64,000 nucleotides of DNA from Oscillospiraceae bacterium NTUH-002-81 (GTDB lineage: Bacteria > Bacillota > Clostridia > Lachnospirales > Lachnospiraceae): the NCBI GenBank assembly GCA_032620915.1, contig CP136052.1, positions 2,084,501 through 2,148,500 on the forward strand, written 5' to 3'. This document shows positions 1 through 64,000 of this stretch, piece by piece. Each line of letters opens with the position of its first letter. The stretch's first letter is position 1. A program made the position numbers and the translations under genes. The notes under the pieces are model-generated. The model was not told the origin of the DNA, made no database searches, and saw only the letters and a list, made by a program, of their open reading frames with translations.

Positions 1-192
1 GGACAGTTCGATGTGCGTTGGGAGCTTCGCCTTGTTCATTTTGGACGTGATGGCCGCAATGATAATGGTAGGGCTATGCCGGTTGCCGCAGTCATTCTGG
101 ATAACCAGCACCGGCCGCACACCGCCCTGCTCGGATCCCACCACCGGGCGCAGATCCGCATAATAAATGTCGCCTCTTCTGATGATATTCAC
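1..192 (-). CDS. mazF: MazF/PemK-type endoribonuclease toxin (partial)
   Basis: Partial at the window edge: 64 codons are visible, read leftwards from a GTG at 192 that has a GGAG about 8 nt upstream. The N-terminus shows the family signatures [10 protein letters not shown] and [12 protein letters not shown], then a hydrophobic strand ([10 protein letters not shown]) and [10 protein letters not shown], all typical of MazF/EndoA, an mRNA interferase of type II toxin-antitoxin systems. Family members are about 110-120 residues, so roughly half is present. It lies 67 nt downstream of alr on the same strand, the usual Firmicutes location (alr-endoA). The gap is too short for an antitoxin gene, so a cognate antitoxin is not seen here. 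Family assignment is strong; toxicity is inferred. Confidence 0.88.
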
Positions 193-259
193 GCATTTCA
201 CACTCCGATAACTCTGTTCTTATACGATAGTATTTCCAGGATTATCGGATGTATACACA

Positions 260-1414
260 TTACTGCTCCGGTACCGGCACGCCCTTTCTATAATATACGC
301 GGGGGACGCGCTTGCCGACACAGCAGACAAACTCATAATTGAATCTGCCGGACAGTTCGGACAGAGTCTCCACCGGCAGGAAGGCATCCCCGTCCTGGCC
401 CACCAGCGTCACCTGGTCATGCTGTCTGGCTTCGGGAATATCCGTCACATCCACCATAAACTGATCCATACACACCCGGCCAAGGATCGGGGCTTTTTTT
501 CCGTGAATGAGCACCCAGCCTTTGTTGGAAAGCTGTCTCGGATAGCCGTCGCCGTAGCCCACGGGAATGGTTGCCACCCGCAGCTCTTTCTTCGTCTCAT
601 AGGTGCCGCCGTAGCTGATAAGCCGCCCGGCAGGCAGCGTCTTGATGTAGGCGATATGGCTCTTTAACTCCATCACCGGACGCAGGGGCACCTGGGCCTT
701 GTTCACTTCTTCCGACGGATACAGACCGTACAGGGTGATCCCGGCCCGCACCGCATCCAGATTCAGCTCCGGCATGTCCACGATGCCCGCACTGTTGGAG
801 CAGTGCCGCATGGGGATATGGATGCCCCGGTTTTCCAGCATATCCACAAACGCCATATATTTTTCAAACTGTCCCTTGGTAAAGGTCTTATCCGCCTCGT
901 CTGCCCGGGAAAAATGGGTGAACAGTCCCTCAATGGCAATGCCCGGCAGCGCAGCGATTTCCTGCACCTCATCGGCGCTTTCCTCTGTGGGTTCATAACC
1001 GATACGGCTCATGCCCGTATCCAGCGCAATGTGAACGGGTGCAATCTTTCCCTGTCTCTGTGCTTCGTCTGAGAGAGCCTGTGCCATTTCTTTTGTAAAA
1101 ACAGCCGGGCGAATGTCCAGCCGCACCAGATCGCCGTAGCTTTCCGGAAACGTATAGCCCAGGATCAGGATGGGTTTCGTGATGCCGCCCTTTCGCAGCG
1201 CCTCGCCTTCCTCCGCTGTTGCCACTGCAAAGCCCCAGATATCCTCCATGTGCTCCGCCAGACGGGCGATGGGCAGTGCACCATGTCCGTAACCGTCCGT
1301 CTTGATGACACACACCATCTTCGTCCCTTTTTTCAGATTATCCCGCATGGACTGCAGATTATACTCCACTGCATCCAGATCTATTTTCGCATATACTCTG
1401 CTGTTGCTGCTCAT
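260..1414 (-). CDS. alr: Alanine racemase
   Basis: A 384-residue fold-type III PLP enzyme that interconverts L- and D-alanine for peptidoglycan synthesis in the cytoplasm. The PLP lysine lies in VCVIKTDGYGHGA (about K38), a variant of the usual KANAYGHG motif. The SYGGTY segment near residue 268 carries the likely second catalytic tyrosine, followed by the conserved IPVGYGDGYPR and GRVCMDQFMVDVT blocks. Length is normal for the family. The start overlaps the stop of the upstream NAD(P)HX repair gene by 4 nt (ATGA), so the two are translationally coupled, and mazF follows. No frame damage is seen. Confidence 0.97.
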   Translation of the reverse strand: MSSNSRVYAKIDLDAVEYNLQSMRDNLKKGTKMVCVIKTDGYGHGALPIARLAEHMEDIWGFAVATAEEGEALRKGGITKPILILGYTFPESYGDLVRLDIRPAVFTKEMAQALSDEAQRQGKIAPVHIALDTGMSRIGYEPTEESADEVQEIAALPGIAIEGLFTHFSRADEADKTFTKGQFEKYMAFVDMLENRGIHIPMRHCSNSAGIVDMPELNLDAVRAGITLYGLYPSEEVNKAQVPLRPVMELKSHIAYIKTLPAGRLISYGGTYETKKELRVATIPVGYGDGYPRQLSNKGWVLIHGKKAPILGRVCMDQFMVDVTDIPEARQHDQVTLVGQDGDAFLPVETLSELSGRFNYEFVCCVGKRVPRVYYRKGVPVPEQ

Positions 1415-2928
1415 TTGTTCTGCTCCTTCATTTTTTCATAAAACGCTTCTTCTCTTCCGATGTACCCCAGAAGATCGCCTGCCAGCGTCCCGCGCACGCC
1501 ATTCTCCGCTGCAGATGCCTCGCCTGTCAGGGCATGGAGGCGCACCGCCGCCGCTGCCCCGTCAAAGGCTGGAGCGCCTTTTGCCAGCAGGGCCGCGATG
1601 ATGCCCGTCAGCACATCCCCGCTACCGCCGGTGGCCAGGGCACTGCTTCCTGCGTTGTTGATCCACGTCTGCCCGTCCGGCGCCGCCGTTACCGTTCTGG
1701 CATCCTTCATGACGCACACTGCCTGAAACTTCCGGGCTGCTTTTCGCGCTGCCCCGGGAATGTCCGCCGTGATCTCTCCCACCGTGGTATGCAGAAGTCT
1801 CGCCATTTCTCCAGGATGGGGCGTCAGCACACAGCTGGCCGCCCGGTCGCCAAGGACGTTCTCCGGGAAACCGGCCAGAAGCGTCAGCGCATCCGCATCC
1901 AGCACCAGCGGCCCCTGATAGTGGGCCAGCACCGTCTCCAGCAGCTGCCGGGAAGAAAGATCTGTGCCGATCCCCGGCCCCAGCACCACGGCGTCCGCCC
2001 AGGAAAGGCTTTCCAACAGCCTTGGATAGCCGCTGCTAAGAAGCTCCCGTTCTTCCACCATGGCCTCCGGCACCAGCGTCTGTAAAATCTGCCGATTACT
2101 CTCCTCTGTATAGATCTTCACCAGGCCGCAGCCGGTGTGATAAGCCGCTGATGCGGAAAAATAGGCTGCGCCGGACACGCCCTTTCTTCCGGCGATGACC
2201 AGCACCTTGCCATAAGTGCCTTTGTTAGAGCGAGTGCGCCGTTTCAGATATTTCCAAATATCTTCATTTTCTGTCAGGCGCATTTCCGGCAACTCTCCCG
2301 CAAAAGAAGCCTCCGTGATGCCGATGTCCGCCACGAGGAGTTTTCCCGTATTCTGTGTGCCCGGATACAACAGCTGCCCGGCCTTGGCAAAGGCAAAGGC
2401 CACCGATGCGTCCGCCTGCACGGCGCAGCCCATGATCCGCCCCGTATCGGAGTGCACGCCGGAAGCGATATCCACCGCCAGCACCCGAGCCTGCATGGCA
2501 TTGATAGCCGCCACTGCATCCGCGTAAACACCGCCAACGTCCCGGGAAAGACCCACGCCAAACAGGGCATCCACCACCGTCGTATAGCCCCGATCCTCCA
2601 GAGAGTCCGTCATGGGCACGCCATAAAACTCCAGGATATGCAGCTGCTGTGCCGCCTGGTCGCTGGCCTTCTCCCGGTTACCCACCACGCAGACCGTCAC
2701 ATCCACGCCCTCCAGGAAAAGAAGTCTGGCCACCGCCATGCCGTCTCCGCCATTGTTGCCCACACCGCACACCACCAGCACTTTATCCAGGCAGAATTGC
2801 TCTGTATGCAATGCCTCTACCGTTTTTAATGCTGCACGCTCCATGAGCACCAGGGACGGGATGCCGATGGTGTTCATCGTGTAAGCGTCTGCACGCTTCA
2901 TTTCCTCTGCGGTTACGATATATTTCAT
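1411..2928 (-). CDS. nnrDE: Bifunctional NAD(P)H-hydrate epimerase / ADP-dependent dehydratase
   Basis: A 505-residue two-domain metabolite-repair enzyme. Residues about 1-215 form the YjeF_N epimerase domain (GVGNNGGDGMAVARLL; AVDIASGVHSDTG). Residues about 225-500 form the ribokinase-like dehydratase domain (NKGTYGKVLVIAGRKGVSGAA; LTPHPGEMARLL; and near the end the nucleotide-binding SALATGGSGDVLTGIIAALL). Together they epimerise and dehydrate damaged NADHX/NADPHX back to NAD(P)H. The fused architecture is common in bacteria. It is coupled to alr by a 4-nt overlap and read from the intergenic region that holds a GATACCA-family repeat. Confidence 0.95.
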   Translation of the reverse strand: MKYIVTAEEMKRADAYTMNTIGIPSLVLMERAALKTVEALHTEQFCLDKVLVVCGVGNNGGDGMAVARLLFLEGVDVTVCVVGNREKASDQAAQQLHILEFYGVPMTDSLEDRGYTTVVDALFGVGLSRDVGGVYADAVAAINAMQARVLAVDIASGVHSDTGRIMGCAVQADASVAFAFAKAGQLLYPGTQNTGKLLVADIGITEASFAGELPEMRLTENEDIWKYLKRRTRSNKGTYGKVLVIAGRKGVSGAAYFSASAAYHTGCGLVKIYTEESNRQILQTLVPEAMVEERELLSSGYPRLLESLSWADAVVLGPGIGTDLSSRQLLETVLAHYQGPLVLDADALTLLAGFPENVLGDRAASCVLTPHPGEMARLLHTTVGEITADIPGAARKAARKFQAVCVMKDARTVTAAPDGQTWINNAGSSALATGGSGDVLTGIIAALLAKGAPAFDGAAAAVRLHALTGEASAAENGVRGTLAGDLLGYIGREEAFYEKMKEQNK

Positions 2929-3007
2929 AAAAGATTACCCCCCATTCATAGGAATCCATATAGCCTCTCCCGTGTGCACGTCGCGATTTTGTAAACTGCA
3001 TCCACCT

Positions 3008-3178
3008 AAGATACCAGAAGATTGCTCCGTGTTTCACACTCCCGCAATCTTCGCCCACATTCGCATATCGTGCAGCTTACGCCGCACTTTTATGCTCATA
3101 TGTGGGGCGGGGCATAAAGTCTTAAAATCACTTTTGTGCAAGCACATCGTGATTTTAGACTTTTTCCCCTGGTATCTT
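3008..3178. repeat. GATACCA-family structured repeat, copy A
   Basis: A 171-bp intergenic element between rex and nnrDE, bounded by a perfect 10-bp inverted repeat (AAGATACCAG / CTGGTATCTT). Inside are three hairpins: AGATTGC/GCAATCT; a GTGC/GCAC stem flanked by the family core CATAT...ATATG; and a long one, AAAGTCTTAAAATCAC/GTGATTTTAGACTTT, with GTGC/GCAC at its tip. The same layout recurs at 3993, 11168, 52541 and 58160. No reading frame of note crosses it. The rest of the 2929-3244 gap holds only the leader of nnrDE. Confidence 0.8.
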
Positions 3179-3244
3179 ATATATAAAACGACGTATCAGA
3201 TTTCCCCGCCCTGGGTGCTTCTGATACGTCTCTTCTTCCTGATC

Positions 3245-3916
3245 TTATTGTTCCGATCCTGAACTTTTGATAAACATGCTTGTACGATAAGACAGCTTCA
3301 TCAGACTTTCCGACAGATGAACATTCTCTACAACGACATTCTCAATCGTATGTAAATCAATATTGGCAAAATTCCAGATTCCTTTGATACCATACGTAAC
3401 GAGCAGCTTCGCCATATCCTCTGCTTTGGACTTAGGAACCGTCAGCGCCGCGATCTCAATCTTATTGTCCCGGATAAATGCCTCCACCTCATCGATCATG
3501 CGGATCTCGATGCCTCTGACCGTATTGCCGATCAGACGCGGGTTCACATCAAAAATACCCTTGATCATCAGACCCTTCTTTTCAAACTCCACATAGTTAG
3601 CCAGAGCCTGTCCCAGATTACCGGCTCCTACGATGATGATATTGTGTTCCCGGTCAAGACCGAGGATCTTACCGATCTCCTCAAAGAGATACTGCACATT
3701 ATACCCGTATCCCTGCTGCCCAAAACCGCCGAAATTATTCAAATCCTGTCGAATCTGAGATGCGGTCACCTGCATGCGCTTGCTCAGCTCATTGGATGAT
3801 ATTCGTTCTGTCCCTTCTTCCAGTAAATCCTGAAGATAACGATAATATCTGGGCAAACGTGCAATCACTGCTTTGGATATTTCTTTTGATTCCACAGATT
3901 CGGCCTCCTTATACAA
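3245..3916 (-). CDS. rex: Redox-sensing transcriptional repressor Rex
   Basis: A 223-residue repressor that senses the NADH/NAD+ ratio and controls fermentation and reduction genes. It has an N-terminal winged helix (RLPRYYRYLQDLLEEGTERI, then QIRQDLNNFGGFGQQGYGYNV, residues about 16-80) and a Rossmann domain with GAGNLGQALANY (about 97-108). The C-terminal helix that swaps between subunits is present (NVHLSESLMKLSYRTSMFI). Length and motifs are normal. It is transcribed away from the ABC-F gene, from a consensus promoter at 3927-3955. Confidence 0.96.
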   Translation of the reverse strand: MYKEAESVESKEISKAVIARLPRYYRYLQDLLEEGTERISSNELSKRMQVTASQIRQDLNNFGGFGQQGYGYNVQYLFEEIGKILGLDREHNIIIVGAGNLGQALANYVEFEKKGLMIKGIFDVNPRLIGNTVRGIEIRMIDEVEAFIRDNKIEIAALTVPKSKAEDMAKLLVTYGIKGIWNFANIDLHTIENVVVENVHLSESLMKLSYRTSMFIKSSGSEQ

Positions 3917-3918
3917 TG

Positions 3919-4002
3919 CTGGTATTATTATAACGAAATGTTAATTTAATGTCAAATATTCTGTTGTTTTTTCTTTGTATTTCGTTATAATAATGATACC
4001 AG
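3919..4002. promoter_or_regulatory. Near-palindromic divergent promoter region between rex and the ABC-F gene
   Basis: Two arms, ATTATTATAACGAAAT (3924-3939) and its exact reverse complement (3979-3994), surround about 39 bp. The match continues outward as CTGGTA / TACCAG with one extra base. Each arm contains a TATAAT-10 box: the left one serves rex. The right one (TATAAT 3986-3991, with TTGTTT at 3964-3969, spacer 16) points to the ABC-F gene. The right arm runs directly into repeat copy B. Confidence 0.6.
3927..3955 (-). promoter_or_regulatory. Sigma-A promoter of rex
   Basis: Read on the minus strand: TTGACA (3955-3950), a 17-nt spacer, then TATAAT (3932-3927), 11 nt upstream of the rex start. 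The spacer holds TTAAATTAAC, a weak resemblance to a Rex half-site, so autoregulation is possible but not shown. Confidence 0.75.
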
Positions 4003-4164
4003 GGTCTAAAGGTCTAAATCCACATGAGCTTGCTCATCGGTGAATGAAAGACCTTGAGCCCCGCCCCAATATGAGCATAAAAGTGGGATGCTCATCCCAC
4101 GATATGCGAATATGGGGCCCAGAATTGTGAAAGTGCAACGCACGAAACAATTCGCGGGTATCAT
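3993..4164. repeat. GATACCA-family structured repeat, copy B
   Basis: A 172-bp copy bounded by ATGATACC (3993-4000) and GGTATCAT (4157-4164), in the opposite orientation to copy A. Hairpins: AAGGTC/GACCTT enclosing CCAC and GAGCTTGCTC; GTGGGAT/ATCCCAC; and AATTGT/ACAATT. It begins two bases after the-10 box of the ABC-F promoter, so it would form nearly the whole 5' leader of that mRNA. Confidence 0.8.
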
Positions 4165-4203
4165 ATGTTATCTAGTGCCATCTATCGCACCACGGAGGTT
4201 TTT

Positions 4204-6136
4204 ATGATTTTATCCTGTCAGAATATATGCAAATCCTTTTCCGGCAAGGACGTTTTATGCGACGTTTCCTTCCATATTGAAGATAAAGAAAAAGCTGCCA
4301 TCGTCGGCATCAACGGCGCGGGCAAGACCACCCTGCTGAAAATCATCTTAAAAGAGCTGTCTGCCGACAGCGGCGAGGTCATCCTCTCCCGGGGCAGAAC
4401 CATCGGCTATCTGGCCCAGCATCAGGCGGTGCTGGAGACCAACAGCATTTACGACGAGCTCATGTCTGTGAAGCAGGACGTGCTGGATCTGGAGACGGCC
4501 ATCCGCGCCACCGAGCAGCAGATGAAGGACGCTTCCGGGGAACGGCTGGAACAGCTGATGAACCGCTATTCCTCGCTGTCCCACGAATATGAACAGAAGA
4601 ACGGTTACGCCTGCCGCAGCGAGGTCACCGGCGTGCTGAAAGGTCTGGGATTTGAGGAAGCAGACTTCCACCGGCCCGCAGCCGAGTTATCCGGCGGCCA
4701 GAAGACCCGGGTGGCACTGGGCAAGCTTCTGTTATCCCGCCCGGACATCCTCATCCTGGACGAGCCCACCAACCATCTGGACATGGACTCCATCGCCTGG
4801 CTGGAAACGTACCTGACCAACTATGACGGCGCCGTTCTCATCGTGGCCCACGACCGGTATTTCCTTGACCGGGTGGTGACAAAGATCATCGAGATTGAAA
4901 ACGGACACGCCATGATGTTCCAGGGCAATTACACCGCTTACGCCCAGAAAAAGGCCATGATCCGGGACGCCCAGATGAAGGCTTACTTAAACCAGCAGCG
5001 GGAGATCCGCCATCAGGAGGCGGTCATCGAGAAGCTGCGCTCCTTCAACCGGGAAAAATCCATCAAACGGGCGGAAAGCCGGGAGAAAATGCTGGACAAG
5101 ATCGAAGTGCTGGATCGCCCCACAGAGGTCAACGACCAGATGCACCTGACACTGGAGCCGGAGCGCATCAGCGGCAACGACGTGCTCACCGTGGAAAATC
5201 TGTCCAAATCCTACCCGCCCCTGACCCTTTTTTTCTCATCTGGATTTCCAGATCAAGCGGGGAGAAAAGGTTGCCATCATCGGCAATAACGGCACGGGCA
5301 AGACCACGATCCTGAAGATTTTAAACGGCCTTGTCTCCCCGGATACCGGTACCGTCCGGCTGGGCTCCAACGTGGAGATCGCCTACTACGACCAGGAGCA
5401 CCATGTATTACATATGGAAAAAACACTGTTCGAGGAAATTTCCGACGCTTACCCGAACATGGACAACACCCGCATCCGCAACGTGCTGGCAGCATTTCTG
5501 TTCACCGGGGATGATGTGTTCAAGCGGATCAAAGACTTGAGCGGCGGCGAACGGGGTCGTGTTTCCCTGGCAAAGCTCATGCTCTCCGAAGCCAATTTTC
5601 TCATTTTGGACGAGCCCACCAACCATCTGGACATCACCTCCAAGGAAATCCTGGAATCGGCGTTGAACAGCTACACCGGCACCGTCCTGTACGTGTCCCA
5701 CGACCGGTATTTCATCAACAAGACGGCCACCCGCATTCTGGAACTCACCGGCCAGACGCTGATCAACTACATTGGCAACTATGACTATTATCTGGAGAAA
5801 AAAGAGGAGCTGACCCGCATTCATCTGGGGGACAGCCAGACCGCTGCCACCGCCGCTGTTTCCACCGCGGACACGGAAGCCAAGCTGGACTGGAAACAGC
5901 AAAAGGAAGAACAGGCCCGCTTGCGGAAAATCCAGAATGACCTGAAAAAGACAGAAACCGAGATTGAACGGCTGGAAAGCCGGGAGGCGGAGATTGACGA
6001 GCTCATGACCCAGGAAAGCGTATTCACCAACGTGGCGGAATGCATCAAGCTCAACAAAGAAAAGGAAGAAATTGCAGAACAGCTGCTCTCTCTCATGGAA
6101 CAATGGGAGGAATTGAGCGAGCAGGCCGCACAGTAA
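4204..6136 (+). pseudogene. ABC-F family ATPase, frameshifted
   Basis: ABC-F proteins are soluble twin-ATPase translation factors that act at the ribosomal E site; some protect against antibiotics. The start at 4204 follows GGAGG. The first cassette has Walker A GINGAGKTT, signature LSGGQKTRVALGKL and DEPTNHLDM. The second has GNNGTGKTT, LSGGERGRVSLAKL and DEPTNHLDI. A charged linker and a C-terminal coiled coil (about residues 560-640) complete the roughly 644-residue protein. A run of seven T at 5228-5234 shifts the frame between the two cassettes: one reading ends at 5289 and the other reopens before 5372. Removing one T restores TLFSHLDFQIKRGEKVAII. Which ABC-F subfamily it belongs to is not clear. 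Confidence 0.9.
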
Positions 6137-6148
6137 AAATAAAGAAAT

Positions 6149-6193
6149 AACGACCATACAAGAGTCATATTGTTCTTGTGTGGTCGTTTTCTT
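6149..6193 (+). terminator. Rho-independent terminator, probably bidirectional
   Basis: AACGACCATACAAG (6149-6162) pairs with CTTGTGTGGTCGTT (6175-6188), followed by a T-rich tract. It sits between the convergent ABC-F and ZIP genes, and the minus-strand reading also ends in U-rich sequence. Confidence 0.85.
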
Positions 6194-6199
6194 ATTATC

Positions 6200-6977
6200 T
6201 TATCCCAGTGCCACGTCCAGCACCATCATCACAGAAAATCCCACGGCAAAGAAAACCGTTCCGATATCGGAATGCACGCCCTCGGACATTTCCGGGATCA
6301 GCTCTTCCACCACCACATACAGCATGGCGCCTGCCGCGAAGCTCAACAGATACGGCAGCGCCGGGACGATAAGTCCTGCAGCCAGAATGGTCAGCACCGC
6401 GCCGATGGGCTCCACAATGCCGGAAAGGACACCGCCTAGGAACGCCCGTCCCTTGCTCATCCCCTCCGCTCGCAGCGGCATGGAAATGATGGCGCCCTCC
6501 GGGAAGTTCTGGATGGCGATGCCCAGCGACAAGGCCAGCGCCCCGGCAGCGGTAATCTGGGCGCTGCCGGACCGATACCCGGCATATACCACACCCACGG
6601 CCATGCCCTCGGGAATGTTGTGCAGCGTCACGGCCAGCACCATCATGGTTGTCCGCTCCAGCTGGCTTTTCGGCCCCTCGGCCTGGGTGCTGTTCTGATG
6701 CAGATGGGGGATGATGTGATCCAGCAGCAGCAAAAACAGAATGCCGATCCAGAAGCCCACCGCCGCCGGAACGAAGGCCCATTTTCCCCATCCCGGCGGA
6801 CTGCTCCATGGCCGGGATCAGAAGGCTCCACACAGAAGCCGCCACCATGACCCCGGCGGCAAACCCGGTCAGGGCCCGCTGTACCCGGTCACTTAAGGCT
6901 TTTTTCATGAAAAATACGCAGGCTGCGCCCAGCGCCGTGCCCAGAAAAGGAATGGCAATTCCATAAAAGATTTCCAT
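6200..6977 (-). pseudogene. ZIP-family metal (zinc) transporter, frameshifted
   Basis: A membrane importer of zinc or other divalent metals of the ZupT/GufA type. The N-terminal part ([20 protein letters not shown], then [21 protein letters not shown]) is in one frame. The rest, with the transport motifs [11 protein letters not shown] and [19 protein letters not shown] and five or so helices, is in another (open from 6760). The shift comes from AAAA instead of AAA at 6782-6785 (TTTT on the plus strand). Correcting it gives [19 protein letters not shown] and a normal protein of about 258 residues. Probably functional in the organism if the run is a sequencing error. Confidence 0.88.
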
Positions 6978-7005
6978 GCAGTGATCTCCTACTGATCAAA
7001 ATATT

Positions 7006-8214
7006 TTAGTTCATCGCATCATAGGTTGCCCGGATTGCCTTGATAAAATCCGCGCTGTTTAAAACTTTCACATCAAGAAGCGTGGTGATCAGTGCCAGAT
7101 CCTTGGTCATCTTGCCGTCCTCAATGGTCTGGATCGTTGCTTTTTCCAGCTTATCGGCAAAATCCATTAGCGCCGCATTGCCGTCCAGCTCGCCGCGCTT
7201 GCGAAGCGCCCCTGTCCAGGCAAAGATCGTTGCCACCGAGTTGGTGGATGTCTCCTCCCCTTTCAGGTGCTTGTAGTAATGGCGCTGCACGGTACCGTGG
7301 GCCGCCTCATACTCATAATACCCTTCCGGAGATACAAGCACAGAGGTCATCATGGCCAGAGAACCAAAAGCAGTAGCCACCATGTCGCTCATCACATCGC
7401 CGTCATAGTTTTTGCAGGCCCAGATATAGCCGCCCTCGGAGCGGATCACCCGTGCCACCGCATCGTCGATCAGCGTGTAAAAATATTCGATACCGGCTGC
7501 CTTGAATTTTTCATCATACTCCGCATCGTAAATCTCCTGGAAAATATCCTTGAAGGTGTGGTCGTATTTCTTGGAAATGGTATCCTTCGTTGCAAACCAC
7601 AGATCCTGCTTCGTATCCAGTGCAAAATTGAAACAGCTTCTGGCAAAGCTTTCGATGGAGGCATTCACATTGTGCATACCCTGGATGATGCCCGGGCCGT
7701 CAAATTCATGGATGGTCTCCCGCATTTCTGTCCCGTCAGCCGCAGTAAATACCAGCTCCGCCTTTCCGGCGCCCGGCACCTTCATCTCCGTTGCCTTGTA
7801 CACATCGCCGTACGCATGACGGGCAATGGTGATGGGCTTCTTCCAGGTGCGCACCGTGGGCTCAATGCCTTTCACCACGATAGGTGCACGAAAAACAGTG
7901 CCGTCCAGAATGGCGCGGATCGTTCCATTGGGGCTCTTCCACATTTCCTTCAGATTATATTCTGTCATACGGGCAGCGTTGGGGGTGATGGTGGCACATT
8001 TAACCGCAACACCGTATTTTTTCGTTGCCAGCGCGGAATCCACCGTCACCTGATCGTCGGTCTCATTGCGGTGCTCCAGACCCAGATCATAATACTCTGT
8101 TTTCAGATCAATATAAGGCAGCAGCAGCTCGTCCTTGATGATTTTCCACAGGACACGGGTCATCTCATCTCCGTCCATTTCCACAAGCGGGGTGGTCATT
8201 GTAATCTTGTCCAT
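7006..8214 (-). CDS. icd: NADP-dependent isocitrate dehydrogenase
   Basis: A 402-residue enzyme of the eukaryote-like NADP-IDH branch ([22 protein letters not shown]; substrate loop [39 protein letters not shown]). It oxidatively decarboxylates isocitrate to 2-oxoglutarate, making NADPH. The start at 8214 is chosen because AGGAGG lies 8 nt upstream; the frame is open further upstream but lacks family similarity there. It is the last gene of an operon with the putative Re-citrate synthase and a GntR regulator. In an anaerobe this oxidative half-cycle mainly supplies glutamate. No aconitase gene is in the window. Confidence 0.95.
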
Positions 8215-8233
8215 AAAAGCAAATCCTCCTGTT

Positions 8234-8905
8234 TTATTTAATGCCTTTTTGCTGGATATTATGTATCGTGTTGATAATGTGCTCTTTTGCCAGCTGTTCT
8301 GCCAGATCCGGGTCGTGGGCCTCGATGGCCTCCAGAATCCGCCGGTGCTCATGGGTGGAAGCGCCTGCCCGCACATTGGTGGACACGGAACGCTTTCTGG
8401 CCCGCTGGACATAATGGTGATAGTCTGATAACAGATGGTGCAGCTGTTTGCTGCCGGAAGCCTCATACATCAGCTCATGAAACTTGCTGTCCATCTCGAA
8501 TACTTTTTCAAAATTGCCGTGGGCGGCATGGAACTCCGCCAGCATCAGCACCTCCTGCAGGTCTGCCAGCTGCTCCTCTGTGATCTTCTCCGCCGCAAGT
8601 CTTGCGCTTAAGCCCTCCAGCCGGGAACGGATCATATAGATATCCTGGATATCTTCCTGGGAAATGCCCTTCACATAGGCGCCCTTGTTGGGGATGATAT
8701 ACACCAGATCTTCCAGCTCCAGCTGCCGCAGCGCTTCCCGTACCGGAGTTCTGCTAACACCCAGGGATTTGCCGATGGCAATCTCCCGCAATTCCTCATC
8801 CGGCTCATACCGGCCGTTCAGAATATCCTCCCGGATCCGATGATATACTCTGCCTCTCAGGGTAAAACTGTCCGGGCTCTCCTCCGGCATGGTGTACGCA
8901 CTCAC
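8234..8905 (-). CDS. GntR-family transcriptional regulator (FCD domain)
   Basis: A 223-residue FadR-type regulator. The N-terminal winged helix contains the classic [20 protein letters not shown] (about residues 49-68). It is followed by an all-helical FCD ligand domain with the metal-binding pattern (D and H residues in [17 protein letters not shown] and YHHYVQRAR...EHRRILEAI). It overlaps the upstream synthase gene by 4 nt and precedes icd by 19 nt, so it is embedded in the pathway operon. It probably binds the perfect palindrome at 10340-10361 in front of the operon. The effector is unknown; an organic acid such as citrate or 2-oxoglutarate would fit. Confidence 0.93.
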
Positions 8906-10320
8906 TCTGTCTGTTCTCCTTCCACGATGGTCACGCCCAGTTCCTGACAGACCCGATCGATGACAACCTCCAGCTCCTCATCGGTAATGGCAGTCACACG
9001 GCCGCCCTCATACTCGGCGTCCACCCATTCTTTTACTTTTGCCACCAGCGGAGACGTCTTACTTACCTGCCGATCGCCTTTCAGATGATAATAGGTGTTC
9101 ATCCAGTGGGCAATGCCTGCCAGACCGGAAGTATTGGACACAGCCACCAGTACCGGCCGGTTCAGGAACTTTTCTGTATCAAAAATGTTATAAATTTCCT
9201 CGTTTTTCAAAAGACCATCCGCATGAATGCCCGCCCGGGTCACGTTAAAGTTCTTGCCCACAAACGGCGTCCGTGGCGGCAGGGTGTAGCCAATCTCTTT
9301 TTCGTAATACTCTGCCATCTCGGTGATCACCCGCGTATCCATGCCATCCAGGGTGCCGCGCAGCTGGGCATACTCAAACACCATGGCCTCCAGCGGGGTA
9401 TTGCCGGTACGCTCGCCGATGCCGAACAGGGAACAGTTGACACCGCTGGCGCCGTACAGCCATGCGGTGGTGGAGTTGGAAACCGCCTTGTAAAAATCAT
9501 TGTGGCCGTGCCACTCGATCCACTCGGAAGGCACACCGGCATGGGTCGTCAGGCCGTAAATAATGCCCTGGACAGAACGGGGGATCACAGCACCCGGATA
9601 ATTGACGCCGTATCCCATGGTGTCACAGGCACGTACCTTGATGGGCATGTTATACTCCCGGCTCAGTTTCATCAGTTCACAGCAGAACGGAATCACATAG
9701 CCGTAAATATCCGAACGGGTGATATCCTCCAGATGGCACCGGGGAATGATACCCGTCTCCAGGCAGTCACGGATGACGCTTAAGTAGCTCTCCATGGCCT
9801 GTTTTCTCGTCATTTTCATCTTATAGAAAATATGGTAGTCAGAACAGCTGACCAGCACGCCGGTCTCCTTCAGTCCCAGGTCACGGACCAGTTCGAAATC
9901 CTTCTTGCTGGCCCGGATCCAGCTGGTGATCTCCGGGAACTGGTATCCCCGCTCCATACATTTATAAACCGCATCCCGGTCCTTCTTGCTGTATAAGAAA
10001 AATTCGCACTGGCGGATCTTGCCATTGGGGCCGCCCAGGCGGTGCATGTAATCATAAAGAGTCACGATCTGCTCCGTGGAATACGGGGCTCTGGACTGCT
10101 GTCCGTCGCGGAAGGTCGTATCCGTGATCCATATCTCCTCCGGCATATTGTGGGGCACAATACGGTCATTGAATGCAATCTTCGGGACTTCCTCATAAGG
10201 AAACAGGTTGCGGAACACGTTCGGTGTCGGCACGTCTGCCAGATAATACATATGCTCTTCGAGTTCCAGTAAATTCGTCTTTTTGTTAAGCTTCACAGGT
10301 CTGTTTTCCACTGCAGCCAC
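8902..10320 (-). CDS. Putative Re-type citrate synthase (HMGL/isopropylmalate-synthase-like)
   Basis: A 472-residue member of the DRE-TIM lyase-like superfamily: ITDTTFRDGQQSRAPYS (about residues 67-83) carries the metal-binding aspartate, and EWHGHNDFYKAVSNS has the HxH metal site. Homologs are often labelled homocitrate or isopropylmalate synthase. The long N-terminal extension and co-transcription with isocitrate dehydrogenase instead fit Re-citrate synthase as in Clostridium kluyveri, which condenses acetyl-CoA and oxaloacetate in strict anaerobes. No LeuA-type regulatory domain or leu/lys genes are nearby. Superfamily membership is seen; substrate choice is inferred from context. Confidence 0.75.
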   Translation of the reverse strand: MAAVENRPVKLNKKTNLLELEEHMYYLADVPTPNVFRNLFPYEEVPKIAFNDRIVPHNMPEEIWITDTTFRDGQQSRAPYSTEQIVTLYDYMHRLGGPNGKIRQCEFFLYSKKDRDAVYKCMERGYQFPEITSWIRASKKDFELVRDLGLKETGVLVSCSDYHIFYKMKMTRKQAMESYLSVIRDCLETGIIPRCHLEDITRSDIYGYVIPFCCELMKLSREYNMPIKVRACDTMGYGVNYPGAVIPRSVQGIIYGLTTHAGVPSEWIEWHGHNDFYKAVSNSTTAWLYGASGVNCSLFGIGERTGNTPLEAMVFEYAQLRGTLDGMDTRVITEMAEYYEKEIGYTLPPRTPFVGKNFNVTRAGIHADGLLKNEEIYNIFDTEKFLNRPVLVAVSNTSGLAGIAHWMNTYYHLKGDRQVSKTSPLVAKVKEWVDAEYEGGRVTAITDEELEVVIDRVCQELGVTIVEGEQTE

Positions 10321-10339
10321 TCCTTTGTATCTTAGATGT

Positions 10340-10361
10340 GTATAATTGTATACAATTATAC
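10340..10361. promoter_or_regulatory. Perfect 22-bp palindromic operator upstream of the citrate synthase-gntR-icd operon
   Basis: The half-site GTATAATTGTA is followed directly by its exact reverse complement. The core TTGTATACAA matches the style of FCD-type GntR operators. It lies 19 nt upstream of the first gene of the operon that encodes such a regulator, which suggests autoregulation. Confidence 0.8.
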
Positions 10362-10433
10362 GTTATCCGTCAATACTAAATTTTTATAGCAACATAAAAT
10401 TATTCCACGCGAATATACGAACGCACTGTACTC

Positions 10434-10471
10434 AAAAAATGCAGCTGATGGATCATCTCCACCGGCTGCAT
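10434..10471 (-). terminator. Terminator overlapping the end of the DUF1653 gene
   Basis: On the minus strand ATGCAGC (10471-10465) pairs with GCTGCAT (10445-10439), followed by six T. The stem starts within 20 nt upstream of the stop codon, so the hairpin overlaps coding sequence. Confidence 0.75.
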
Positions 10472-11136
10472 TCATATTTTTTCTGTGTGGCCAGATTATC
10501 CCGGATCAGGGAAAAGGCCTCTTCGATTGTCGTATCGCCCAGCGTCACATCCAGGGAAGCCGCCACGGCATTGAGCATGTGCATGTCGGCAATACCCTCC
10601 ATCTCGTCAAAGATACCAAGCCGCTGATCGTACGTCTCCGCATCCAGAAACTTCATCAGAAGGGGATGCACCGCGCCAATGTCCTCGCTGTCCCCGCTGT
10701 CGGCATGATCCGCTTTCGCATCCTGCACTTCGTTTTCTGCTGCGGATATCTTCCCCTGTGCTGTGCTTTTTCCTGTATTCTGGTGCATTGGGCCACCTGT
10801 TTTCCGGGCCCCCTCATCTTCACCAGCTTTTCCTGCGTCTGAGAGCATTCCCGCTTCCTGCGTCTCTGTCCGTCCAGCAGCATCCGTCTCCGCCCGGCGC
10901 AGTACCACCTTCACAAACCGGAACTTCTGCTGCACCTCCGGGTATTTTTCATGATCCACCTCGCTGATGAACTCTTTCAGCGGCCGGACATATACCTTGA
11001 AATCTCCGTATAACGCCTGATAGACCACCAGCGGTTCTTCGGTGTTGGCATCCACCGCCAGATGCAGTACCTGGTACAGACGATTTTTAAAATGGCGGTA
11101 AAAGCCGCCCACCACGGGCATTGTATTTTCTGCCAT
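10453..11136 (-). CDS. DUF1653 domain protein with acidic C-terminal extension
   Basis: A 227-residue protein. Residues about 7-80 match the small DUF1653 fold (GGFYRHFKNRLYQVLHLAVD, then LVVYQALYGDFKVYVRPLKEF), usually found alone in proteins of about 70-90 residues. After it comes a low-complexity, Glu/Ala/Gly-rich linker (about 95-145) and a second small domain (AVHPLLMKFLDAETYDQRLG to SLIRDNLATQKKYE) that I do not recognise. No signal peptide or membrane segment. Function is unknown. Repeat copy C lies just upstream. Confidence 0.85.
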   Translation of the reverse strand: MAENTMPVVGGFYRHFKNRLYQVLHLAVDANTEEPLVVYQALYGDFKVYVRPLKEFISEVDHEKYPEVQQKFRFVKVVLRRAETDAAGRTETQEAGMLSDAGKAGEDEGARKTGGPMHQNTGKSTAQGKISAAENEVQDAKADHADSGDSEDIGAVHPLLMKFLDAETYDQRLGIFDEMEGIADMHMLNAVAASLDVTLGDTTIEEAFSLIRDNLATQKKYECSRWR

Positions 11137-11167
11137 GTATTTTCCTCTTTTCTGCTATAATATATAC

Positions 11168-11385
11168 GATGCTAGGGTCAAAAGGTCTAAGCCCACATGA
11201 GCTTGCTCATAAGTGGGTGAAAGACCTTGGGACCCGCCCCCGATATGAGCATAAAAGCGGGATGATAATCCCACGATATGCGAATAGCGAGGTGCTATGT
11301 GCCGGTGGCACATGTTTAGCACCGACCGAAGCGGAGCGGAGACCGGATTGTGGGAGTGCGTGGCACGGAACAATCCGCAGGCATC
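11168..11385. repeat. GATACCA-family structured repeat, copy C (with extra hairpin)
   Basis: A 218-bp copy ending in GATGC/GCATC, between the subtilisin stop (11399) and the DUF1653 start. It keeps the three family hairpins (AAGGTC/GACCTT enclosing CCCAC/GTGGG and GAGCTTGCTC; GGGAT/ATCCC; GGATTGT/ACAATCC). It also carries an additional one near 11300-11330: GGTGCTA/TTAGCACC with TGTGCC/GGCACA at its tip. The extra arm accounts for its greater length. Confidence 0.75.
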
Positions 11386-11398
11386 AACATCATAATGT

Positions 11399-12286
11399 TT
11401 ATCTATCCTCTAGCAGCCGATCCACCCGGATGCCGCCCCAGGTTCTCCTCTGGCTGCCCCGGGAACGGATATCGTTCGGAATCGGCAAAGCCCGCTCGTA
11501 CAGCCGCATCTTCACCGCCCGGTTATTAAGATCCGGAAATGCCTCCAGCAACAGGGCAATGCAGCCGCTGACCACCGGGGCTGCCATGGACGTACCGCTT
11601 CTTCGCATATACCCATCTTTATGATTCCGGCAGCTGACCACATTGGTTCCCGGCGCCAGGATCTCCGGCTTCACAATACACTCCTCCGTGGGCCCCCTGC
11701 CGGAATAGCCATAGGGGCTCTGCTCCAGACTGCCCACCGTGATGATCTTCCGGCTCACGCCCGGCACCGTGATGCTGCCCTCCCCGGGGCCATTGTTGCC
11801 CGCCGCGGCCACCACCACAAGGCCGGCGTCCCACAGCTGCTCCGCCGCCCGCACCAGCAGGTCATCCTCCCGGCGGCGCTCTCTTGCCACCGCGCCCACA
11901 GAGATATTAACGATCCGAATACCATATTCCTCATAATGGGCCAGCAGCCATCTACAGGCCTCCACCACCGTCTCTGTCTTTCCGCCGCCCTGTTCATCCA
12001 GCACCTTCAGACAGGTCAGCCGGGACAGGGGCGCAATGCCCATATACATCCCTCCGGACGCCTGCCCGCTTCCGGCAAGGATCCCGGACACATGGGTGCC
12101 GTGTCCATGGTCATCGTAGGGCTCTTTTCTCTGATTGACAAAATCCACAAAACCGGCAATATTTGCCGAAAGATCGGGATGCCCTGCCCAGACACCAGTG
12201 TCAAGGACGGCAATCCCGATCCCTTTGCCGAAAATATTTCTGCTGTAAGCGTAGGCAGACCGCAGCAGTGCATGTACCTGGTTCAT
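11399..12286 (-). CDS. Subtilisin-family (S8) serine protease
   Basis: A 295-residue peptidase with the complete catalytic triad: D29 in IAVLDTGVW, H62 in DDHGHGTHVSGIL and the serine near residue 236 in RSGTSMAAPVVSG, plus the oxyanion asparagine in VVVAAAGNNGPG. There is no signal peptide, no membrane segment and almost no propeptide: the catalytic domain starts about 15 residues from the N-terminus. This suggests an intracellular enzyme, like the intracellular subtilisins of Bacillus. The stop lies 14 nt from repeat copy C. Substrate unknown. Confidence 0.92.
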   Translation of the reverse strand: MNQVHALLRSAYAYSRNIFGKGIGIAVLDTGVWAGHPDLSANIAGFVDFVNQRKEPYDDHGHGTHVSGILAGSGQASGGMYMGIAPLSRLTCLKVLDEQGGGKTETVVEACRWLLAHYEEYGIRIVNISVGAVARERRREDDLLVRAAEQLWDAGLVVVAAAGNNGPGEGSITVPGVSRKIITVGSLEQSPYGYSGRGPTEECIVKPEILAPGTNVVSCRNHKDGYMRRSGTSMAAPVVSGCIALLLEAFPDLNNRAVKMRLYERALPIPNDIRSRGSQRRTWGGIRVDRLLEDR

Positions 12287-12370
12287 CTTGCCTCCGGGTT
12301 CCTTCTCTCACTGCTATAGTATGCCGAAAATCCCAAAACGCCTGTCGCTATCTTACCAATTCTTCCTCTT

Positions 12371-12451
12371 CATTCGCATATCATCACATGTCCCAATTTC
12401 TTTCGCTCACTTACATGCAAGCATGTGTGAGCTCAGATCTTTGCACTCTGA
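12371..12451. repeat. Degenerate GATACCA-family repeat, copy D
   Basis: Keeps the family core ATTCGCATATC and the third hairpin (GCTCAC...ACATGC AA GCATGT..GTGAGC) but has lost the GATACCA ends and the middle stem. It lies between deoD and the subtilisin gene. The rest of this 190-bp gap shows nothing else. Confidence 0.55.
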
Positions 12452-12474
12452 TTTCCTCTCATCTGGCTGCCGCA

Positions 12475-13182
12475 CTACAGCGCGATGGCCGTCTCCAGTG
12501 CCGTCGTCATCATGTTGACAAAACCGGTCTCCCGCTCCGCTGCCGACATTTCCTTATGGTTCACCATGGAATCCGATACGGTGAAAATGCCCAGCGCGTT
12601 CACACCGGCCCGGGCTGCATTGCAGTACAGGGCAAAGCTTTCCATCTCTGCACACATAATGCCCATCTTCGCCCAGATCTTCCATTCTTCTGTTTCATTG
12701 TAGAAAATATCAGAGGAAAGGATGTTGCCCACCCGATAAGGATAACCGTGACGGGCTGCTGTCTCCTGTGCGATCTTTAAAAGCGGATAAGAAGCGATGG
12801 CAGAGAACGTGCCAGGCAGCTGATACTGATGCGCATAGTTGGTGTCTGTGCTGGCACCGGCTGCCATGATGATCTCACCAAGCTCAATATCCTCCTGCAT
12901 GGCACCGCAGGAACCGATGCGGATCAGATTCTCCACGCCATACATATGAATGAGCTCATAGCTGTAAATACCGATGGAAGCGCAGCCCATGCCCGTTCCC
13001 ATGACGGATACCTCTTTTCCCTCGTACGTTCCTGTATAGCCAAACATATTTCTTACTGCATTAAACTGTACCGGATTGGTCAGAAAATGCTCTGCAATGT
13101 ATTTTGCCCGCAGCGGATCGCCCGGAAGAAGTACCGTTTTCGCGATCTGTCCCTTCTCTGCGCCATTATGTGGTGTTCCCAT
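12475..13182 (-). CDS. deoD: Purine-nucleoside phosphorylase, DeoD type
   Basis: A 235-residue hexameric-type phosphorylase that splits purine (deoxy)nucleosides with phosphate for salvage. Motifs: MGTPHNGAEKGQIAKTVLLPGDPLRA at the start; MGMGCASIGIYSYEL-like phosphate and ribose contacts (MGTGMGCASIGIYSYELI); and MCAEMESFALYCNA, the ribose-binding MExxAL motif. The catalytic Asp lies in FTVSDSMVNH. Length is normal. Start follows GGGGAG. It probably forms its own unit 66 nt downstream of the DUF218 gene. Confidence 0.96.
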   Translation of the reverse strand: MGTPHNGAEKGQIAKTVLLPGDPLRAKYIAEHFLTNPVQFNAVRNMFGYTGTYEGKEVSVMGTGMGCASIGIYSYELIHMYGVENLIRIGSCGAMQEDIELGEIIMAAGASTDTNYAHQYQLPGTFSAIASYPLLKIAQETAARHGYPYRVGNILSSDIFYNETEEWKIWAKMGIMCAEMESFALYCNAARAGVNALGIFTVSDSMVNHKEMSAAERETGFVNMMTTALETAIAL

Positions 13183-13248
13183 AAAAAACTCCCCTTTCTG
13201 ATAAATGCCGTCTTCGACGTCGCTTCCTTTTCTTTTGCGCTGATACCA

Positions 13249-14125
13249 TCATAACACATTTCCTCTGAAAATTTCTACCGTAAACGTCATAAATTCCCGC
13301 ACCATGTAATGTGGAAGCATCCATCCGCCAAAGGGCGCTGCGATGCCGCACACCTGCGTAAATCCGGCACTTTTCGCCAACAGCAGGGAACGGAAAATAT
13401 GAAAATTGCTGGTGACGACGCCCACGGTCGCTCCGTCCTCCACCAGCGGTCTGGAATACTGAAAATTCTCTGCCGTGGTGGTGGCCTGTTCCTCCAGTGT
13501 GATCCGCTGCCGGGCGATGCCCAGTCCTTCCAGCGTGCGGGCAATACATGCTGCCTCACTGATCCGGCCGCCGCCCAGCCCCCCGGTGGCAATGACCTTC
13601 GTCTCCGGATGGTTTTTCAGATAATCGTATGCGGTGAGAATACGCTGCTCCAGCGCCGGGCTTGGCTGTTCTCCCACCACGCCTCCGCCCAGGATGATAA
13701 CATAATCCAGACTTTCCTTCGTCGCGGTTCCAGTCTGTCCGTCCACTGCCTTTTCATCTGCCGCTTCCGCAGACGGGAGCACCATATCCGGCACCTCTGC
13801 TGCACTTACTGTTGTATCCGGTGCAGTCTGCGTCATGCCCCAGACCACACCGATCTCAAACAGAAAAAATGCCAGGAAAAGCAGAGCCGTAAGCCCCGCC
13901 GCGATTTTTTCCGGCCAGATACCAGAAGCCACCGGTCGGCACTTTGGAAAGCAGCATGGCCGTTCCAAAGCAGAGCACGGAAAACAACGGCCACACCCAC
14001 AGCCCGGAGGTGTCAAGGCCACTGACCAGAAGGCATCCCATGTAGTAAAACAGGCTGCCGCACCCGGCGGCCACCGCCAGCCACGAAAATCTCCCTGCCT
14101 TCTTTTTCTCTATCAATTCCGGCAT
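13249..14125 (-). pseudogene. YdcF/SanA-like DUF218 membrane protein, frameshifted
   Basis: N-terminal membrane part (MPELIEKKKAGRFSWLAVAA, helices LFYYMGCLLVSGL and WPLFSVLCFGTAMLLSKVP) reads from 14125. The continuing part (helix GLTALLFLAFFLFEIGVVWG, then a periplasm-type DUF218 domain DYVIILGGGVVGEQPSPALEQRI, ATGGLGGG, ATTTAENFQYSRPL, VVTSNFHIFRSLLLAK) is in another frame. A run of six A (13905-13910, T on the plus strand) should be seven: GKKIAAGLTALLF would then join the halves into about 292 residues. DUF218 proteins are linked to cell-envelope barrier function; the substrate is unknown. It overlaps the upstream 52-residue gene by 13 nt. Confidence 0.82.
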
Positions 14126-14271
14126 TTTCTCTTCTTCTGCAAAGTCCAGCCGATCCCTGCGCCAATGGCCAAACCAGCCAGGCTGCCCAAAGTCTCATGT
14201 AGACTTTTCCCAATGAAAAATCCGATCACAGCGCCTGTATACCACTTGCATATAACATCCGATAGCGTCAT
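14113..14271 (-). CDS. Small glycine-zipper membrane protein
   Basis: A 52-residue protein starting at an ATG that directly abuts the TAA of the EAL gene, with AGAGG upstream inside that gene. After a short polar start (MTLSDVICKWYTG) it has two small-residue-rich hydrophobic segments, AVIGFFIGKSL and LAGLAIGAGIGWTL, then a basic tail (QKKRKCRN). The GxxxG-like spacing fits a glycine zipper. It overlaps the downstream DUF218 gene by 13 nt, so both are probably made together. Not recognised beyond that. Confidence 0.6.
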   Translation of the reverse strand: MTLSDVICKWYTGAVIGFFIGKSLHETLGSLAGLAIGAGIGWTLQKKRKCRN

Positions 14272-16414
14272 TTACATCATCCTCTCCCGCTGCTGCACAT
14301 ACGCGACGAACTCCTGCTCCGGCATGGGTTTCGCATAATAGAAGCCCTGTACCGCGTCACAGTTCAGGCACTTCAGGATCTCCAGCTGCTCTCCGGTCTC
14401 CACGCCTTCCGCCACGACCTTCATCCCCAGCAGCCTTGCCAGCGTGATGACCTGCTCCACCAGCGTTCTTCCCGTCTTCTGGCACACATCATCGATCAGA
14501 CTCTTGTCGATCTTCAAAGTAGAGAACGGGAACTGGTTCAGGCTGATCAGAGAAGAATACCCGGCGCCAAAATCATCAATGTGCAGCTGGAACCCGGCAT
14601 CTGCCAGCTTCCCGGTGGTCTCTTTGATCCTGTCATTGTAGATGGCCGCCGACTCTGTGAGCTCGATGGGCACACAGGAGAACGGAATGCCGTTTTCTTT
14701 TACGATCGCGATATACCGCTCTGCCACGTCCCCGTGCAGCACACTGGATCTGGAAAGATTGATGGAGATCGGCAGAAGTTCCGCCCCTTCCTCCATTTTT
14801 CTTCTCTGCACGCGGCATACCTGGCGGAACATATACTCATCCAGCCTTACGATCAGCCCGTCCTTTTCATAAACCGGGATAAAATCTCCCGGCGGGATCA
14901 GCGCTTTTCCGTCCTTTTTCCAGCGGACCAGTGCCTCTGCCCCGATGATACGCTCCGTGGCAATATCCACCTTCGGCTGATAGTAGACAACAAATTCCTC
15001 TTTTTCCAGCGCGGTGTCAAAACTGTTTTCGATCATCTGGATATACATGCGTTTTTGTGCCATTTCTTCTGTATAATATGCCACATCGCAGCAGTCGTAA
15101 TGATCCTCCACGGTTTCCAGCGCCATCGCCGCAAAATCACAGATGGCGGAAAAAGGGCAGATGTTTGTCTATATTTTCATATACACCATATTTGACCTTC
15201 CACTCTTTCATGGGAGATTGTTCTGCGATCTCATTGACAACATCTTCCATCTTGGACATGCTTACCTTCTCTGTCCCCCAGAGCAGGCACAGGAAGGAGG
15301 AAATGCCCTTTCTTCCGACGATTCCGTGTTTCTCCGTATCATTGTAGGCGGATGCCAGATAACAAAGCATCTCGTCCGCTTTTTTCGCTCCATAAATACT
15401 CTTTAGCATCTGAAAATCCCGGATCTTTGCGATCACCAGATGCATCGGGACATCAGCTTTTGCCTTCAGGAGCAGTCTGGCATAGTGCATAAAAGCCTGC
15501 TCCGTATAAAGCCCTGTCAGCTCGTCGTGCTCCACGGCAGCAAGGGTCAGGGCCGACTCTTTCAGCTTGATCACATTGCCGATTCTTCCCCTGACGATAT
15601 CCGCATTGTACGGTTTTCGGATAAAATCAGACGCCCCCAGATTCAGGCAGGTCAGCTCTGCGTCCGCATCGTCATTGGCGGTGATCACAATGACCGGAAC
15701 CGAGGATAACAGCATATCCTCCCGGATCCGTTTCAGAAACTGCGGCCCGTCGCACACCGGCATCTGCATGTCCAGCAAAATCACAGACAGCTCTTTACAA
15801 TTCTGTTCCAGTATCTCAAAACCGACCTTGCCATTTTCCGCAGTGAGGATCTCGTATCTGTCCTGCAGGATCTCTCGCAGCATTTCCCGGTTCAGCGCGT
15901 TGTCATCAATAATCAGAAGCTTTCGTTTTCCCGCTGTCATCCCCGACTGCACGATCTCTTCCAGTTCATTTCTTCTGACATCGGCATCCTCATTGGCAAA
16001 AGCAAACACGATCCTTCGAAACGCATCCGCCCCGCCGATTCTGGCACATTTCATATAATAATACGAAATCGCGCCCTCCCGTTTCACCCGGTAATGCACG
16101 GTAAACTGCGGCACCTGCCGAAGCTGCGCACATACATTGTCAAAATCCATGACTGACTGCATTTTCTTCTTATCCTCTGAAAATACATTCGTCTCAATGT
16201 AATTCTGGATCGCGGCTTTGTATGGCTGCTTCTGGTGTAAAACTTCCTTTACCCCAACCTTCTCATTCTCGTAACGGTAAATCTCTATGTTCTGACTTTC
16301 ACAGTCAACCAGATAAATATTGCTGAATTCATTTCCCAGGACACCGATAATGTCAGCAATTCCCAATGTTTCTTCCGCTTGCCCCTCACGCTTTTCTGCA
16401 GAAACATGGTTCAC
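14272..16414 (-). pseudogene. Response regulator with GGDEF-like and EAL domains, frameshifted
   Basis: A cyclic-di-GMP signalling protein. From the GTG at 16414: a sensory N-terminal part (about 1-165), a receiver domain (KRKLLIIDDNALNREMLREI, phospho-acceptor D in VILLDMQMPVCDG, KPY near 275), then a degenerate GGDEF domain (ALTLAAVEHDELTGLYTEQAF; the GGDEF motif reads ISSFL, so probably inactive). The EAL phosphodiesterase domain continues in another frame (GAEALVRWK, SINLSRSS, IELTESA, HIDDFGAGYSSL, VAEGVET). An extra base in a five-A run (15150-15154, plus strand) ends the first reading at 15137; LPFSAICDFAAMALETVED rejoins them. Total about 713 residues. Confidence 0.88.
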
Positions 16415-16589
16415 TTATCATCACTCCCTGTTAAAATTTTATCTTGTATATTTAACATACGACAGTATATCATAAAATAAAACAGGCAGCCATAGGCAAT
16501 ATCCGTATTATTTCATTTACTTATTTTTTCATCCCGATCAGCAGCAGCCACCTCCAGGGCGAGCTCCGTTCCAGTGGCTCCGATGCTGC

Positions 16590-17135
16590 CTAGAGCGCCG
16601 TCCCCCTCTTCGGGAGAAAGAAACGGCTCATATCGGTGTGCTCCAGCTCCAGCAGCGCCACCTTTTTGCGGATGCCTCCCGCATACCCCGTCAGGCTGCC
16701 GTTTGTTCCCACCACCCGATGGCAGGGAATGATGATGGACACCTGGTTGTGCCCCACGGCCCCGCCCACCGCCTGGGCAGACATATGAGGCATGTTCTGC
16801 TGATTGGCCATCTGTCCGGCAATCTCCCCGTAGGTCATCGTCTGCCCGTAGGGAATCGTAAGCAGAATCTGCCAAACCGCCTGCCGGAATGCCGAACCTG
16901 CCGGATGAAGCGGCGGCGTGAACGCAGGCTCTTCCCCGGAAAAATACCGATCCAGCCACTGCTTTGCCTCTGTCAGAATCGGTGTTTCCTGTGAAATGTG
17001 CGCCTCAGGCAACGTATTGGCAAAATATTTCTGCCTCTCGAACCACAGTCCCGTCAACCCGATTTCATCCGCTGCCAGTAAAATATTGCCCAGCGGCGAT
17101 TCATATGTACAAGTAGATACGCATTTTATGTCCAT
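16590..17135 (-). CDS. ogt: Methylated-DNA--protein-cysteine methyltransferase
   Basis: A 181-residue repair protein that transfers the methyl group from O6-methylguanine to its own cysteine. The active-site motif is IIPCHRVVGTNGSLTGYAGG; the DNA-binding helix region includes FRQAVWQILLTIPYGQTMTYGEIA. The start at 17135 (MDIKCVST, GGAG upstream) is preferred to longer readings without family similarity. It overlaps the stop of the MFS gene by 10 nt. The reverse-frame reading 16513-16959 is a shadow. The 175 bp downstream to the signalling gene start show only that gene's promoter region. Confidence 0.94.
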   Translation of the reverse strand: MDIKCVSTCTYESPLGNILLAADEIGLTGLWFERQKYFANTLPEAHISQETPILTEAKQWLDRYFSGEEPAFTPPLHPAGSAFRQAVWQILLTIPYGQTMTYGEIAGQMANQQNMPHMSAQAVGGAVGHNQVSIIIPCHRVVGTNGSLTGYAGGIRKKVALLELEHTDMSRFFLPKRGTAL

Positions 17136-18352
17136 TCTTTTTTCTCCAGCCACACGGCAACACCCAGATGCACCAGACACACGGCTGCGCCCAGCACGAA
17201 CACCCACTCCGGTCCTACGAATTTCCAGACTGCGCCCAGCAGACCGGAGACGGTCACTGCCAGCACATGATCCACGCTGAGGCCGAAGGACAGATTTTCC
17301 ATCACATCTGCCGGGGAATCACTGAGCTTTTTCATCAGCATCACATGGACGGCGTTGAAATGATCTGCGATCATGATAAAAATATAGGCGGTAAACGCAA
17401 AGAGCAGCTCCGTCGTTCCCGTAAACCGGCCGGTTGTGATCCCGTGCACCGCCCATGCCGCATATAAAAAGATGGCGCCGATGGAAACACTTTCCAGCAC
17501 CAGGCCCTTTTTCACACCGTACCGATCCAGGAATTTTCCGATCTGCGGCGCCACGATGCTGCTGCAAAAATGTGCCACAATCCCGAGAAGTGCCACCGTA
17601 TCAGCTCCCATCTCCAGGAGTTCAATGATAATCCACGGGGCAAACACCAGACGCATCCGCTTCTGGAAACCGTAGACGCCGGTCACCACATAGTACGGAA
17701 TGTACTTTTTCTTCACCGGCAGCCCTTTTTTCTTCTCATCATGCTTTCGGATATCAAGGGACGGCATTTCCCGTTTCAGTCTGACCAGAAAAACCAAGGC
17801 TACCGCAGCAATGACAAATGCCAGGCAAAAGGACGGCAGGATCCCTTTTCCCGGACGGAACCAGAAAAATCCGTACCGGAAACCGATAAAAACAAGCAGG
17901 GACGCTGCCATGGAACCCATCGTTGCGTAGCCGCGGTATTTTCCCAGAAAGGTGCCCGTCTTCCCCTCATCGGCAAGATCCATGGCGAGCGCATCCCGGA
18001 TCGGCATGGTCAGATGATCGCCCAGCGAATAGACAAATACAAAAAGCTGCATGAGCAAATAGCCCGGAGACAGTACGCCCAGCACGAACATTCCCAGCCC
18101 GTACAGGCAGAAGCTGATCATGGCCAGGGTCACATTGCCGCAGCCGGACAGTGCTGCGATCACCAGAACACCCACCACGCCCGGAAGCTCTCTGGGAATC
18201 TCCAGCAGGCCCCTCTGCACGGAATCCACCAGGAAGACACCCTTGAAATAATTGGAAATGATACTGCCGCCAAAGCCGACGGCAACCGTGAATAAAACAA
18301 AGGCAATGAGAAACAGCCGCCTCGCCTTCTCTTTTTTCATCTGTTCTGTCAT
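17126..18352 (-). CDS. Major facilitator superfamily transporter
   Basis: A 408-residue membrane protein with about 12 hydrophobic helices in two halves joined by a basic cytoplasmic loop (LDIRKHDEKKKGLPVKKKY, about residues 200-220). The loop between helices 2 and 3 is not a classical sugar-porter motif, though AMDLADEGKTGTFLGKYRG resembles the conserved loop of drug- and peptide-type MFS carriers. Substrate unknown. Start MTEQMKKEKARR. Overlaps ogt by 10 nt. Confidence 0.88.
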   Translation of the reverse strand: MTEQMKKEKARRLFLIAFVLFTVAVGFGGSIISNYFKGVFLVDSVQRGLLEIPRELPGVVGVLVIAALSGCGNVTLAMISFCLYGLGMFVLGVLSPGYLLMQLFVFVYSLGDHLTMPIRDALAMDLADEGKTGTFLGKYRGYATMGSMAASLLVFIGFRYGFFWFRPGKGILPSFCLAFVIAAVALVFLVRLKREMPSLDIRKHDEKKKGLPVKKKYIPYYVVTGVYGFQKRMRLVFAPWIIIELLEMGADTVALLGIVAHFCSSIVAPQIGKFLDRYGVKKGLVLESVSIGAIFLYAAWAVHGITTGRFTGTTELLFAFTAYIFIMIADHFNAVHVMLMKKLSDSPADVMENLSFGLSVDHVLAVTVSGLLGAVWKFVGPEWVFVLGAAVCLVHLGVAVWLEKKEWT

Positions 18353-18406
18353 TCTTTTTCCCCTCCATGCACAAATATTTTATGTTCCTTATATTATAGC
18401 AAACGG

Positions 18407-18562
18407 GCCATCATTTCCTACCGCGTGGACGGCAGAACCTACCAGTCCCGAACACTCATACAGGTACCTATGGCCGCAAATATCAGTTCGCCCGTATCTG
18501 TCCGCTATGACAGACAAGATCCGGAAAGGCGAAAAATCCATATAAGATCCAAAAATCAATGA
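18407..18562 (+). pseudogene. Possible C-terminal remnant of a DUF3592-like protein
   Basis: In the gap between the MFS gene and the cysteine-rich gene, one frame reads AIISYRVDGRTYQSRTL, then VPMAANISSPVSVRYDRQDP and a TGA at 18560. The pattern of Y-V-DGRTY followed by a V-YD---P strand is like DUF3592 proteins. No start codon or ribosome site precedes it. Best read as a decayed fragment; could be chance. Confidence 0.3.
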
Positions 18563-18619
18563 CAAAACAGCGACCGCCGCATATCCTATACTGTAATCAA
18601 CATTCGGAGGTACTTTCTT

Positions 18620-18847
18620 ATGAGCGATTTAACAGCTACCAACTGCGGATGCGGGTGCGACGGCACCTCAAACAACTCCATCATCTGGATCATCCTTCTG
18701 TTATGCTGCTGTGGCGGATGCGGCAACAACGGCAATGCATTTGGCGGAGACAGCTGCCTGCTGCTGATCCTGCTTCTGTGCTGCTGCGGTGGCTGCGGCA
18801 ATAACGGCGGCTTCTTAAATGGCGGCGGCTGTGGCTGCGGATGCTAA
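18620..18847 (+). CDS. Cysteine/glycine-rich small protein (chorion class HCB-like)
   Basis: A 75-residue protein behind GGAGG. It has 15 cysteines, arranged around an internal duplication: a hydrophobic stretch (IIWIILLL or LLLILLL) followed by CCCGGCGNNG, twice, then a GGGCGCGC tail. Such proteins in Lachnospiraceae are often named after the insect chorion class high-cysteine HCB proteins because of composition only. The two hydrophobic stretches could be membrane or assembly segments; a spore-coat-like structural role is a guess. It has its own terminator at 18876-18909. Confidence 0.75.
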   Translation: MSDLTATNCGCGCDGTSNNSIIWIILLLCCCGGCGNNGNAFGGDSCLLLILLLCCCGGCGNNGGFLNGGGCGCGC

Positions 18848-18875
18848 GCAATTCCCTGAAAAATCATTATTTTTC

Positions 18876-18909
18876 CTGCCAGTAGTTTCCCGCTGCTGGC
18901 AGTTTTTTT
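18876..18909 (+). terminator. Rho-independent terminator after the cysteine-rich gene
   Basis: CTGCCAG (18876-18882) pairs with CTGGCAG (18896-18902), followed by seven T. Confidence 0.85.
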
Positions 18910-18925
18910 CTGTAAAAACACGGTG

Positions 18926-19138
18926 TCAGAGAATAAACAGCACGATCACCCCTGCGATAATGAGCAGCGGAAATGCCACATACAGCAGTCCGCCTACCAC
19001 CATGCCGATGAGAATAACCGGAAACAGAACCACGGTGCACAGAAGCTTCATGATGCCCCAGGAGGCTCTGACGCCGAACACGAACAGCTTCCAGATAAAG
19101 CCGATCATACAGATTGCAAACAATAACAGGAAAAACAT
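18926..19138 (-). CDS. Small integral membrane protein
   Basis: A 70-residue, almost wholly hydrophobic protein (MFFLLLFAICMIGFIWKLF, KLLCTVVLFPVILIGMVVGG, LIIAGVIVLFIL), predicted as two or three helices with a short basic break (VRASWGIMK). The start has GGAG 9 nt upstream. The gene is read toward the terminator of the cysteine-rich gene and follows the MATE gene at a distance. Family not recognised; small proteins of this composition are common in Lachnospiraceae. Confidence 0.65.
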   Translation of the reverse strand: MFFLLLFAICMIGFIWKLFVFGVRASWGIMKLLCTVVLFPVILIGMVVGGLLYVAFPLLIIAGVIVLFIL

Positions 19139-19160
19139 AGTTTACTCCTTCTTTCTTCTA

Positions 19161-20519
19161 TCAGGAAAGCATCCCCTGTACGCTCCTGCTGCAGCTTCGG
19201 TAAATCTTCCGGAAATACAGCGCCTCTGCGATGCCGGTGATCGTCCAGGAGAAAATGTACAGCAGATACAGGGAGGTAATGGTTCCAAACCAGGCAAACA
19301 CCGTAAAAATCCAGGCCACACGGAAAACGCAGGAGCCCATGATCACGATTACTGTGGGCACCAGGCCGCGCCCCAGACCCCGGGAAGCAGAAATGCTGTT
19401 GTCCATCAGTGCGGAAAAACCGTAGGACAGGCCCATGACCGTCAGCCGGTAAAGCCCTGCCTCCTTCACGGCCTCCTCCACGGTAAACAGCGACAGGAAC
19501 GATCTGCCGAACAACACCAGCGTCAGCCCCATGCCAAGGCCAAAGGCAAAGGCATAAAAAGTGCTGATGAAATACGTCTTTTTCACCCGCTCCATGTTGC
19601 CCGCACCGTAGTTCTGGCCGATATAGCTGCCGCAGGCCACATAAAAGGCCTGCATCACATCATACACCAGCGCGTCCGCATTCTGGGCCGCCGCGTTGCC
19701 GGACACCACTGTGGCACTGAAGGTGTTCACGCCAAACTGGACGAACAGATTGGCGATCTGGAAAATCGCATTCTGGATGCCCGCCGGAAGTCCCAGTGTC
19801 AACAGCAGCTTTGCTTTTTTCCTGTCTATTTTCAGTTGCTGTATATGCAGGGCATGCGCTGCATCCGTCCGGGCCAGCGCCAGTACGATACATACCGCTG
19901 ACACATACTGGGATGCCACACTGGCAATGGCAACCCCGGCCACATCCATGCCCACCACCAGCACAAAAAACAGGTTCAGAATGATATTGAGCACACCGGA
20001 GCAGGACAGGAACATCAGCGGTTTTCTCGTATTCCCTGCGGCACTGAACACAGCGTTGCCAAAATTATATACAGCCAGCGCAGGCATACCGAGAAAATAG
20101 ATGCGCAGATACAGAAGCGCCCCATCCATCAGCTCTTCCTTCGTCCGCAGCAGCCGCAGGATCGCGCCGCTTCCCAGCTCTCCCACAGCCAGAACCGCAA
20201 TTCCCACGATCAGGCACAGAAGCAGCGCCGTATGTACGGTACGGCTGATATCCTCCTCCTGTCCTTTTCCCATGGCCTGGGCAGTGATGACATTGACTCC
20301 GCTTCCCACACCGATAAGAAATCCGGTAAACAGCGTGACCAGCGTAGCGGTGGAACCCACCGATCCCAGCGGGCCGGCGCCTGCAAAACGCCCCACCACT
20401 GCCAGGTCTGACATATTAAATAAAATCTGAATGACGTTGGATGCCATCAGCGGCACACTGAAAAAAAAGATGCCCTTCCAGAGGGATCCCTCCGTCAGAC
20501 TTCTCTCCTGTTTTTTCAT
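19161..20519 (-). CDS. MATE family efflux transporter
   Basis: A 452-residue transporter with 12 hydrophobic helices in two homologous halves. It begins LTEGSLWKGIFFFSVPLMAS, with the MATE-typical QILFNMSDLAVVGRFAG and VGSGVNVITAQAMGKGQEED of the first bundle and QNYGAGNMERVKKTYF of the second. It exports cationic compounds by sodium or proton antiport in the cytoplasmic membrane; substrate unknown. The start MKKQERS (20519) follows AGAGGA; the nine codons before it are unlikely to be used. Confidence 0.93.
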   Translation of the reverse strand: MKKQERSLTEGSLWKGIFFFSVPLMASNVIQILFNMSDLAVVGRFAGAGPLGSVGSTATLVTLFTGFLIGVGSGVNVITAQAMGKGQEEDISRTVHTALLLCLIVGIAVLAVGELGSGAILRLLRTKEELMDGALLYLRIYFLGMPALAVYNFGNAVFSAAGNTRKPLMFLSCSGVLNIILNLFFVLVVGMDVAGVAIASVASQYVSAVCIVLALARTDAAHALHIQQLKIDRKKAKLLLTLGLPAGIQNAIFQIANLFVQFGVNTFSATVVSGNAAAQNADALVYDVMQAFYVACGSYIGQNYGAGNMERVKKTYFISTFYAFAFGLGMGLTLVLFGRSFLSLFTVEEAVKEAGLYRLTVMGLSYGFSALMDNSISASRGLGRGLVPTVIVIMGSCVFRVAWIFTVFAWFGTITSLYLLYIFSWTITGIAEALYFRKIYRSCSRSVQGMLS

Positions 20520-20720
20520 AGAAATCATCCTCTTTTGCGCCAGCACCGGCTGACACTTTCTGCTGTTTTTTATAGAACTTTTTCATTATAGCATGACCCT
20601 TTGTAAAGTCAATTCCTTCCATAGGAAAATCGCTCCCGGTTTCCATGAAAAAAAGATTCGCATTTCTGTGTGCAAAACATTGACAGCCACCCCCGCACGT
20701 GCTACGATACACGCAAGAAA

Positions 20721-20836
20721 AAGCAGAGTAGATATCAGTGCGTTAAGTGCTGCCGGAACGGGGAGTTGACCGGCGGACGAAAGGAACTGGATGGAACATC
20801 CAATCCTGCGGTACTGAATTCGCATCCCGCTGCTGC
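20721..20836 (+). promoter_or_regulatory. Tetrahydrofolate (THF) riboswitch
   Basis: Matches the class I THF riboswitch consensus in order: GCAGAGTAGAT (20723 on), GCGTTAAGTG, GGGAGTTG with CCGGC, GGACGAAAGG, a variable arm, then CGGTACTGAATTCGCATCCCGCTGC, which pairs back with the 5' end. It sits upstream of the folate transporter gene. The 173 bp before it show no gene. Confidence 0.9.
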
Positions 20837-20846
20837 ACTGTTTGGG

Positions 20847-20893
20847 CATCTCCTGAATTGCTGTAGCAACAGATGAAAACAAAATAGGAGGTG
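20847..20893 (+). promoter_or_regulatory. Translational expression platform of the THF riboswitch
   Basis: CATCTCCT (20847-20854) can pair along its whole length with the ribosome binding site AGGAGGTG (20886-20893), with one G-U pair, just before the folT start. This fits ligand-controlled access of the ribosome; no T-run terminator is present. Confidence 0.65.
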
Positions 20894-20902
20894 TCTTTTT
20901 CT

Positions 20903-21466
20903 ATGGAAAAAACTGTCAGTCTTTTTACCCGTTCCATGCATGACTTCCGCAAAACCCGCTGTCTTGCAGTGACGGCCCTGCTCATTGCCATGAACGTCTC
21001 CCTGGATCTTCTGGGACTCTCCATCAAGATCCCGCCGAATCTGCGGATCGGTTTTGGTTTTCTGTGCAATGCTTCCATCGGTATGCTCTTCGGCCCTGCC
21101 GTAGGCATGTTCAGCGGCATCTGCACCGATGTGCTCGGCTATTTTGCCGGAAATATGTCCATGGGCGCCTATTTCCCGGGATACACCCTGACCGCCATGG
21201 TGGCCGGGCTCATCTGGGGCTTCTGGCTGTACCCGAACAAACCGACCCTGCCCCGGATCATCGGCGCTAAGGTATGCATTAACCTGTTCTGCAACATCGG
21301 TCTGAATACGCTGTGGCTGACTATCACCGGCGGCAAGGCCATGTCTGTGCTCCTGGCAGCCAGAATTCCCAAGAACATTCTGATGCTTCCCATCGAGATC
21401 CCGCTGGCGTACATTGTTTTACGGCAGGTGTCCCGGATTTATCAGTATTCTTTTAAAGAAAACTAA
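20903..21466 (+). CDS. folT: Folate-specific ECF transporter S component
   Basis: A 187-residue membrane protein with about six helices. The N-terminal CLAVTALLIAMNVSLDLLGL and GMLFGPAVGMFSGICTDVLGYFAG are typical of S components of energy-coupling-factor importers, and the folate type is supported by the THF riboswitch directly upstream. It would pair with a shared EcfAAT module, which is not in the window. The ATG at 20903 is preferred (AGGAGGTG 10 nt before it) over an in-frame GTG that lies within the ribosome site. Confidence 0.92.
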   Translation: MEKTVSLFTRSMHDFRKTRCLAVTALLIAMNVSLDLLGLSIKIPPNLRIGFGFLCNASIGMLFGPAVGMFSGICTDVLGYFAGNMSMGAYFPGYTLTAMVAGLIWGFWLYPNKPTLPRIIGAKVCINLFCNIGLNTLWLTITGGKAMSVLLAARIPKNILMLPIEIPLAYIVLRQVSRIYQYSFKEN

Positions 21467-21473
21467 ACAGTCT

Positions 21474-21683
21474 TTATTTTCCTCCGGTTTTCGCGCTCCC
21501 CGCCTGGCCGGGGGATTTTTTCTGCATGTCTGCTGCGGCGTCCTTTCTTTGTGAACGGTATCGGTCTTCTCCTGTAGCCTCCCATGGCTGCCTGTTCATC
21601 CGTTCCCTGCGCCTTTGTTTCTTCTGCATACAATTCTCATCTATTTCATATACGGCATTGCCGTCAATGATCAGCTTTCCCAC
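21474..21683 (-). CDS. Small conserved hypothetical protein
   Basis: A 69-residue protein starting at GTG 21683 behind a strong AGGAGGTG. It opens VGKLIIDGNAVYEIDENCMQ, a pattern I associate with short Lachnospiraceae proteins of unknown role, and continues as a very basic, Arg/Lys/Gln-rich tail (KKQRRRERMNRQPW, RYRSQRKDA). No membrane segment. It is transcribed away from the neighbouring two-gene unit (21768-22548), with which it shares a short promoter region, and its 3' end lies 8 nt from folT. Confidence 0.6.
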   Translation of the reverse strand: MGKLIIDGNAVYEIDENCMQKKQRRRERMNRQPWEATGEDRYRSQRKDAAADMQKKSPGQAGSAKTGGK

Positions 21684-21767
21684 GCTTTTCACCTCCTGTT
21701 TTACTATATGAGGAAATTTTGGATCGGCCCGCACATATACTATAGGAAAAAAGAAAAAGGTGACCTT

Positions 21768-22295
21768 ATGTCTGAACATACCTTTCCCGCCATGACCCCG
21801 GTGGATGCGCTGGTCAGCGACGACAGCCTGCAGGCCATCAAAGCCTGCATCCCGTTCTTTGACTTAAGCGAGCAGCCCGCCCTCCTGGCCTTTGCCAAAT
21901 TCATGGAGTTCCGAAAATCCCTCCAGCTGGCCCGGGAGCAGAAGGATGAACTGGCAGCCTGCAGCATAGAACCGTCCATGCGCACACCTGCCCATATGCT
22001 GAACGCCATCAAGGAATACTGTACCAAGGAGCAGCGCCGTTCCATTGAAAGTCTGATGAACGCCATGCAAATGCTGCAGCTCATTCAGATGTTTCAGATG
22101 CCATCCCCGGATGCATCCCGCTCTTCTGCCCAGGATCCCATGGAGCTGCTCTCCGGCATGCTCTCTGATGACCAGAAAAACCTGTTCCGTCAGTTTTCGG
22201 AAACGGTACAGCAGCAGAACATTTCCGCTGCACCGCCAGAAATCACAGAAGGAGGTGAACGCCGTGGACCAACCTCAGATGCCGTGGCTCGATGA
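21768..22295 (+). CDS. Conserved hypothetical protein, helical
   Basis: A 175-residue protein (MSEHTFPAMTPVDALVSDDS). It is predicted mostly helical: LQAIKACIPFFDLSEQPALL, AFAKFMEFRKSLQLAREQKD, AHMLNAIKEYCTKEQRRSIE, then MNAMQMLQLIQMFQM and DPMELLSGMLSDDQKNLF. No signal or membrane helix. The ribosome site is weak (AAGG). It overlaps the next gene by 32 nt, whose ribosome site lies inside its 3' end, so the pair is probably coupled. Family not recognised. Confidence 0.65.
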   Translation: MSEHTFPAMTPVDALVSDDSLQAIKACIPFFDLSEQPALLAFAKFMEFRKSLQLAREQKDELAACSIEPSMRTPAHMLNAIKEYCTKEQRRSIESLMNAMQMLQLIQMFQMPSPDASRSSAQDPMELLSGMLSDDQKNLFRQFSETVQQQNISAAPPEITEGGERRGPTSDAVAR

Positions 22296-22548
22296 TCCCG
22301 CCCTGGCCGATATCGAACCGGAAAAACTGCAGATGCTCATCCAGCTCTATCAGCAGGCGGAAGGAAAATCCATGCAGGAGGCACTGCCCTTTCTGCTTGA
22401 TGCCGCTTCCCGGATGAAGCAAAACGGCACTGCTTTTTCCAGTGCCGAATTTCATGTGATCTTTGAAGCATTAAAAACCGGGAAATCTCCGGAGGAGATC
22501 CGACGGATGAACCGGCTGATCCGGTTATTCTCTGGAATGCAAAGATAA
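22264..22548 (+). CDS. Conserved hypothetical protein, paired with the preceding gene
   Basis: A 94-residue protein from GTG 22264, with GGAGG at 22251 inside the preceding gene. Sequence VDQPQMPWLDDPALADIEPE, KLQMLIQLYQQAEGKSMQEA, LPFLLDAASRMKQNG, then EIRRMNRLIRLFSGMQR. It is helical and soluble, and shares a similar hydrophobic Leu/Met rhythm with its partner. Function unknown. It is the last chromosomal gene before the mobile region. Confidence 0.6.
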   Translation: MDQPQMPWLDDPALADIEPEKLQMLIQLYQQAEGKSMQEALPFLLDAASRMKQNGTAFSSAEFHVIFEALKTGKSPEEIRRMNRLIRLFSGMQR

Positions 22549-22625
22549 ATAAGCAGGAAGCAACAAAACAAAAGGAGCAGCCTTTCCGGTGTATCCAGTT
22601 AAGAAAACATTCTAAGGCGAGAGAG

Positions 22626-22657
22626 AAACGGTATAGCTTCGGCTATGCCGTTTCTTT
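22626..22657 (+). terminator. Strong hairpin at the left end of the mobile region
   Basis: AAACGGTATAGC (22626-22637), loop TTCG, and GCTATGCCGTTT (22642-22653) form a 12-bp stem followed by a T-rich tract. It could stop transcription in either direction. Confidence 0.75.
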
Positions 22658-22662
22658 CATTG

Positions 22663-22845
22663 TTAGGGCAAAGCGGCAAGAGAAAGCATCAGCTTACTCT
22701 TGCCGTCTCCGGGGTCGCCTTGCAGCAGTGTGACCTTGCCGAAAGGAATATACGGATACCACAGCCAGCGCACCTCCTTGGGTATAATCTCGCTTGCCTT
22801 GATGATTTCCAGCTTTGCGGGAATGTTGTTTGGATAGTCTGTCAT
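22663..22845 (-). pseudogene. Truncated AAA/RecA-like ATPase of a mobile-element replication protein
   Basis: 60 residues (MTDYPNNIPAKLEIIKASEI, then EVRWLWYPYIPFGKVTLLQG and DPGDGKSKLMLSLAALP) that stop right after the Walker A motif GDPGDGKS. The complete homologous region is in the primase-helicase at 25127-27025 (VEWLWEPYIPFGKVTIVQGN). The frame is cut off just before the terminator at 22626. The start overlaps the upstream gene by 4 nt (ATGA), so it is the broken second gene of an operon. Confidence 0.75.
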
Positions 22846-23015
22846 TGTCTTGTTCTCCTTTTCGATAGATAGTGCGGGCATTGGATAACGGTGGCACGGA
22901 AGCTCTGCTTGCAGCTCCTTTTGCATTTCCTGCAAAGCTCGTTGTATTTCTTCCTGCCACGCTCATCAAGAAAGAACGCCCATTCTCTCTTGAGGTATTT
23001 CGGCATACGGGGCAT
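22842..23015 (-). CDS. Short cysteine-containing mobile-element protein
   Basis: A 57-residue protein (MPRMPKYLKREWAFFLDERG, RKKYNELCRKCKRSCKQSFR, ATVIQCPHYLSKRRTRQ). The cysteines (LCRKCKRSC and IQC) may bind zinc. Start at ATG 23015 with AAAGGAGGT 7 nt upstream. Proteins of this kind recur beside replication genes in Clostridia conjugative elements; role unknown. Coupled by overlap to the truncated ATPase. Confidence 0.65.
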   Translation of the reverse strand: MPRMPKYLKREWAFFLDERGRKKYNELCRKCKRSCKQSFRATVIQCPHYLSKRRTRQ

Positions 23016-23067
23016 AGCGGGCACCTCCTTTTCGCTGCCGAATTGCCGATTTGGTCCCGAAACGCAG

Positions 23068-23123
23068 AAACGCCCAAAACCTGACCCCGCTGTATGGTTT
23101 CGGGGCGATTTTGGGCGTTTTCT
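23068..23123. terminator. Long hairpin, probable terminator
   Basis: AAACGCCCAAAA (23068-23079) pairs with TTTTGGGCGTTT (23109-23120); CCCCG/CGGGG forms an inner stem. T-rich sequence follows on the plus strand. It lies between the small cysteine protein gene and the surface protein stop. Confidence 0.65.
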
Positions 23124-23227
23124 TTCGATATGAGCGGCTTCATATTGGCGGCGGTATCCTTACCGTCCGTCATTCACAAGTCGCTGTTTGTCTTGCTCGG
23201 AAGATGGAGCAAGGGAACGCTATTCAA

Positions 23228-25061
23228 TTATCTGTTGTACTTTTTCTTCCTGCTTACAACCGTTGTGCCAATGGCTGCACCGCCGCTGATGAACAACAGG
23301 GCAATCCACAGTGCAAGGTTGCTTGTATCGCCGGTCTGCGGACTCTTATCGGATGTTCCCGGTTTGGTACTGGCAGATTTTTTTCTCAAGAGCAGCAATC
23401 GCATCTTCGATAGTCTTTGCCATCTTGTCTACTTCGGATTGCTCCGTAATATTTTTACCACGGACAACAGCCTTGACAGCAGCTTCCACACCGGAGAAAT
23501 CCTTGTAGTCATTCTTGTTTAGTGCATTTGCTTTGGCAATGGCTGCATCAACCTTGGTGTAGTCGGCGTCCTTGTATTGCAGGACAGCAATCGCATCTTC
23601 GATAGCTTTCGCCATTGCATCAACTTCGCTCTGTTCAGTGATGTTCTTGTCACGGACAACAGCATTGACGGCAGCTTCCACGCCGGTGAAGTCCTTGTAG
23701 TTATCCTTGTTCAGTGCATTTGCCTTGGCAATGGCTGCATCTACCTTTGTGTAATCGGCATCCTTGTATTGCAGGGCAGCAATGGCATCTTCAATAGCCT
23801 TCGCCATTGCATCAACCTCTGTTTGCTGGGCTTTACTTTTTGCTCGGTCAACAGAGTTAATGGAATCTTCTACCGCAGAATAATTTGTATAAAGGCTGCT
23901 ATCAAGAGCCGTTGCCCTTGCGATGGCTGCATCGACAGCTGTGTAATCAGCGGGGATGTTATTGTCATCCCACACAAAAGTTGGATGACCGATTCCGGCA
24001 ACCCATTCAACGCCCGCACCGGCATTGGTTTGCAAGCCAGCAAGGACATCTGCGGAGGTGAAGTTGGAGACAGCAGTGCCGCACGATGACTGGTCAAAGG
24101 TCGGGTCGGCACCCGCAGTACCTGCATCCCAATCAACCACCAGCTTAGCAACGGCTAAGTAATTGCCTTTATTATCAGGATATGTTTCTTCATCAAGCGT
24201 TACACCATCAGGAGGGGTATCCGGCCAAATGCAGTCGGTAACATGGGTATTTACAACAGCTGTAATCCAAGTGATATTGCCAGGCTCAGCGCCAGTGATG
24301 TTTTTTGTTGCAACTATGCAATTTTTGATTATTACGCCAGGCTTGTTCCCAGAGAAGTTTTCAAAGTTTGCACCGAGAATACCACCTACAGCTGAATAGA
24401 TATTATTGCAGGAAACAGAACCACCAAACCAGCAATCAGTAATCGACGAGCTGTCCGCAGAGTTTTCCCACTGACCAATCAGCCCGCCAACGGTATCAAC
24501 ATCATCTTCATTGGACTCTGTACTGATAACCGTGGCGTCTGAGCCACAGCCTTTTACCTGTGTACTCCAAGTGCATTGACCAATCAGCCCACCAACGAAC
24601 TTGCTGCCAACATTGTTTTCTATTTTTCCGCTTGTGTAGCAGTTTTCAACGGTGCCGCCATTGACCCAATCTGCCAAAATGCCGGCAAGTAACGAACCAT
24701 CATTTGAGGCAATATCAGCGTCTATAACAAGTAAATTCTTTAATGTACCACCGTCAGAAACAACTCCGAAAAGTCCATTTCGAACAAGTTCGTCCCCAGT
24801 ATAGTGATGGTACAGATTCATGATTTTATGATGTTGCCCATCAAAGGTACCAGCAAAATGTCTGACAAAGTTGTCACCATTTCCAATGGGGGTCCACTGG
24901 GTGCCGGATAAGTCGAGGTCATTATCTAAGTAAATCGTTTTTCCTCCAAATAATACAGGTGTAGCTTTGTCATTGACCAGCTGTGCCAAGCCAGCCAGCT
25001 GTTCAGCCGTTGAAATATGGTATTCCGAAGCATGAAGCGTTTTGTCAAGTGCTTTTTTGAG
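23228..25061 (-). pseudogene. GLUG/FIVAR-type cell-wall-anchored surface protein, 5'-truncated and frameshifted
   Basis: The open frame begins at 25061 just after a stop, with no signal peptide: LKKALDKTLHASEYHISTAE, a typical GLUG-domain lead-in, then beta-solenoid-like GLUG repeats (GTFDGQHHKIMNLYH, NGLFGVV, GGLIGQ repeated), and three tandem 64-residue FIVAR-like repeats (DYTKVDAAIAKANALNKDNY...). After them one extra A in a seven-A run (23378-23384) ends the reading at 23346. Correcting it yields STKPGTSDKSPQTGDTSNLA, a membrane helix (LWIALLFISGGAAIGTTVV) and SRKKKYNR: a sortase sorting signal of the SPQTG type. The 5' loss is real; the 3' shift may be an error. Confidence 0.82.
23376..23955 (-). 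repeat. Three tandem 192-bp repeats encoding FIVAR-like domains
   Basis: The same 192-bp unit (64 codons) recurs three times. The left two are nearly identical (for example CTTGTATTGCAGG at 23571 and again at 23763); the rightmost is more diverged. They encode the repeats of the surface protein. Confidence 0.85.
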
Positions 25062-25089
25062 TTATTGACGCAAATTATCGTGAAAGTGC

Positions 25090-25128
25090 GAAAGTGCAAA
25101 GTGCAAAGGGTCTGCGTTTTGCACTTTC
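25090..25128 (-). terminator. Hairpin at the end of the primase-helicase gene
   Basis: GAAAGTGCAAA on the minus strand, overlapping the stop codon, pairs with TTTGCACTTT about 10 nt later; the motif is then repeated (GCACTTTCGCACTTTC). It marks the junction with the truncated surface protein and may also be an element end. Confidence 0.5.
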
Positions 25129-27025
25129 AGCTTGCGGGTTCGGGCGGCTGCTTCTTCTTGATGAAGTTGTACCATTGACCGCCGACACGCCTTGCGCCTA
25201 AAATGCCGCCCATGTTGCGCTTGGCGTTCTGTACTGTCCTTTCGGATATTCCGGCTTCGGCTGCGGCTTTTACAATGTCCTCGCTTGCAAGCTCTTTCCC
25301 ATCTGCAAGCAGTTCAAGTATCAGCCTTTCCGCTTGCTCGGTTTTGGTGGCGGTGTTGCCGCCCGCGCCGGACAGCAGCTCGTCGGCGGTTATATCGTAT
25401 TCGCCTATCCACGAAAAGCCCGTTTCCGGGTCAAGGCAAAAGGCAACGGGCTTTCCCTCCGGCGCAAGGGAAGATTTGTCATGGACGATAACGCGCACAT
25501 TCGGTTCTCGCTTCACGCGCCCGATCAGCAGGACGCTCCTTGCTGCGGCACGGAAGTCGATAGAACCTAAGCCCCGGTATGCGCTCTGCCCTCCGGCAGC
25601 TTTGTTCAGGTGTCCGATAAGGATAACGGCGCAACCGGTACGTTCCGCGACTTCGGCAAGGCGGCGGAAGATAGGGCGCACTTCGTTAGCTTTGTTCATG
25701 TCGGCTTTGTCGCCCATGTACGCCTGTATGGGGTCAAGGATAATCAGCCGCGCCCCGTTCTGCGTGATTGCTTTCTCTATGCGCTCATCGGACAGGGTAA
25801 GCTCCCGCTTGGCTTCATCAATCACAAGCACCCGGTCAAGGTCGGCGGCGGCTTCTATCAATCGAGGCTTGACGGTATCGCCTAAACCGTCCTCGGCGGT
25901 CTGGTAAATCACTTGAAAGGGCTGCATGGGCTTCATGCCCGGAAGCGTTCCCCCGGTGGTGCAGGCGGCGGCAAGGCGTAGGGCAAAGGTGGTCTTTCCC
26001 TCACCGGGGTTGCCCTGTACTATGGTTACTTTCCCAAAGGGGATATACGGCTCCCATAGCCATTCAACGGTCTGTGTGTCAACCTCGCTCATGCGGATAA
26101 TCTCAACGGTTTCCTCCTGGGTTGGCTCTTTCACGCCGTAAATCGCTTCCCGGATATACTTCCCGTCTGTGATTTCTGCCCGGTGCTGCAATACCTCGTT
26201 CCAGTCCTTGTAAAGCGGCACAAGGCGGTGGACGGTCAAGCCCTCCGGCACAAGCTCCGCAAGGCGGCTGCAAGCGTCGTTTCCGGCTTCGTCGCTGTCA
26301 AGGCAGAGGTAAACGGTCTTGATGTTCGGACGGTCAGAAAGGAAACGAAAAAGAGCTTTCTCGCCCACGCCGCCCAATGACAGGTAGCTTTGCTTCTGCC
26401 AATCCTTTTTGAACAGGCAGAGGAAAGAAAGTAAATCTATCGGGGCTTCAAAGACAAAAAGCCTTTCGCCCTCGCCCCGATAGGAGAAATTAAAGGCTTT
26501 GTCGCTGCCTTTCACATCAAGCCGGAAGCTGCCCGTTGTTCCTCGTTGGTGGGCGTACCTCGGTATGCCGCTTTCGTCGCGCCCGACAAATACGGCGTTG
26601 TGGTGGGCGGCTTCCTCGTAAATATCCCCGTTGGAAAAGAAAAAGCCCGACACATCTTCATCAATGTGCCGGGCGGCTGTGAGGTATTCCCTCGCTGTTT
26701 TGTTGTCGGGGCTGCGGGGCGGTAAGCGGAAGTCAGAGAGGGGCGTGGGGCAAGGGCGGTCTGGCGGTGCTGCGCCTTTCTCTCCTGTAAGAAGTTCAAC
26801 GGCTTCAAGGAAGCTCTTGCCGTAAAACTCCATAACAAAATCCACCGGGCCGCCGCCTTTGCTCTGGCTGTGGCGATACCATTTGTTTCCCCGGACGGTC
26901 AAGCTGTCGTGCCGCTTCCAGCGGTATTCGTTTCCGGCGCGGGTAAGCTGCTCGCCCTGTGATTGCAGGAAAGAAACAAGGTCGGCTTGGTTGGCGCGGT
27001 CTATTTGTTCTTGGGTGTAATACAT
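25127..27025 (-). CDS. Mobile-element primase-helicase (toprim plus AAA ATPase)
   Basis: A 632-residue replication protein. The N-terminal part (QEQIDRANQADLVSFLQSQG ... RWKRHDSLTVRGNKWYRHS, about 1-85) is a DUF3991/zinc-finger-like primase module. It is followed by a toprim-like region (LFVFEAPIDLLSFLCLFK; VYLCLDSDEAGNDACSRL, about 195-275). A RecA-like ATPase follows (Walker A QGNPGEGKTTFALRL about 365, Walker B RLIILDPIQAYMG, then LIGHLNKAAGGQSAYRGLG), with a C-terminal winged-helix-like segment. This is the autonomous replication protein of many mobilizable elements. Start at 27025 with GCGAGG upstream; the N-terminal extension up to 27148 is unlikely. Confidence 0.88.
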   Translation of the reverse strand: MYYTQEQIDRANQADLVSFLQSQGEQLTRAGNEYRWKRHDSLTVRGNKWYRHSQSKGGGPVDFVMEFYGKSFLEAVELLTGEKGAAPPDRPCPTPLSDFRLPPRSPDNKTAREYLTAARHIDEDVSGFFFSNGDIYEEAAHHNAVFVGRDESGIPRYAHQRGTTGSFRLDVKGSDKAFNFSYRGEGERLFVFEAPIDLLSFLCLFKKDWQKQSYLSLGGVGEKALFRFLSDRPNIKTVYLCLDSDEAGNDACSRLAELVPEGLTVHRLVPLYKDWNEVLQHRAEITDGKYIREAIYGVKEPTQEETVEIIRMSEVDTQTVEWLWEPYIPFGKVTIVQGNPGEGKTTFALRLAAACTTGGTLPGMKPMQPFQVIYQTAEDGLGDTVKPRLIEAAADLDRVLVIDEAKRELTLSDERIEKAITQNGARLIILDPIQAYMGDKADMNKANEVRPIFRRLAEVAERTGCAVILIGHLNKAAGGQSAYRGLGSIDFRAAARSVLLIGRVKREPNVRVIVHDKSSLAPEGKPVAFCLDPETGFSWIGEYDITADELLSGAGGNTATKTEQAERLILELLADGKELASEDIVKAAAEAGISERTVQNAKRNMGGILGARRVGGQWYNFIKKKQPPEPAS

Positions 27026-27117
27026 GGTTGATACCTCGCTTTCTGTGGTTGAATTGTTCATAGGTTTTGAGTATAATGAAATCGACAAATCGGGATTTGG
27101 CAAAGGAGTGTGATTGT

Positions 27118-27348
27118 ATGAAAAAGAAATTCTTTGTGGTAATTGCAATTATAGCTGTTTTAGTAATCCTATTAACCCCTGTTCGTATGAACTTAAAAGA
27201 TGGTGGAAGTGTTAGGTATAAAGCATTAGTGTATGAAGTTACAAAAATACACCAACTTGCACCAGAAGTAGATGGTGTAAAACCATATATTGATGGATTC
27301 GAAATCAAAATACTCGGAATGACAGTTTATAGAGAAACAAACGAATAG
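27118..27348 (+). CDS. Small membrane-anchored or secreted protein
   Basis: A 76-residue protein: MKKKFFVVIAIIAVLVILLT (signal or anchor helix), then PVRMNLKDGGSVRYKALVYE, VTKIHQLAPEVDGVKPYIDG and FEIKILGMTVYRETNE. It looks like an extracytoplasmic small domain, common as a lone hypothetical in Clostridia. The start follows AAAGGAG, and a terminator (27373) follows, so it is its own unit, divergent from the primase-helicase. Lower G+C than its neighbours. Role unknown. Confidence 0.75.
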   Translation: MKKKFFVVIAIIAVLVILLTPVRMNLKDGGSVRYKALVYEVTKIHQLAPEVDGVKPYIDGFEIKILGMTVYRETNE

Positions 27349-27372
27349 ACAAATTCCAGTTGAACAAAATCG

Positions 27373-27412
27373 CTGCGCGATGGCCTGCCAAGGCTATGGC
27401 GCAGTTTTTCTT
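27373..27412 (+). terminator. Rho-independent terminator
   Basis: CTGCGC (27373-27378) with GGCC/GGC inner pairing closes on GCGCAG (27399-27404), followed by five T, 25 nt after the small membrane protein stop. Confidence 0.8.
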
Positions 27413-27623
27413 TACACTTTAATAAAAAGCAGTGGAAACCAAGTCCTACAAGTAGTATTGTTAAGTCACCACAACCAACAATCAAACAGGATCGACATCC
27501 CCACTGCCTATGATAAGAATACCATTGAGCTGCCTTTCTGGCAAGCAGTTTTATTATGCTAATGCTCCTCCATGTAAGCAGTGTTTATACATTTACGATT
27601 TACTTTACATGGAGGATTTTATT

Positions 27624-28466
27624 ATGTACGAAGAAATTTTTAATCAGATTAGATCTGCTGCGAATAAACGGAATCTCAAGGATTCCACAATTCATGCATA
27701 CTGTACCAGTGTTGCTCATTTTTTGAACCACACAGCCAAGGATATAGATGCATTAACAACTGACGATGTTGATACATTCCTAACTGAAAAGAAACTTTCC
27801 GGGATTTCACCAGAAACATACAATCACTACCATTCAGGAATCCGCTTCTTTTACAAAAAAGTATTGAAGATGAATTGGGATGATGATGACATACCTCGTA
27901 TGAAAAGGGACAGAAAGTTACCAGCGGTGCTTACAAAAGCAGAAATATCAGCTATTCTTGATGCTACACCAAATCTGAAGCATAAAGCTATGATCGCTAC
28001 TATGTATTCAGGTGGACTTCGTGTTTCAGAAGTCACACACCTTCATTATGATGATATTTCACGCACGAACAAAACCATACACATCCGCGATGGAAAAAGC
28101 CGATCTGACCGTTATACTTTGCTTGCAGACCGGACGCTTGAAATATTGACAGAATACTGGTTTCAATGTGGCAGGCCAAGAGGGATTCTGTTCCCAAGTT
28201 CATGGACAGGGGATTATCTTACAAAAGATAGTGTCATTCAATTTTTTCGTGAAAGCGCCGAAAGAGCAGGCATTCAAAAACACGTCTCCACACATTGTTT
28301 GCGTCATAGTTTTGCAAGTCATCTGTTTGAGTCAGGCTGCGATATAAAATATATTCAGGCTCTTTTGGGACATCGTGATCCAAAATCAACAGAGATTTAT
28401 CTGCATGTAAGCAATAAAACTCTGCTTGGTATTAAAAGCCCATTTGATGAGATGGGTGGTGAATGA
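27624..28466 (+). CDS. Tyrosine recombinase of the IS91-type element
   Basis: A 280-residue integrase: SAM-like N-terminal domain (IRSAANKRNLKDSTIHAYCT to about 95) and a catalytic domain with the R in MYSGGLRVSEVTHL, K in IRDGKSRSDRY, HxxR as HCLRHSFASHLFESG, the H/W position in LLGHRDPKSTEIYLHV, and that final Tyr. The start at 27624 is set by GGAGG 8 nt upstream. It overlaps the transposase start by 4 nt. Accessory tyrosine recombinases of this kind are known beside IS91-like transposases. Confidence 0.9.
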   Translation: MYEEIFNQIRSAANKRNLKDSTIHAYCTSVAHFLNHTAKDIDALTTDDVDTFLTEKKLSGISPETYNHYHSGIRFFYKKVLKMNWDDDDIPRMKRDRKLPAVLTKAEISAILDATPNLKHKAMIATMYSGGLRVSEVTHLHYDDISRTNKTIHIRDGKSRSDRYTLLADRTLEILTEYWFQCGRPRGILFPSSWTGDYLTKDSVIQFFRESAERAGIQKHVSTHCLRHSFASHLFESGCDIKYIQALLGHRDPKSTEIYLHVSNKTLLGIKSPFDEMGGE

Positions 28467-29644
28467 TTATGGATAAATCATGTACGATACAGGATGTATT
28501 TGAACGGTTCTATCCTTCCTATGAAAAGAGGAGTAACCCTCCTGCTCATCACAGAAAAACGGCTTATCACATCAGAAACTGTAAAACAGGAGTTTTTGGT
28601 GTAAATATCAGTGTTTGTGAGGACTGCGGATGTATCAGTGTTCACAACAACTCCTGCAGAAGCAGATGCTGTCCCATGTGCCAGGAGTTTCCGAAAGAGA
28701 AATGGATTGATGCACAAAAAGAGAACGTATTGGATGCACCCTATTATCATGTAGTATTCACAGTTCCTGAGGAATTGAATTCCATTATTTACAGCAACCA
28801 GAAGCTGTTATATGATGCACTGTATCATGCTGCTTCAGCCACATTGAATGAATTGTCAAAAGATGCAAAGTATCTGGGAGCTGATATAGGGTATATCTGC
28901 ATTCTTCATACCTGGGGCTCTGCAATGAATTATCATCCTCATATTCATACCATTGTTCTTGGAGGTGGGCTTGATGATGAAAATAAATGGAAAGACACAG
29001 GTGGAAATTTTTTTCTCCCATATGGTGTCATCTCAAAAGTGTTCCGTGGAAAATATCTGGATGAGTTAAAAAGCCTGTGGAATGATTCTAAGCTTAAATT
29101 TCATGGTACAGCAGAGAAATATCAGAACAGCTATCGTTTTAAAGAACTTCTTGATAAGTGTTATGAAAAGAACTGGGTCACTTACTGTAAAGAAACTTTC
29201 AATGGTGCACAGTCGGTTATCAATTATCTTGGAAAATATACCCACAGGATAGCAATCAGTAATCATCGAATCAAATCCATGACGGATACGACAGTTACAT
29301 ATGCAGTAAAAGACTATAAAAACGAAGGCCACTGGAAAGAGAAAACAATTTCAGGAGAAGAATTCATCCGTCGATTCATGATGCATGTTCCACCCAAACG
29401 ATTTGTCAGAATCCGGCACTATGGTCTGCTATCATGTAGAAACAAGAGAAAAAAGATAACTCTCTGCAGAAACCTGCTTGGATGCAAGAAATACATTTCT
29501 ACATTAAAAAATCTAAATGCAGTAGAAATGATAAAGGTTTTGTATCACATTGATGTATGCAAATGTTCTTCTTGCGGAGGGAATATGGTATCACCCCGCA
29601 AAGATAAATACAGTTCTTCTTTTCATGCACATATGAGATGTTAA
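28463..29644 (+). CDS. IS91-family HUH transposase
   Basis: A 393-residue rolling-circle transposase. The N-terminal zinc ribbon CEDCGCISVHNNSCRSRCCP (residues about 52-72) is followed by the HUH metal-binding motif in NYHPHIHTIVLGGG (about 155-168) and the catalytic tyrosine region INYLGKYTHRIAISNHRIKS. A second Cys cluster (CKCSSCGG) sits near the end. It cleaves and rejoins single-stranded DNA. Starts by ATGA overlap with the recombinase gene. Frame intact, so the element may be active. Confidence 0.92.
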   Translation: MIMDKSCTIQDVFERFYPSYEKRSNPPAHHRKTAYHIRNCKTGVFGVNISVCEDCGCISVHNNSCRSRCCPMCQEFPKEKWIDAQKENVLDAPYYHVVFTVPEELNSIIYSNQKLLYDALYHAASATLNELSKDAKYLGADIGYICILHTWGSAMNYHPHIHTIVLGGGLDDENKWKDTGGNFFLPYGVISKVFRGKYLDELKSLWNDSKLKFHGTAEKYQNSYRFKELLDKCYEKNWVTYCKETFNGAQSVINYLGKYTHRIAISNHRIKSMTDTTVTYAVKDYKNEGHWKEKTISGEEFIRRFMMHVPPKRFVRIRHYGLLSCRNKRKKITLCRNLLGCKKYISTLKNLNAVEMIKVLYHIDVCKCSSCGGNMVSPRKDKYSSSFHAHMRC

Positions 29645-29840
29645 AATCTACAATTGCATAGAATAAATGGCTTCCGCATAGGAGGTTTGTTTGTCATGCC
29701 TGAAATTGATTTCTTGAATAAAAAAACTTTTACCAAAACACCCAGTATGATAAACTTAAGGAAAAGAGCAACGATTGAATCCCCATAGCTATCGGCTAAA
29801 GGGACGCGACTTTGTTCACCAAGGTAAAATCGAAATTGAT

Positions 29841-29896
29841 GTAAACGAAAGGGCAGTTTTTATCAGAACTCAAGGCTGCTTTTTCGTTTACACCAA
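29841..29896. terminator. Long hairpin downstream of the IS91-type element
   Basis: GTAAACGAAA..GCAG (from 29841) pairs with CTGC..TTTCGTTTAC (to 29894) around a loop of about 18 nt. It could be a terminator or a folded element end. Confidence 0.55.
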
Positions 29897-29936
29897 CTCC
29901 GATTGTTTCCTTAACAGTTTATCAGAAAGCATTTAG

Positions 29937-29973
29937 GGCGGACAAGCAAAATGGCTTGCCCGTCCTTTTTTTT
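29937..29973 (+). terminator. Terminator between the IS region and mobA
   Basis: GGACAAGC (29940-29947) pairs with GCTTGCCCGTCC, followed by eight T on the plus strand. It lies directly before the mobA stop at 29975, so it separates convergent units. Confidence 0.75.
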
Positions 29974-29974
29974 C

Positions 29975-31490
29975 TTATCGCTCCTGTTCGTGTCGCTTGG
30001 TGCGGCTCTGCGTCTGCTCCGGCTGGTCGGCGCGGAGTGCAACATCCACGCACCTGCGGATTTTTTGAAGCTCGGCAACCTCAGCGCGGGTATCTTTCAG
30101 CGTGTCATATTCCGCTTCCCGCTGTGCTTTGAGGGCGGTATATTCTTTCTCCCACGCGGAGATCGGCAGGGTTTTCACGCCCTCCGGCAAATGGGCATGG
30201 AGATAGCGGTTTGCCGCGTCCCATAGGGTCAGCTCGGCGCGGTGGGCTTCCTCATACTTATCCCGTTTGTTCGTCCAGCCATTTTTCAACTTTTTCAGTT
30301 CGGCATGAATGGGCTTGTACTGCAAATAATTCTCGCCGTACTCCATGAGTTTTTGCAGTTCTTTCATGCGCTGCTCGGCGGTTTTCATTCCCTCCCGGAT
30401 TGAATAGGCTTTATCACTGACAGAGGAAAGAGAAGCGTCCAGCTCGTCAAGATTAGAGATACCATGCTCGGAAAGATAGTTGACCGCTGCCGCTATGGTT
30501 TTCAGTTCATCGGCTGTGTGCTGTTGTTGCCAACGCTGCGAATACTTCCGGCTCTTTTCTCTCTGAACGCTCAAATACTTCATCAACAGATTTGCAAGGT
30601 TGGGAGATTGCGGCGGCTGTTCTGGGGCGGTTTCCCGCGCTTTGAACAGGTCGGCAATCCATTCTTTGAGCTTCCCAATCTGCGCCCGGATTTCCCGGAT
30701 AAGGCGGTTTGCCTTTTTGGATATTTCGGTTCAGTTCGCCTTTCTCGGTGGCTACACCTTTCTTCTCCATTTGACAGGCGGCTACGCCCATATGGACGGT
30801 GGGTATCTCGTCAATGCCGCGCTCGGCGTTACTGCGGTGGTCGATACGCTCCGGGCTTCCGGCACGCTCAAGATAGTCGTTTGAAATATCAGCCCATGCC
30901 TTGCGCCAAACAAGCGCATTCTCTTGGCTGTTCCAGCCCGTGAGGTCAACCTTATGCGTCTTGTATCTGCCGCTTGGCAAGCGGATACGCTCGCCGTTTT
31001 CGTCAAGGTCATATTCCTTTTTGGATTTCGCTGCCCATGTGCCACGCTCGTCAAGGGGGCGCATGGTAAGCATGATATGGCAATGGGGGTTGCCGCTGTC
31101 GGTGTCGTGAATGGCATAATCCACGCACATTCCTCTGGAAACAAATTGAGAGGAACAGTATTCCCGGACAAGCCGGATCTGTTCCTCTCTGGATAACTCA
31201 ATGGGGAGTGCCGCGTCAATCTCTCTGGCAAGCTGGGCGTTCCCGGCTTTCTCGTAAAGCTCCACGCTGTTCCACAAGGCTGAACGGTCAGAGAAAGAGG
31301 GCGGGGCATGGGGCGGCAGCATGATTTCTGTATGGACAACGCCGCCTTTGCGAGTGTAGTCATGGGTCATTCCGTCCCATTCGTTTGTCAGCTTTTCGCC
31401 GCTTCGGTAGGCGGCTGCGGCAACGGCTGATTTGCCTTTTCCTCGGCTCACAATGCCGATGTTCCAATGGTAAATGGCTATGGGTATCAC
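29975..31490 (-). pseudogene. mobA: MobA/MobL-type (MOBQ) relaxase, frameshifted
   Basis: The relaxase nicks oriT and leads the strand in mobilization. N-terminal: IAIYHWNIGIVSRGKGKSAV, AAAYRSGEKL, the histidine motif GNPHCHIMLTMRPLDERGTW, and a long conserved stretch to ATEKGELNRNIQK. An extra base in a five-A run (30714-30718, T on plus) then moves the frame; without it the text continues KANRLIREIRAQIGKLKEW into a helical C-terminal part ending at 29975 (residues DLFKARETAPEQ... to RTKRHEQER). The expected start codon (before AIYHW or PIAIYHW) reads ATA, so initiation is assumed at GTG 31490 beside GGGAGG. An IS91-type element sits just downstream. Confidence 0.85.
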
Positions 31491-31684
31491 CTCCCGGATA
31501 GGATAATAAAACCCGCAAAAATGGTACAGACGCCAAAGGCGGGTGTACTGTTTTTGTGGGTGTGCAGGGATAGCCGCGAAGCGGCGCAAGGGGTGCAGCC
31601 CCTTGTTGCGGCAAAGCCGCCATATCGGAGCGCGGGGAAAGTTCCCTGTGCGGAGATAAGCCCTCGGCAGAGCGCACACGCCCG

Positions 31685-31708
31685 CAAGGGTGTATAAGTG
31701 CGCCCTTG
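31685..31708 (+). promoter_or_regulatory. oriT: Putative origin of transfer (oriT), RSF1010/R1162-like
   Basis: TAAGTGCGCCCT (31695-31706) equals the nick-region core of MOBQ plasmids RSF1010/R1162 and lies inside an inverted repeat CAAGGG...CCCTTG (31685-31690, 31703-31708). It is 200 bp upstream of the MOBQ-type relaxase gene, between it and the DUF3847 gene, the expected place. The rest of 31491-31680 shows short G+C-rich palindromes and no gene. Confidence 0.75.
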
Positions 31709-31720
31709 TTACCAAGGGTA

Positions 31721-32017
31721 TTATCCGGCTTCCATCCCCTCGGCGCGTTTTTTCAAATACTCCTGTGCTTCCATACTCTTTGCGATGTGATACAAGAAGT
31801 CCTTGCCTTCGTCCTCCGTCATGGTTTTCAGCTCCGGCACGATGCTTTCCATAAAGCCGCCAAACAGGAAAATACGGTGATTGCGCTCCTTGCGTTTCTC
31901 GGCGGACAGCTTGCGGTTGAGCATCTTATTTCGGTTTTCGTACTGCTGTAATAGCTTCTGTGTGCGTTCCAGTTCGGCATTACATTCCTCGATGGTAGTC
32001 GGTTGTTTTTTCGGCAT
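31721..32017 (-). CDS. DUF3847 family mobilization-associated protein
   Basis: A 98-residue, highly charged coiled-coil protein: MPKKQPTTIEECNAELERTQ, KLLQQYENRNKMLNRKLSAE, KRKERNHRIFLFGGFMESIV, PELKTMTEDEGKDFLYHIAK. The start at 32017 follows AAGGAGG. It is nearly always found directly upstream of MobA/L relaxases in Firmicutes elements and, by size and place, may be the MobC-like accessory that helps the relaxase at oriT; that role is inferred. Confidence 0.82.
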   Translation of the reverse strand: MPKKQPTTIEECNAELERTQKLLQQYENRNKMLNRKLSAEKRKERNHRIFLFGGFMESIVPELKTMTEDEGKDFLYHIAKSMEAQEYLKKRAEGMEAG

Positions 32018-32045
32018 GGGATAATCCTCCTTTTTCTTTTTAGGG

Positions 32046-32095
32046 AATAGACAAGAGCAGCCACTTTCAAATGGCTGCTCTTGTCTATTTTTTCT
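32046..32095. terminator. Strong terminator between the anti-sigma and mobilization units
   Basis: AATAGACAAGAGCAGCCA (32046-32063) and its exact complement (32072-32089) form an 18-bp stem, with T6 on the plus strand and a U-rich tract on the minus strand. Confidence 0.85.
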
Positions 32096-32129
32096 GTGTT
32101 TTGTCGGAAGTCCTACCTCTAAAATCGAA

Positions 32130-33201
32130 TTACTCAATTCGTAAAAGCGTATTCAGAGCTACCGCATCTTCGTTGGATATTTCAAAATATCCGTCGCCCC
32201 AAATAAAAGTGTTGATGGAAGGGAAGTAATCAATCTCAAATTGGAAACCCCGATTTGTAGTAATGCGGATTAGTCTTTCGCCATTTGACCAAAGATTGTG
32301 CGCTTGGTCATAAAGGGTGCTATCAGGTGGAGATGCGTTCTGCACTACTGTATTCCCTTCTTCATCGGTATAAGTGATAGTGTTGTCTTGCGTATTGGAT
32401 TGCACTTCCTTAAAACGAACATATCCATCTTCTTCACTATAATAGACATCGTCATTGCCAAAGGCATTGTACCACGCCTGTGCAAACCGTTGCTCATTTG
32501 CTTCAAGTCCGCTATTCTCTCTACCTTCAAGCATTTTAAGGATATCATTACAAATAGCATCATCTTCAACGGTAAACAAATAGGTAAAATCGTGTGACAA
32601 GACTTCCATCTTTTGCAGCGACTCCGGCAGGTCATAGGCATCCAACAGCAAGTCAGAACTTTGTCCAATAGACACTTCGATATTCAGCCATTCAGTCGTA
32701 TAGAACGCATAACCGCTCGGTGTCTCCACGATACAGATGGAATCAAACTCCGGGTATTTTGCGAAATGATACACCTTACAGCCCACGAGGGCTTCATCGC
32801 CACAAGCGTTCACAATACCCATTAACTCACCAAGGTCATGTTCTGTGATTTTATAAGTGTTTTCTTTGGTCAGACCAATCGCATCTACATCAACAAGACC
32901 GTAGGTGCGACGCTCGTCAAAACTAATCGGGAAGTAAACCGCCCGTTCATTATCTGTAAGAGTAAATCCAAATGCTTCTGCTTCTTCATCTACCGGTACA
33001 ACAGGCGGTACTTCGTTGGTCGTACCGAAAAGGCCGCCACTCATTGCTCCAAATACGCCAACTGCTACTAAACAGACGCAAGCTGCCACAGCACCCCACT
33101 TCACCCAAACAGGCTTTTTTCTTTGCAGGCAGCTTATCTGCATCTTCAATAAAAGCGGCATCGACAAGCTCCATTTTATCTAAAAATTCATTCCCTTTCA
33201 T
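32130..33201 (-). pseudogene. Membrane anti-sigma-factor-like protein, frameshifted
   Basis: Starts MKGNEFLDKMELVDAAFIED at 33201 by ATGA overlap with the ECF sigma gene. After KLPAKKK an extra base in a six-A run (33115-33120, T on plus) breaks the frame. Corrected, it continues KPVWVKWGAVAACVCLVAVG (one membrane helix, about residues 30-50) and a large outside domain of about 290 residues rich in Asp, Glu and Tyr with no family I can name. Topology (short cytoplasmic head, one helix, outer sensor) and the gene order sigma then membrane partner fit an anti-sigma factor that releases the sigma factor on an envelope signal. The function is inferred. Confidence 0.75.
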
Positions 33202-33767
33202 AGAATATAACCCTCCTTTTCAAGATGTTCTCGAAGCTGGTTGCGGCTCCGAAATAGTGTAGCTTTTACTTTGCTTTCGGAATAACCATAGCGTTTGGAA
33301 ATGTCGGCTATGGAATCCATGTACCAATAGCGGCGCAAAAAGATATTGCGTTTTTCGGTGTTCTGCGAAGCAAGAAATTTGTTGATTACATCCGCAAAAA
33401 CCAAATCATCAATCCGACACTCACAGTCATCGGGAGATGGAATACATTGCTCCATTTCAGAACTCAACTCGCAGATGTACGCACTTCGTTTCAAACGGCT
33501 ACGTTCACGGCAACAGTTCAATGAAACATGGCGGGTTATCCTTGCCAAAAAAGCATACAGGTATTCTTTTGGACTGTGCGGTGGAATAGAGTTCCACGCC
33601 TCCACATAAGTATCATTTTCACATTCCTCGGCTGTCTGCATATCTTTCACAATGCTGTGGGATAGCGAGCGCAGACGGTTTCCATATTTCTCGGAAACGT
33701 ATCGGATTGCTGTTTCATCTCGTTCAAAAAACAGGTCAATAATTCTCACATCTTCCAAAGCCTTCAT
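33198..33767 (-). CDS. ECF-type RNA polymerase sigma factor
   Basis: A 189-residue sigma-70 family protein with only regions 2 and 4: region 2 includes RYVSEKYGNRLRSLSHSIVK and ECENDTYVEAWNSIPPHSPK; region 4 is SIADISKRYGYSESKVKATL FRSRNQLREHL, a helix-turn-helix for the-35 element. The last genes on both sides overlap by 4 nt (ATGA), giving a tight operon with the membrane partner. An extended-10 promoter (TGCTATAAT) lies near 33850. Sigma/anti-sigma pairs like this are carried by several Clostridia mobile elements; the regulon is unknown. Confidence 0.9.
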   Translation of the reverse strand: MKALEDVRIIDLFFERDETAIRYVSEKYGNRLRSLSHSIVKDMQTAEECENDTYVEAWNSIPPHSPKEYLYAFLARITRHVSLNCCRERSRLKRSAYICELSSEMEQCIPSPDDCECRIDDLVFADVINKFLASQNTEKRNIFLRRYWYMDSIADISKRYGYSESKVKATLFRSRNQLREHLEKEGYIL

Positions 33768-34159
33768 CTCCTTTCCTCTGTATTAAAAGGCCTTTCACCC
33801 TTATAAGCACTTTTTGAGGGGCATTGGTTGCACTTTTCAAAAAAATTATAGCATATTTTTTGAATATTGTGTGACGAGTTGACGGAATTGGTCTTTGCCG
33901 CCTTGCTTGCCGCTTGTCGGCGTTCTTCGCTGTACGGTGCGGTCAGACGGAAAGAGAAACGCCCCTTTGCAATCTCAAACTCCATGCAGCCTGTTTCGGG
34001 GTCTGCGTCGGTCTGGCGGCACTGGTCGGGGTGCTGTCCGGCGTAGGCGGCAAGCCGCTTCTTTAAGTCGGTGTTGTGGGTGCGGATATGGATCAGCGGC
34101 TCTTTCTCGTCGAAGCAGATTTCCGTGACTTTCTGGCTCTTTGTCAGCCCTGTTCTCAT
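33764..34159 (-). CDS. Conserved mobile-element protein with aberrant C-terminus
   Basis: A 131-residue protein, MRTGLTKSQKVTEICFDEKE, PLIHIRTHNTDLKKRLAAYA, EFEIAKGRFSFRLTAPYSEE. The first about 95 residues match a short protein commonly found in CTn elements next to TnpW. After AASKAAK the sequence (TNSVNSSHNIQKICYNFFEK...) runs through the promoter region of the sigma gene and ends on its start codon, which looks like read-through past a lost stop, not a real domain. Start follows AAGGAG. Function unknown. Confidence 0.7.
   Translation of the reverse strand: MRTGLTKSQKVTEICFDEKEPLIHIRTHNTDLKKRLAAYAGQHPDQCRQTDADPETGCMEFEIAKGRFSFRLTAPYSEERRQAASKAAKTNSVNSSHNIQKICYNFFEKCNQCPSKSAYKGERPFNTEERR
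33845..33870 (-). promoter_or_regulatory. Extended-10 promoter of the sigma/anti-sigma operon
   Basis: On the minus strand TGCTATAAT (near 33850-33858), an extended-10 element within an A/T-rich stretch, about 85 nt upstream of the sigma gene. No good-35 is visible. Confidence 0.5.
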
Positions 34160-34291
34160 ACAAGCTCCTTTCTGCCCTCTGTCGTGCAAGAGTGGCATTT
34201 TTCGGGTGTTTTTCCTGGCTCTTGACTTGGGGAAAATGAGGGTTTTCAAATAGAAACCGCCCGGACGGGGAGTGTATCGTCAGGGCGGCTG

Positions 34292-34483
34292 TTATCGCAA
34301 GATTTCTGTTTTTTCCGGCTCTTGACCGTCAGACGCGGATAAACGCGAACTGTCGGCAAGCACCAGTTTGAGCAGCTTATCGCGGAATGTTTCTGTGCTG
34401 CTGTGATTGAAAAATAACTCCGCAACAATGGTCTGCCCGTTCCTTTGGGTCGTGATGATACTGTCGGGGGTCTGTTCTGCCAT
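34292..34483 (-). CDS. Transposon-encoded TnpW-like protein
   Basis: A 63-residue protein, MAEQTPDSIITTQRNGQTIV, AELFFNHSSTETFRDKLLKL VLADSS..., matching the small TnpW proteins next to the large serine recombinase of Tn4451-like and related elements. Start follows AAAGGAG. It lies 80 nt downstream of the recombinase gene, separated by a terminator hairpin. TnpW is not needed for transposition in the model element; role unknown. Confidence 0.78.
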   Translation of the reverse strand: MAEQTPDSIITTQRNGQTIVAELFFNHSSTETFRDKLLKLVLADSSRLSASDGQEPEKTEILR

Positions 34484-34507
34484 AGGCGGCTCCTTTCTTT
34501 GGGCGCA

Positions 34508-34543
34508 AAAGAGGGATTTCCCGTAGTTCGGAAAATCCCTCTT
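34508..34543 (-). terminator. Terminator after the serine recombinase gene
   Basis: AAGAGGGATTTTCC pairs with GGGAAATCCCTCTT on the minus strand, 20 nt after the recombinase stop, followed by TTTTG. Confidence 0.75.
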
Positions 34544-34562
34544 GGTTGACGGTTATTCTGTT

Positions 34563-36413
34563 TTACTGTGTGGGCTGTGCGGCGGCTGCCTGCGCCTTTC
34601 TCCTTGCCCGGTATTCCCGCGCTTTCATGCGGTCATACTCCCGTTGCTTTTCAAGATTTCTCGCCCGGTATTCCCTTGAATACTGCCGGTGGTAGGCGCG
34701 GCTCTTTTCCTTTTTGGCTTCTTCGATTTCCTCCCGCATTTGCCGGATTTCCTGCTCGGTCGGTTCTGCAAGCTGTGTCACTTCATTCTCAAACTTGCCG
34801 ATGTAATTGAAATATATGCTGATGTGCTGGATTGCGTATCTCGCCCTTTTCTGGTCGCGCTCATGCACTTCAATCCGGCTGATAAACTCGTTGAGAATGG
34901 CGGGGGTAAGGTCGGTAAAGGCGGCATGGCGTTCCGTCAGCTTCAAAAACTTCTGCGCCCGTCCTCCCGCGTTCTCATAAGCGGATAGCTGCTCTTGGAG
35001 CGTGGCAAGCTCCGCTTTCAGCGCGTAGTATTCTTCCGAATACTTCTGCGACATCTGCTCATAGCGGTCTTGTGAGATCGTGCCGAGGGCGTTGTCCTCG
35101 TAGAGCTTATTCAGCACCTTGTCAATCTGTTCAAGGCGCGTCGTGATTTGCGGAATACGCTTCTGTTGCTTTTTAGTCTGGTCGGTCTGTTGCATGGCAA
35201 GGTTCTTTTTCACTAAGGCTTCAAACTCCGCCCGGTTGCTGATAGAATAGTCCTCGATTTTCTTCAGCACTTCCGCGATGGTCTGCATGAGCAAGTCCGC
35301 GTCCATGATGTGCGGGGAATTGCATTTGGGGTTTTTGGCTTTTCCCTTGTGGTACTCGCTGCAAAAAGCAACGTGCCGCTTGCCGCCGTTCCGGTAATCA
35401 ATACGAATGTGCATTTTTGCGCCGCAGTCCTTACAGAAAAGTAAGCCGGACAGAGGGTGGATTTCCCCGTCCCCGTTGGGGCGTCTGACGGGTGCGTTTT
35501 CCAAAATCCGCTGTACGGTTTCAAAATCGCTGCGGCTGATAATCGGCTCATGCACATTTTCTGTGATGTGCCATTGGCTCCGGTCTACATAGTGGTTATG
35601 TTTATCCCGGAAATGCTTTGTAGTCTTGAAGTTGACTACATCGCCGCAATACTCCTGCCGTGTGAGGATATTGGTCAAGGTGGCTTTGTTCCACTTGCAG
35701 CGGTTATCCTCGTTGAGTGTCTTATTTTTACAGGTTCCCCGCCCGCGGTCTTTCATGTAGAAAGTGGGGGTAGGGATTTGCTCCTGTGTCAGATATACGG
35801 CGATTTGGTTGCGGTTCTTCCCACCGATAAACAGGCGGAAAATAAGGCGTACAACCTCGGCGGCTTCTTCGTCGATTATCCAAAAATCCTTGTTGTCCGG
35901 GTCTTTGACATAGCCGTAAGGGGCTTCGGTGACAATCGGCTTTCCACTCATGCCTTTGGTCTTAATGCCCGTTTTCACTTTCTTGCTGATGTCCTTTGCG
36001 TACCACTCCGACATGATATTGATAAAGGGCGCAAACTCCAATGTGTCGGGCTTCTCGCTGTCTATCCCGTTGTTGACCGCGATAAAGCGCACATTGTTCC
36101 GTCTGAATATCTCCATCGCGTTGCCGACTTGGAGATAGTCACGCCCCCAGCGGGTAAGGTCTTTCATAATGCAGACACCGATTTTCCCGTTTTCCACATC
36201 GTCCATCATGCGGGAGTAGGCGGAACGGTCAAAAAACCTGCCGCTTTCGTCATCGTCGATGTAGTGCCGGATATTGGTTAGGTGCTGCCCTCTGGCATAG
36301 TTCTCCAAAAATATTTTTTGGTTCTGTATGCTGTTGCTCTCGCCGCCGTCCCTGTCCTCGTCGCCCACGGAAAGGCGGGAGTAAAGGGCTGTAATTTTGC
36401 TATAATCAATCAT
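34563..36413 (-). CDS. Large serine recombinase (TnpX/Tn4451-like)
   Basis: A 616-residue site-specific recombinase. Catalytic domain: ALYSRLSVGDEDR holds the nucleophilic serine, followed by QKIFLENYAR, DDDESGRFFDRSAY and KDLTRWGRDYLQVG. A recombinase domain (EAPYGYVKDPDNKDFWIIDE) and zinc ribbon (LLFCKDCGAKMHIRI) come next. A long coiled coil and an Arg-rich tail follow (AYHRQYSREYRARNLEKQRE). It excises and inserts elements at short sites with a GA core. Start MIDYSKI (36413) has AGGAGG 8 nt upstream. It sits at the end of the nested element, next to the broken virD4. Confidence 0.93.
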   Translation of the reverse strand: MIDYSKITALYSRLSVGDEDRDGGESNSIQNQKIFLENYARGQHLTNIRHYIDDDESGRFFDRSAYSRMMDDVENGKIGVCIMKDLTRWGRDYLQVGNAMEIFRRNNVRFIAVNNGIDSEKPDTLEFAPFINIMSEWYAKDISKKVKTGIKTKGMSGKPIVTEAPYGYVKDPDNKDFWIIDEEAAEVVRLIFRLFIGGKNRNQIAVYLTQEQIPTPTFYMKDRGRGTCKNKTLNEDNRCKWNKATLTNILTRQEYCGDVVNFKTTKHFRDKHNHYVDRSQWHITENVHEPIISRSDFETVQRILENAPVRRPNGDGEIHPLSGLLFCKDCGAKMHIRIDYRNGGKRHVAFCSEYHKGKAKNPKCNSPHIMDADLLMQTIAEVLKKIEDYSISNRAEFEALVKKNLAMQQTDQTKKQQKRIPQITTRLEQIDKVLNKLYEDNALGTISQDRYEQMSQKYSEEYYALKAELATLQEQLSAYENAGGRAQKFLKLTERHAAFTDLTPAILNEFISRIEVHERDQKRARYAIQHISIYFNYIGKFENEVTQLAEPTEQEIRQMREEIEEAKKEKSRAYHRQYSREYRARNLEKQREYDRMKAREYRARRKAQAAAAQPTQ

Positions 36414-36460
36414 GTGCATAACCTCCTGTGCGTCCATGTATGTGTCATTTACACTTAAAA

Positions 36461-36766
36461 TTATGCACTCCAGCGGGCAGAGCCGTATTCAATACCCTTG
36501 CGGTATTTCTTCACATTCTTGCCCTTGACATACACCGTCAGCCGGACGAGGACTGCGCCGAGGATGCCGACGCAGATATCCAGCGCGTGAAAGCTGGGTG
36601 CGGAGCTGGCGAAGGCCGTCTGAAAGCCCTGCCCGATATGCAGCAGCTTTTCCGAGGCGTCAAGCCCCGGCGCCAGCCGCACCGCCTGGCAGAGCTTATC
36701 GAAGAGATACACAAAGAACAGATACGGCAGGTTTGGCAGAAGATATTTTTTGAGTTTGTCCTTCAT
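36461..36766 (-). pseudogene. VirD4/TraG coupling protein, N-terminal fragment
   Basis: 101 residues, MKDKLKKYLLPNLPYLFFVY, LFDKLCQAVRLAPGLDASEK, two membrane helices, and KNVKKYRKGIEYGSARW. This is the start of the conjugative coupling ATPase of Tn1549-like elements (normally about 600 residues). The homology breaks at GSARW, near 36465, exactly where the serine-recombinase element begins; the ATPase part is nowhere in the window. Its start overlaps the pcfB stop. Confidence 0.82.
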
Positions 36767-37262
36767 CGCTCCACGCTCCGTTCTCTGGTCTTGACCTTTT
36801 CGCCGCGCTCCTGCTCCTTGTGCTGCGTTTTGGACTGCTCCTGCGCCTTTCCAGCTTGCGCCGGATGGAAGGGGCTTTCTCGCGGCTCAGGTTTTTAGCG
36901 GAAAACTCCCGGAAGGCCGCTGTAATCACATCGGCGTCCCGGCCCTTGAAGAACACCAGGTAACGGGTATGCTCGCCGGAAGTGTCCTTCTTCAACGCAA
37001 AATCCAGGCCGTACTTCTTCGCCGTGGAAGAAAAGGCCCGGATATTCTGATCCGTGATCTCGATGTTGGAAACGCCGGTGTTGTGCTTCATAAGCTACCG
37101 GAGCGTCTGCTTGCCGTGCCGGAGTGGGGGATTTTTCTTGTGATTCTCCATATCTGCCAGCACCTTCTTCATGGCTTGCTGCAAGAGCTGGGCGGTCATT
37201 TTGCTGGCCTCCACACAAAGCCCAAGAGTTTTCTGCGTGATTTCTTCCTGCAAGGCGTTCAC
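36764..37262 (-). pseudogene. pcfB: PcfB-like (DUF3801) conjugation protein, nonsense codon and frameshift
   Basis: From GTG 37262: VNALQEEITQKTLGLCVEAS, KMTAQLLQQAMKKVLADMEN, then an in-frame TAG at 37095-37097, after which the conserved part continues (LMKHNTGVSNIEITDQNIRA, LDFALKKDTSGEHTRYLVFF, KGRDADVITAAFREFSAKNL). A three-A run (36848-36850) one base short then shifts the frame; corrected it ends EKVKTRERSVER at a TGA overlapping the virD4 start. PcfB works with the coupling protein in recruiting DNA for transfer. The TAG is a true base difference and not a homopolymer change. Confidence 0.75.
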
Positions 37263-38121
37263 CTACGATCTCCGCTGCCGTACAGGTCATGGCTGACAAG
37301 GGATGTGTAATAGCTGTCCATCGTGACCGGGGCGTTATACAGCGCCACCAACAGATATTTCTTGATGTTGCGGACATAGGTGGTGTTCTCCCGCATCCGG
37401 TCAAGGACATACTCGATGTGCGAGGCGTTCAGCTTCAGGAACCGTGACCGGACGACCTCCGCAGGGTAGTCGTCCCCGGCGACACGGATCATCTCCCGGT
37501 TGGAACAGACGGTATCCACCATGAGCTCCACCAGCTCGTCCAGCCGGTCTTTATCCAACTGGACGTTCTGCGAAAGAACGTCATATTCGATGTTCTCCAA
37601 GATCAATGCCCGATAACTTTCCCGCTTTCTCATCCCGTCCTGTCCGGTCCGCTCCCTGGGGGTTGGGGGACTTGATTGGATGGGACTTGATCCTTCCGTA
37701 ATTGATAAATCTGTCTTTGATAGATAGTTACTTGATTCTTCTTTATTTAATTGGGTGGGGTTTTCCAGACACGGGAAATCCATATCCGGTTCATCCTCAT
37801 GCGGCATATTCGTATCAGGCTCTGGCGCGTGGGGCGTTTCATAAATGACATATTCCACATCCATGATTTTTCCCTTGCTGTCACGAAGCCGGTTGCGGAC
37901 GATATATCCGGCTCGTTCCAGTTCTTTCAGGGCTGTACCGATACTGTCCGTACCTTCTTTGCAGATGGAGGCAAGACCCCTTGTGGTATAGTTCCATTCC
38001 TTTGGCAAAGAAAGCATCATGGACAGCAGTCCCTTCGCTTTCAGTGACAGACACCTGTTCCGCAGGTGATGATTGGACATGGCCGTGTAATCACGGTTTT
38101 TCTCAATACGGAAACTGCCAT
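37259..38121 (-). CDS. Mobile-element replication initiator (DUF6017), frameshifted near the start
   Basis: A protein of about 287 residues. The N-terminal winged-helix domain FRIEKNRDYTAMSNHHLRNR, LSLKAKGLLSMMLSLPKEWN, GLASICKEGTDSIGTALKEL is shared by RepA-like initiators of CTn elements. A Pro/Ser-rich linker is followed by a DUF6017-type C-terminal domain (EYVLDRMRENTTYVRNIKKY LLVALYNAP). The expected start ATGGCAGTT (38121, AAAGGAG upstream) is out of frame by one T (three-base run at 38112-38114, should be four, giving MAVFRIEK). The stop overlaps the pcfB start. In conjugative elements it supports replication after excision. Confidence 0.8.
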
Positions 38122-38315
38122 ATCCGGTGTCTCCTTTCTGTGAAAATGAAAAGTGTTGATCTCGATGAAAAAAGTCTCCGTTTTGCCTCTCGGATGTGAT
38201 CCATAGGAAAACACCCATGCCCGCCTGCTTGCGGCGGTCAGAGAGGAAAAAACAGAGGCTTTCGCACCCTAATTGATACAGTTTTGAAACGGGGGCAGGT
38301 GCGGGTATGAAAAAA

Positions 38316-38384
38316 CGCCATAGAACGACTGCCTATGGCGTGAGAGCAGGAAAAGGGCGCTGATATTTGCATATCAACGCCCTT
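38316..38384 (-). terminator. Two hairpins in the right end of the mobile region
   Basis: ACGCCATAG/CTATGGCGT (38316-38341) and AAAGGGCG.TGATAT/ATATCA.CGCCCTTT (38354-38384) lie between repA and the element end. A third, AAAACATTGA/TCAATGTTTT, overlaps the terminal repeat near 38436-38470. No gene is visible in 38122-38517. Confidence 0.55.
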
Positions 38385-38517
38385 TGAGCCTGTCAGTATT
38401 TGATTGTTTCGACTTCGCACCGTGTTTGCACCATGAAAAACATTGATTTTACTGATTTTTCAATGTTTTCTTATCTGGCGCTACCCTCCGGTTGCTCCCT
38501 TTGTTTTTATGTTATAG

Positions 38518-39261
38518 TTATACGATCCGCACATTTTTGCTCCCGGCAAAGCCTTCCGGAACTTCTGTCTCCGTCAGAATCATCGCCCCGTCAAAGGGCG
38601 CGAAGGTCACGGAGCTGACGGTGCCAAATTTCTGGCTGTCCGCCAGCACGTAACAATTCTCTGTCTGCCGCATGGCCGCCTGCTTCACCAGAGCCTCGCT
38701 TGGATCCGGTGTGGTAAAACCATGGCGTTTGCTGACACCGTTGGTACCAAAAAAACCCTTCGTAAAGTGATAGCCCTGAATGGCAAGAATAGCCTGGCTG
38801 CCCACCACAGCTTCCGTAGTACCTTTCAGCTCGCCGCCGATGAGAATGACCCGGTTACCGGCCGCCGCCAGCTTCCGGGCGTGGGATACTGCGTTGGTCA
38901 CAAAGGTGGCGCTGTGCACCGGCAGATAATCCAGAATGTAACCGGTGGTAGTGCCCGCATCCAGATAAATAAAATCGTCTGCCTGAATGAGACCTGCCGC
39001 AAACTGGGCTATCCGCCGTTTTTCCTCCTGCTGCACTTCCAGCTTCTGGGCAACCGATGGTTCCGTGCCCGTAAACGTACCCTCTGCGGATACGGCGCCG
39101 CCGAATACCTTCGTCAGCCGCCCAGCCTTGTCCAGGGCCGTCAGATCTCTGCGGATGGTGGATTCTGACACCCTCAGCACCTCTTTGATCTCAGGAACCG
39201 TCACACTCCGTTTTTTATCCAGAAGTTCCAAAATCATTTCATATCTTTTTTCCGTCAGCAT
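38518..39261 (-). CDS. fruR: DeoR-family regulator of fructose metabolism
   Basis: A 247-residue regulator. The DeoR winged helix is at the N-terminus (KRYEMILELLDKKRSVTVPE, VLRVSESTIRRDLTALDKAG, KVFGGAV), followed by a sugar-phosphate-binding DeoRC domain (IYLDAGTTTGYILDYLP, ILIGGELKGTTEAVVGSQA, FTKGFFGTNGVSKRHGFTTP DPSEA). In this operon it probably represses fru genes and responds to fructose 1-phosphate. It is last in the operon, 216 nt after ptsI, and ends 45 nt from the mobile region. Confidence 0.9.
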   Translation of the reverse strand: MLTEKRYEMILELLDKKRSVTVPEIKEVLRVSESTIRRDLTALDKAGRLTKVFGGAVSAEGTFTGTEPSVAQKLEVQQEEKRRIAQFAAGLIQADDFIYLDAGTTTGYILDYLPVHSATFVTNAVSHARKLAAAGNRVILIGGELKGTTEAVVGSQAILAIQGYHFTKGFFGTNGVSKRHGFTTPDPSEALVKQAAMRQTENCYVLADSQKFGTVSSVTFAPFDGAMILTETEVPEGFAGSKNVRIV

Positions 39262-39476
39262 GACATCTTCCCCTTTTTCTGTCCATTTTCCCTGCTGTCA
39301 GCTTTCCTTCCTGTATACTTCTGACAGAAGAACGGACATGCCCGCAGCTGCTTTCTGCCGCTGTATTTTCTTTCATTGTAACACTGTACATGCAAATTTT
39401 CAAATCAGATTCGAAAAAACCAGCCAAAGCGCCGTTGATTTTGCAAATGATGCAGATGGACGGTCTTTTGCTTTTG

Positions 39477-41108
39477 TCAGTCTTCCTGCACGCTTGATTC
39501 CACGATGATCTTCCGAATGGGCAGGATCTGTCCCGGGGACACGGACAGCTCGTCCACGCCCATGGACAAGAATTCCCTGGTCAGACTCGTATCCGCGCCC
39601 AGTTCTCCGCAAATGCCGGCCCAGATACCCTCGGCGTGGGCGTTTTCCACCACCATGTGGATCATGGCCAGCACTGCCGGGTGATGGGAATCAAAAAAGG
39701 CGTCCAGCTCAGTGTTCTGTCGGTCCACGGCCAGCGTATACTGTGTCAGATCATTGGTGCCGATGCTGAAAAAGTCAACCTGCTTCGCCAGCTCCCGGCT
39801 CACCATGACAGCTGCCGGTGTCTCGATCATAATACCCTGCTTCGGATCGCCAAATGTTACATTCTGCGCCGTCAGCTCAGCCTTCACTTCTTCCACAATT
39901 TTGCGGATGGCTTCCACCTCCCACACACTGGTGATCATGGGATACATGATGGCTAAGTTCCCGTAGGCGCTGGCACGGAACAATGCCCTCAGCTGGGTCT
40001 TGAAGATCTCGGGTCTTGTCAGACAGATACGGATGGCCCGGCAGCCCATAGCAGGGTTTTCCTCTTTCTTGAGATGAAAATAATCACACTGCTTATCCGC
40101 ACCGATGTCCAGTGTGCGGATGATCACCGGCTTGCCGGCCATGGTTTCCACTACCTTCTTATATACCTGAAACTGCTCTTCCTCCGTGGGAAAATCTTCT
40201 TTTTCCAGATAGAGGAACTCACTGCGGAACAGGCCGATGCCGGCAGCATCATTCTGCAGAACAGAGGCCAGATCCTTACTGTTGCCGATATTGGCATAGA
40301 GACGGATCTTCTTGCCGTCCAGGGTCACTGTCTCCCGGCCTTTTAACTGCTGTAAGAGCGCTTTTTTCTCCTGCTCCTCCTGCTGTCTTTTATCCATAGC
40401 AGCCAGCGTTTCTTCGTCCGGTTCCACAAAAAGCACACCGCCGGTGCCGTCCACCACTGCCAGCTTTCCGTCTATCGTTTCATCCAGGGGCAGTTCGGTG
40501 CCGATCAGCGCCGGAATGCTCATGGTGCGGGCCAGAATGGCCGTGTGGGAATTGACAGAGCCATGGACCGTCACAAAGGCCAGCACCTTGTCTTTCTCCA
40601 GCTGCACCGTCTCGGAGGGTGCCAGATCATCCGCCACGATGATCACCGGCTCTTCCGTATGGATGCCGGTACCTGCGCTGCCGGAAAGGACCCGGACAAG
40701 CCGCTCGGAAATGTCCTTCACATCTGCCGCCCGGCCCCGCATATATTCATCGTCCATGGCTGCAAACATCTGGGCAAAGTTATCCCCTGTCACTGCCACC
40801 GCGTACTCCGCATTGACATGCTGGGTCTCAATGATGTGACGGGCCGCATCCAGATAGTCGTCATCCTCCAGCATCATCTGATGGATCTCGAAAATGGCCG
40901 CATGATCCTCGCCCACTTCTTTCACCGCTTTCTCATAAAGCTCCCCCAGCTGAGCGATGGCCGTCTGCACAGCCCCGTCAAACCGCGCTTTTTCCTGCTC
41001 TGTATGTGCAATATGGGTGCGCTTTACCGTCTGTTCCCCTTTCTGATAAACGCAGATTTTTCCAATGGCGACACCGCCAAATACACTTTTTCCATGATAG
41101 GTCTGCAT
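39477..41108 (-). CDS. ptsI: Phosphoenolpyruvate-protein phosphotransferase (PTS enzyme I)
   Basis: A 543-residue general PTS enzyme that passes phosphate from phosphoenolpyruvate to HPr. N-terminal HPr-binding and phosphohistidine domain: FVTVHGSVNSHTAILARTMS contains the active His. The C-terminal PEP-binding TIM barrel has IRTLDIGADKQCDYFHLKKE, NPAMGCRAIRICLTRPEIFK, TPAAVMVSRELAKQVDFFSI GTNDLTQYTLAVDRQN and WAGICGELGADTSLTREFLS. Length is slightly short of the usual 570. Encoded inside the fructose operon. Confidence 0.95.
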   Translation of the reverse strand: MQTYHGKSVFGGVAIGKICVYQKGEQTVKRTHIAHTEQEKARFDGAVQTAIAQLGELYEKAVKEVGEDHAAIFEIHQMMLEDDDYLDAARHIIETQHVNAEYAVAVTGDNFAQMFAAMDDEYMRGRAADVKDISERLVRVLSGSAGTGIHTEEPVIIVADDLAPSETVQLEKDKVLAFVTVHGSVNSHTAILARTMSIPALIGTELPLDETIDGKLAVVDGTGGVLFVEPDEETLAAMDKRQQEEQEKKALLQQLKGRETVTLDGKKIRLYANIGNSKDLASVLQNDAAGIGLFRSEFLYLEKEDFPTEEEQFQVYKKVVETMAGKPVIIRTLDIGADKQCDYFHLKKEENPAMGCRAIRICLTRPEIFKTQLRALFRASAYGNLAIMYPMITSVWEVEAIRKIVEEVKAELTAQNVTFGDPKQGIMIETPAAVMVSRELAKQVDFFSIGTNDLTQYTLAVDRQNTELDAFFDSHHPAVLAMIHMVVENAHAEGIWAGICGELGADTSLTREFLSMGVDELSVSPGQILPIRKIIVESSVQED

Positions 41109-41155
41109 GAATGGTTCCCTCCATGTCTCATTTACTCTCGTGATCGTCCGTATTT

Positions 41156-41413
41156 TTACATATTGTCCTTCAGAAACTGGCTGATGGCTGCAAAAGCTGC
41201 ATCCTCATCCTCTCCCTCGATGGTGACTGTCACTTCCTGTCCGCATTTTACGGCCAGGCCCATCACGGTGAAAATCTTCTTGCAGTCGCCGCTCTTGCCG
41301 TCCTTGGTCAGCTTGATGGTGCTGGCAAACTGTTTGGCTGCCTTTACCAGCTCACCTGCCGGACGTGCATGAATGCCTTCCGGATCTGTGATTGTGTACT
41401 TGAATTCTTTCAT
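41156..41413 (-). CDS. ptsH: HPr-like phosphocarrier protein lacking the regulatory serine
   Basis: An 85-residue PTS phosphocarrier. His15 is in DPEGIHARPAGELVKAAKQF. In the position of Ser46, phosphorylated by HPr kinase in Firmicutes, the sequence reads CKKIFTVMGL, with Lys in place of the KSIMGVM serine. This copy can thus carry phosphate for transport but probably cannot act as a CcpA cofactor. It lies between fruA and ptsI, so it may serve fructose uptake while another HPr does regulation. Confidence 0.9.
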   Translation of the reverse strand: MKEFKYTITDPEGIHARPAGELVKAAKQFASTIKLTKDGKSGDCKKIFTVMGLAVKCGQEVTVTIEGEDEDAAFAAISQFLKDNM

Positions 41414-41485
41414 GATGATTTCTCCCTTCTGATTGTGATCAATTGATGATCTATTTTTATCTAACCTGTTATAGTTGCTTATTTC

Positions 41486-43462
41486 TTATGATTCTACGTC
41501 CTTCTTGAGAACCCCCAGCAATACAGTGGAAATGGCTGTGCCCACCACCAACGCCACCAGATAAAACAGCGGATTGCCCATTACCGGGAATACAAAAATA
41601 CCACCGTGGGGAGCCATCAGGGTGCAGTCAAACAGCATGCTCATGGCACCGGCCACACCGGAACCGATGAGGCAGGCCGGAAGCACATGCACCGGATCGG
41701 ATGCAGCAAAGGGAATAGCACCTTCTGTAATAAAGGCCAGACCCATGATGAAGTTGGTGGGGCCTGCATCCCGCTCCTCTTTCGTGAATTTTTTCTTAAA
41801 TAACATGGTTGCCAGAGCGATGGCAACAGGCGGGGTCATACCGCCGATCATCACAGCTGCCATCACATCGTAGTTGCCGGATGCAATGGCCGCCGTCCCG
41901 AACACGTAAGCTGCCTTATTAAACGGACCGCCCATATCAACAGCCATCATAGCTGCCAGTACGAATCCGAGAATAACCTTGTTGGTACCGCCCATACTGC
42001 TTAATCCCTGGTTCAGTGCCATATTGACAGTGCCCATCACAGGCTCCACCACAAAGCTCATGGCCAGACCGATGACCAGCACACCCACCACAGGATAAAT
42101 GAGCACCGGTGCAATTTTTTCCAGGGCTTCCGGCAGACGGCTGCACAGTTTCCTTAAGCCCAAGATCACATAACCTGCCAGGAAACCTGCCGCCAGCGCT
42201 CCCAGGAATCCGGATTTGCCCTGATAGGCAATGATACCGCCCACAAAGCCTACTGCCAGCGCCGGACGGTCACCGATGGCCATGGCGATAAATCCAGCCA
42301 GCACCGGAAGCATAAAGTTGAAGGCCAGGCCACCCACATTTTTACACCAGGCTGCCACCGGCGTGATGGAACCAAAGTTGGCTCGCTGATCCAGCGGCAG
42401 GGCATTCATGTCCACACTGAAACCGTCGATCAGGAATGCAATGGCAATCAGGATACCACCGCCCACCACGAAGGGGAGCATATGGGAAACGCCGTTCATC
42501 AGCTGCACATAGATCTGATGCCCTACGCTGCCGGATTTTCCGTTTTTCTGCACAGAAGCCGTGCTGCTGCCTGCGGCCGCGTGGTATACCGGCACTGTTC
42601 CTGCGGCTGCCTGCTCCAGCAGTTCATCTGCCTTGCTGATACCGTCAGACACCTGACACTCAATGACCCGTTTGCCATCAAACCGATCCATGGGCACCTG
42701 GGCATCTGCCGCCACGATGATGCAGTCCGCTTCCGCAATTTCCTGCTCTGTCAGCACGTTCTTGGCGCCTGCAGATCCTCTTGTCTCTACCTTGATATGC
42801 CAGCCCCTGGATCTTGCTGCCTTCTCCAGGCCTTCGGCTGCCATATAGGTATGGGCAATACCGGTAGGACAGGAGGTGACTGCCAGAAGCCTGGGAGCCT
42901 GGGCATCCGCGCCCTCTGCCATTGCTACACCACTCGCTTCATCAGTCTGCACAGTGTTCCCGTTTTTCTCTGTTCCGGCTGCCAGACGGTCATCGATATC
43001 TGCCTGCTCTTCATCAGCCTGATCAATGATCGAAAGAAATTGTTCTACTGTTTCGGCTTTTCTTAAGGACGCAGAAAACTCCTCATCCATCATGAGCACA
43101 GAAAGCTTGCTCAGCACATCCAAATGTACATTGTCTTTTGTGTTCGGTGCCGCGATAAGGAATAAAAGTGTCACCGGCTCACCGTCCAGGGAATCAAAGT
43201 CCACGCCGTCACGGATGACCATGGCTGCCAGGCCGGGCTTCTTTACCGCATCACATTTCCCGTGCGGGATGGCGATACCTTCACCGATGCCGGTGGTGCT
43301 CTCCTCTTCTCGTGCATACACCTGTCTGCGGTATGCTTCCACATCAGACAGCTTGCCGCCGGCTGCCATCAGCTCCACCGCCAGATCCAGCGCCTCAGAT
43401 TTGCTGGCAGGCGCCGCATCCAGCGATATACTTCTCTTATCCAGTAACTCTGTAATCTTCAT
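41486..43462 (-). CDS. fruA: PTS fructose transporter subunit IIABC
   Basis: A 658-residue membrane permease fusing all three fructose domains. IIA (about 1-145) has the active His in GIGEGIAIPHGKCDAVKKPG. IIB (about 185-285) has the active Cys in LLAVTSCPTGIAHTYMAAEG LEKAA. IIC (about 320-650) has about nine helices (GFVGGIIAYQGKSGFLGALA, MAVDMGGPFNKAAYVFGTAA). It imports fructose as fructose 1-phosphate. Start MKITEL (43462) has GGAGG 8 nt upstream and lies 3 nt after the fruK stop. Confidence 0.95.
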   Translation of the reverse strand: MKITELLDKRSISLDAAPASKSEALDLAVELMAAGGKLSDVEAYRRQVYAREEESTTGIGEGIAIPHGKCDAVKKPGLAAMVIRDGVDFDSLDGEPVTLLFLIAAPNTKDNVHLDVLSKLSVLMMDEEFSASLRKAETVEQFLSIIDQADEEQADIDDRLAAGTEKNGNTVQTDEASGVAMAEGADAQAPRLLAVTSCPTGIAHTYMAAEGLEKAARSRGWHIKVETRGSAGAKNVLTEQEIAEADCIIVAADAQVPMDRFDGKRVIECQVSDGISKADELLEQAAAGTVPVYHAAAGSSTASVQKNGKSGSVGHQIYVQLMNGVSHMLPFVVGGGILIAIAFLIDGFSVDMNALPLDQRANFGSITPVAAWCKNVGGLAFNFMLPVLAGFIAMAIGDRPALAVGFVGGIIAYQGKSGFLGALAAGFLAGYVILGLRKLCSRLPEALEKIAPVLIYPVVGVLVIGLAMSFVVEPVMGTVNMALNQGLSSMGGTNKVILGFVLAAMMAVDMGGPFNKAAYVFGTAAIASGNYDVMAAVMIGGMTPPVAIALATMLFKKKFTKEERDAGPTNFIMGLAFITEGAIPFAASDPVHVLPACLIGSGVAGAMSMLFDCTLMAPHGGIFVFPVMGNPLFYLVALVVGTAISTVLLGVLKKDVES

Positions 43463-43464
43463 GA

Positions 43465-44383
43465 TTATTTCCTCCATACTTCGCAGGTGCGATAGACGTT
43501 TTCAATCTCTTCTTTTGTTGCCAGACGTTCGGAAAAGGCGCTTGCACTGCCTGCAGCCAGTCCCATACGAAAAGCATGTGCATAACCGCCGCCTTCCATA
43601 CATCCGGCTAGAAATCCGGCCACCATGGAATCTCCGGCGCCTACGCCGTTGACTAATGTACCTTTGGGCACCTCTGCCTCATAAATATGTCCATCCTCCG
43701 CCAGAAGGACAGCACCCTTCTCTGCCATGGACACCAGCACATTGACAGCGCCTTTCTCCTGCAGCTTCTTCGCGTAAGGCACCACAGACGCCCTGTCCTG
43801 TAATTCCACTCCGAAGATCTCACCCAGCTCATGATTGTTGGGCTTAATAAGAAACGGATGCAGCTCCAGCACATTGAGAAGCAGATCCTTTGTGGCATCC
43901 ACAGCAATGTAAACGCCCTTTCCGGCCAGCTGTTCCATTATCTGCCGATAGATGTCATCCGGCATTGAGGAAGGAATACTTCCTGCCAGTACAAGTGTAT
44001 CGCCCGACTCCAGCCGTTCCAGCCGGTCCATAAGCTGTTCCACAGCGGCCGCCGGGATTGTCGGGCCGTTTCCGTTAATCTCCGTGCCATCAACGGAGCG
44101 CAGCTTCAGGTTGATGCGGGATATTCCCTGTGGCAGGGAAATAAATTCCGCATTCACACCCAGATCCTCCACTTCTCTTCGGATCTCCTCTCCCACAAAT
44201 CCGGCGATAAAGCCCAGCGCCGTATTCTCGATCCCGAGATTCTGCAGTACAGTGGAGACATTGATTCCTTTTTCCACCCGGAAGCAAAAGCTCTTCCTTC
44301 GTCCGGTTGGTCAGCCCCAGCTGAAACTCCGGCACTGACACGATATAATCCAGGGACGGATTAAACGTTACCGTATAAATCAT
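43465..44383 (-). pseudogene. fruK: 1-Phosphofructokinase, frameshifted
   Basis: A PfkB-family kinase that makes fructose 1,6-bisphosphate from fructose 1-phosphate. The start (MIYTVTFNPSLDYIVSVPEF, ending TNRTKEELLLPGGK) is in one frame from 44383. The rest (GINVSTVLQNLGIENTALGF, IPSSMPDDIYRQIMEQLAGK, VNGVGAGDSMVAGFLAGCME with the catalytic Asp) is in another from 44277. A five-A run (44269-44273, T on plus) with one base too many separates them; the corrected PGGKGINVS is the normal motif. About 305 residues. First gene of the fru operon. Confidence 0.92.
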
Positions 44384-44489
44384 AAGGCTTCGTTCCTTTC
44401 TTCTCTTGATTCTGTTTTCATTATATAATCATCCTCAGCCAAAATCAATCAAACTAATTCACAAATATAAGCAGTTGTTTTTGTTGAAT

Positions 44490-44533
44490 TTGACTATTTG
44501 TGGTTATTTTTAACTATTTTTGATTATTTTTAC
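44490..44533 (-). promoter_or_regulatory. Candidate FruR (DeoR-type) operator: tandem A/T-rich direct repeats
   Basis: Four related units, ACTATTT, TTATTTT, ACTATTT and ATTATTT on the plus strand, are spaced about 9-11 bp, 100-150 bp upstream of fruK. DeoR-type repressors often bind such phased repeats. A TATAAT (minus strand, near 44430) could be the-10 box. Confidence 0.5.
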
Positions 44534-44562
44534 TTTCAAATCCAGTAATCTCCGTTTACAAA

Positions 44563-44592
44563 AAAGAGACCGCGCAACCGTCTCTTCCTGAC
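44563..44592 (-). terminator. Terminator of the EF-G-like gene
   Basis: On the minus strand AAGAGAC, a 9-nt loop and GTCTCTT are followed by T-rich sequence, about 60 nt after the stop. Confidence 0.75.
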
Positions 44593-44651
44593 GATCACAC
44601 GGCCTCTCCTATATTTTCAGCCCAATGTTGATAATTTATACTTTTTAATAA

Positions 44652-46730
44652 CTATTCTTCTCCGGCAGTTCTCGCATCGATTTCTTTCTGCTGCACATCC
44701 GCAGGTGCCTGCTCATAACGGGCAAACTCATAGGAATAGCTTCCTCTGCCGCCGGTCATGGAACGAAGCTCTGTGCAGTATCCGTATAACTCCATCATCG
44801 GCACATCTGCTTCCACGATCTGCCTGCCGCCTGACACCGGGGTCATACCAAGCACACGGCCGCGTCTCTTGTTCAGATCACCCATAACGTCTCCGGTATA
44901 GCTGTCCGGAACAGTCACCTTCAGAGATACAATAGGCTCCAGAAGCACCGGTGATGCTTCCATAAAACCTTTCTTAAATGCCTGGGAAGCAGCCGTCTTG
45001 AATGCCATCTCAGAGGAATCTACCGGATGATAGGAACCATCATAAAGCACTGCCTTCACACCCACAACCGGGTAGCCTGCCAGCGGTCCCTTCTGCACAG
45101 ATTCCTGTACGCCCTTTTCCACTGCCGGGAAGTAGTTCTTCGGCACAGCGCCGCCTACCACGATCTGATCGAATACATACGTCGTATCCAGATCACCGGA
45201 GGGCTCGAAGGTCATCTTGACATGACCATACTGTCCATGTCCACCGGACTGTTTCTTATACTTGTATTCCACATCTGCTTTTTTGCGGATGGTCTCCCGG
45301 AATGCCACCTTCGGCTTGCTCAGTTCGATCTCAACTTTATATTTCTCCAGCAGTTTGCTCACTACCACATCCAGCTGCTGATCGCCCATACCATAGAGGA
45401 GCGTCTGACGGTTTTCAGAATCGTTCACACTCTTCAAGGTCAGATCCTCTTGCATCATCTTTGTCAGCGCCTGGGAAATCTTATCCTCATCTCCCTTATT
45501 CTTGGCGGTATAACGCTTGTATGTATAAGGTGTGGAGATCTCAGTCCTGCCGTAGCGCACCGGGGTCGCCTTGGTTGCCAGCGTGTCACCGGTTCTCGCT
45601 GCCATCAGCTTGGCAATGGCACCGATATCGCCTGCATGCAGTTCTTTCACCTCTTCCGGTTTGTTGCCTCTTAAGATGTAAAGCTTGCTGATCTTCTCTT
45701 CATTTTCCTTATCCACGTCATAAATCGTGTCGTCAGATTTGATCACGCCGGAACAGATCTTCATGAGGGAATATTTGCCGATGAACGGATCCACGATGGT
45801 CTTGAAAACGTAAGCGGATTTTGCCTTGGAGAAATCATAGTTTGCCTGGAAAATCTCATTGGTCTTCATGTTCACGCCTGCGCACGCTCTCTTGTCCGGA
45901 CTGGGGAACAGCTCTACGATATCGTTCAGCAGATTATGGATATTACGCAGCTCTGTGCTTGATCCCATGGAAACCGGTACAATACTGCCATCATTCACAT
46001 TAAAGGTCATGGCTGCACGGATCTCGCTGACAGAGAACTCATCCCCTGCGAAATACCGCTCCATAAATTCTTCACTTGTCTCGGCAACGGCGTCCATCAT
46101 GGCTTCCCGGCAGATATCCAGGTTGTCACGGCAATAATCCGGGATGTCGCACTCTTCTCTCGTGCCGATTCCGGTAAATCTTCTTCCTGCCATTTTCATG
46201 ACATTGATATAGCCTACAAACTTCTCGTTCTCACGGATGGGCTGATAAAACGGTGCGATCTTCTTGCCGTACAATTCTGTCAGACGTTCTACTACTGCGC
46301 GGAAGCTGGCATGATCCACATCCATCTCAGATACAAAGAACATTCTCGGCAGCTTGTATTTCTCACACAGTTCCCATGCCTTTTCGGTGCCCACTTCCAC
46401 GCCGGCCTTACCGGATACAACGATGACTGCCGCATCCGCAGCTGCCACAGCTTCCTCAGCCTCACCCACAAAATCAAAATAGCCCGGCGTATCGAGAATG
46501 TTGATCTTATAATCCTTCCACTCAATGGGAACAACCGATGTGGTGATGGAAAACTTTCTCTTGATCTCTTCTTTATCATAATCACTGATGGTATTGCCAT
46601 CTGTGACCTTACCTAATCTTGTAATATAACCGGACACGTAAGCCATTGCCTCTGTCAGGCTGGTCTTGCCGCTGCCACCGTGTCCCAGAAGTACCACATT
46701 GCGAATCTTGTCTGTCGTGTAAGTGTTCAT
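44652..46730 (-). CDS. Elongation factor G-like GTPase
   Basis: A 692-residue translation-factor GTPase with full EF-G architecture: G1 GHGGSGKTSLTEAMAY, G3 DTPGYF, domain II and the C-terminal domains IV/V (AFRETIRKKADVEYKYKKQS, GHGQYGHVKMTF, RRGRVLGMTP). The G4 motif reads FVSEMDVDHA in place of NKMD, and the G1 lacks the usual HIDAGKTTTT, which marks the EF-G-like paralogs (FusA2 type) and not the housekeeping EF-G. Precise role, perhaps ribosome recycling or stress, is unknown. Start at 46730 has GGAGG 8 nt upstream. Confidence 0.88.
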   Translation of the reverse strand: MNTYTTDKIRNVVLLGHGGSGKTSLTEAMAYVSGYITRLGKVTDGNTISDYDKEEIKRKFSITTSVVPIEWKDYKINILDTPGYFDFVGEAEEAVAAADAAVIVVSGKAGVEVGTEKAWELCEKYKLPRMFFVSEMDVDHASFRAVVERLTELYGKKIAPFYQPIRENEKFVGYINVMKMAGRRFTGIGTREECDIPDYCRDNLDICREAMMDAVAETSEEFMERYFAGDEFSVSEIRAAMTFNVNDGSIVPVSMGSSTELRNIHNLLNDIVELFPSPDKRACAGVNMKTNEIFQANYDFSKAKSAYVFKTIVDPFIGKYSLMKICSGVIKSDDTIYDVDKENEEKISKLYILRGNKPEEVKELHAGDIGAIAKLMAARTGDTLATKATPVRYGRTEISTPYTYKRYTAKNKGDEDKISQALTKMMQEDLTLKSVNDSENRQTLLYGMGDQQLDVVVSKLLEKYKVEIELSKPKVAFRETIRKKADVEYKYKKQSGGHGQYGHVKMTFEPSGDLDTTYVFDQIVVGGAVPKNYFPAVEKGVQESVQKGPLAGYPVVGVKAVLYDGSYHPVDSSEMAFKTAASQAFKKGFMEASPVLLEPIVSLKVTVPDSYTGDVMGDLNKRRGRVLGMTPVSGGRQIVEADVPMMELYGYCTELRSMTGGRGSYSYEFARYEQAPADVQQKEIDARTAGEE

Positions 46731-46935
46731 AATGAATTCCTCCAATGCAATTTATTTCGTTACCCTATGTGTATATTCTACTAAAATTTTCGAAAATTTA
46801 CAAGTATTTTATGTAAATATAACAACTTTATTTTTTCTTTTTTTGAATTCCTCTGTCTCTTTTGACAAAACCGCCGGATTTATCGGCATTTTCTCACACC
46901 TTTTCCTCATTTTCTCTGTTTTTTTATTTTTCTTC

Positions 46936-46964
46936 TTGACTTCAACGCGTTGAAGCATTATAGT
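46936..46964 (+). promoter_or_regulatory. Promoter of the aroF-tyrA-aroA operon with palindromic operator in the spacer
   Basis: TTGACT (46936-46941), a 17-nt spacer, and TATAGT (46959-46964). A perfect 16-bp palindrome, CTTCAACGCGTTGAAG (46940-46955), fills the spacer and overlaps the-35 end, so a repressor bound there would block polymerase. Confidence 0.75.
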
Positions 46965-47027
46965 AATTGACAGAGCATCTGTTACACGATACAATAGAAA
47001 ATACGGAAAAAGAATGGAGAGTTACCT

Positions 47028-48041
47028 ATGATTATTGTAATGAAACCCCACGCATCGAAAGAATCTGTAGATGCGGTTGTAAATGTTGTCAAATCCAAAG
47101 GCCTGTCCGCCCATCTGTCCACCGGTGAGGAAGTGACCATCATCGGCGTGGTGGGCGACAAGACCCGTCTGTCCGGACAGAATCTGGAGATCTTCCCGGA
47201 AGTGGACAAGATCGTGGCCGTCACCGAGTCCTACAAGCTGACGAACAGGAAATTCCATCCGGAGCCCACCCGGGTCAAGGTGAAGAACACGGAGATCGGC
47301 CCGGACACCCTGACCATCATGGCAGGCCCCTGCGCCATCGAATCCAGAGACCAGCTCATCAACACCGCCATGGCCGTGAAGGAAGCCGGTGCCACCATCC
47401 TGCGCGGCGGCGCTTACAAGCCCCGCACCTCCCCCTACTCTTTCCAGGGGCTGGAGGAAGAAGGACTGAAATACATGAAAGAAGCCGGAGAGATCACCGG
47501 TCTTGCCACCATCTGTGAGGTCATCGGCACCGAATCCATCAACGCCGCTGTGAAATACGTGGACATGATCCAGATCGGTACGAGAAACATGCAGAACTTC
47601 AACCTGTTAAAAGAAGCCGGCCAGTCCGGGCTTCCGGTCATGTTAAAGCGCGGCATGTCCGCCACCATCGATGAGTGGCTCAACGCGGCAGAATACATTG
47701 TGGCAGAGGGCAATCCCAACGTGGTGCTGTGCGAGCGCGGCATCCGTACCTTTGAGACATCCACGAGAAACACGCTGGATATCAGTGCCGTACCGGTACT
47801 CCGGGCCAGAACCCACCTGCCCATCCTCGTAGACCCCAGCCACGCCTCCGGTGTGCGCAGCTACATTGCACCCCTGTCCCGGGCAGCCATTGCCTGCGGG
47901 GCGGACGGTCTCATGATCGAGGTGCACAACAACCCGGCCTGCGCCCTGTCCGACGGCCCCCAGTCTCTGACCCATGAGCAGTTCGCCGCTCTGACCGAGG
48001 AGCTGCGCCCTTACGCAAAACTGGCAGGAAGGAACTTTTGA
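47028..48041 (+). CDS. aroF: 3-Deoxy-7-phosphoheptulonate (DAHP) synthase, type I beta with ferredoxin-like domain
   Basis: A 337-residue enzyme that starts the shikimate pathway from phosphoenolpyruvate and erythrose 4-phosphate. Residues 1-70 form the ferredoxin-like regulatory domain (MIIVMKPHASKESVDAVVNV ... GVVGDKTRL) that gives aromatic amino acid feedback control in this subtype. The barrel follows: IMAGPCAIESRDQL, RGGAYKPRTSPYSFQG, VLCERGIRTFETSTRNTLDI, VDPSHASGVRSYIAPLSRAA. Start follows GGAGAG. First gene of the operon; tyrA starts directly after its stop. Confidence 0.96.
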   Translation: MIIVMKPHASKESVDAVVNVVKSKGLSAHLSTGEEVTIIGVVGDKTRLSGQNLEIFPEVDKIVAVTESYKLTNRKFHPEPTRVKVKNTEIGPDTLTIMAGPCAIESRDQLINTAMAVKEAGATILRGGAYKPRTSPYSFQGLEEEGLKYMKEAGEITGLATICEVIGTESINAAVKYVDMIQIGTRNMQNFNLLKEAGQSGLPVMLKRGMSATIDEWLNAAEYIVAEGNPNVVLCERGIRTFETSTRNTLDISAVPVLRARTHLPILVDPSHASGVRSYIAPLSRAAIACGADGLMIEVHNNPACALSDGPQSLTHEQFAALTEELRPYAKLAGRNF

Positions 48042-49151
48042 ATGAGATTTCATCATATTGGTTTTATCGGGCTGGGGCTCATCGGCGGCTCCATTGCCCG
48101 GGCCATCCGCAAGTTTTACCCTGATATGGCCATCACCGCCTTTGATACGAACCCGGACAATCTGACACAGTCACTGTCCGAGGGCGTTATCACCACTGCC
48201 TGCAACCGTACGGAAGACGGTTTTGCCCCGGCATTCTCCTCCTGTGATCTCGTTTTTTTGTGTACACCGGTGGATTACAACAACACCTGTCTGGCACAAC
48301 TGGCCGACGTGTTAAAGCCTGACGCCATTCTTACTGATGTAGGAAGTGTCAAGACCCCCATCCACGAGGCGGCACTGCAGCTTGGGCTTACCAACCGTTT
48401 TATCGGTGGCCACCCTATGGCAGGATCGGAGAAAAGCGGCTACCGCCATTCCTCCGATCACCTCATCGAAAATGCTTACTATATTCTCACGCCCGAAGCC
48501 GATGTGCCCCTGGATGTGGTGGAGGATATGGAACAGCTGGTAGCCTCTCTGGGTGCTATTCCCTTCACCATCAAAGCAGAGGAACATGATCACATTGTGG
48601 CGGCAGTCAGCCATCTGCCCCACCTCATTGCCGCAGGGCTGGTGAACGTGGTACGCGATGCCGATTCCCCCGATGAGAAAATGAAGACCATCGCGGCAGG
48701 CGGCTTCAAAGATATCACCCGAATCGCCTCCTCCTCCCCTGTCATGTGGCAGCAGATCTGCGCATTAAACGGCGGCCCCATCGAAGAAATGCTGGATCGC
48801 TATATCCGGTACATGACGAATATCCGAGAAATGATACATGCACACAATACGCAGGGGATCTACGATCTGTTTGAGACATCCAGGGACTACAGGGATTCCA
48901 TTCCAGGGAGCTCCGCAGGCCCCATCAAGAAAGCCTTCGCCCTGTATTGTGATATCATTGACGAGGCGGGCGGAATCGCAGCCATTGCCACCATCCTGGC
49001 AGCCAACCGCATCAGCATCAAAAATATCGGCATCATTCACAACCGTTCCTTTGAGGAAGGGGTACTGCGCATTGAATTTTATGAGCAGGAAGCCTGCGCC
49101 GGTGCCGTGCTTCTGCTGAAAAAATACCGCTACATCGTGTACGAGGCCTGA
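48042..49151 (+). CDS. tyrA: Prephenate dehydrogenase with ACT domain
   Basis: A 369-residue enzyme for tyrosine synthesis. A Rossmann NAD(P) site is at the N-terminus (IGFIGLGLIGGSIARAIRKF). The catalytic core contains LTDVGSVKTPI, FIGGHPMAGSEKSGYRHSSD and AAVSHLPHLIAAGLVNVV. A C-terminal ACT-type domain (GGIAAIATILAANRISIKNI GII) probably binds tyrosine. The ATG directly follows the aroF TGA (0 nt), so translation is coupled. aroA follows by 46 nt. Confidence 0.95.
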   Translation: MRFHHIGFIGLGLIGGSIARAIRKFYPDMAITAFDTNPDNLTQSLSEGVITTACNRTEDGFAPAFSSCDLVFLCTPVDYNNTCLAQLADVLKPDAILTDVGSVKTPIHEAALQLGLTNRFIGGHPMAGSEKSGYRHSSDHLIENAYYILTPEADVPLDVVEDMEQLVASLGAIPFTIKAEEHDHIVAAVSHLPHLIAAGLVNVVRDADSPDEKMKTIAAGGFKDITRIASSSPVMWQQICALNGGPIEEMLDRYIRYMTNIREMIHAHNTQGIYDLFETSRDYRDSIPGSSAGPIKKAFALYCDIIDEAGGIAAIATILAANRISIKNIGIIHNRSFEEGVLRIEFYEQEACAGAVLLLKKYRYIVYEA

Positions 49152-49197
49152 CGGCTTCCCGGTGTCGCCAGACATCCAGACAAAGGAGTATTGCTAT

Positions 49198-50474
49198 ATG
49201 AAGATTACAAAAGCATCCGGACTTTCCGGAGAAGTAATGATCCCGGGAGACAAATCCATCTCCCACCGGGCAGTGATGTTCGGCGCCCTGGGAGAGGGAC
49301 TGACCGAAGTCACTCATTTTCTCCAGGGTGCCGACTGCCTGTCTACCATCGAGTGCTTCCGCCGGATGGGCATTGCCATCCGCAACGAGGGAGACCGGGT
49401 GCTCGTGGAAGGCAAAGGCCTTCACGGCCTGTCCGCCCCTTCCCTGACACTGGATGTGGGCAACAGCGGAACGACCACCCGGCTGATCTCCGGTATTCTG
49501 GCCGGACAACACTTCTCTTCTGTGCTGGACGGGGACGATTCCATCCGCACCCGCCCCATGAAACGGATCATGGAGCCCCTGACACAGATGGGCGCGGATA
49601 TCCGCAGCCAACAGGATAACGGCTGCGCCCCCTTCTCATCAACGGCCGTCCCCTGCACGGCATCCATTACACCTCAAAGGTGGCTTCCGCCCAGGTGAAG
49701 TCCTGTATCCTGCTGGCGGGCATGTATGCGGATGCTCCTACCAGCGTCACCGAGCCTTCCGTTTCCCGGAATCACTCGGAGCTCATGCTGAACTACTTTG
49801 GCGCTCAGGTGGATACCAGCGGCACCACCGCCACCATCCAGCCGGAGCCTCATCTCATCGGACAGAAAGTAGAAGTGCCCGGAGATATCTCTTCGGCGGC
49901 TTATTTCATTGTCGCCGGGCTCATCGTACCAAATACGGAGATCCTCATCAAGAATGTGGGCATCAATCCCACCCGGGACGGCATTCTCCGGGTCGTACAG
50001 GCCATGGGCGGCAAGCTTGAGCTTCTGAACGCTTCCTCTGACAACGGAGAGCCCTCCGCAGACCTGCTGGTGCGCAGCTCTTCCCTCCACGGTACCGTCA
50101 TCGAAGGTGACCTCATCCCGACGCTCATCGACGAGTTGCCGGTCATCGCTGTGCTGGCCTGCTTCGCAGAAGGCACCACTGTCATCAAAGATGCCCAGGA
50201 ACTGAAGGTCAAAGAATCCAACCGGATCGACGCCATGGCAGACAACCTGACCCGGATGGGCGCACACGTCACTGCCACCGACGACGGCCTCATCATCGAG
50301 GGCGGCCATTCTCTCCACGGTGCCACCATCGACAGCCGCAAGGATCACCGCATCGCCATGTCCTTCGCTGTTGCTGCCCTGGCTGCCGGCGGAGAGACCG
50401 AGATCCAGGATGCGGAATGTGTCAATATCTCCTATCCGGAATTTTATGAGGATCTGCGTCGGCTGACGCGGTAA
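49198..50474 (+). pseudogene. aroA: 3-Phosphoshikimate 1-carboxyvinyltransferase (EPSP synthase), frameshifted
   Basis: The sixth shikimate-pathway enzyme, joining shikimate 3-phosphate and PEP. The first reading (GLSGEVMIPGDKSISHRAVM, VGNSGTTTRLISGILAG, DDSIRTRPMKRIMEPLTQMG) runs to DNGCAP. A five-C run (49628-49632) that should be six then shifts the frame; corrected it gives APLLINGRPLHGIHYTSK and continues VASAQVKSCILLAGMYADAP, ELKVKESNRIDAMADNLTRM and DHRIAMSFAVAAL. About 426 residues, normal length. Start ATG 49198 has AAAGGAG. Almost certainly functional in the organism. Confidence 0.93.
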
Positions 50475-50499
50475 CATTTACTGATATAACAAGATTCAA

Positions 50500-50560
50500 A
50501 ACAGGAGTTGCAGTAAAATAGATGTGGAAACATCTATGAAACCGCAGCTCCTTTTTCTTC
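50500..50560 (+). terminator. Terminator of the aro operon
   Basis: AGGAGTTGCAGT and ACCGCAGCTCCT close a long hairpin with an inner TAGATGT/ACATCTA stem, followed by TTTTTC. Confidence 0.8.
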
Positions 50561-50566
50561 TTTCTC

Positions 50567-50640
50567 TTGACTTATTGCATTTTTCCAATTATAATTACCT
50601 TAGTTAATTACCTACGATAATTATTAAGTCAAACTAAGGA
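50567..50640 (+). promoter_or_regulatory. Promoter and MarR-type operator of the marR-MATE operon
   Basis: TTGACT (50567-50572), a 17-nt spacer, TATAAT (50590-50595), then A/T-rich inverted sequences including CCTTAGTT (50598-50605) and AACTAAGG (50632-50639), whose right arm runs into the ribosome site. TTAG...CTAA arms are typical of MarR-type sites, and the inverted repeat could also fold over the ribosome site in the mRNA. Confidence 0.7.
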
Positions 50641-50650
50641 GGACAACAGA

Positions 50651-51100
50651 ATGGACATTTCCACGATCAAGGCACTGCTGGATGCCTGCTACCAGGCAAA
50701 GCGCGTCCGGGAACTGCTCCCGGCACTTCCCAACGGTGTCTCATCATCCCATATTCAATATCTGGACATCATCGAACAACTGGAAAACCGCGGCATGAAG
50801 GTGAAAATATCCGATATCAGCGACACGCTGCATCTTCCCCGCCCCGGGGTAACGCGCACGGTGAAGGAAATGGAGGACAAGGGCTTTCTGAAAAAGACCA
50901 CCTCCGACGCGGACGGACGCATCACCTATCTTTCCATCACAGAAGCCGGAAAAAAGCTGTCCCAGACGTATAATGACCGATTCTTTTCCCAGCTGGCTCC
51001 GCTGCTGACAGACATTTCCCAGGAAGAGGCAAGCTGTACTATCCGCACCATTGAAAAGCTGTATCAGGTGATGGCAGAAAGGAGGATCTCCCTTGAATAA
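50651..51100 (+). CDS. MarR-family transcriptional regulator
   Basis: A 149-residue winged-helix dimer protein: LPNGVSSSHIQYLDIIEQLE, recognition helix KISDISDTLHLPRPGVTRTV KEMEDKGFLKKTTSDADGR, and the beta wing ITYLSITEAGKKLSQTY. It overlaps the MATE gene by 8 nt, and the operator-like sequence lies between its promoter and start, so it probably represses its own operon until a toxic compound binds. Confidence 0.93.
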   Translation: MDISTIKALLDACYQAKRVRELLPALPNGVSSSHIQYLDIIEQLENRGMKVKISDISDTLHLPRPGVTRTVKEMEDKGFLKKTTSDADGRITYLSITEAGKKLSQTYNDRFFSQLAPLLTDISQEEASCTIRTIEKLYQVMAERRISLE

Positions 51101-52451
51101 CGATTTTACCCAGGGCAGTATTTTGAAAAAGCTATCCATGTTCATGCTCCCCGTGCTGGGAGCCCTGGTGCTGCAGGCGGCCTACGGTGCAGTTGATCTG
51201 CTGGTGGTGGGCCAGTTCGGATCGACTGCCGGACTTTCCGCCGTCTCCACCGGCAGCCAGGTGATGAATCTGGTGACCTTTGTCGTCACTCAGCTTTCCA
51301 TGGGTGTCACCGTGCTCATCGCCCGCTATCTGGGTGAAAAACGACCGGCGCTGATCGGTGCGGTGCTGGGCGGCGCTGCCATTGTGTTCACCATCCTCTC
51401 CGCTGGTATGTTTGTCCTGCTGGTGGGCTTTGCCCATCCCATCTCCGTTCTCATGCAGGCGCCGGCAGAGGCCATCCAGCTTACCGTCAGCTACGTGCGT
51501 ATCTGCGGCGGCGGCATTTTGTTCATCGTTGCCTACAACCTGCTGGCAGCCATTTTCAGAGGCCTGGGGGACAGCCGCTCTCCGCTGCTCTTTGTGCTGG
51601 TGGCCTGCATCGTCAACATCGCCGGAGATCTGCTCCTGGTGGCAGGCTTTCACATGGACGCCGCCGGTGCAGCCATCGCCACAGTGGCCGCCCAGGCTAT
51701 CAGCGTCGTTCTGGCCATCAGCCTGCTCATCAAAAAGAAGATGCCCTTTACCATCCGGCGGGAAGATTTCCGCCTGAATCCCCAGTGCCGGAAGTTTCTC
51801 GGCATCGGCCTGCCTCTGGCACTGCAGGAATTCCTGACCCAGCTTTCCTTTCTGGCACTGTGTGCCTTTGTCAACCGACTGGGGCTGACGGCATCTTCCG
51901 GATACGGTGTCGCCTGTAAAATTGTCAATTTTGCCATGCTGATCCCCAGCGCCCTTATGCAGTCCATGGCTTCCTTTGTAGCCCAAAATGTAGGTGCCGG
52001 TAATGAGAAACGAGCCAGAAAAGCCATGTTCACCGGCATTGGGCTGGGACTGATGTTCGGCTGTGCCGTCTTTGTTCTGGTGCTGTGCAAAGGGGACGTT
52101 CTTGCCGGTATCTTCTCCCCGGATGCCGAAGTGGTACAGAAAGGCTTCGAATATCTGAAAGGCTTCGCACCGGAAACCATTCTGACAGCTATCCTGTTCA
52201 GCATGGTAGGCTATTTCAACGGCAACAACCAGACGCTTTGGGTCATGATCCAGGGACTGGTACAAACGCTCCTCATCCGTCTGCCCATGGCATATTGCAT
52301 GAGCATGCAGCCCAATGCCAGCCTGACGAAAATCGGGCTCTCCGCTCCCACCTCCACGCTGGTTGGCATTGTGCTGAATGTGGGGTACTATCTCTACTGG
52401 AGCCGCAAAAACAAAGAGGCTGCTCCTGCCGCTTCGGCATCTACATCATAA
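51093..52451 (+). CDS. MATE family efflux transporter
   Basis: A 452-residue 12-helix exporter (NNDFTQGSILKKLSMFMLPV LGALVLQAAYGAVDLLVVGQF; SVSTGSQVMNLVTF; ASFVAQNVGAGNEKRARKAM). Starts inside the end of the marR gene. By context a drug-type antiporter under MarR control; substrate unknown. Ends with a polar tail (KNKEAAPAASASTS). A terminator follows at 52475. Confidence 0.94.
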   Translation: MNNDFTQGSILKKLSMFMLPVLGALVLQAAYGAVDLLVVGQFGSTAGLSAVSTGSQVMNLVTFVVTQLSMGVTVLIARYLGEKRPALIGAVLGGAAIVFTILSAGMFVLLVGFAHPISVLMQAPAEAIQLTVSYVRICGGGILFIVAYNLLAAIFRGLGDSRSPLLFVLVACIVNIAGDLLLVAGFHMDAAGAAIATVAAQAISVVLAISLLIKKKMPFTIRREDFRLNPQCRKFLGIGLPLALQEFLTQLSFLALCAFVNRLGLTASSGYGVACKIVNFAMLIPSALMQSMASFVAQNVGAGNEKRARKAMFTGIGLGLMFGCAVFVLVLCKGDVLAGIFSPDAEVVQKGFEYLKGFAPETILTAILFSMVGYFNGNNQTLWVMIQGLVQTLLIRLPMAYCMSMQPNASLTKIGLSAPTSTLVGIVLNVGYYLYWSRKNKEAAPAASASTS

Positions 52452-52474
52452 AATCACTTCATAAAAATACAGAC

Positions 52475-52524
52475 AAAAGGCCGCCAGGCACTGTTCTCAT
52501 TCGCAGTACCTGACGGCCACTTTA
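52475..52524 (+). terminator. Terminator after the MATE gene
   Basis: GGCCGCCAGGCACTG pairs, with three mismatches, with CAGTACCTGACGGCC, followed by ACTTTATT. Confidence 0.75.
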
Positions 52525-52540
52525 TTACAATTCATTCTCC

Positions 52541-52709
52541 ATGACACCATCAAATTGTTCCGTGCTTCGCACTCTCACAATTTTTCCATCATTCGCATAT
52601 CGTGAAGCTATCGCTTCCCTTTTATGCTCATGTCGGGGCGTGCACCAAGTTCTTCCGCCCATCTGCATGCAAGCATGCGCGGGCTCAGACCTTTGTACAC
52701 TGGTATCAT
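52541..52709. repeat. GATACCA-family structured repeat, copy E
   Basis: A 169-bp copy with ends ATGACACCA (52541) and TGGTATCAT (52701-52709), abutting the thrS stop at 52711. Hairpins: AAATTGT/ACAATTT with GTGC-TTC-GCAC inside; AAGC/GCTT within the CATAT...ATG core; and a third with CTGCATGC/GCATGCGCG. Orientation as in copy A. Confidence 0.8.
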
Positions 52710-52710
52710 C

Positions 52711-54612
52711 TTACTTCTTCTCTTCTGTTTCTTTCTTTACCCGGGCCATGAACTCGTCCAGGCTCATGGTCAGTGTCTCGCCGGAATCCCGCAGACGAAC
52801 GGATACGGTGTTGTCCTCTTCCTCTTTTGCTCCAAGAACAAGCATGTACGGCACCTTCTCCATCTGTGCCTCGCGGATCTTGTAACCGATCTTCTCGGAA
52901 CGGGTATCGAACTCTGTGCGGATGTGGTTTACTTTCAGGGTACGGTATACCTTCTCGGCATAATCGCTGGTCTTGTCAGAAATCGGCAGTACCTTTGCCT
53001 GTACCGGAGCCAGCCATACCGGGAATTTGCCGGCATAGTGCTCGATGAGGATACCGATGAAACGCTCGATGGAACCGAATACCACGCGGTGGATCATGAT
53101 CGGGCGGTGTTTCAGGCCGTCAGCACCCATGTACTCTGCCTCAAACCGCTGGGGCAGCTGGAAGTCCAGCTGGATGGTGCCGCACTGCCACGTTCTGCCG
53201 ATGGAATCCTGCAGATGGAAGTCGATCTTCGGGCCGTAGAAGGCACCGTCTCCCTCGTTTACCACGTAAGGAAGGTTCATCTCTTCCAGGGCACGGCGCA
53301 GGCCTTCGGTAGCCAGCTCCCAGTCCTCATCGCTTCCCATGCTGTCTTCCGGACGGGTGGACAGCTCTACGTGATATTTGAAACCGAACAGACTGTAAAC
53401 CTCGTCGATCAGGCGGACAACGCCCTTGATCTCATCGGTGATCTGCTCTTTGGTCATGAAGATATGGGCATCATCCTGGGTAAAGCAGCGCACACGCATC
53501 AGGCCGTGGAGCTGACCGGATTTTTCATGACGGTGTACCAGGCCAAGCTCTCCCATACGGATCGGCAGATCTCTGTAGGAACGGGGCTGGGACTTGTATA
53601 CGAGCATGCCGCCCGGGCAGTTCATGGGTTTTACCGCAAAATCGGTATCGTCGATGACGGTGGTGTACATATTTTCTTTGTAGTGATCCCAGTGACCGGA
53701 GGTCTCCCACAGCTGACGGTTCAGCATGATCGGGGTGGAAATCTCCACGTAGTCCTCCCGGTTATGGATCTCTCTCCAGTAATCGATCAGGGTGTTTTTC
53801 AGCACCATGCCCTTGGGAAGGAAGAACGGGAAGCCCGGGCCCTCCTCCATCAGGGCGAAGATACCAAGCTCCTTGCCCAGCTTTCTGTGGTCACGCTTCT
53901 TTGCTTCCTCGATACGGGTCAGGTATTCCTCCAGCTCAGAAGCCTTTGTATAGGAAATACCGTAAATTCTCGTGAGCATCTTGTTTTTCTCATTGCCTCT
54001 CCAGTAAGCACCTGCCAGGCTGGTGAGCTTGAAGGCTTTTACCGGTTTGGTGGTCATCAGGTGCGGGCCTGCACACAGATCTACATACTCGCCCTGTCTG
54101 TAAAAGCTGATCTCTGCGTCCTCCGGCAGATCCTCGATGAGCTCTACCTTGTAAGGCTCCTCCTTCTCCTGCATGAACTTAATGGCCTCATCTCTCGGCA
54201 GGGTGAAGCGCTCCAGAGCCAGGTTCTCTTTCACGATCTTCTTCATCTCTGCTTCCAGAGCGGTCAGATCATCTGCGGTAAAGGAATCCGGACGGTCAAA
54301 GTCATAGTAAAAGCCCTCTGCGATAGACGGACCGATGGCCAGCTTCGTCTCCGGGAACAGACGCTTCACTGCCTGTGCCAAAATGTGGGATGTGGTATGC
54401 CAGAATGCAGCCTTTCCCTCCTGGTCATCAAAGGTATGCAGCACCAGGGTGCTGTCCTTGTCGATCACGGTACGGATGTCCACGCCCTCGCCGTTTACGG
54501 TTGCTGCACAGACATTTCTTGCAAGTCCTTCGCTGATATCTTTTGCGATATCAATGACAGCCATGGGCTGAGCATATTCGCGGACACTTCCATCTTTCAG
54601 TGTTACTTTCAT
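52711..54612 (-). CDS. thrS: Threonyl-tRNA synthetase
   Basis: A 633-residue class II synthetase. Domains in order: TGS (MKVTLKDGSVREYAQPMAVI), the second additional domain with HTTSHILAQAVKRLFP (editing zinc site), catalytic core with motif 2 (RCFTQDDAHIFMT) and motif 3 (GSIERFIGILIEHYAGKFPV WLAPVQ), and the anticodon-binding domain. Start ATG 54612 (AAAGGAG 9 nt upstream) is preferred to the in-frame ATG at 54648. Controlled by a T-box leader and its own promoter at 55041-55069. Confidence 0.97.
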   Translation of the reverse strand: MKVTLKDGSVREYAQPMAVIDIAKDISEGLARNVCAATVNGEGVDIRTVIDKDSTLVLHTFDDQEGKAAFWHTTSHILAQAVKRLFPETKLAIGPSIAEGFYYDFDRPDSFTADDLTALEAEMKKIVKENLALERFTLPRDEAIKFMQEKEEPYKVELIEDLPEDAEISFYRQGEYVDLCAGPHLMTTKPVKAFKLTSLAGAYWRGNEKNKMLTRIYGISYTKASELEEYLTRIEEAKKRDHRKLGKELGIFALMEEGPGFPFFLPKGMVLKNTLIDYWREIHNREDYVEISTPIMLNRQLWETSGHWDHYKENMYTTVIDDTDFAVKPMNCPGGMLVYKSQPRSYRDLPIRMGELGLVHRHEKSGQLHGLMRVRCFTQDDAHIFMTKEQITDEIKGVVRLIDEVYSLFGFKYHVELSTRPEDSMGSDEDWELATEGLRRALEEMNLPYVVNEGDGAFYGPKIDFHLQDSIGRTWQCGTIQLDFQLPQRFEAEYMGADGLKHRPIMIHRVVFGSIERFIGILIEHYAGKFPVWLAPVQAKVLPISDKTSDYAEKVYRTLKVNHIRTEFDTRSEKIGYKIREAQMEKVPYMLVLGAKEEEDNTVSVRLRDSGETLTMSLDEFMARVKKETEEKK

Positions 54613-54668
54613 TTCAAAAATCTCCTTTCCTTTCTCTAACAGGGCCATGCATTCTATACTCAGGTATT

Positions 54669-54742
54669 GATTACCAGAGGATTCCTCCGCTGCTTACATG
54701 CAAGCATGACGCAGTGTCCGGACTGTGACACTGGTAATCAAA
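54669..54742. repeat. Miniature GATACCA-family element in the thrS leader
   Basis: A 74-bp hairpin-forming element with an 11-bp inverted repeat (TTGATTACCAG / CTGGTAATCAA) and an inner CATGC/GCATG stem. Its right half (CATGCAAGCATG ... ACTGGTAATC) resembles the third arm of copy E. It sits between the T-box terminator and the thrS ribosome site. Confidence 0.6.
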
Positions 54743-55034
54743 AAGCGCCCTCAAACGGATGCTTCCATCCGTTCAAGGGCGCATATGCACGGTTCCACCT
54801 TGTCTTTTTACTCAAATCTTCCCTTAACGCGGGCCACGGCAGCGCTTCCCCCGGCTCTCCCGGCTTCCTGCTGCAGCTTCGGACTGGTCTTCCCAACGGC
54901 CTTACATGGGATGACTTCCAGCTACTGTCTTCCCTCTCTGTCTGCACGTGCCGATGCTACTCGTTCCTTCACAGCTTTTCTCGTGTAAGATCACAATATC
55001 GTGTGTATAACCACACTTTCCTGTGATCAGATTC
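54740..55034 (-). promoter_or_regulatory. T-box riboswitch controlling thrS
   Basis: On the minus strand the leader contains stem I elements (GAACGAGTAGC, CAGAGAGGGAAGACAG), then the T-box sequence AAGGTGGAACCGTGC (54802-54788). Next comes a terminator GCGCCCTTGAACGGATGG / CCATCCG..AAGGGCGC with TTTTT (54782-54740). Uncharged tRNA-Thr would stabilise the antiterminator. Confidence 0.92.
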
Positions 55035-55040
55035 TTTCTT

Positions 55041-55069
55041 ATCTTATGCCTGCCGCACCGTTTTGTCAA
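55041..55069 (-). promoter_or_regulatory. Sigma-A promoter of thrS
   Basis: Minus strand TTGACA (55069-55064), 17-nt spacer, TAAGAT (55046-55041). The-35 box overlaps the stop codon of the histidine kinase gene. Confidence 0.8.
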
Positions 55070-57291
55070 GGGTTTTTCTGCTGAAATACCACAATGGCCT
55101 TGAACAGATCGCCGTCGATCTCGATATCCAGGGTGCCGCCCTGCAGCTCCACAAAGCTGGAGGCAATGGCCAGACCCAGACCGCTGCCCTCGGTGTTCCG
55201 GGACAGGTCGCCCCGGACGAACCGCTCGGTGATCTCCCGGGGATCGAAGTTCAGCTCCGCTGCGGAAATATTTTTCATGGTGACAACCACCTGGCCACCG
55301 TCCATACATTTCAGGTCAATGTACACCCGGGAACGGGGCAGCGCGTATTTCACAATGTTGGTGAGCAGGTTGGAGAACACCCGATAAGTCTTCTGACTGT
55401 CCAGCGTCAGGATCACCTTCTCCTCCGGCAGTGACCAGCGGAAATCCAGGCCGGAGGCGTTCAGCTTATCCTCCATCTCAAAACGCACCTGCTTCAACAG
55501 GTTCACGATATCCACCTGGTTGAAATTCATGGTCACGTTATTGGTGGTGGCCTTGCTGATCTCAAACAGATCCTCGATGAGCACCTTCAGCCGCTGGGAT
55601 TTCCGCGCCAGAATGTCCACGTAGGACTTGCGCTCCTCCTCGGTAAGATTGTCCTGCCCCAGCAGATCCACGTAGGTAATGATAGCTGTCAGCGGCGTTT
55701 TCAGATCGTGGGACACGTTGGTGATGAGCTCCGTCTTCATCTTCTGGCTCTTCACCTCTTCCGCCACCGCCTGCCGGAAGCCCTGCTGGATATGGGACAG
55801 CTCCTCGTGCAGCGGTTCAAAGATGCCCACATCCCGGGACAGCGCCTGGTTCAGGTCCCCGGCTGCCATGCCCCGCACCCAGCCAAGCACCGCCTGATAA
55901 TCCTTTCGGATGCCGGTAAAATACCGCCGCAGCCATAAAAACAGGAAGATAGAATAAATCACGACCCCGAAAATGCCGCCAAACCACATGGTACACAAGA
56001 TAGCCACCACTGCGCCGTTGACCAGCACGATTTTCCAGATCGAGCGACTCATGTTTTCCGTCAGATCCACATCCGTCACATAAGCAGCAAACCGTTTTCC
56101 CTGCCGCTTGATAAAGGGGAAAAACCGGTAAATGAGGCTGTATTTTTTCACATAAGCCACCGGCCCCAGGCTGCCCACAGGCACGATGCAGGATGCGCTG
56201 ACAAACCAGGTGCCAAACACCAGCACCCAGCACAAAAAGTTGATGGCGCCGCCCGTCAGCATATCGATGTTGCTCCAGCTGCCCTCCAGATAGGAGATCA
56301 TCATATCCAGCATACCTTCGTACAGGCTGATACAGATACACAGCCCGGCAAAGGACACCTCCAACGGCAGATGAAAGAGCCAGTGGTTGTGAAATGCATA
56401 GGTTTCCCTGCGCATAAAGAGCACAGCCGCCACGGCCACCCCCGCCAGAAGCAGGACATAAAGCATCGGGAAAATCCCGGAGGAATAGCTGTTATACATG
56501 GTCACATAAGTGTCCCACGCTGCATCCGCCGACAGGGTATTAAATCCGTAAAACACCCGCATATTCACCGGATACTGCACGGAAAGCTCCGTCACATCTG
56601 TATTTTCCAGAAAATCATTGATCATCCGGTCAAACCGTCCGGCGTGGGCCAGATCCTGGAACTCCCGGTAAAAGCTCTTCGTGGACACCCCTGCACTTCC
56701 GGACACCGTCACATCGCCGGTATCGCTGTAGTCCAGACAGATCCAGCCGCTGTACAGGGAGGCAAGCTCCGTCATCTGGCTTTCTGTCCGCTTCGTCTCA
56801 TCCACATAATTTTTCAGCACATCCCGGTGCTCTGCCACATTGCTCACCACCTGGCCAGTGGCCGTATCCATGGCCAGATAGTCCACATTGGCACTCAGGT
56901 TGCTGTAGCTGTTTTCCATATTGATCAGCACATTTTTCAGAGCGCTGTAGCACGCATTTCCAGCCACCTCATCCATGGAGGCCAGATCCTTCCCCGGAAG
57001 AAAAATATCCGACTCCGTCAGTGTGCTGTCTTTTTTCTTCTGCAGGTCTTCGTATAACACATAACCGCTGTCATATATGTAGCCAGTGTCCTCAGACGAT
57101 ATCTCATAGCCATCCTCATCCCGGGAAACCGCCGTATCTGTCACGGCAGCCATCGAGCCGACATCGCCTCTGTGTTTGGCAAAATACGGGTAAAAGCACA
57201 GCATCACCACCGCCGGAACCAGCGCCGCCAGCAGCGCATAGAGCATTCCCTTTTTTCCCTTCTCAGGGCTGTTTTTCCATCTTGTATCCAA
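55066..57291 (-). CDS. Sensor histidine kinase with large extracellular and multi-helix membrane region
   Basis: About 741 residues. One helix (MLYALLAALVPAVVMLCFYP), an outside domain of about 230 residues, then four more helices (MLYVLLLAGVAVAAVLFM; FHLPLEVSFAGLCICISLYE; INFLCWVLVFGTWFVSASCI; NGAVVAILCTMWFGGIFGVV). The catalytic part has the phospho-His in LITNVSHDLKTPLTAIITYV and the ATP site with GLAIASSFVELQGG. Signal unknown. The TTG start at 57291 (LDTRWKNSPEK) overlaps the response regulator; an ATG at 57246 is an alternative. Confidence 0.9.
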   Translation of the reverse strand: MDTRWKNSPEKGKKGMLYALLAALVPAVVMLCFYPYFAKHRGDVGSMAAVTDTAVSRDEDGYEISSEDTGYIYDSGYVLYEDLQKKKDSTLTESDIFLPGKDLASMDEVAGNACYSALKNVLINMENSYSNLSANVDYLAMDTATGQVVSNVAEHRDVLKNYVDETKRTESQMTELASLYSGWICLDYSDTGDVTVSGSAGVSTKSFYREFQDLAHAGRFDRMINDFLENTDVTELSVQYPVNMRVFYGFNTLSADAAWDTYVTMYNSYSSGIFPMLYVLLLAGVAVAAVLFMRRETYAFHNHWLFHLPLEVSFAGLCICISLYEGMLDMMISYLEGSWSNIDMLTGGAINFLCWVLVFGTWFVSASCIVPVGSLGPVAYVKKYSLIYRFFPFIKRQGKRFAAYVTDVDLTENMSRSIWKIVLVNGAVVAILCTMWFGGIFGVVIYSIFLFLWLRRYFTGIRKDYQAVLGWVRGMAAGDLNQALSRDVGIFEPLHEELSHIQQGFRQAVAEEVKSQKMKTELITNVSHDLKTPLTAIITYVDLLGQDNLTEEERKSYVDILARKSQRLKVLIEDLFEISKATTNNVTMNFNQVDIVNLLKQVRFEMEDKLNASGLDFRWSLPEEKVILTLDSQKTYRVFSNLLTNIVKYALPRSRVYIDLKCMDGGQVVVTMKNISAAELNFDPREITERFVRGDLSRNTEGSGLGLAIASSFVELQGGTLDIEIDGDLFKAIVVFQQKNP

Positions 57292-57977
57292 CTCCCCCAC
57301 ACCACCTTTAAATATTTGGGCTCCCGCGGATTGATCTCGATCTTTTCCCGGATATTCCGCACATGAACCATGATCGTGTCGGTGTTCACAGCACGCTCGT
57401 TCCAGATTCTTTCATAGATCTCATCTGCCGAAAACACCCGTCCAGGATTTTTCATGAGAAGCAGTAAAATTTTGAACTCCATAGGCGTCATTTTCACCGG
57501 CTGGCCATCCACCTTCAGCTCCACCGTTTCCTCGTTGAGTTCCAGACCGCCAATGGTGTACACATGTTCATTGGCCACCTCCGTCTTTCCCTTCACCATT
57601 TCCAGAAACCGCTTGTAGCGCCGCAGCTGAGAATTCACCCGGGCCAGAAGCTCCAATGGCGTAAAAGGCTTGGTCACGTAATCGTCCGCCCCCATATTCA
57701 GCCCCATGATCTTATCGACCTCCTCTGATTTGGCCGAAAGCATGATCACCGGAAAATCATATTTCTCCCGCAGCTTCATCACCATGGTGATGCCGTCCAT
57801 CACCGGCATCATCACATCCACGATGGCCAGATGAATTTCTTCCTTACTTATAATATCCAGCCCTTCCTGACCGTTGGCCGCCTTAAATACGTGATATCCC
57901 TGACTGACAAGGTAAATGCCGATGCCGTCCCGGATCTCCTGGTCATCCTCTACCACACAAACATTGTATGCATCCAT
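57204..57977 (-). CDS. OmpR/PhoB-type response regulator (3' frameshift)
   Basis: Receiver domain with acidic pocket VVEDDQE, phospho-acceptor in HLAIVDVMMPVMDGI and KPFTPLELLARV, then a winged-helix DNA-binding domain (MTPMEFKILLLLMKNPGRVF SADEIYERIW ... DTIMVHVRNIREKI). The family-typical end (KYLKVVWGVGYKMEKQP) is lost by one extra G in a five-base run (57294-57298, C on plus), so the written frame runs to 57204 instead of about 57263. It is encoded directly upstream of the sensor kinase and overlaps it. Confidence 0.93.
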   Translation of the reverse strand: MDAYNVCVVEDDQEIRDGIGIYLVSQGYHVFKAANGQEGLDIISKEEIHLAIVDVMMPVMDGITMVMKLREKYDFPVIMLSAKSEEVDKIMGLNMGADDYVTKPFTPLELLARVNSQLRRYKRFLEMVKGKTEVANEHVYTIGGLELNEETVELKVDGQPVKMTPMEFKILLLLMKNPGRVFSADEIYERIWNERAVNTDTIMVHVRNIREKIEINPREPKYLKVVWGSWIQDGKTALRREKRECSMRCWRRWFRRW

Positions 57978-58104
57978 TTTTGTTCTCCCCTCTGCTGTTC
58001 AATCCTGCTTATTATAGCATGCCCGGAAGCTTCTGCATACGTTTGTCCGGTCATCTTTTTCCTGAACAAGGCCAGTATAACGTCTAAATCGTAAAAACGA
58101 ATAT

Positions 58105-58142
58105 AGAAAAATCCAAAGAATTTCTAAAGAAGTTCTTTGGAT
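58105..58142 (-). terminator. Terminator downstream of the DUF362 gene and repeat copy F
   Basis: On the minus strand AATCCAAAGAA and TTCTTTGGATT form an 11-bp stem followed by TTTCT. The DUF362 transcript would pass through repeat F before ending here. Confidence 0.8.
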
Positions 58143-58159
58143 TGCTCGTACATAATTTC

Positions 58160-58324
58160 GATACCATGGATTGTTCCGTGCTTCGCCCTCTCACAATCCA
58201 TCTCCACATTCGCATATCGTGGGATTATCATCCCACTTTTATGCTCATATGGAGGCGGGTCTCAAAGTCCTTCATCCATTTATGAACAAGTTCAAATGGA
58301 TTTGGACCTTTCGCCCCTGGTATC
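58160..58324. repeat. GATACCA-family structured repeat, copy F
   Basis: A 165-bp copy and the cleanest one: ends GATACCA (58160-58166) and TGGTATC (58318-58324); stems TGGATTGT/ACAATCCA, GTGGGAT/ATCCCAC within CATAT/ATATG, and TCCATTT/AAATGGA with GAAC/GTTC at its tip enclosed by AGTCC/GGACC. It overlaps the last 33 bases of the DUF362 gene. Confidence 0.85.
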
Positions 58325-59410
58325 TATATATTTTTTCAGGAATTGATAAATCTCCGTCTCTACCGGCGGGCACCCTTCCAGGTGATGGGCGAAGCCGCAG
58401 GTGCAGTTGCCCACGCCCAGCGTCCCGGTCTGTCCCCGGTAGCCCTGGCCGATGCACACCTTGTCGGTGAGTTTGTCCAGCAGCCCCTCCTGGGCCAGCA
58501 TGTCCAGCGCCGGAATGAGATAGGCATAGCAGGCGCTGCAGGAATCCACCTCTTCCGCCTTATCGGCCACCCGCATGACCCGGTTGGTGTCCGGCAGCAC
58601 CGGCAGTGTCTCCGGCTCGTTGAGGGCACGGATGTGTGCCCGGGAAAGATCTGTACTTCCCACGCCCAGCGCTTCCGCCAGGGAAAGGTAAGGTACCTCC
58701 TCCGGTTCCCGTCCCATCACCTGCGCCCCGAAGGTATCACAGAGCACCGGGTCGGCCGCCGCAAAGATCCGATTCATATAGAAGGGACTGCCCCCGTCCT
58801 CAAAGTTGGGATCCCCGCAGATGTTGTCCACCACGATAAAATCCTGACGGATGCCCAGCCCCAGATGGGCAATGGGCTTGTGAAGCCCCAGCCGGTGAAA
58901 CCTGCGTTTCTCCGCATTGGGGATCAGGCCCTTCATATTTTTCAATGCACAGGTAATGCCCGTCTGGCAGTGGCCCTTCAATACCGGTACATTGATCAAA
59001 AAATCAAACTGCCGCACGCAGTCACAGATATGCAGCGGCAGGCCGCAACAGTCCTGTTCATAGAAAGTATCCTGCTGGGTATCCAGCAAATTCACCTCAT
59101 ACTGTTTTGCCAGATCCTCATATCCGCAGACGCAAAAAGCCTCCCGGGTGTAATCCCCCACCCAGGAGCCTTCTGCTATCGTCAGGTTATGAAACCCATG
59201 TTCTTTCAGATATTCTATAATTCCCGCAACGATCTGTGGATGCGTGGTACCTCCGTCCTCTGCCGGATAGGGGCCCAGTATATTCGGTTTGATCCCGATG
59301 CTGGCATCCTTATCAGCGATCATTGTATCGAGTCCGGCCTCACAAAGAAGCCGCTTCGTCATCGTCTGATAATCTTCTCCGTATATCATGAGAATTTCAT
59401 CTCTGCGCAT
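58292..59410 (-). CDS. DUF362 domain protein
   Basis: A 372-residue cytoplasmic protein of the DUF362 family (KPNILGPYPAEDGGTTHPQI, IAEGSWVGDYTREAF, DFLINVPVLKGHCQTGITCA LKNMKGLIP). The C-terminal third is cysteine-rich (SCSACYAYLIPALD, GNCTCGFAHHLEGCPP), which suggests a metal or Fe-S site, but no classical ferredoxin motif is present. The last 10 codons and the stop (DTRGERSKSI) are encoded by repeat copy F. No close partner gene. Enzymatic role unknown. Confidence 0.88.
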   Translation of the reverse strand: MRRDEILMIYGEDYQTMTKRLLCEAGLDTMIADKDASIGIKPNILGPYPAEDGGTTHPQIVAGIIEYLKEHGFHNLTIAEGSWVGDYTREAFCVCGYEDLAKQYEVNLLDTQQDTFYEQDCCGLPLHICDCVRQFDFLINVPVLKGHCQTGITCALKNMKGLIPNAEKRRFHRLGLHKPIAHLGLGIRQDFIVVDNICGDPNFEDGGSPFYMNRIFAAADPVLCDTFGAQVMGREPEEVPYLSLAEALGVGSTDLSRAHIRALNEPETLPVLPDTNRVMRVADKAEEVDSCSACYAYLIPALDMLAQEGLLDKLTDKVCIGQGYRGQTGTLGVGNCTCGFAHHLEGCPPVETEIYQFLKKYIDTRGERSKSI

Positions 59411-59534
59411 GATCCTTCATCCCTTCTGTTCTGTCTGTACAACCAAACAAAGGAATTATACCTGAACCAGGGGTAAAAATCAATCCCGTTCCGTTCCCTT
59501 TCAGGCACGGATCTCAATGGTTGCCGCGAACTGG

Positions 59535-59909
59535 TCATTGTTCTGCAGCAGCCCTCTTTTTCTTCAGCAGATCTTTCATCTCGACATACAGAATTTCCTG
59601 TTCCTTCGGCGTAATCGCCTTTCCGTTGCGGATAGAAATTCCCGCTTCCGCCGCATCAGCCATATCTTCATTGGTCTGATACATGGGATAGCTGTAAAAA
59701 CGGCTGACTGCACCTATCTCTTCCAGCAGATTCATCATCCGGTACACCGTTGCGATGCCGATGGACGGATCCTTCTTCACTGCCTCATAGTAAATCTCTT
59801 TACAGCAGTTGTGTGGATTCTCCAGAATAATGTCCATCAGGATCTTGCGCTGCTCGGTGATCCTCTTGCCCCGCCGTTTCATTTCTCTGAGAATTTCTTC
59901 TTTCTGCAC
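59535..59909 (-). CDS. Fur-family-like regulator lacking the metal-binding C-terminus
   Basis: A 124-residue protein from GTG 59909 (GGGAGG 8 nt upstream; a longer start at 59930 is possible). The Fur winged helix is clear: MKRRGKRITEQRKILMDIIL, NCCKEIYYEAVKKDPSIGIA TVYRMMNLLEEIGAVSRF. After that the usual His/Cys metal ligands (HHH, CxxC) are absent, replaced by NEDMADAAEAGISIRNGKAI and a charged helix. It would bind DNA without classical Fur metal sensing. Last gene of the feo operon. Confidence 0.82.
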   Translation of the reverse strand: MQKEEILREMKRRGKRITEQRKILMDIILENPHNCCKEIYYEAVKKDPSIGIATVYRMMNLLEEIGAVSRFYSYPMYQTNEDMADAAEAGISIRNGKAITPKEQEILYVEMKDLLKKKRAAAEQ

Positions 59910-59926
59910 AGGACATTCCTCCCATA

Positions 59927-60115
59927 TCATCGATGGCTGCTATCGCAGGAACCCCCGCCACAGCTGCCGCAATTACCGCTGCAGCCGCTGCAGGATTTTC
60001 CGTTTTTCTTGTCATTTCTTATACTCCGGATGGCCAGGGCAGCTATCAGTATGACAACTGCAGCAACCCCGATCGTTCCGATATTAGCACCTAAAAATGT
60101 AAGGATAAGACACAC
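59927..60115 (-). CDS. FeoB-associated Cys-rich membrane protein
   Basis: A 62-residue protein: one membrane helix (IGTIGVAAVVILIAALAIRS) and a cytoplasmic tail with five cysteines (KSCSGCSGNCGSCGGGSCDS). This matches the small Cys-rich proteins encoded after feoB in Firmicutes, which may hand ferrous iron to or from the pore. The GTG start lies on the ribosome site itself, so the true start is uncertain. It overlaps the Fur-like frame by a few bases. Confidence 0.85.
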   Translation of the reverse strand: MCLILTFLGANIGTIGVAAVVILIAALAIRSIRNDKKNGKSCSGCSGNCGSCGGGSCDSSHR

Positions 60116-60127
60116 CTCCCAAAGAGA

Positions 60128-62266
60128 TTATGCTTTCACTGTTTTCTTTACCTTCAGAGTCTCACTCTCTTTGTAAGGACGGAATAACAGATACAGGAAA
60201 CCAACGACCAGAAGGATCGCCACTACGGTTCCGATACCGAAAGCACCACCTGTCACAACACTGCCAATCTGGTAAATACACAGGGAAACAACATAGGCAA
60301 GTCCACACTGATAGCCGATTGCAAACCAGAACCATTTTGCATTGTTCATCTCACGCTTGATGGCACCCATTGCTGCGAAGCAGGGAGCGCACAGCAGATT
60401 GAATACCATGAAGGACATAGCAGAAATGGCGGTAAAGCTGGATGCCAGTGTTCCCCAGATCTCTTCACCTTCCTCAGATACCTCAGCAAAGCCATACAGA
60501 ATACCAAAGGTACCTACGACGTTCTCTTTTGCCACAAGACCGGTGATCGCCGCAACAGCAGCCTTCCAGTCCCCCCAGCCAAGAGGTGCAAAGATCCATG
60601 CAAAGGCTTTGCCGATAGAAGAAAGAATACCATCACTTAAGTCATCAACCATGCCAAAGTGGCCGTCTACAAATCCAAAGCTGGATGTAAACCACACAAC
60701 AATGGTAGAAAGCAGGATCACAGTACCGGCCTTCTTAATGAATGACCAGCCTCTCTCCCACATGCTTCTGAGTACATTGCTGACTGTCGGCCAGTGATAT
60801 GCCGGAAGCTCCATAACAAAGGGAGCCGGATCCCCGGCGAACATCTTTGTCTTCTTTAAGATAATACCGGAGCAGATGATTGCTGCAATTCCGATAAAGT
60901 AAGCTGCCGGAGCCACCCAGGAAGCACCGTCAAAAATAGCGCCTGCGATCAGAGCGATGATCGGAAGCTTTGCGCCACAGGGAATAAAGGTTGTGGTCAT
61001 AACCGTCATCTTCCGGTCACGGTCATTCTCAATGGTACGGGAAGCCATGACACCTGGTACGCCACATCCGGTACCGATCAGCATCGGGATGAAGGACTTA
61101 CCGGAAAGACCAAATTTACGGAAGATACGGTCCATGATGAATGCAACACGAGCCATGTATCCGCAGGACTCCAGGAATGCCAGGAAGATGAACAGTACGA
61201 GCATCTGAGGAACGAATCCGAGGACAGCACCCACGCCGGCCACAATACCGTCAAGGATCAGACCCTGCAGCCATGCTGCGCAGTGAATGCTCTCCAGGAA
61301 ACCTTCGATTGCCGGAGGGATGATCTCTCCGAACAGCACATCATTGGTCCAGTCAGTCACAAATGCACCAACTGTGGATACAGAAATATAATATACAAAC
61401 CACATCACAACTGCAAAGATCGGCAGGGCCAGCCAGCGGTTGGTTACAATGCGGTCGATCTTATCAGAAATGGTAAGGCTCTGTTTGTTCTTCTTCACAT
61501 AGCAGCCCTCAATGATGGATGCAATGTAAACATAACGCTCGTTGGTGATGATACTCTCCGAATCATCGTCCAGCTTATCCTCAGCCGCCTTGATGATGCT
61601 CTCCACATCCGGCACCTTGCTCATGGTATCTGCGATCTTGTCATCACGTTCGAAAAGCTTGATGGCATAGAATCTTTTCTGGGACTGTGCGATATCGGAA
61701 GGAAGCAGTGCCTCAATGTCCGTAAGAACATTCTCTACTTCCGGAGCAAAGCTATGTACAAATCCGGCCACAGCCTTCTTCTGTGCAAGAGCGACCGCCT
61801 TCTCTGCAGCCTCTGTGATACCGGTTCCCTTCAGAGCGGAAATCTCGACAGCCTCGCATCCCATGTTTTTGGAAAGTGATGCGATGTTGATCTGATCACC
61901 GTTCTTTGCAACGATATCCATCATGTTGACAGCCATCACAACCGGGATGCCAAGCTCCATCAGCTGTGTGGAAAGGTAAAGGTTACGCTCCAGGTTCGTT
62001 CCATCTACGATATTCAGGATCGCATCGGGACGCTCGGTGATCAGGTAGTTTCTGGCCACAACCTCCTCCAGTGTGTACGGAGACAGGGAGTAAATACCAG
62101 GAAGGTCCATGATGATTACGTCTTTGTGTCCTTTTAATTTTCCTTCTTTTTTCTCAACCGTAACGCCCGGCCAGTTTCCGACAAACTGATTGGAACCGGT
62201 CAGCGCATTGAACAGGGTCGTTTTACCACAGTTCGGGTTTCCGGCAAGCGCAATTTTATATGCCAT
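60128..62266 (-). CDS. feoB: Ferrous iron transport protein B
   Basis: A 712-residue inner-membrane ferrous iron transporter. The N-terminal G domain has G1 GNPNCGKTTLFNALTG, G3 DLPGIYSLSPYT and G4 NMMD, followed by a GDI-like helical region (to about 265). The membrane part has Gate motifs (ESCGYMARVAFIMDRIFRKF, IGTGCGVPGVMASRTI) and several helices to the end. Start MAYKIALAGN has AGGAGG upstream. Third gene of the feo operon after two feoA genes. Confidence 0.96.
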   Translation of the reverse strand: MAYKIALAGNPNCGKTTLFNALTGSNQFVGNWPGVTVEKKEGKLKGHKDVIIMDLPGIYSLSPYTLEEVVARNYLITERPDAILNIVDGTNLERNLYLSTQLMELGIPVVMAVNMMDIVAKNGDQINIASLSKNMGCEAVEISALKGTGITEAAEKAVALAQKKAVAGFVHSFAPEVENVLTDIEALLPSDIAQSQKRFYAIKLFERDDKIADTMSKVPDVESIIKAAEDKLDDDSESIITNERYVYIASIIEGCYVKKNKQSLTISDKIDRIVTNRWLALPIFAVVMWFVYYISVSTVGAFVTDWTNDVLFGEIIPPAIEGFLESIHCAAWLQGLILDGIVAGVGAVLGFVPQMLVLFIFLAFLESCGYMARVAFIMDRIFRKFGLSGKSFIPMLIGTGCGVPGVMASRTIENDRDRKMTVMTTTFIPCGAKLPIIALIAGAIFDGASWVAPAAYFIGIAAIICSGIILKKTKMFAGDPAPFVMELPAYHWPTVSNVLRSMWERGWSFIKKAGTVILLSTIVVWFTSSFGFVDGHFGMVDDLSDGILSSIGKAFAWIFAPLGWGDWKAAVAAITGLVAKENVVGTFGILYGFAEVSEEGEEIWGTLASSFTAISAMSFMVFNLLCAPCFAAMGAIKREMNNAKWFWFAIGYQCGLAYVVSLCIYQIGSVVTGGAFGIGTVVAILLVVGFLYLLFRPYKESETLKVKKTVKA

Positions 62267-62358
62267 GCTTCTAATCCTCCTCATTCTATCGGTTAGTAAA
62301 TTCTAACCTTTCGTTTTAAAAAATACAGGGGCTGAAAGTCCAGCCATCCTGTCATTTT

Positions 62359-62580
62359 TTACTGAACTTCAACCATCTCGGCATCTGCTTTACGCAGGGA
62401 TAACTCGTAGCCGCGGACGGTAACCTCCACCGGATCTCCAAGCGGTGCAACTTTACGTACATAGACGTCTGTTCCTTTGGTAATTCCCATGTCCATGATA
62501 CGGCGCTTTACCGCACCCTCTCCATGAAGTTTGACTACTTTTACGGTCTGGCCGCACTTCGCATCCTTCAATGTCTGCAT
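62359..62580 (-). CDS. feoA: Ferrous iron transport protein A (second copy)
   Basis: A 73-residue SH3-like protein, MQTLKDAKCGQTVKVVKLHG, then GAVKRRIMDMGITKGTDVYV, RKVAPLGDPVEVTVRGYELS LRKADAEMV. The MGITKG and APLGDPVE(V) motifs are typical of FeoA, a cytoplasmic partner of FeoB. Start follows AAAGGAG. 38 nt after the first feoA, 92 nt before feoB. Confidence 0.94.
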   Translation of the reverse strand: MQTLKDAKCGQTVKVVKLHGEGAVKRRIMDMGITKGTDVYVRKVAPLGDPVEVTVRGYELSLRKADAEMVEVQ

Positions 62581-62618
62581 TGCTCTTTTCTCCTTTCAAC
62601 GCCTTTTGCTCTGTCTGA

Positions 62619-62831
62619 TCAGATCATGATCTTGTTTGCCATCTCACGGCTGATCGCAACTCTTGACTCCTTCACGTTCACAATCAGATTTCCGTTGATC
62701 TCGGAAACAATGGTGACCAATCCTCCGGGAACAAATCCAAGGCTCTCCAGGAAACGTCTCGTATCCTCCTTGCCGCCGACTTTCTTGATCTCATTGGCTT
62801 CGCCAGTCTTTGCCATCGTTAAGGGCATCAT
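62619..62831 (-). CDS. feoA: Ferrous iron transport protein A (first copy, diverged)
   Basis: A 70-residue FeoA-domain protein, MMPLTMAKTGEANEIKKVGG, KEDTRRFLESLGFVPGGLVT, IVSEINGNLIVNVKESRVAI. Same fold as the next gene but the LG(F)VPG and N-terminal segment differ, as is usual for paired FeoA proteins. The start ATG follows AAGGAGAGG. First gene of the operon. Confidence 0.93.
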   Translation of the reverse strand: MMPLTMAKTGEANEIKKVGGKEDTRRFLESLGFVPGGLVTIVSEINGNLIVNVKESRVAISREMANKIMI

Positions 62832-62888
62832 AATCCTCTCCTTTTCTTTTGCAGGTAGCATTGGCTAACTCTTATTGATAAAAAATAG

Positions 62889-62927
62889 CTAGTTGTCACT
62901 AACCTTCTATAGATTAGCACCCCCTAA
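62889..62927. promoter_or_regulatory. Candidate DtxR-type iron operators in the feo/dtxR intergenic region
   Basis: Two inverted repeats of the same form: CTAG-N6-CTAA (62889-62902) and TTAG-N6-CTAA (62914-62927), the second overlapping the-10 box of the feo promoter. Form and place fit binding by the divergently encoded DtxR-like regulator. Confidence 0.5.
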
Positions 62928-62939
62928 CCCGTTTGTCAA
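62911..62939 (-). promoter_or_regulatory. Sigma-A promoter of the feo operon
   Basis: Minus strand TTGACA (62939-62934), 17-nt spacer, TAATCT (62916-62911), about 80 nt upstream of the first feoA. Confidence 0.75.
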
Positions 62940-63088
62940 TAGTATTTATCAATAAATTTATTCTTTTTTAATGCTTCAAAACATTGGCAATCTCATGATT
63001 TTGTGCTATAATTATTAATTATATTTTGGCATTTCTGACAAATATTTCTCGAAAATCTTGTAAAAATGCCGGACAAGGAGTGACTAAT

Positions 63089-63460
63089 TTGAAAATACAG
63101 GAATCTGCAGAGAATTATCTGGAAACAGTGCTGGTCTTAAGCAAACGCAATCCGGAAGTACGTTCCATCGACGTTGCTACAGAACTGGGATTCTCCAAAC
63201 CCAGTGTCAGTGTTGCCATGAAGAATCTTCGGGAGAACGGATACGTCGTCATTAATAAGGAAGGACATATTTTCCTCACCGATGCCGGACGGGAGATCGC
63301 AGAGATGATCTACGAGCGCCACACGCTACTCTCCACCTGGCTCATCAGCCTGGGTGTTTCTCCGGAGACTGCCGCAGAGGATGCCTGCCGGATGGAGCAC
63401 GTCATCAGTAAGGAATCCTTCAGCGCCATCAAGGAACATGTGGAGAAATACCATATGTAA
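63089..63460 (+). CDS. DtxR/MntR-family metal-dependent regulator
   Basis: A 123-residue regulator from TTG 63089 (AAGGAG 8 nt upstream). The DtxR winged helix is ESAENYLETVLVLSKRNPEV, RSIDVATELGFSKPSVSVAM KNLRENGYV, and the metal-binding helical part includes MIYERHTLLSTWLISLGVSP, CRMEHVISKESFSAIKEHVE. The length is that of the short MntR/IdeR type without an SH3 domain. It faces the feo operon and probably controls it. Confidence 0.93.
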   Translation: MKIQESAENYLETVLVLSKRNPEVRSIDVATELGFSKPSVSVAMKNLRENGYVVINKEGHIFLTDAGREIAEMIYERHTLLSTWLISLGVSPETAAEDACRMEHVISKESFSAIKEHVEKYHM

Positions 63461-63472
63461 TGGAATCATAAG

Positions 63473-63523
63473 AAAGGGAATCACGGACAGATGCAATGTA
63501 TCTTCCAGGATTCCCTTTTTTTC
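63473..63523 (+). terminator. Terminator of the DtxR gene
   Basis: AAAGGGAATC (63473-63482) and GATTCCCTTT (63509-63518) close a hairpin followed by T-rich sequence. Confidence 0.85.
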
Positions 63524-63613
63524 TATTATTCTATGTTCTGCAAGCTTTGCTGCTTCCACACTTTCTTTCCGCCCCAGATCCCGCGATTTCCGGGATTCTC
63601 CCTTCCGGAGTTC

Positions 63614-64000
63614 TTACAGAGAAATCCCGAATTCCTCCGGTCGGAACCGGGGACATACATTTTCAGAAGACGTGATGACAGAGGACGCCAATCTCGTGCC
63701 GATCTCCACCGCCTGTGCCAGTGTCCTGCCATAGGTCAGGCCTGCAGAGACGCCCGCGCAGAACGCATCTCCCGCGCCGGTGGTATCCTTCACCTGTACC
63801 TTTTTGGCCGGACAGATCCCCTTCTCTCCATCTGCTTCCGCATAAACAGCGCCCTGACCGCCCATGGTCACCACCATGGCAGGCACATTGGACACCTGCA
63901 GCCGCTCTGCCAGAATATCCACCATCTCCTCCGGCGTCTTCTCGCTGTAATCATCCGAGAAAAAGATACCTGCCTCCAGCTGGTTGCAGATGAGACAGTC
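63614..64000 (-). CDS. PfkB-family carbohydrate kinase (partial)
   Basis: 129 codons are visible, running off the right edge. Sequence includes CNQLEAGIFFSDDYSEKTPE EM, VPAMVVTMGGQGAVYAE and the ATP/anion-hole motif VKDTTGAGDAFCAGVSAGLT, then the end (RFRPEEFGISL). This is the C-terminal half of a ribokinase-like enzyme. DTTGAGD carries the catalytic base. The sugar is unknown because the substrate-binding half is outside the window. It ends about 90 nt from the DtxR terminator, convergent with it. Confidence 0.9.
   Translation of the reverse strand, partial: DCLICNQLEAGIFFSDDYSEKTPEEMVDILAERLQVSNVPAMVVTMGGQGAVYAEADGEKGICPAKKVQVKDTTGAGDAFCAGVSAGLTYGRTLAQAVEIGTRLASSVITSSENVCPRFRPEEFGISL

Follow-up and report, generated by a model that had tools for sequence, protein, structure and literature searches.

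The 64,000-nucleotide stretch of Oscillospiraceae bacterium NTUH-002-81 analysed here (the window) contains a dispersed family of structured intergenic repeats, which raises the question of whether these are a non-autonomous transposon (MITE), an abundant structured RNA or both. The reading we favour, to which we assign a probability of about 0.8, is a MITE of Lachnospiraceae whose internal, RNA-encoding part is the Rfam family RF01699 and whose short copies persist as structured 5′ leaders.

Identity of the repeats in the window

All five full copies in the window belong to RF01699 (Clostridiales-1 RNA), membership being defined by a covariance-model score of at least 48 bits, the gathering score; they reach 88.9–130.8 bits. 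The copies at 3009–3177, 3994–4163, 52542–52708 and 58159–58325 match model positions 1–166 with E-values of 1.6e-26 to 1.1e-29. The initial annotation had reported no named family and had itself stated that a match to one would count against it; such a match is what we found, and on this point it was therefore wrong. Its description of the copies was accurate: all five lie where it had placed them, in both orientations (− at 3009, 52542 and 58159; + at 3994 and 11167), and the anatomy comprises a closing stem, an arm with GCATATCG...TTTTATGCTCATAT and an arm near GATTGT/ACAATC. The decayed copy and the miniature that it had listed were recovered as well, the former below threshold. The features are:

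3009–3177, − strand: RF01699 copy, 130.6 bits; right end lost
3994–4163, + strand: RF01699 copy, 119.0 bits; right end lost
11167–11386, + strand: RF01699 copy with extra hairpin, 88.9 + 28.7 bits in two pieces (11167–11324 and 11345–11376)
12326–12456, − strand: decayed RF01699 copy, 26.9 bits, E 0.087, below cut-off
52542–52708, − strand: RF01699 copy, 122.4 bits; right end lost; immediately follows the thrS stop codon
54669–54742, − strand (from resemblance to arm 1 only): miniature without RNA core, recognised by sequence; between thrS and a weak T-box match
58159–58325, − strand: RF01699 copy, 130.8 bits; right end lost

An additional hairpin between arms 2 and 3 splits the match at 11167–11386, and the ACATCA that follows this copy (11387–11392) is, judged by its letters, probably a remnant of the right end described below. 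The miniature has the ends TGATTACCAGTG and CACTGGTAATCA and a loop, CATGCTTGCATG, resembling the loop of arm 1; a search with the RF01699 model gave no match there, and it resembles core-less derivatives of 69–71 bp from a relative. A weak T-box match (54772–54981, −; 51.7 of 93 bits) lies upstream of thrS (52711–54648, −; TIGR00418, 736 bits), and the miniature, placed between the two, may therefore sit inside a T-box leader.

The same-strand gene after the 3009–3177 copy starts at 2928 (nnr-like, 1411–2928; Carb_kinase and YjeF_N domains), and the next same-strand gene downstream of the 58159–58325 copy encodes a response regulator (57204–57977). The 3994–4163 copy directly follows a TATAAT box (3986–3991), and an ABC-F-like reading frame begins ∼40 nt downstream of the copy, with its ATG at 4204. 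That frame, which has a single ABC domain, stops at 5289, and a second frame on the same strand follows (5372–6136); the two, within region 4165–6136, are possibly a split gene. Two further RNA matches were seen in the window. A THF riboswitch (RF01831, 20722–20834; 85.5 bits, gathering 36) immediately precedes a folate-type ECF transporter S component (20891–21466), and a palindromic weak match to a eukaryotic miRNA family at 29829–29903 (both strands, 34.8 of 90 bits) is probably a chance hairpin.

Distribution across genomes

The 3.62-Mb genome contains 73 RF01699 matches at E ≤ 1e-3, 45 of them over the cut-off, so that the 'hundreds' of copies suggested at first were an overestimate here. 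Four congeneric genomes hold 73, 42, 4 and 1 matches. Within the family, RF01699 was matched in 83 of 150 genomes and over the cut-off in 64, with at most 17 candidates scored per genome; a phylum survey with stricter filters found it in 4 of 299 genomes, this one included, all in the same family, and none of 14 control genomes (0/14) gave a match. Two tandem arrays were seen, one of three RF01699 copies (L039, G000:C1:906547-907068) and one of two (L032, 804164-804448), with units of ∼151–180 bp and each before one reading frame. A phage element was considered and rejected: the exact 20-base 3′ pattern occurred in one viral contig, and since this pattern is narrow the scan shows no more than a rarity of such copies among viral contigs. 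In a further viral scan, the end of the insertion sequence discussed below matched 13 contigs.

The full element and its target duplications

In other Lachnospiraceae the RF01699 model spans only the first ∼165 nt of a transposon-like element of 184–212 bp with inverted ends of ∼17 bp. A full copy consists of the left end TGATRCCAGGGTCAAAAGG, the closing stem, three arms, the closing strand GGYATCA, a 3′ part and the right end TTTTGACCCCNACATCA, and the 5′ strand of the closing stem is the left end itself. In other genomes a short segment, in most cases a hairpin, often comes after GGYATCA and ends in TTTTGACCCCNACATCA, which repeats the left end TGATRCCAGGGTCAAAA in inverted orientation. We assembled 134 copies, 132 of them distinct; three loci among the 29 fetched one per genome from the family survey were left out, L076 and the two that lie near contig ends, L065 and L073. 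The right end is kept in 57 distinct copies (56 elsewhere, 1 here) and absent in 75 (44 here). Thus 44 of the 45 over-cutoff copies of this genome lack it, and among its 37 best copies it is recognisable in three.

The initial annotation had proposed looking for target duplications; the outcome was positive at full copies in relatives and negative at short copies, including the 44 here. Perfect 5-bp flanking duplications were found at 35 of the 57 full-length copies, which share on average 4.04 of 5 flanking bases compared with 2.63 after shuffling (highest shuffle 3.04). For lengths of 4 and 7 bp the means were at background, and for 6 bp the mean (2.19 vs 1.94) was within the highest shuffle. 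None of the 75 short copies showed a target duplication, and the 37 best copies here, tested at other offsets, gave none either. As it was the RNA model that had located the 57 full copies, we chose 20 further regions in G038, a relative, by end sequences. Seventeen elements were recognised there, 14 of full size, and perfect 5-bp duplications flanked 8 of these 14 as well as one 104-bp deletion derivative. The end pattern, at up to one mismatch, matched 209 times in G038 vs 3 times for the reversed control. The target duplicated on insertion is five AT-rich bases.

Smaller forms of 39 bp and 69–71 bp also occur. One of them (L262:2615-2653, G038) is a 39-bp micro-element with little beyond its two ends and AAAAA on both sides. 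An inverted end pair on contig C13 of G038, taken at first for a 1475-bp transposon, turned out to be a full element plus a 39-bp micro-element; the gene after the full element is, as we take it from its sequence, rsmH-like.

Measured against what is expected of a MITE, the element is too short for a transposase gene (184–212 bp), has terminal inverted repeats in relatives and duplicates its target at full copies, not at the 75 short ones; autonomous relatives with matching ends are four insertion sequences (L326, L327, L342 and L343).

Candidate partner insertion sequence

Longer elements with the ends TGATGCTGGGGTCAAAA were noticed at contig ends of G057, and an exact search with TGATGCTGGGGTCAAAA matched 8 of 397 family genomes. 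G279 contains two inverted end pairs, 1856 and 1865 bp apart (L326 and L327), both enclosing a disrupted transposase with DUF772, that of L327 also with DDE_Tnp_1_6; a perfect flanking 5-bp repeat is present at L327, not at L326. In G110 (L343, 1405–3254) matching ends and a 6-bp flanking repeat surround a 550-aa open frame with DUF772 and DDE_Tnp_1_6 over cut-off, and in G118 (L342, 493–2511) matching ends occur with no perfect flanking repeat. Complete insertion sequences with both ends thus number four, of 1.85–2.0 kb, in three genomes (G279, G118 and G110), and two of the four have no perfect flanking repeat. The ends are the sole part that they share with the MITE.

A protein search with the transposase gave 2913 relatives among 7998 scored; in the best 120 of the 2913 the named relatives are from Kineothrix sedimenti and Lachnospiraceae. 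At E ≤ 1e-30, relatives were found in 5 of 150 genomes (G038, G051, G053, G110 and G118). These five all fall within the group of 30 genomes that have 11 or more RF01699 matches; the probability of this by chance, calculated by hand with a threshold chosen afterwards, is ∼2e-4. At the same E-value none was found in the other 25 of these 30 genomes, whose draft assemblies may have lost it, and a close transposase was likewise not found in the genome studied here. Both GGGGTC-type ends occur only in G110 and G118 among the five transposase-bearing genomes; in G038 and G051 the ends of the copies are related (GCGTC for GGGTC) or only one is recognisable, and G053 has no clear pair.

In two genomes the insertion-sequence end reads GCT at positions 5–7, and RF01699 copies there also carry GCT with a matching closing strand (in G057 four of the five copies seen, in G279 the single copy seen). 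Ten genomes picked by such ends or transposases all contained RF01699 (10/10), eight over the cut-off, a test that is partly circular because element ends were among the picking criteria. One genome with insertion-sequence ends (G309) has a single weak RF01699 match. A 122-bp solo element with insertion-sequence-like ends (G266, L339:629-750) is perhaps an internal deletion of the insertion sequence. The 1.85–2.0 kb insertion sequence with its DUF772/DDE transposase is probably the mobiliser of the MITE in trans; that its transposase moves the element is suggested by the shared ends in some relatives.

RNA fold and covariation

The 30 best of the 45 over-cutoff copies of this genome were aligned with MAFFT. 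The fold predicted from this alignment has a closing stem and three arms with 50 pairs, 45 of which show changes on both sides. Pairing was possible in 92.9% of paired cells, compared with 77.1% after shuffling of partners and at most 45.7% after sliding them, and the covariation score was 0.492 vs 0.194 shuffled; these values apply to copies chosen by the RF01699 model and to shuffles that ignore relatedness. The closing stem co-varies too, for example as TGATACC/GGTATCA and TTATAACA/TGTTATAA. The paired cells include 64 G·U and 16 A·C, which indicates that the stated strand is the folded one.

Young copies picked by their ends in G038 behaved otherwise than copies picked by the model: 7 of 17 single stem changes kept pairing in the former (chance 0.34) vs 15 of 17 in the latter. 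The same end-picked copies changed at 17 per 1320 stem sites vs 23 per 528 loop sites. An apparent retention of pairs in young copies of nine genomes (55 kept and 40 broken single changes) was absent from the end-picked set. The nine-genome copies had been chosen by RNA score; the apparent selection is therefore a matter of sampling and was excluded as evidence.

Gene context and orientation

Orientation was counted on gene calls from a home-made caller. In a first pass over all 45 copies of this genome, 38 were co-oriented with the downstream gene; for the short copies the figure is 37 of 44 (p 5e-6 vs one half), with a single one of the 44 placed between convergent genes. In 23 of the 37 co-oriented short copies the next start follows at a distance of 20–100 nt. 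Elsewhere, 21 of 30 short copies are co-oriented, as are 31 of 53 full copies (p 0.27 for full copies), and short and full copies differ (Fisher p 0.019). The reading frames downstream of the 45 copies are diverse by eye, presumably including epimerase-like, TrkA-like, tryptophanyl-tRNA-synthetase-like and MurE-like ones, to go by their first residues; no recurrent class of downstream gene, as would be expected of a riboswitch or gene-specific leader, was found. A promoter at the left border was considered and set aside as too weak, the best TATAAT-like box lying within 9 nt of the element in 14 of 37 copies here vs 7 of 37 when the reversed flank on the downstream side was used instead.

Congeners are collinear with the window, and the collinear contigs of three of them gave no RF01699 match. 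At the 3994–4163 locus, G150 has 33 bases vs 200 between conserved blocks (167 bp shorter) and keeps the TATAAT-like box, CTATAATA, as well as the reading-frame start. Flank identity there (84% at Rex, 74% on the opposite side) does not suffice to place the junction to the base. The intervals of the 3009 and 11167 copies are also shorter in G150 and poorly alignable. A search for orthologous copies (40 congener loci against our 45) gave three pairs with matching flanks of at least 150 bp. These pairs were meant for a test of in-place compensation, but the two that were inspected, at sites occupied in both G000 and G152, proved to be independent insertions in opposite orientation; one such pair is L021 (G000) and L359 (G152), in a single intergenic region followed by a gene that we take to be TrkA-like.

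Weighing the explanations

The initial annotation had offered MITE and structured RNA as alternatives; both receive support together, from MITE features in relatives and one-strand covariation in this genome. We regard mobility in relatives as very probable. The short copies here show no target duplication and the search found no close transposase in this genome, so that their mobility is judged from the relatives; that the window copies arose by the same route as the relatives' full copies would then be probable. What we observed directly is the Rfam identity, the inverted ends, the target duplications in relatives, the insertion sequences of some relatives with matching ends, the covariation and the orientation bias. 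On the proposed mechanism, the transposase of an insertion sequence with the same ends would move the MITE in trans, with duplication of five AT-rich bases on insertion, and copies, which are often located where genes start, would there become part of the transcript as 5′ leaders; transcription of the element is part of this model. Loss of the right end would presumably leave a copy immobile with its fold kept. The copies without a right end in this genome, mostly sense and just upstream of genes, could be tolerated or selected as self-contained folded leaders because the downstream ribosome site is left free, and the folded leader may stabilise mRNA. A present role as leader is possible, if doubtful. 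A bolder version appears rather unlikely: a transposase-mobilised RNA module in which the three-armed RNA would be selected cargo, a ready-made 5′ leader for many unrelated Lachnospiraceae genes, and copies that lost one end would be domesticated, their fold maintained by compensatory changes as the terminal sequences drift. In that version the left end would serve both as transposase site and as RNA stem, so that its changes would have to suit both.

The strongest competitor is a plain MITE with no host role, whose fold would be needed for movement or DNA structure and whose orientation bias would reflect survival or preference of older insertions. We give it a minority chance, though not a small one. 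It would fit the fast turnover among the four congeners (from 73 matches to 1), the two examined sites that are occupied in two species by independent opposite insertions, the full copies without significant orientation bias and the young end-picked copies without an excess of pair-keeping single changes. Yet the stems of those same young copies change less per site than their loops, and the short copies here, despite the lost right end, remain 92.9% paired with many double changes and strongly sense-oriented. A true host RNA, either a regulatory leader or a small RNA, whose family merely became repeated and whose mobile features are secondary, would agree with the sRNA listing in Rfam and with the strong covariation and strand asymmetry; the inverted ends and target duplications at full copies weaken this reading, as do the patchy, explosive copy number and the diverse downstream genes, and we hold it to be very improbable. 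The same low credence goes to a REP-like element that a Y1 transposase (IS200/IS605 or RAYT) would move as a folded single strand of DNA, with the short form here as a mobile unit in its own right. IS200/IS605 elements are not known to make a target duplication, and the co-varying hairpin ends and the absence of duplications from short copies at any tested offset would suit such a mechanism, but the full copies do show 5-bp duplications and have ends in common with a DDE-type insertion sequence.

On the MITE reading that we prefer, RF01699, listed in Rfam since 2010 with no known function, gains a physical explanation as the inside of a mobile element. The annotation of RF01699 matches in gut genomes would change, and a testable enzyme partner is supplied, together with a model for how structured leaders could be spread across many genes by a transposon. 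It would be worth looking past the model ends in other high-copy orphan RNA families too. In the open-access literature we found no earlier statement of Clostridiales-1 mobility.

Comparison with known systems

RF01699 and the window copies have the same sequence and structure over a full-length match. Rfam types the family as an sRNA gene, and its model, which stops short of the right end, conceals the inverted ends and is silent on mobility. In the account given in PMC2864571, the Clostridiales-1 motif is rated as probably an RNA, probably not cis-regulatory and probably not a riboswitch. The candidate partner shares DUF772 and DDE_Tnp_1_6, both over cut-off, with IS1182-like insertion sequences; NCBIfam gives IS1182 (NF033551) as the best match of the transposase, with 120.6 bits vs a cut-off of 270, and the transposase is therefore related to IS1182 but outside that family. 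The ISfinder direct repeats for IS1182, as quoted in PMC7335449, are 2–60 bp, a range that permits 5 bp.

Compared by description, the element is closest in kind to small MITE-like repeats of other bacteria. The bcr1–bcr3 repeats of Bacillus cereus are described as abundant, small, MITE-like and often located in untranslated parts of transcripts, bcr3 being associated with longer mRNA half-life (PMC3446304), and they are described as moving in a possibly site-specific manner, with TTTAT as the motif (PMC6542083); they are alike in abundance, size and MITE-like nature and belong to another host group. ERIC and Correia/NEMIS are likewise presented as small intergenic MITE-like elements whose folded transcripts affect mRNA processing or stability (PMC2229807). 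Most of these are, in the same description, long stem-loops (PMC2229807), whereas here a closing stem holds three arms. By analogy with bcr1–bcr3, ERIC and NEMIS, the RF01699 element may work as a small MITE-like repeat carried in transcripts.
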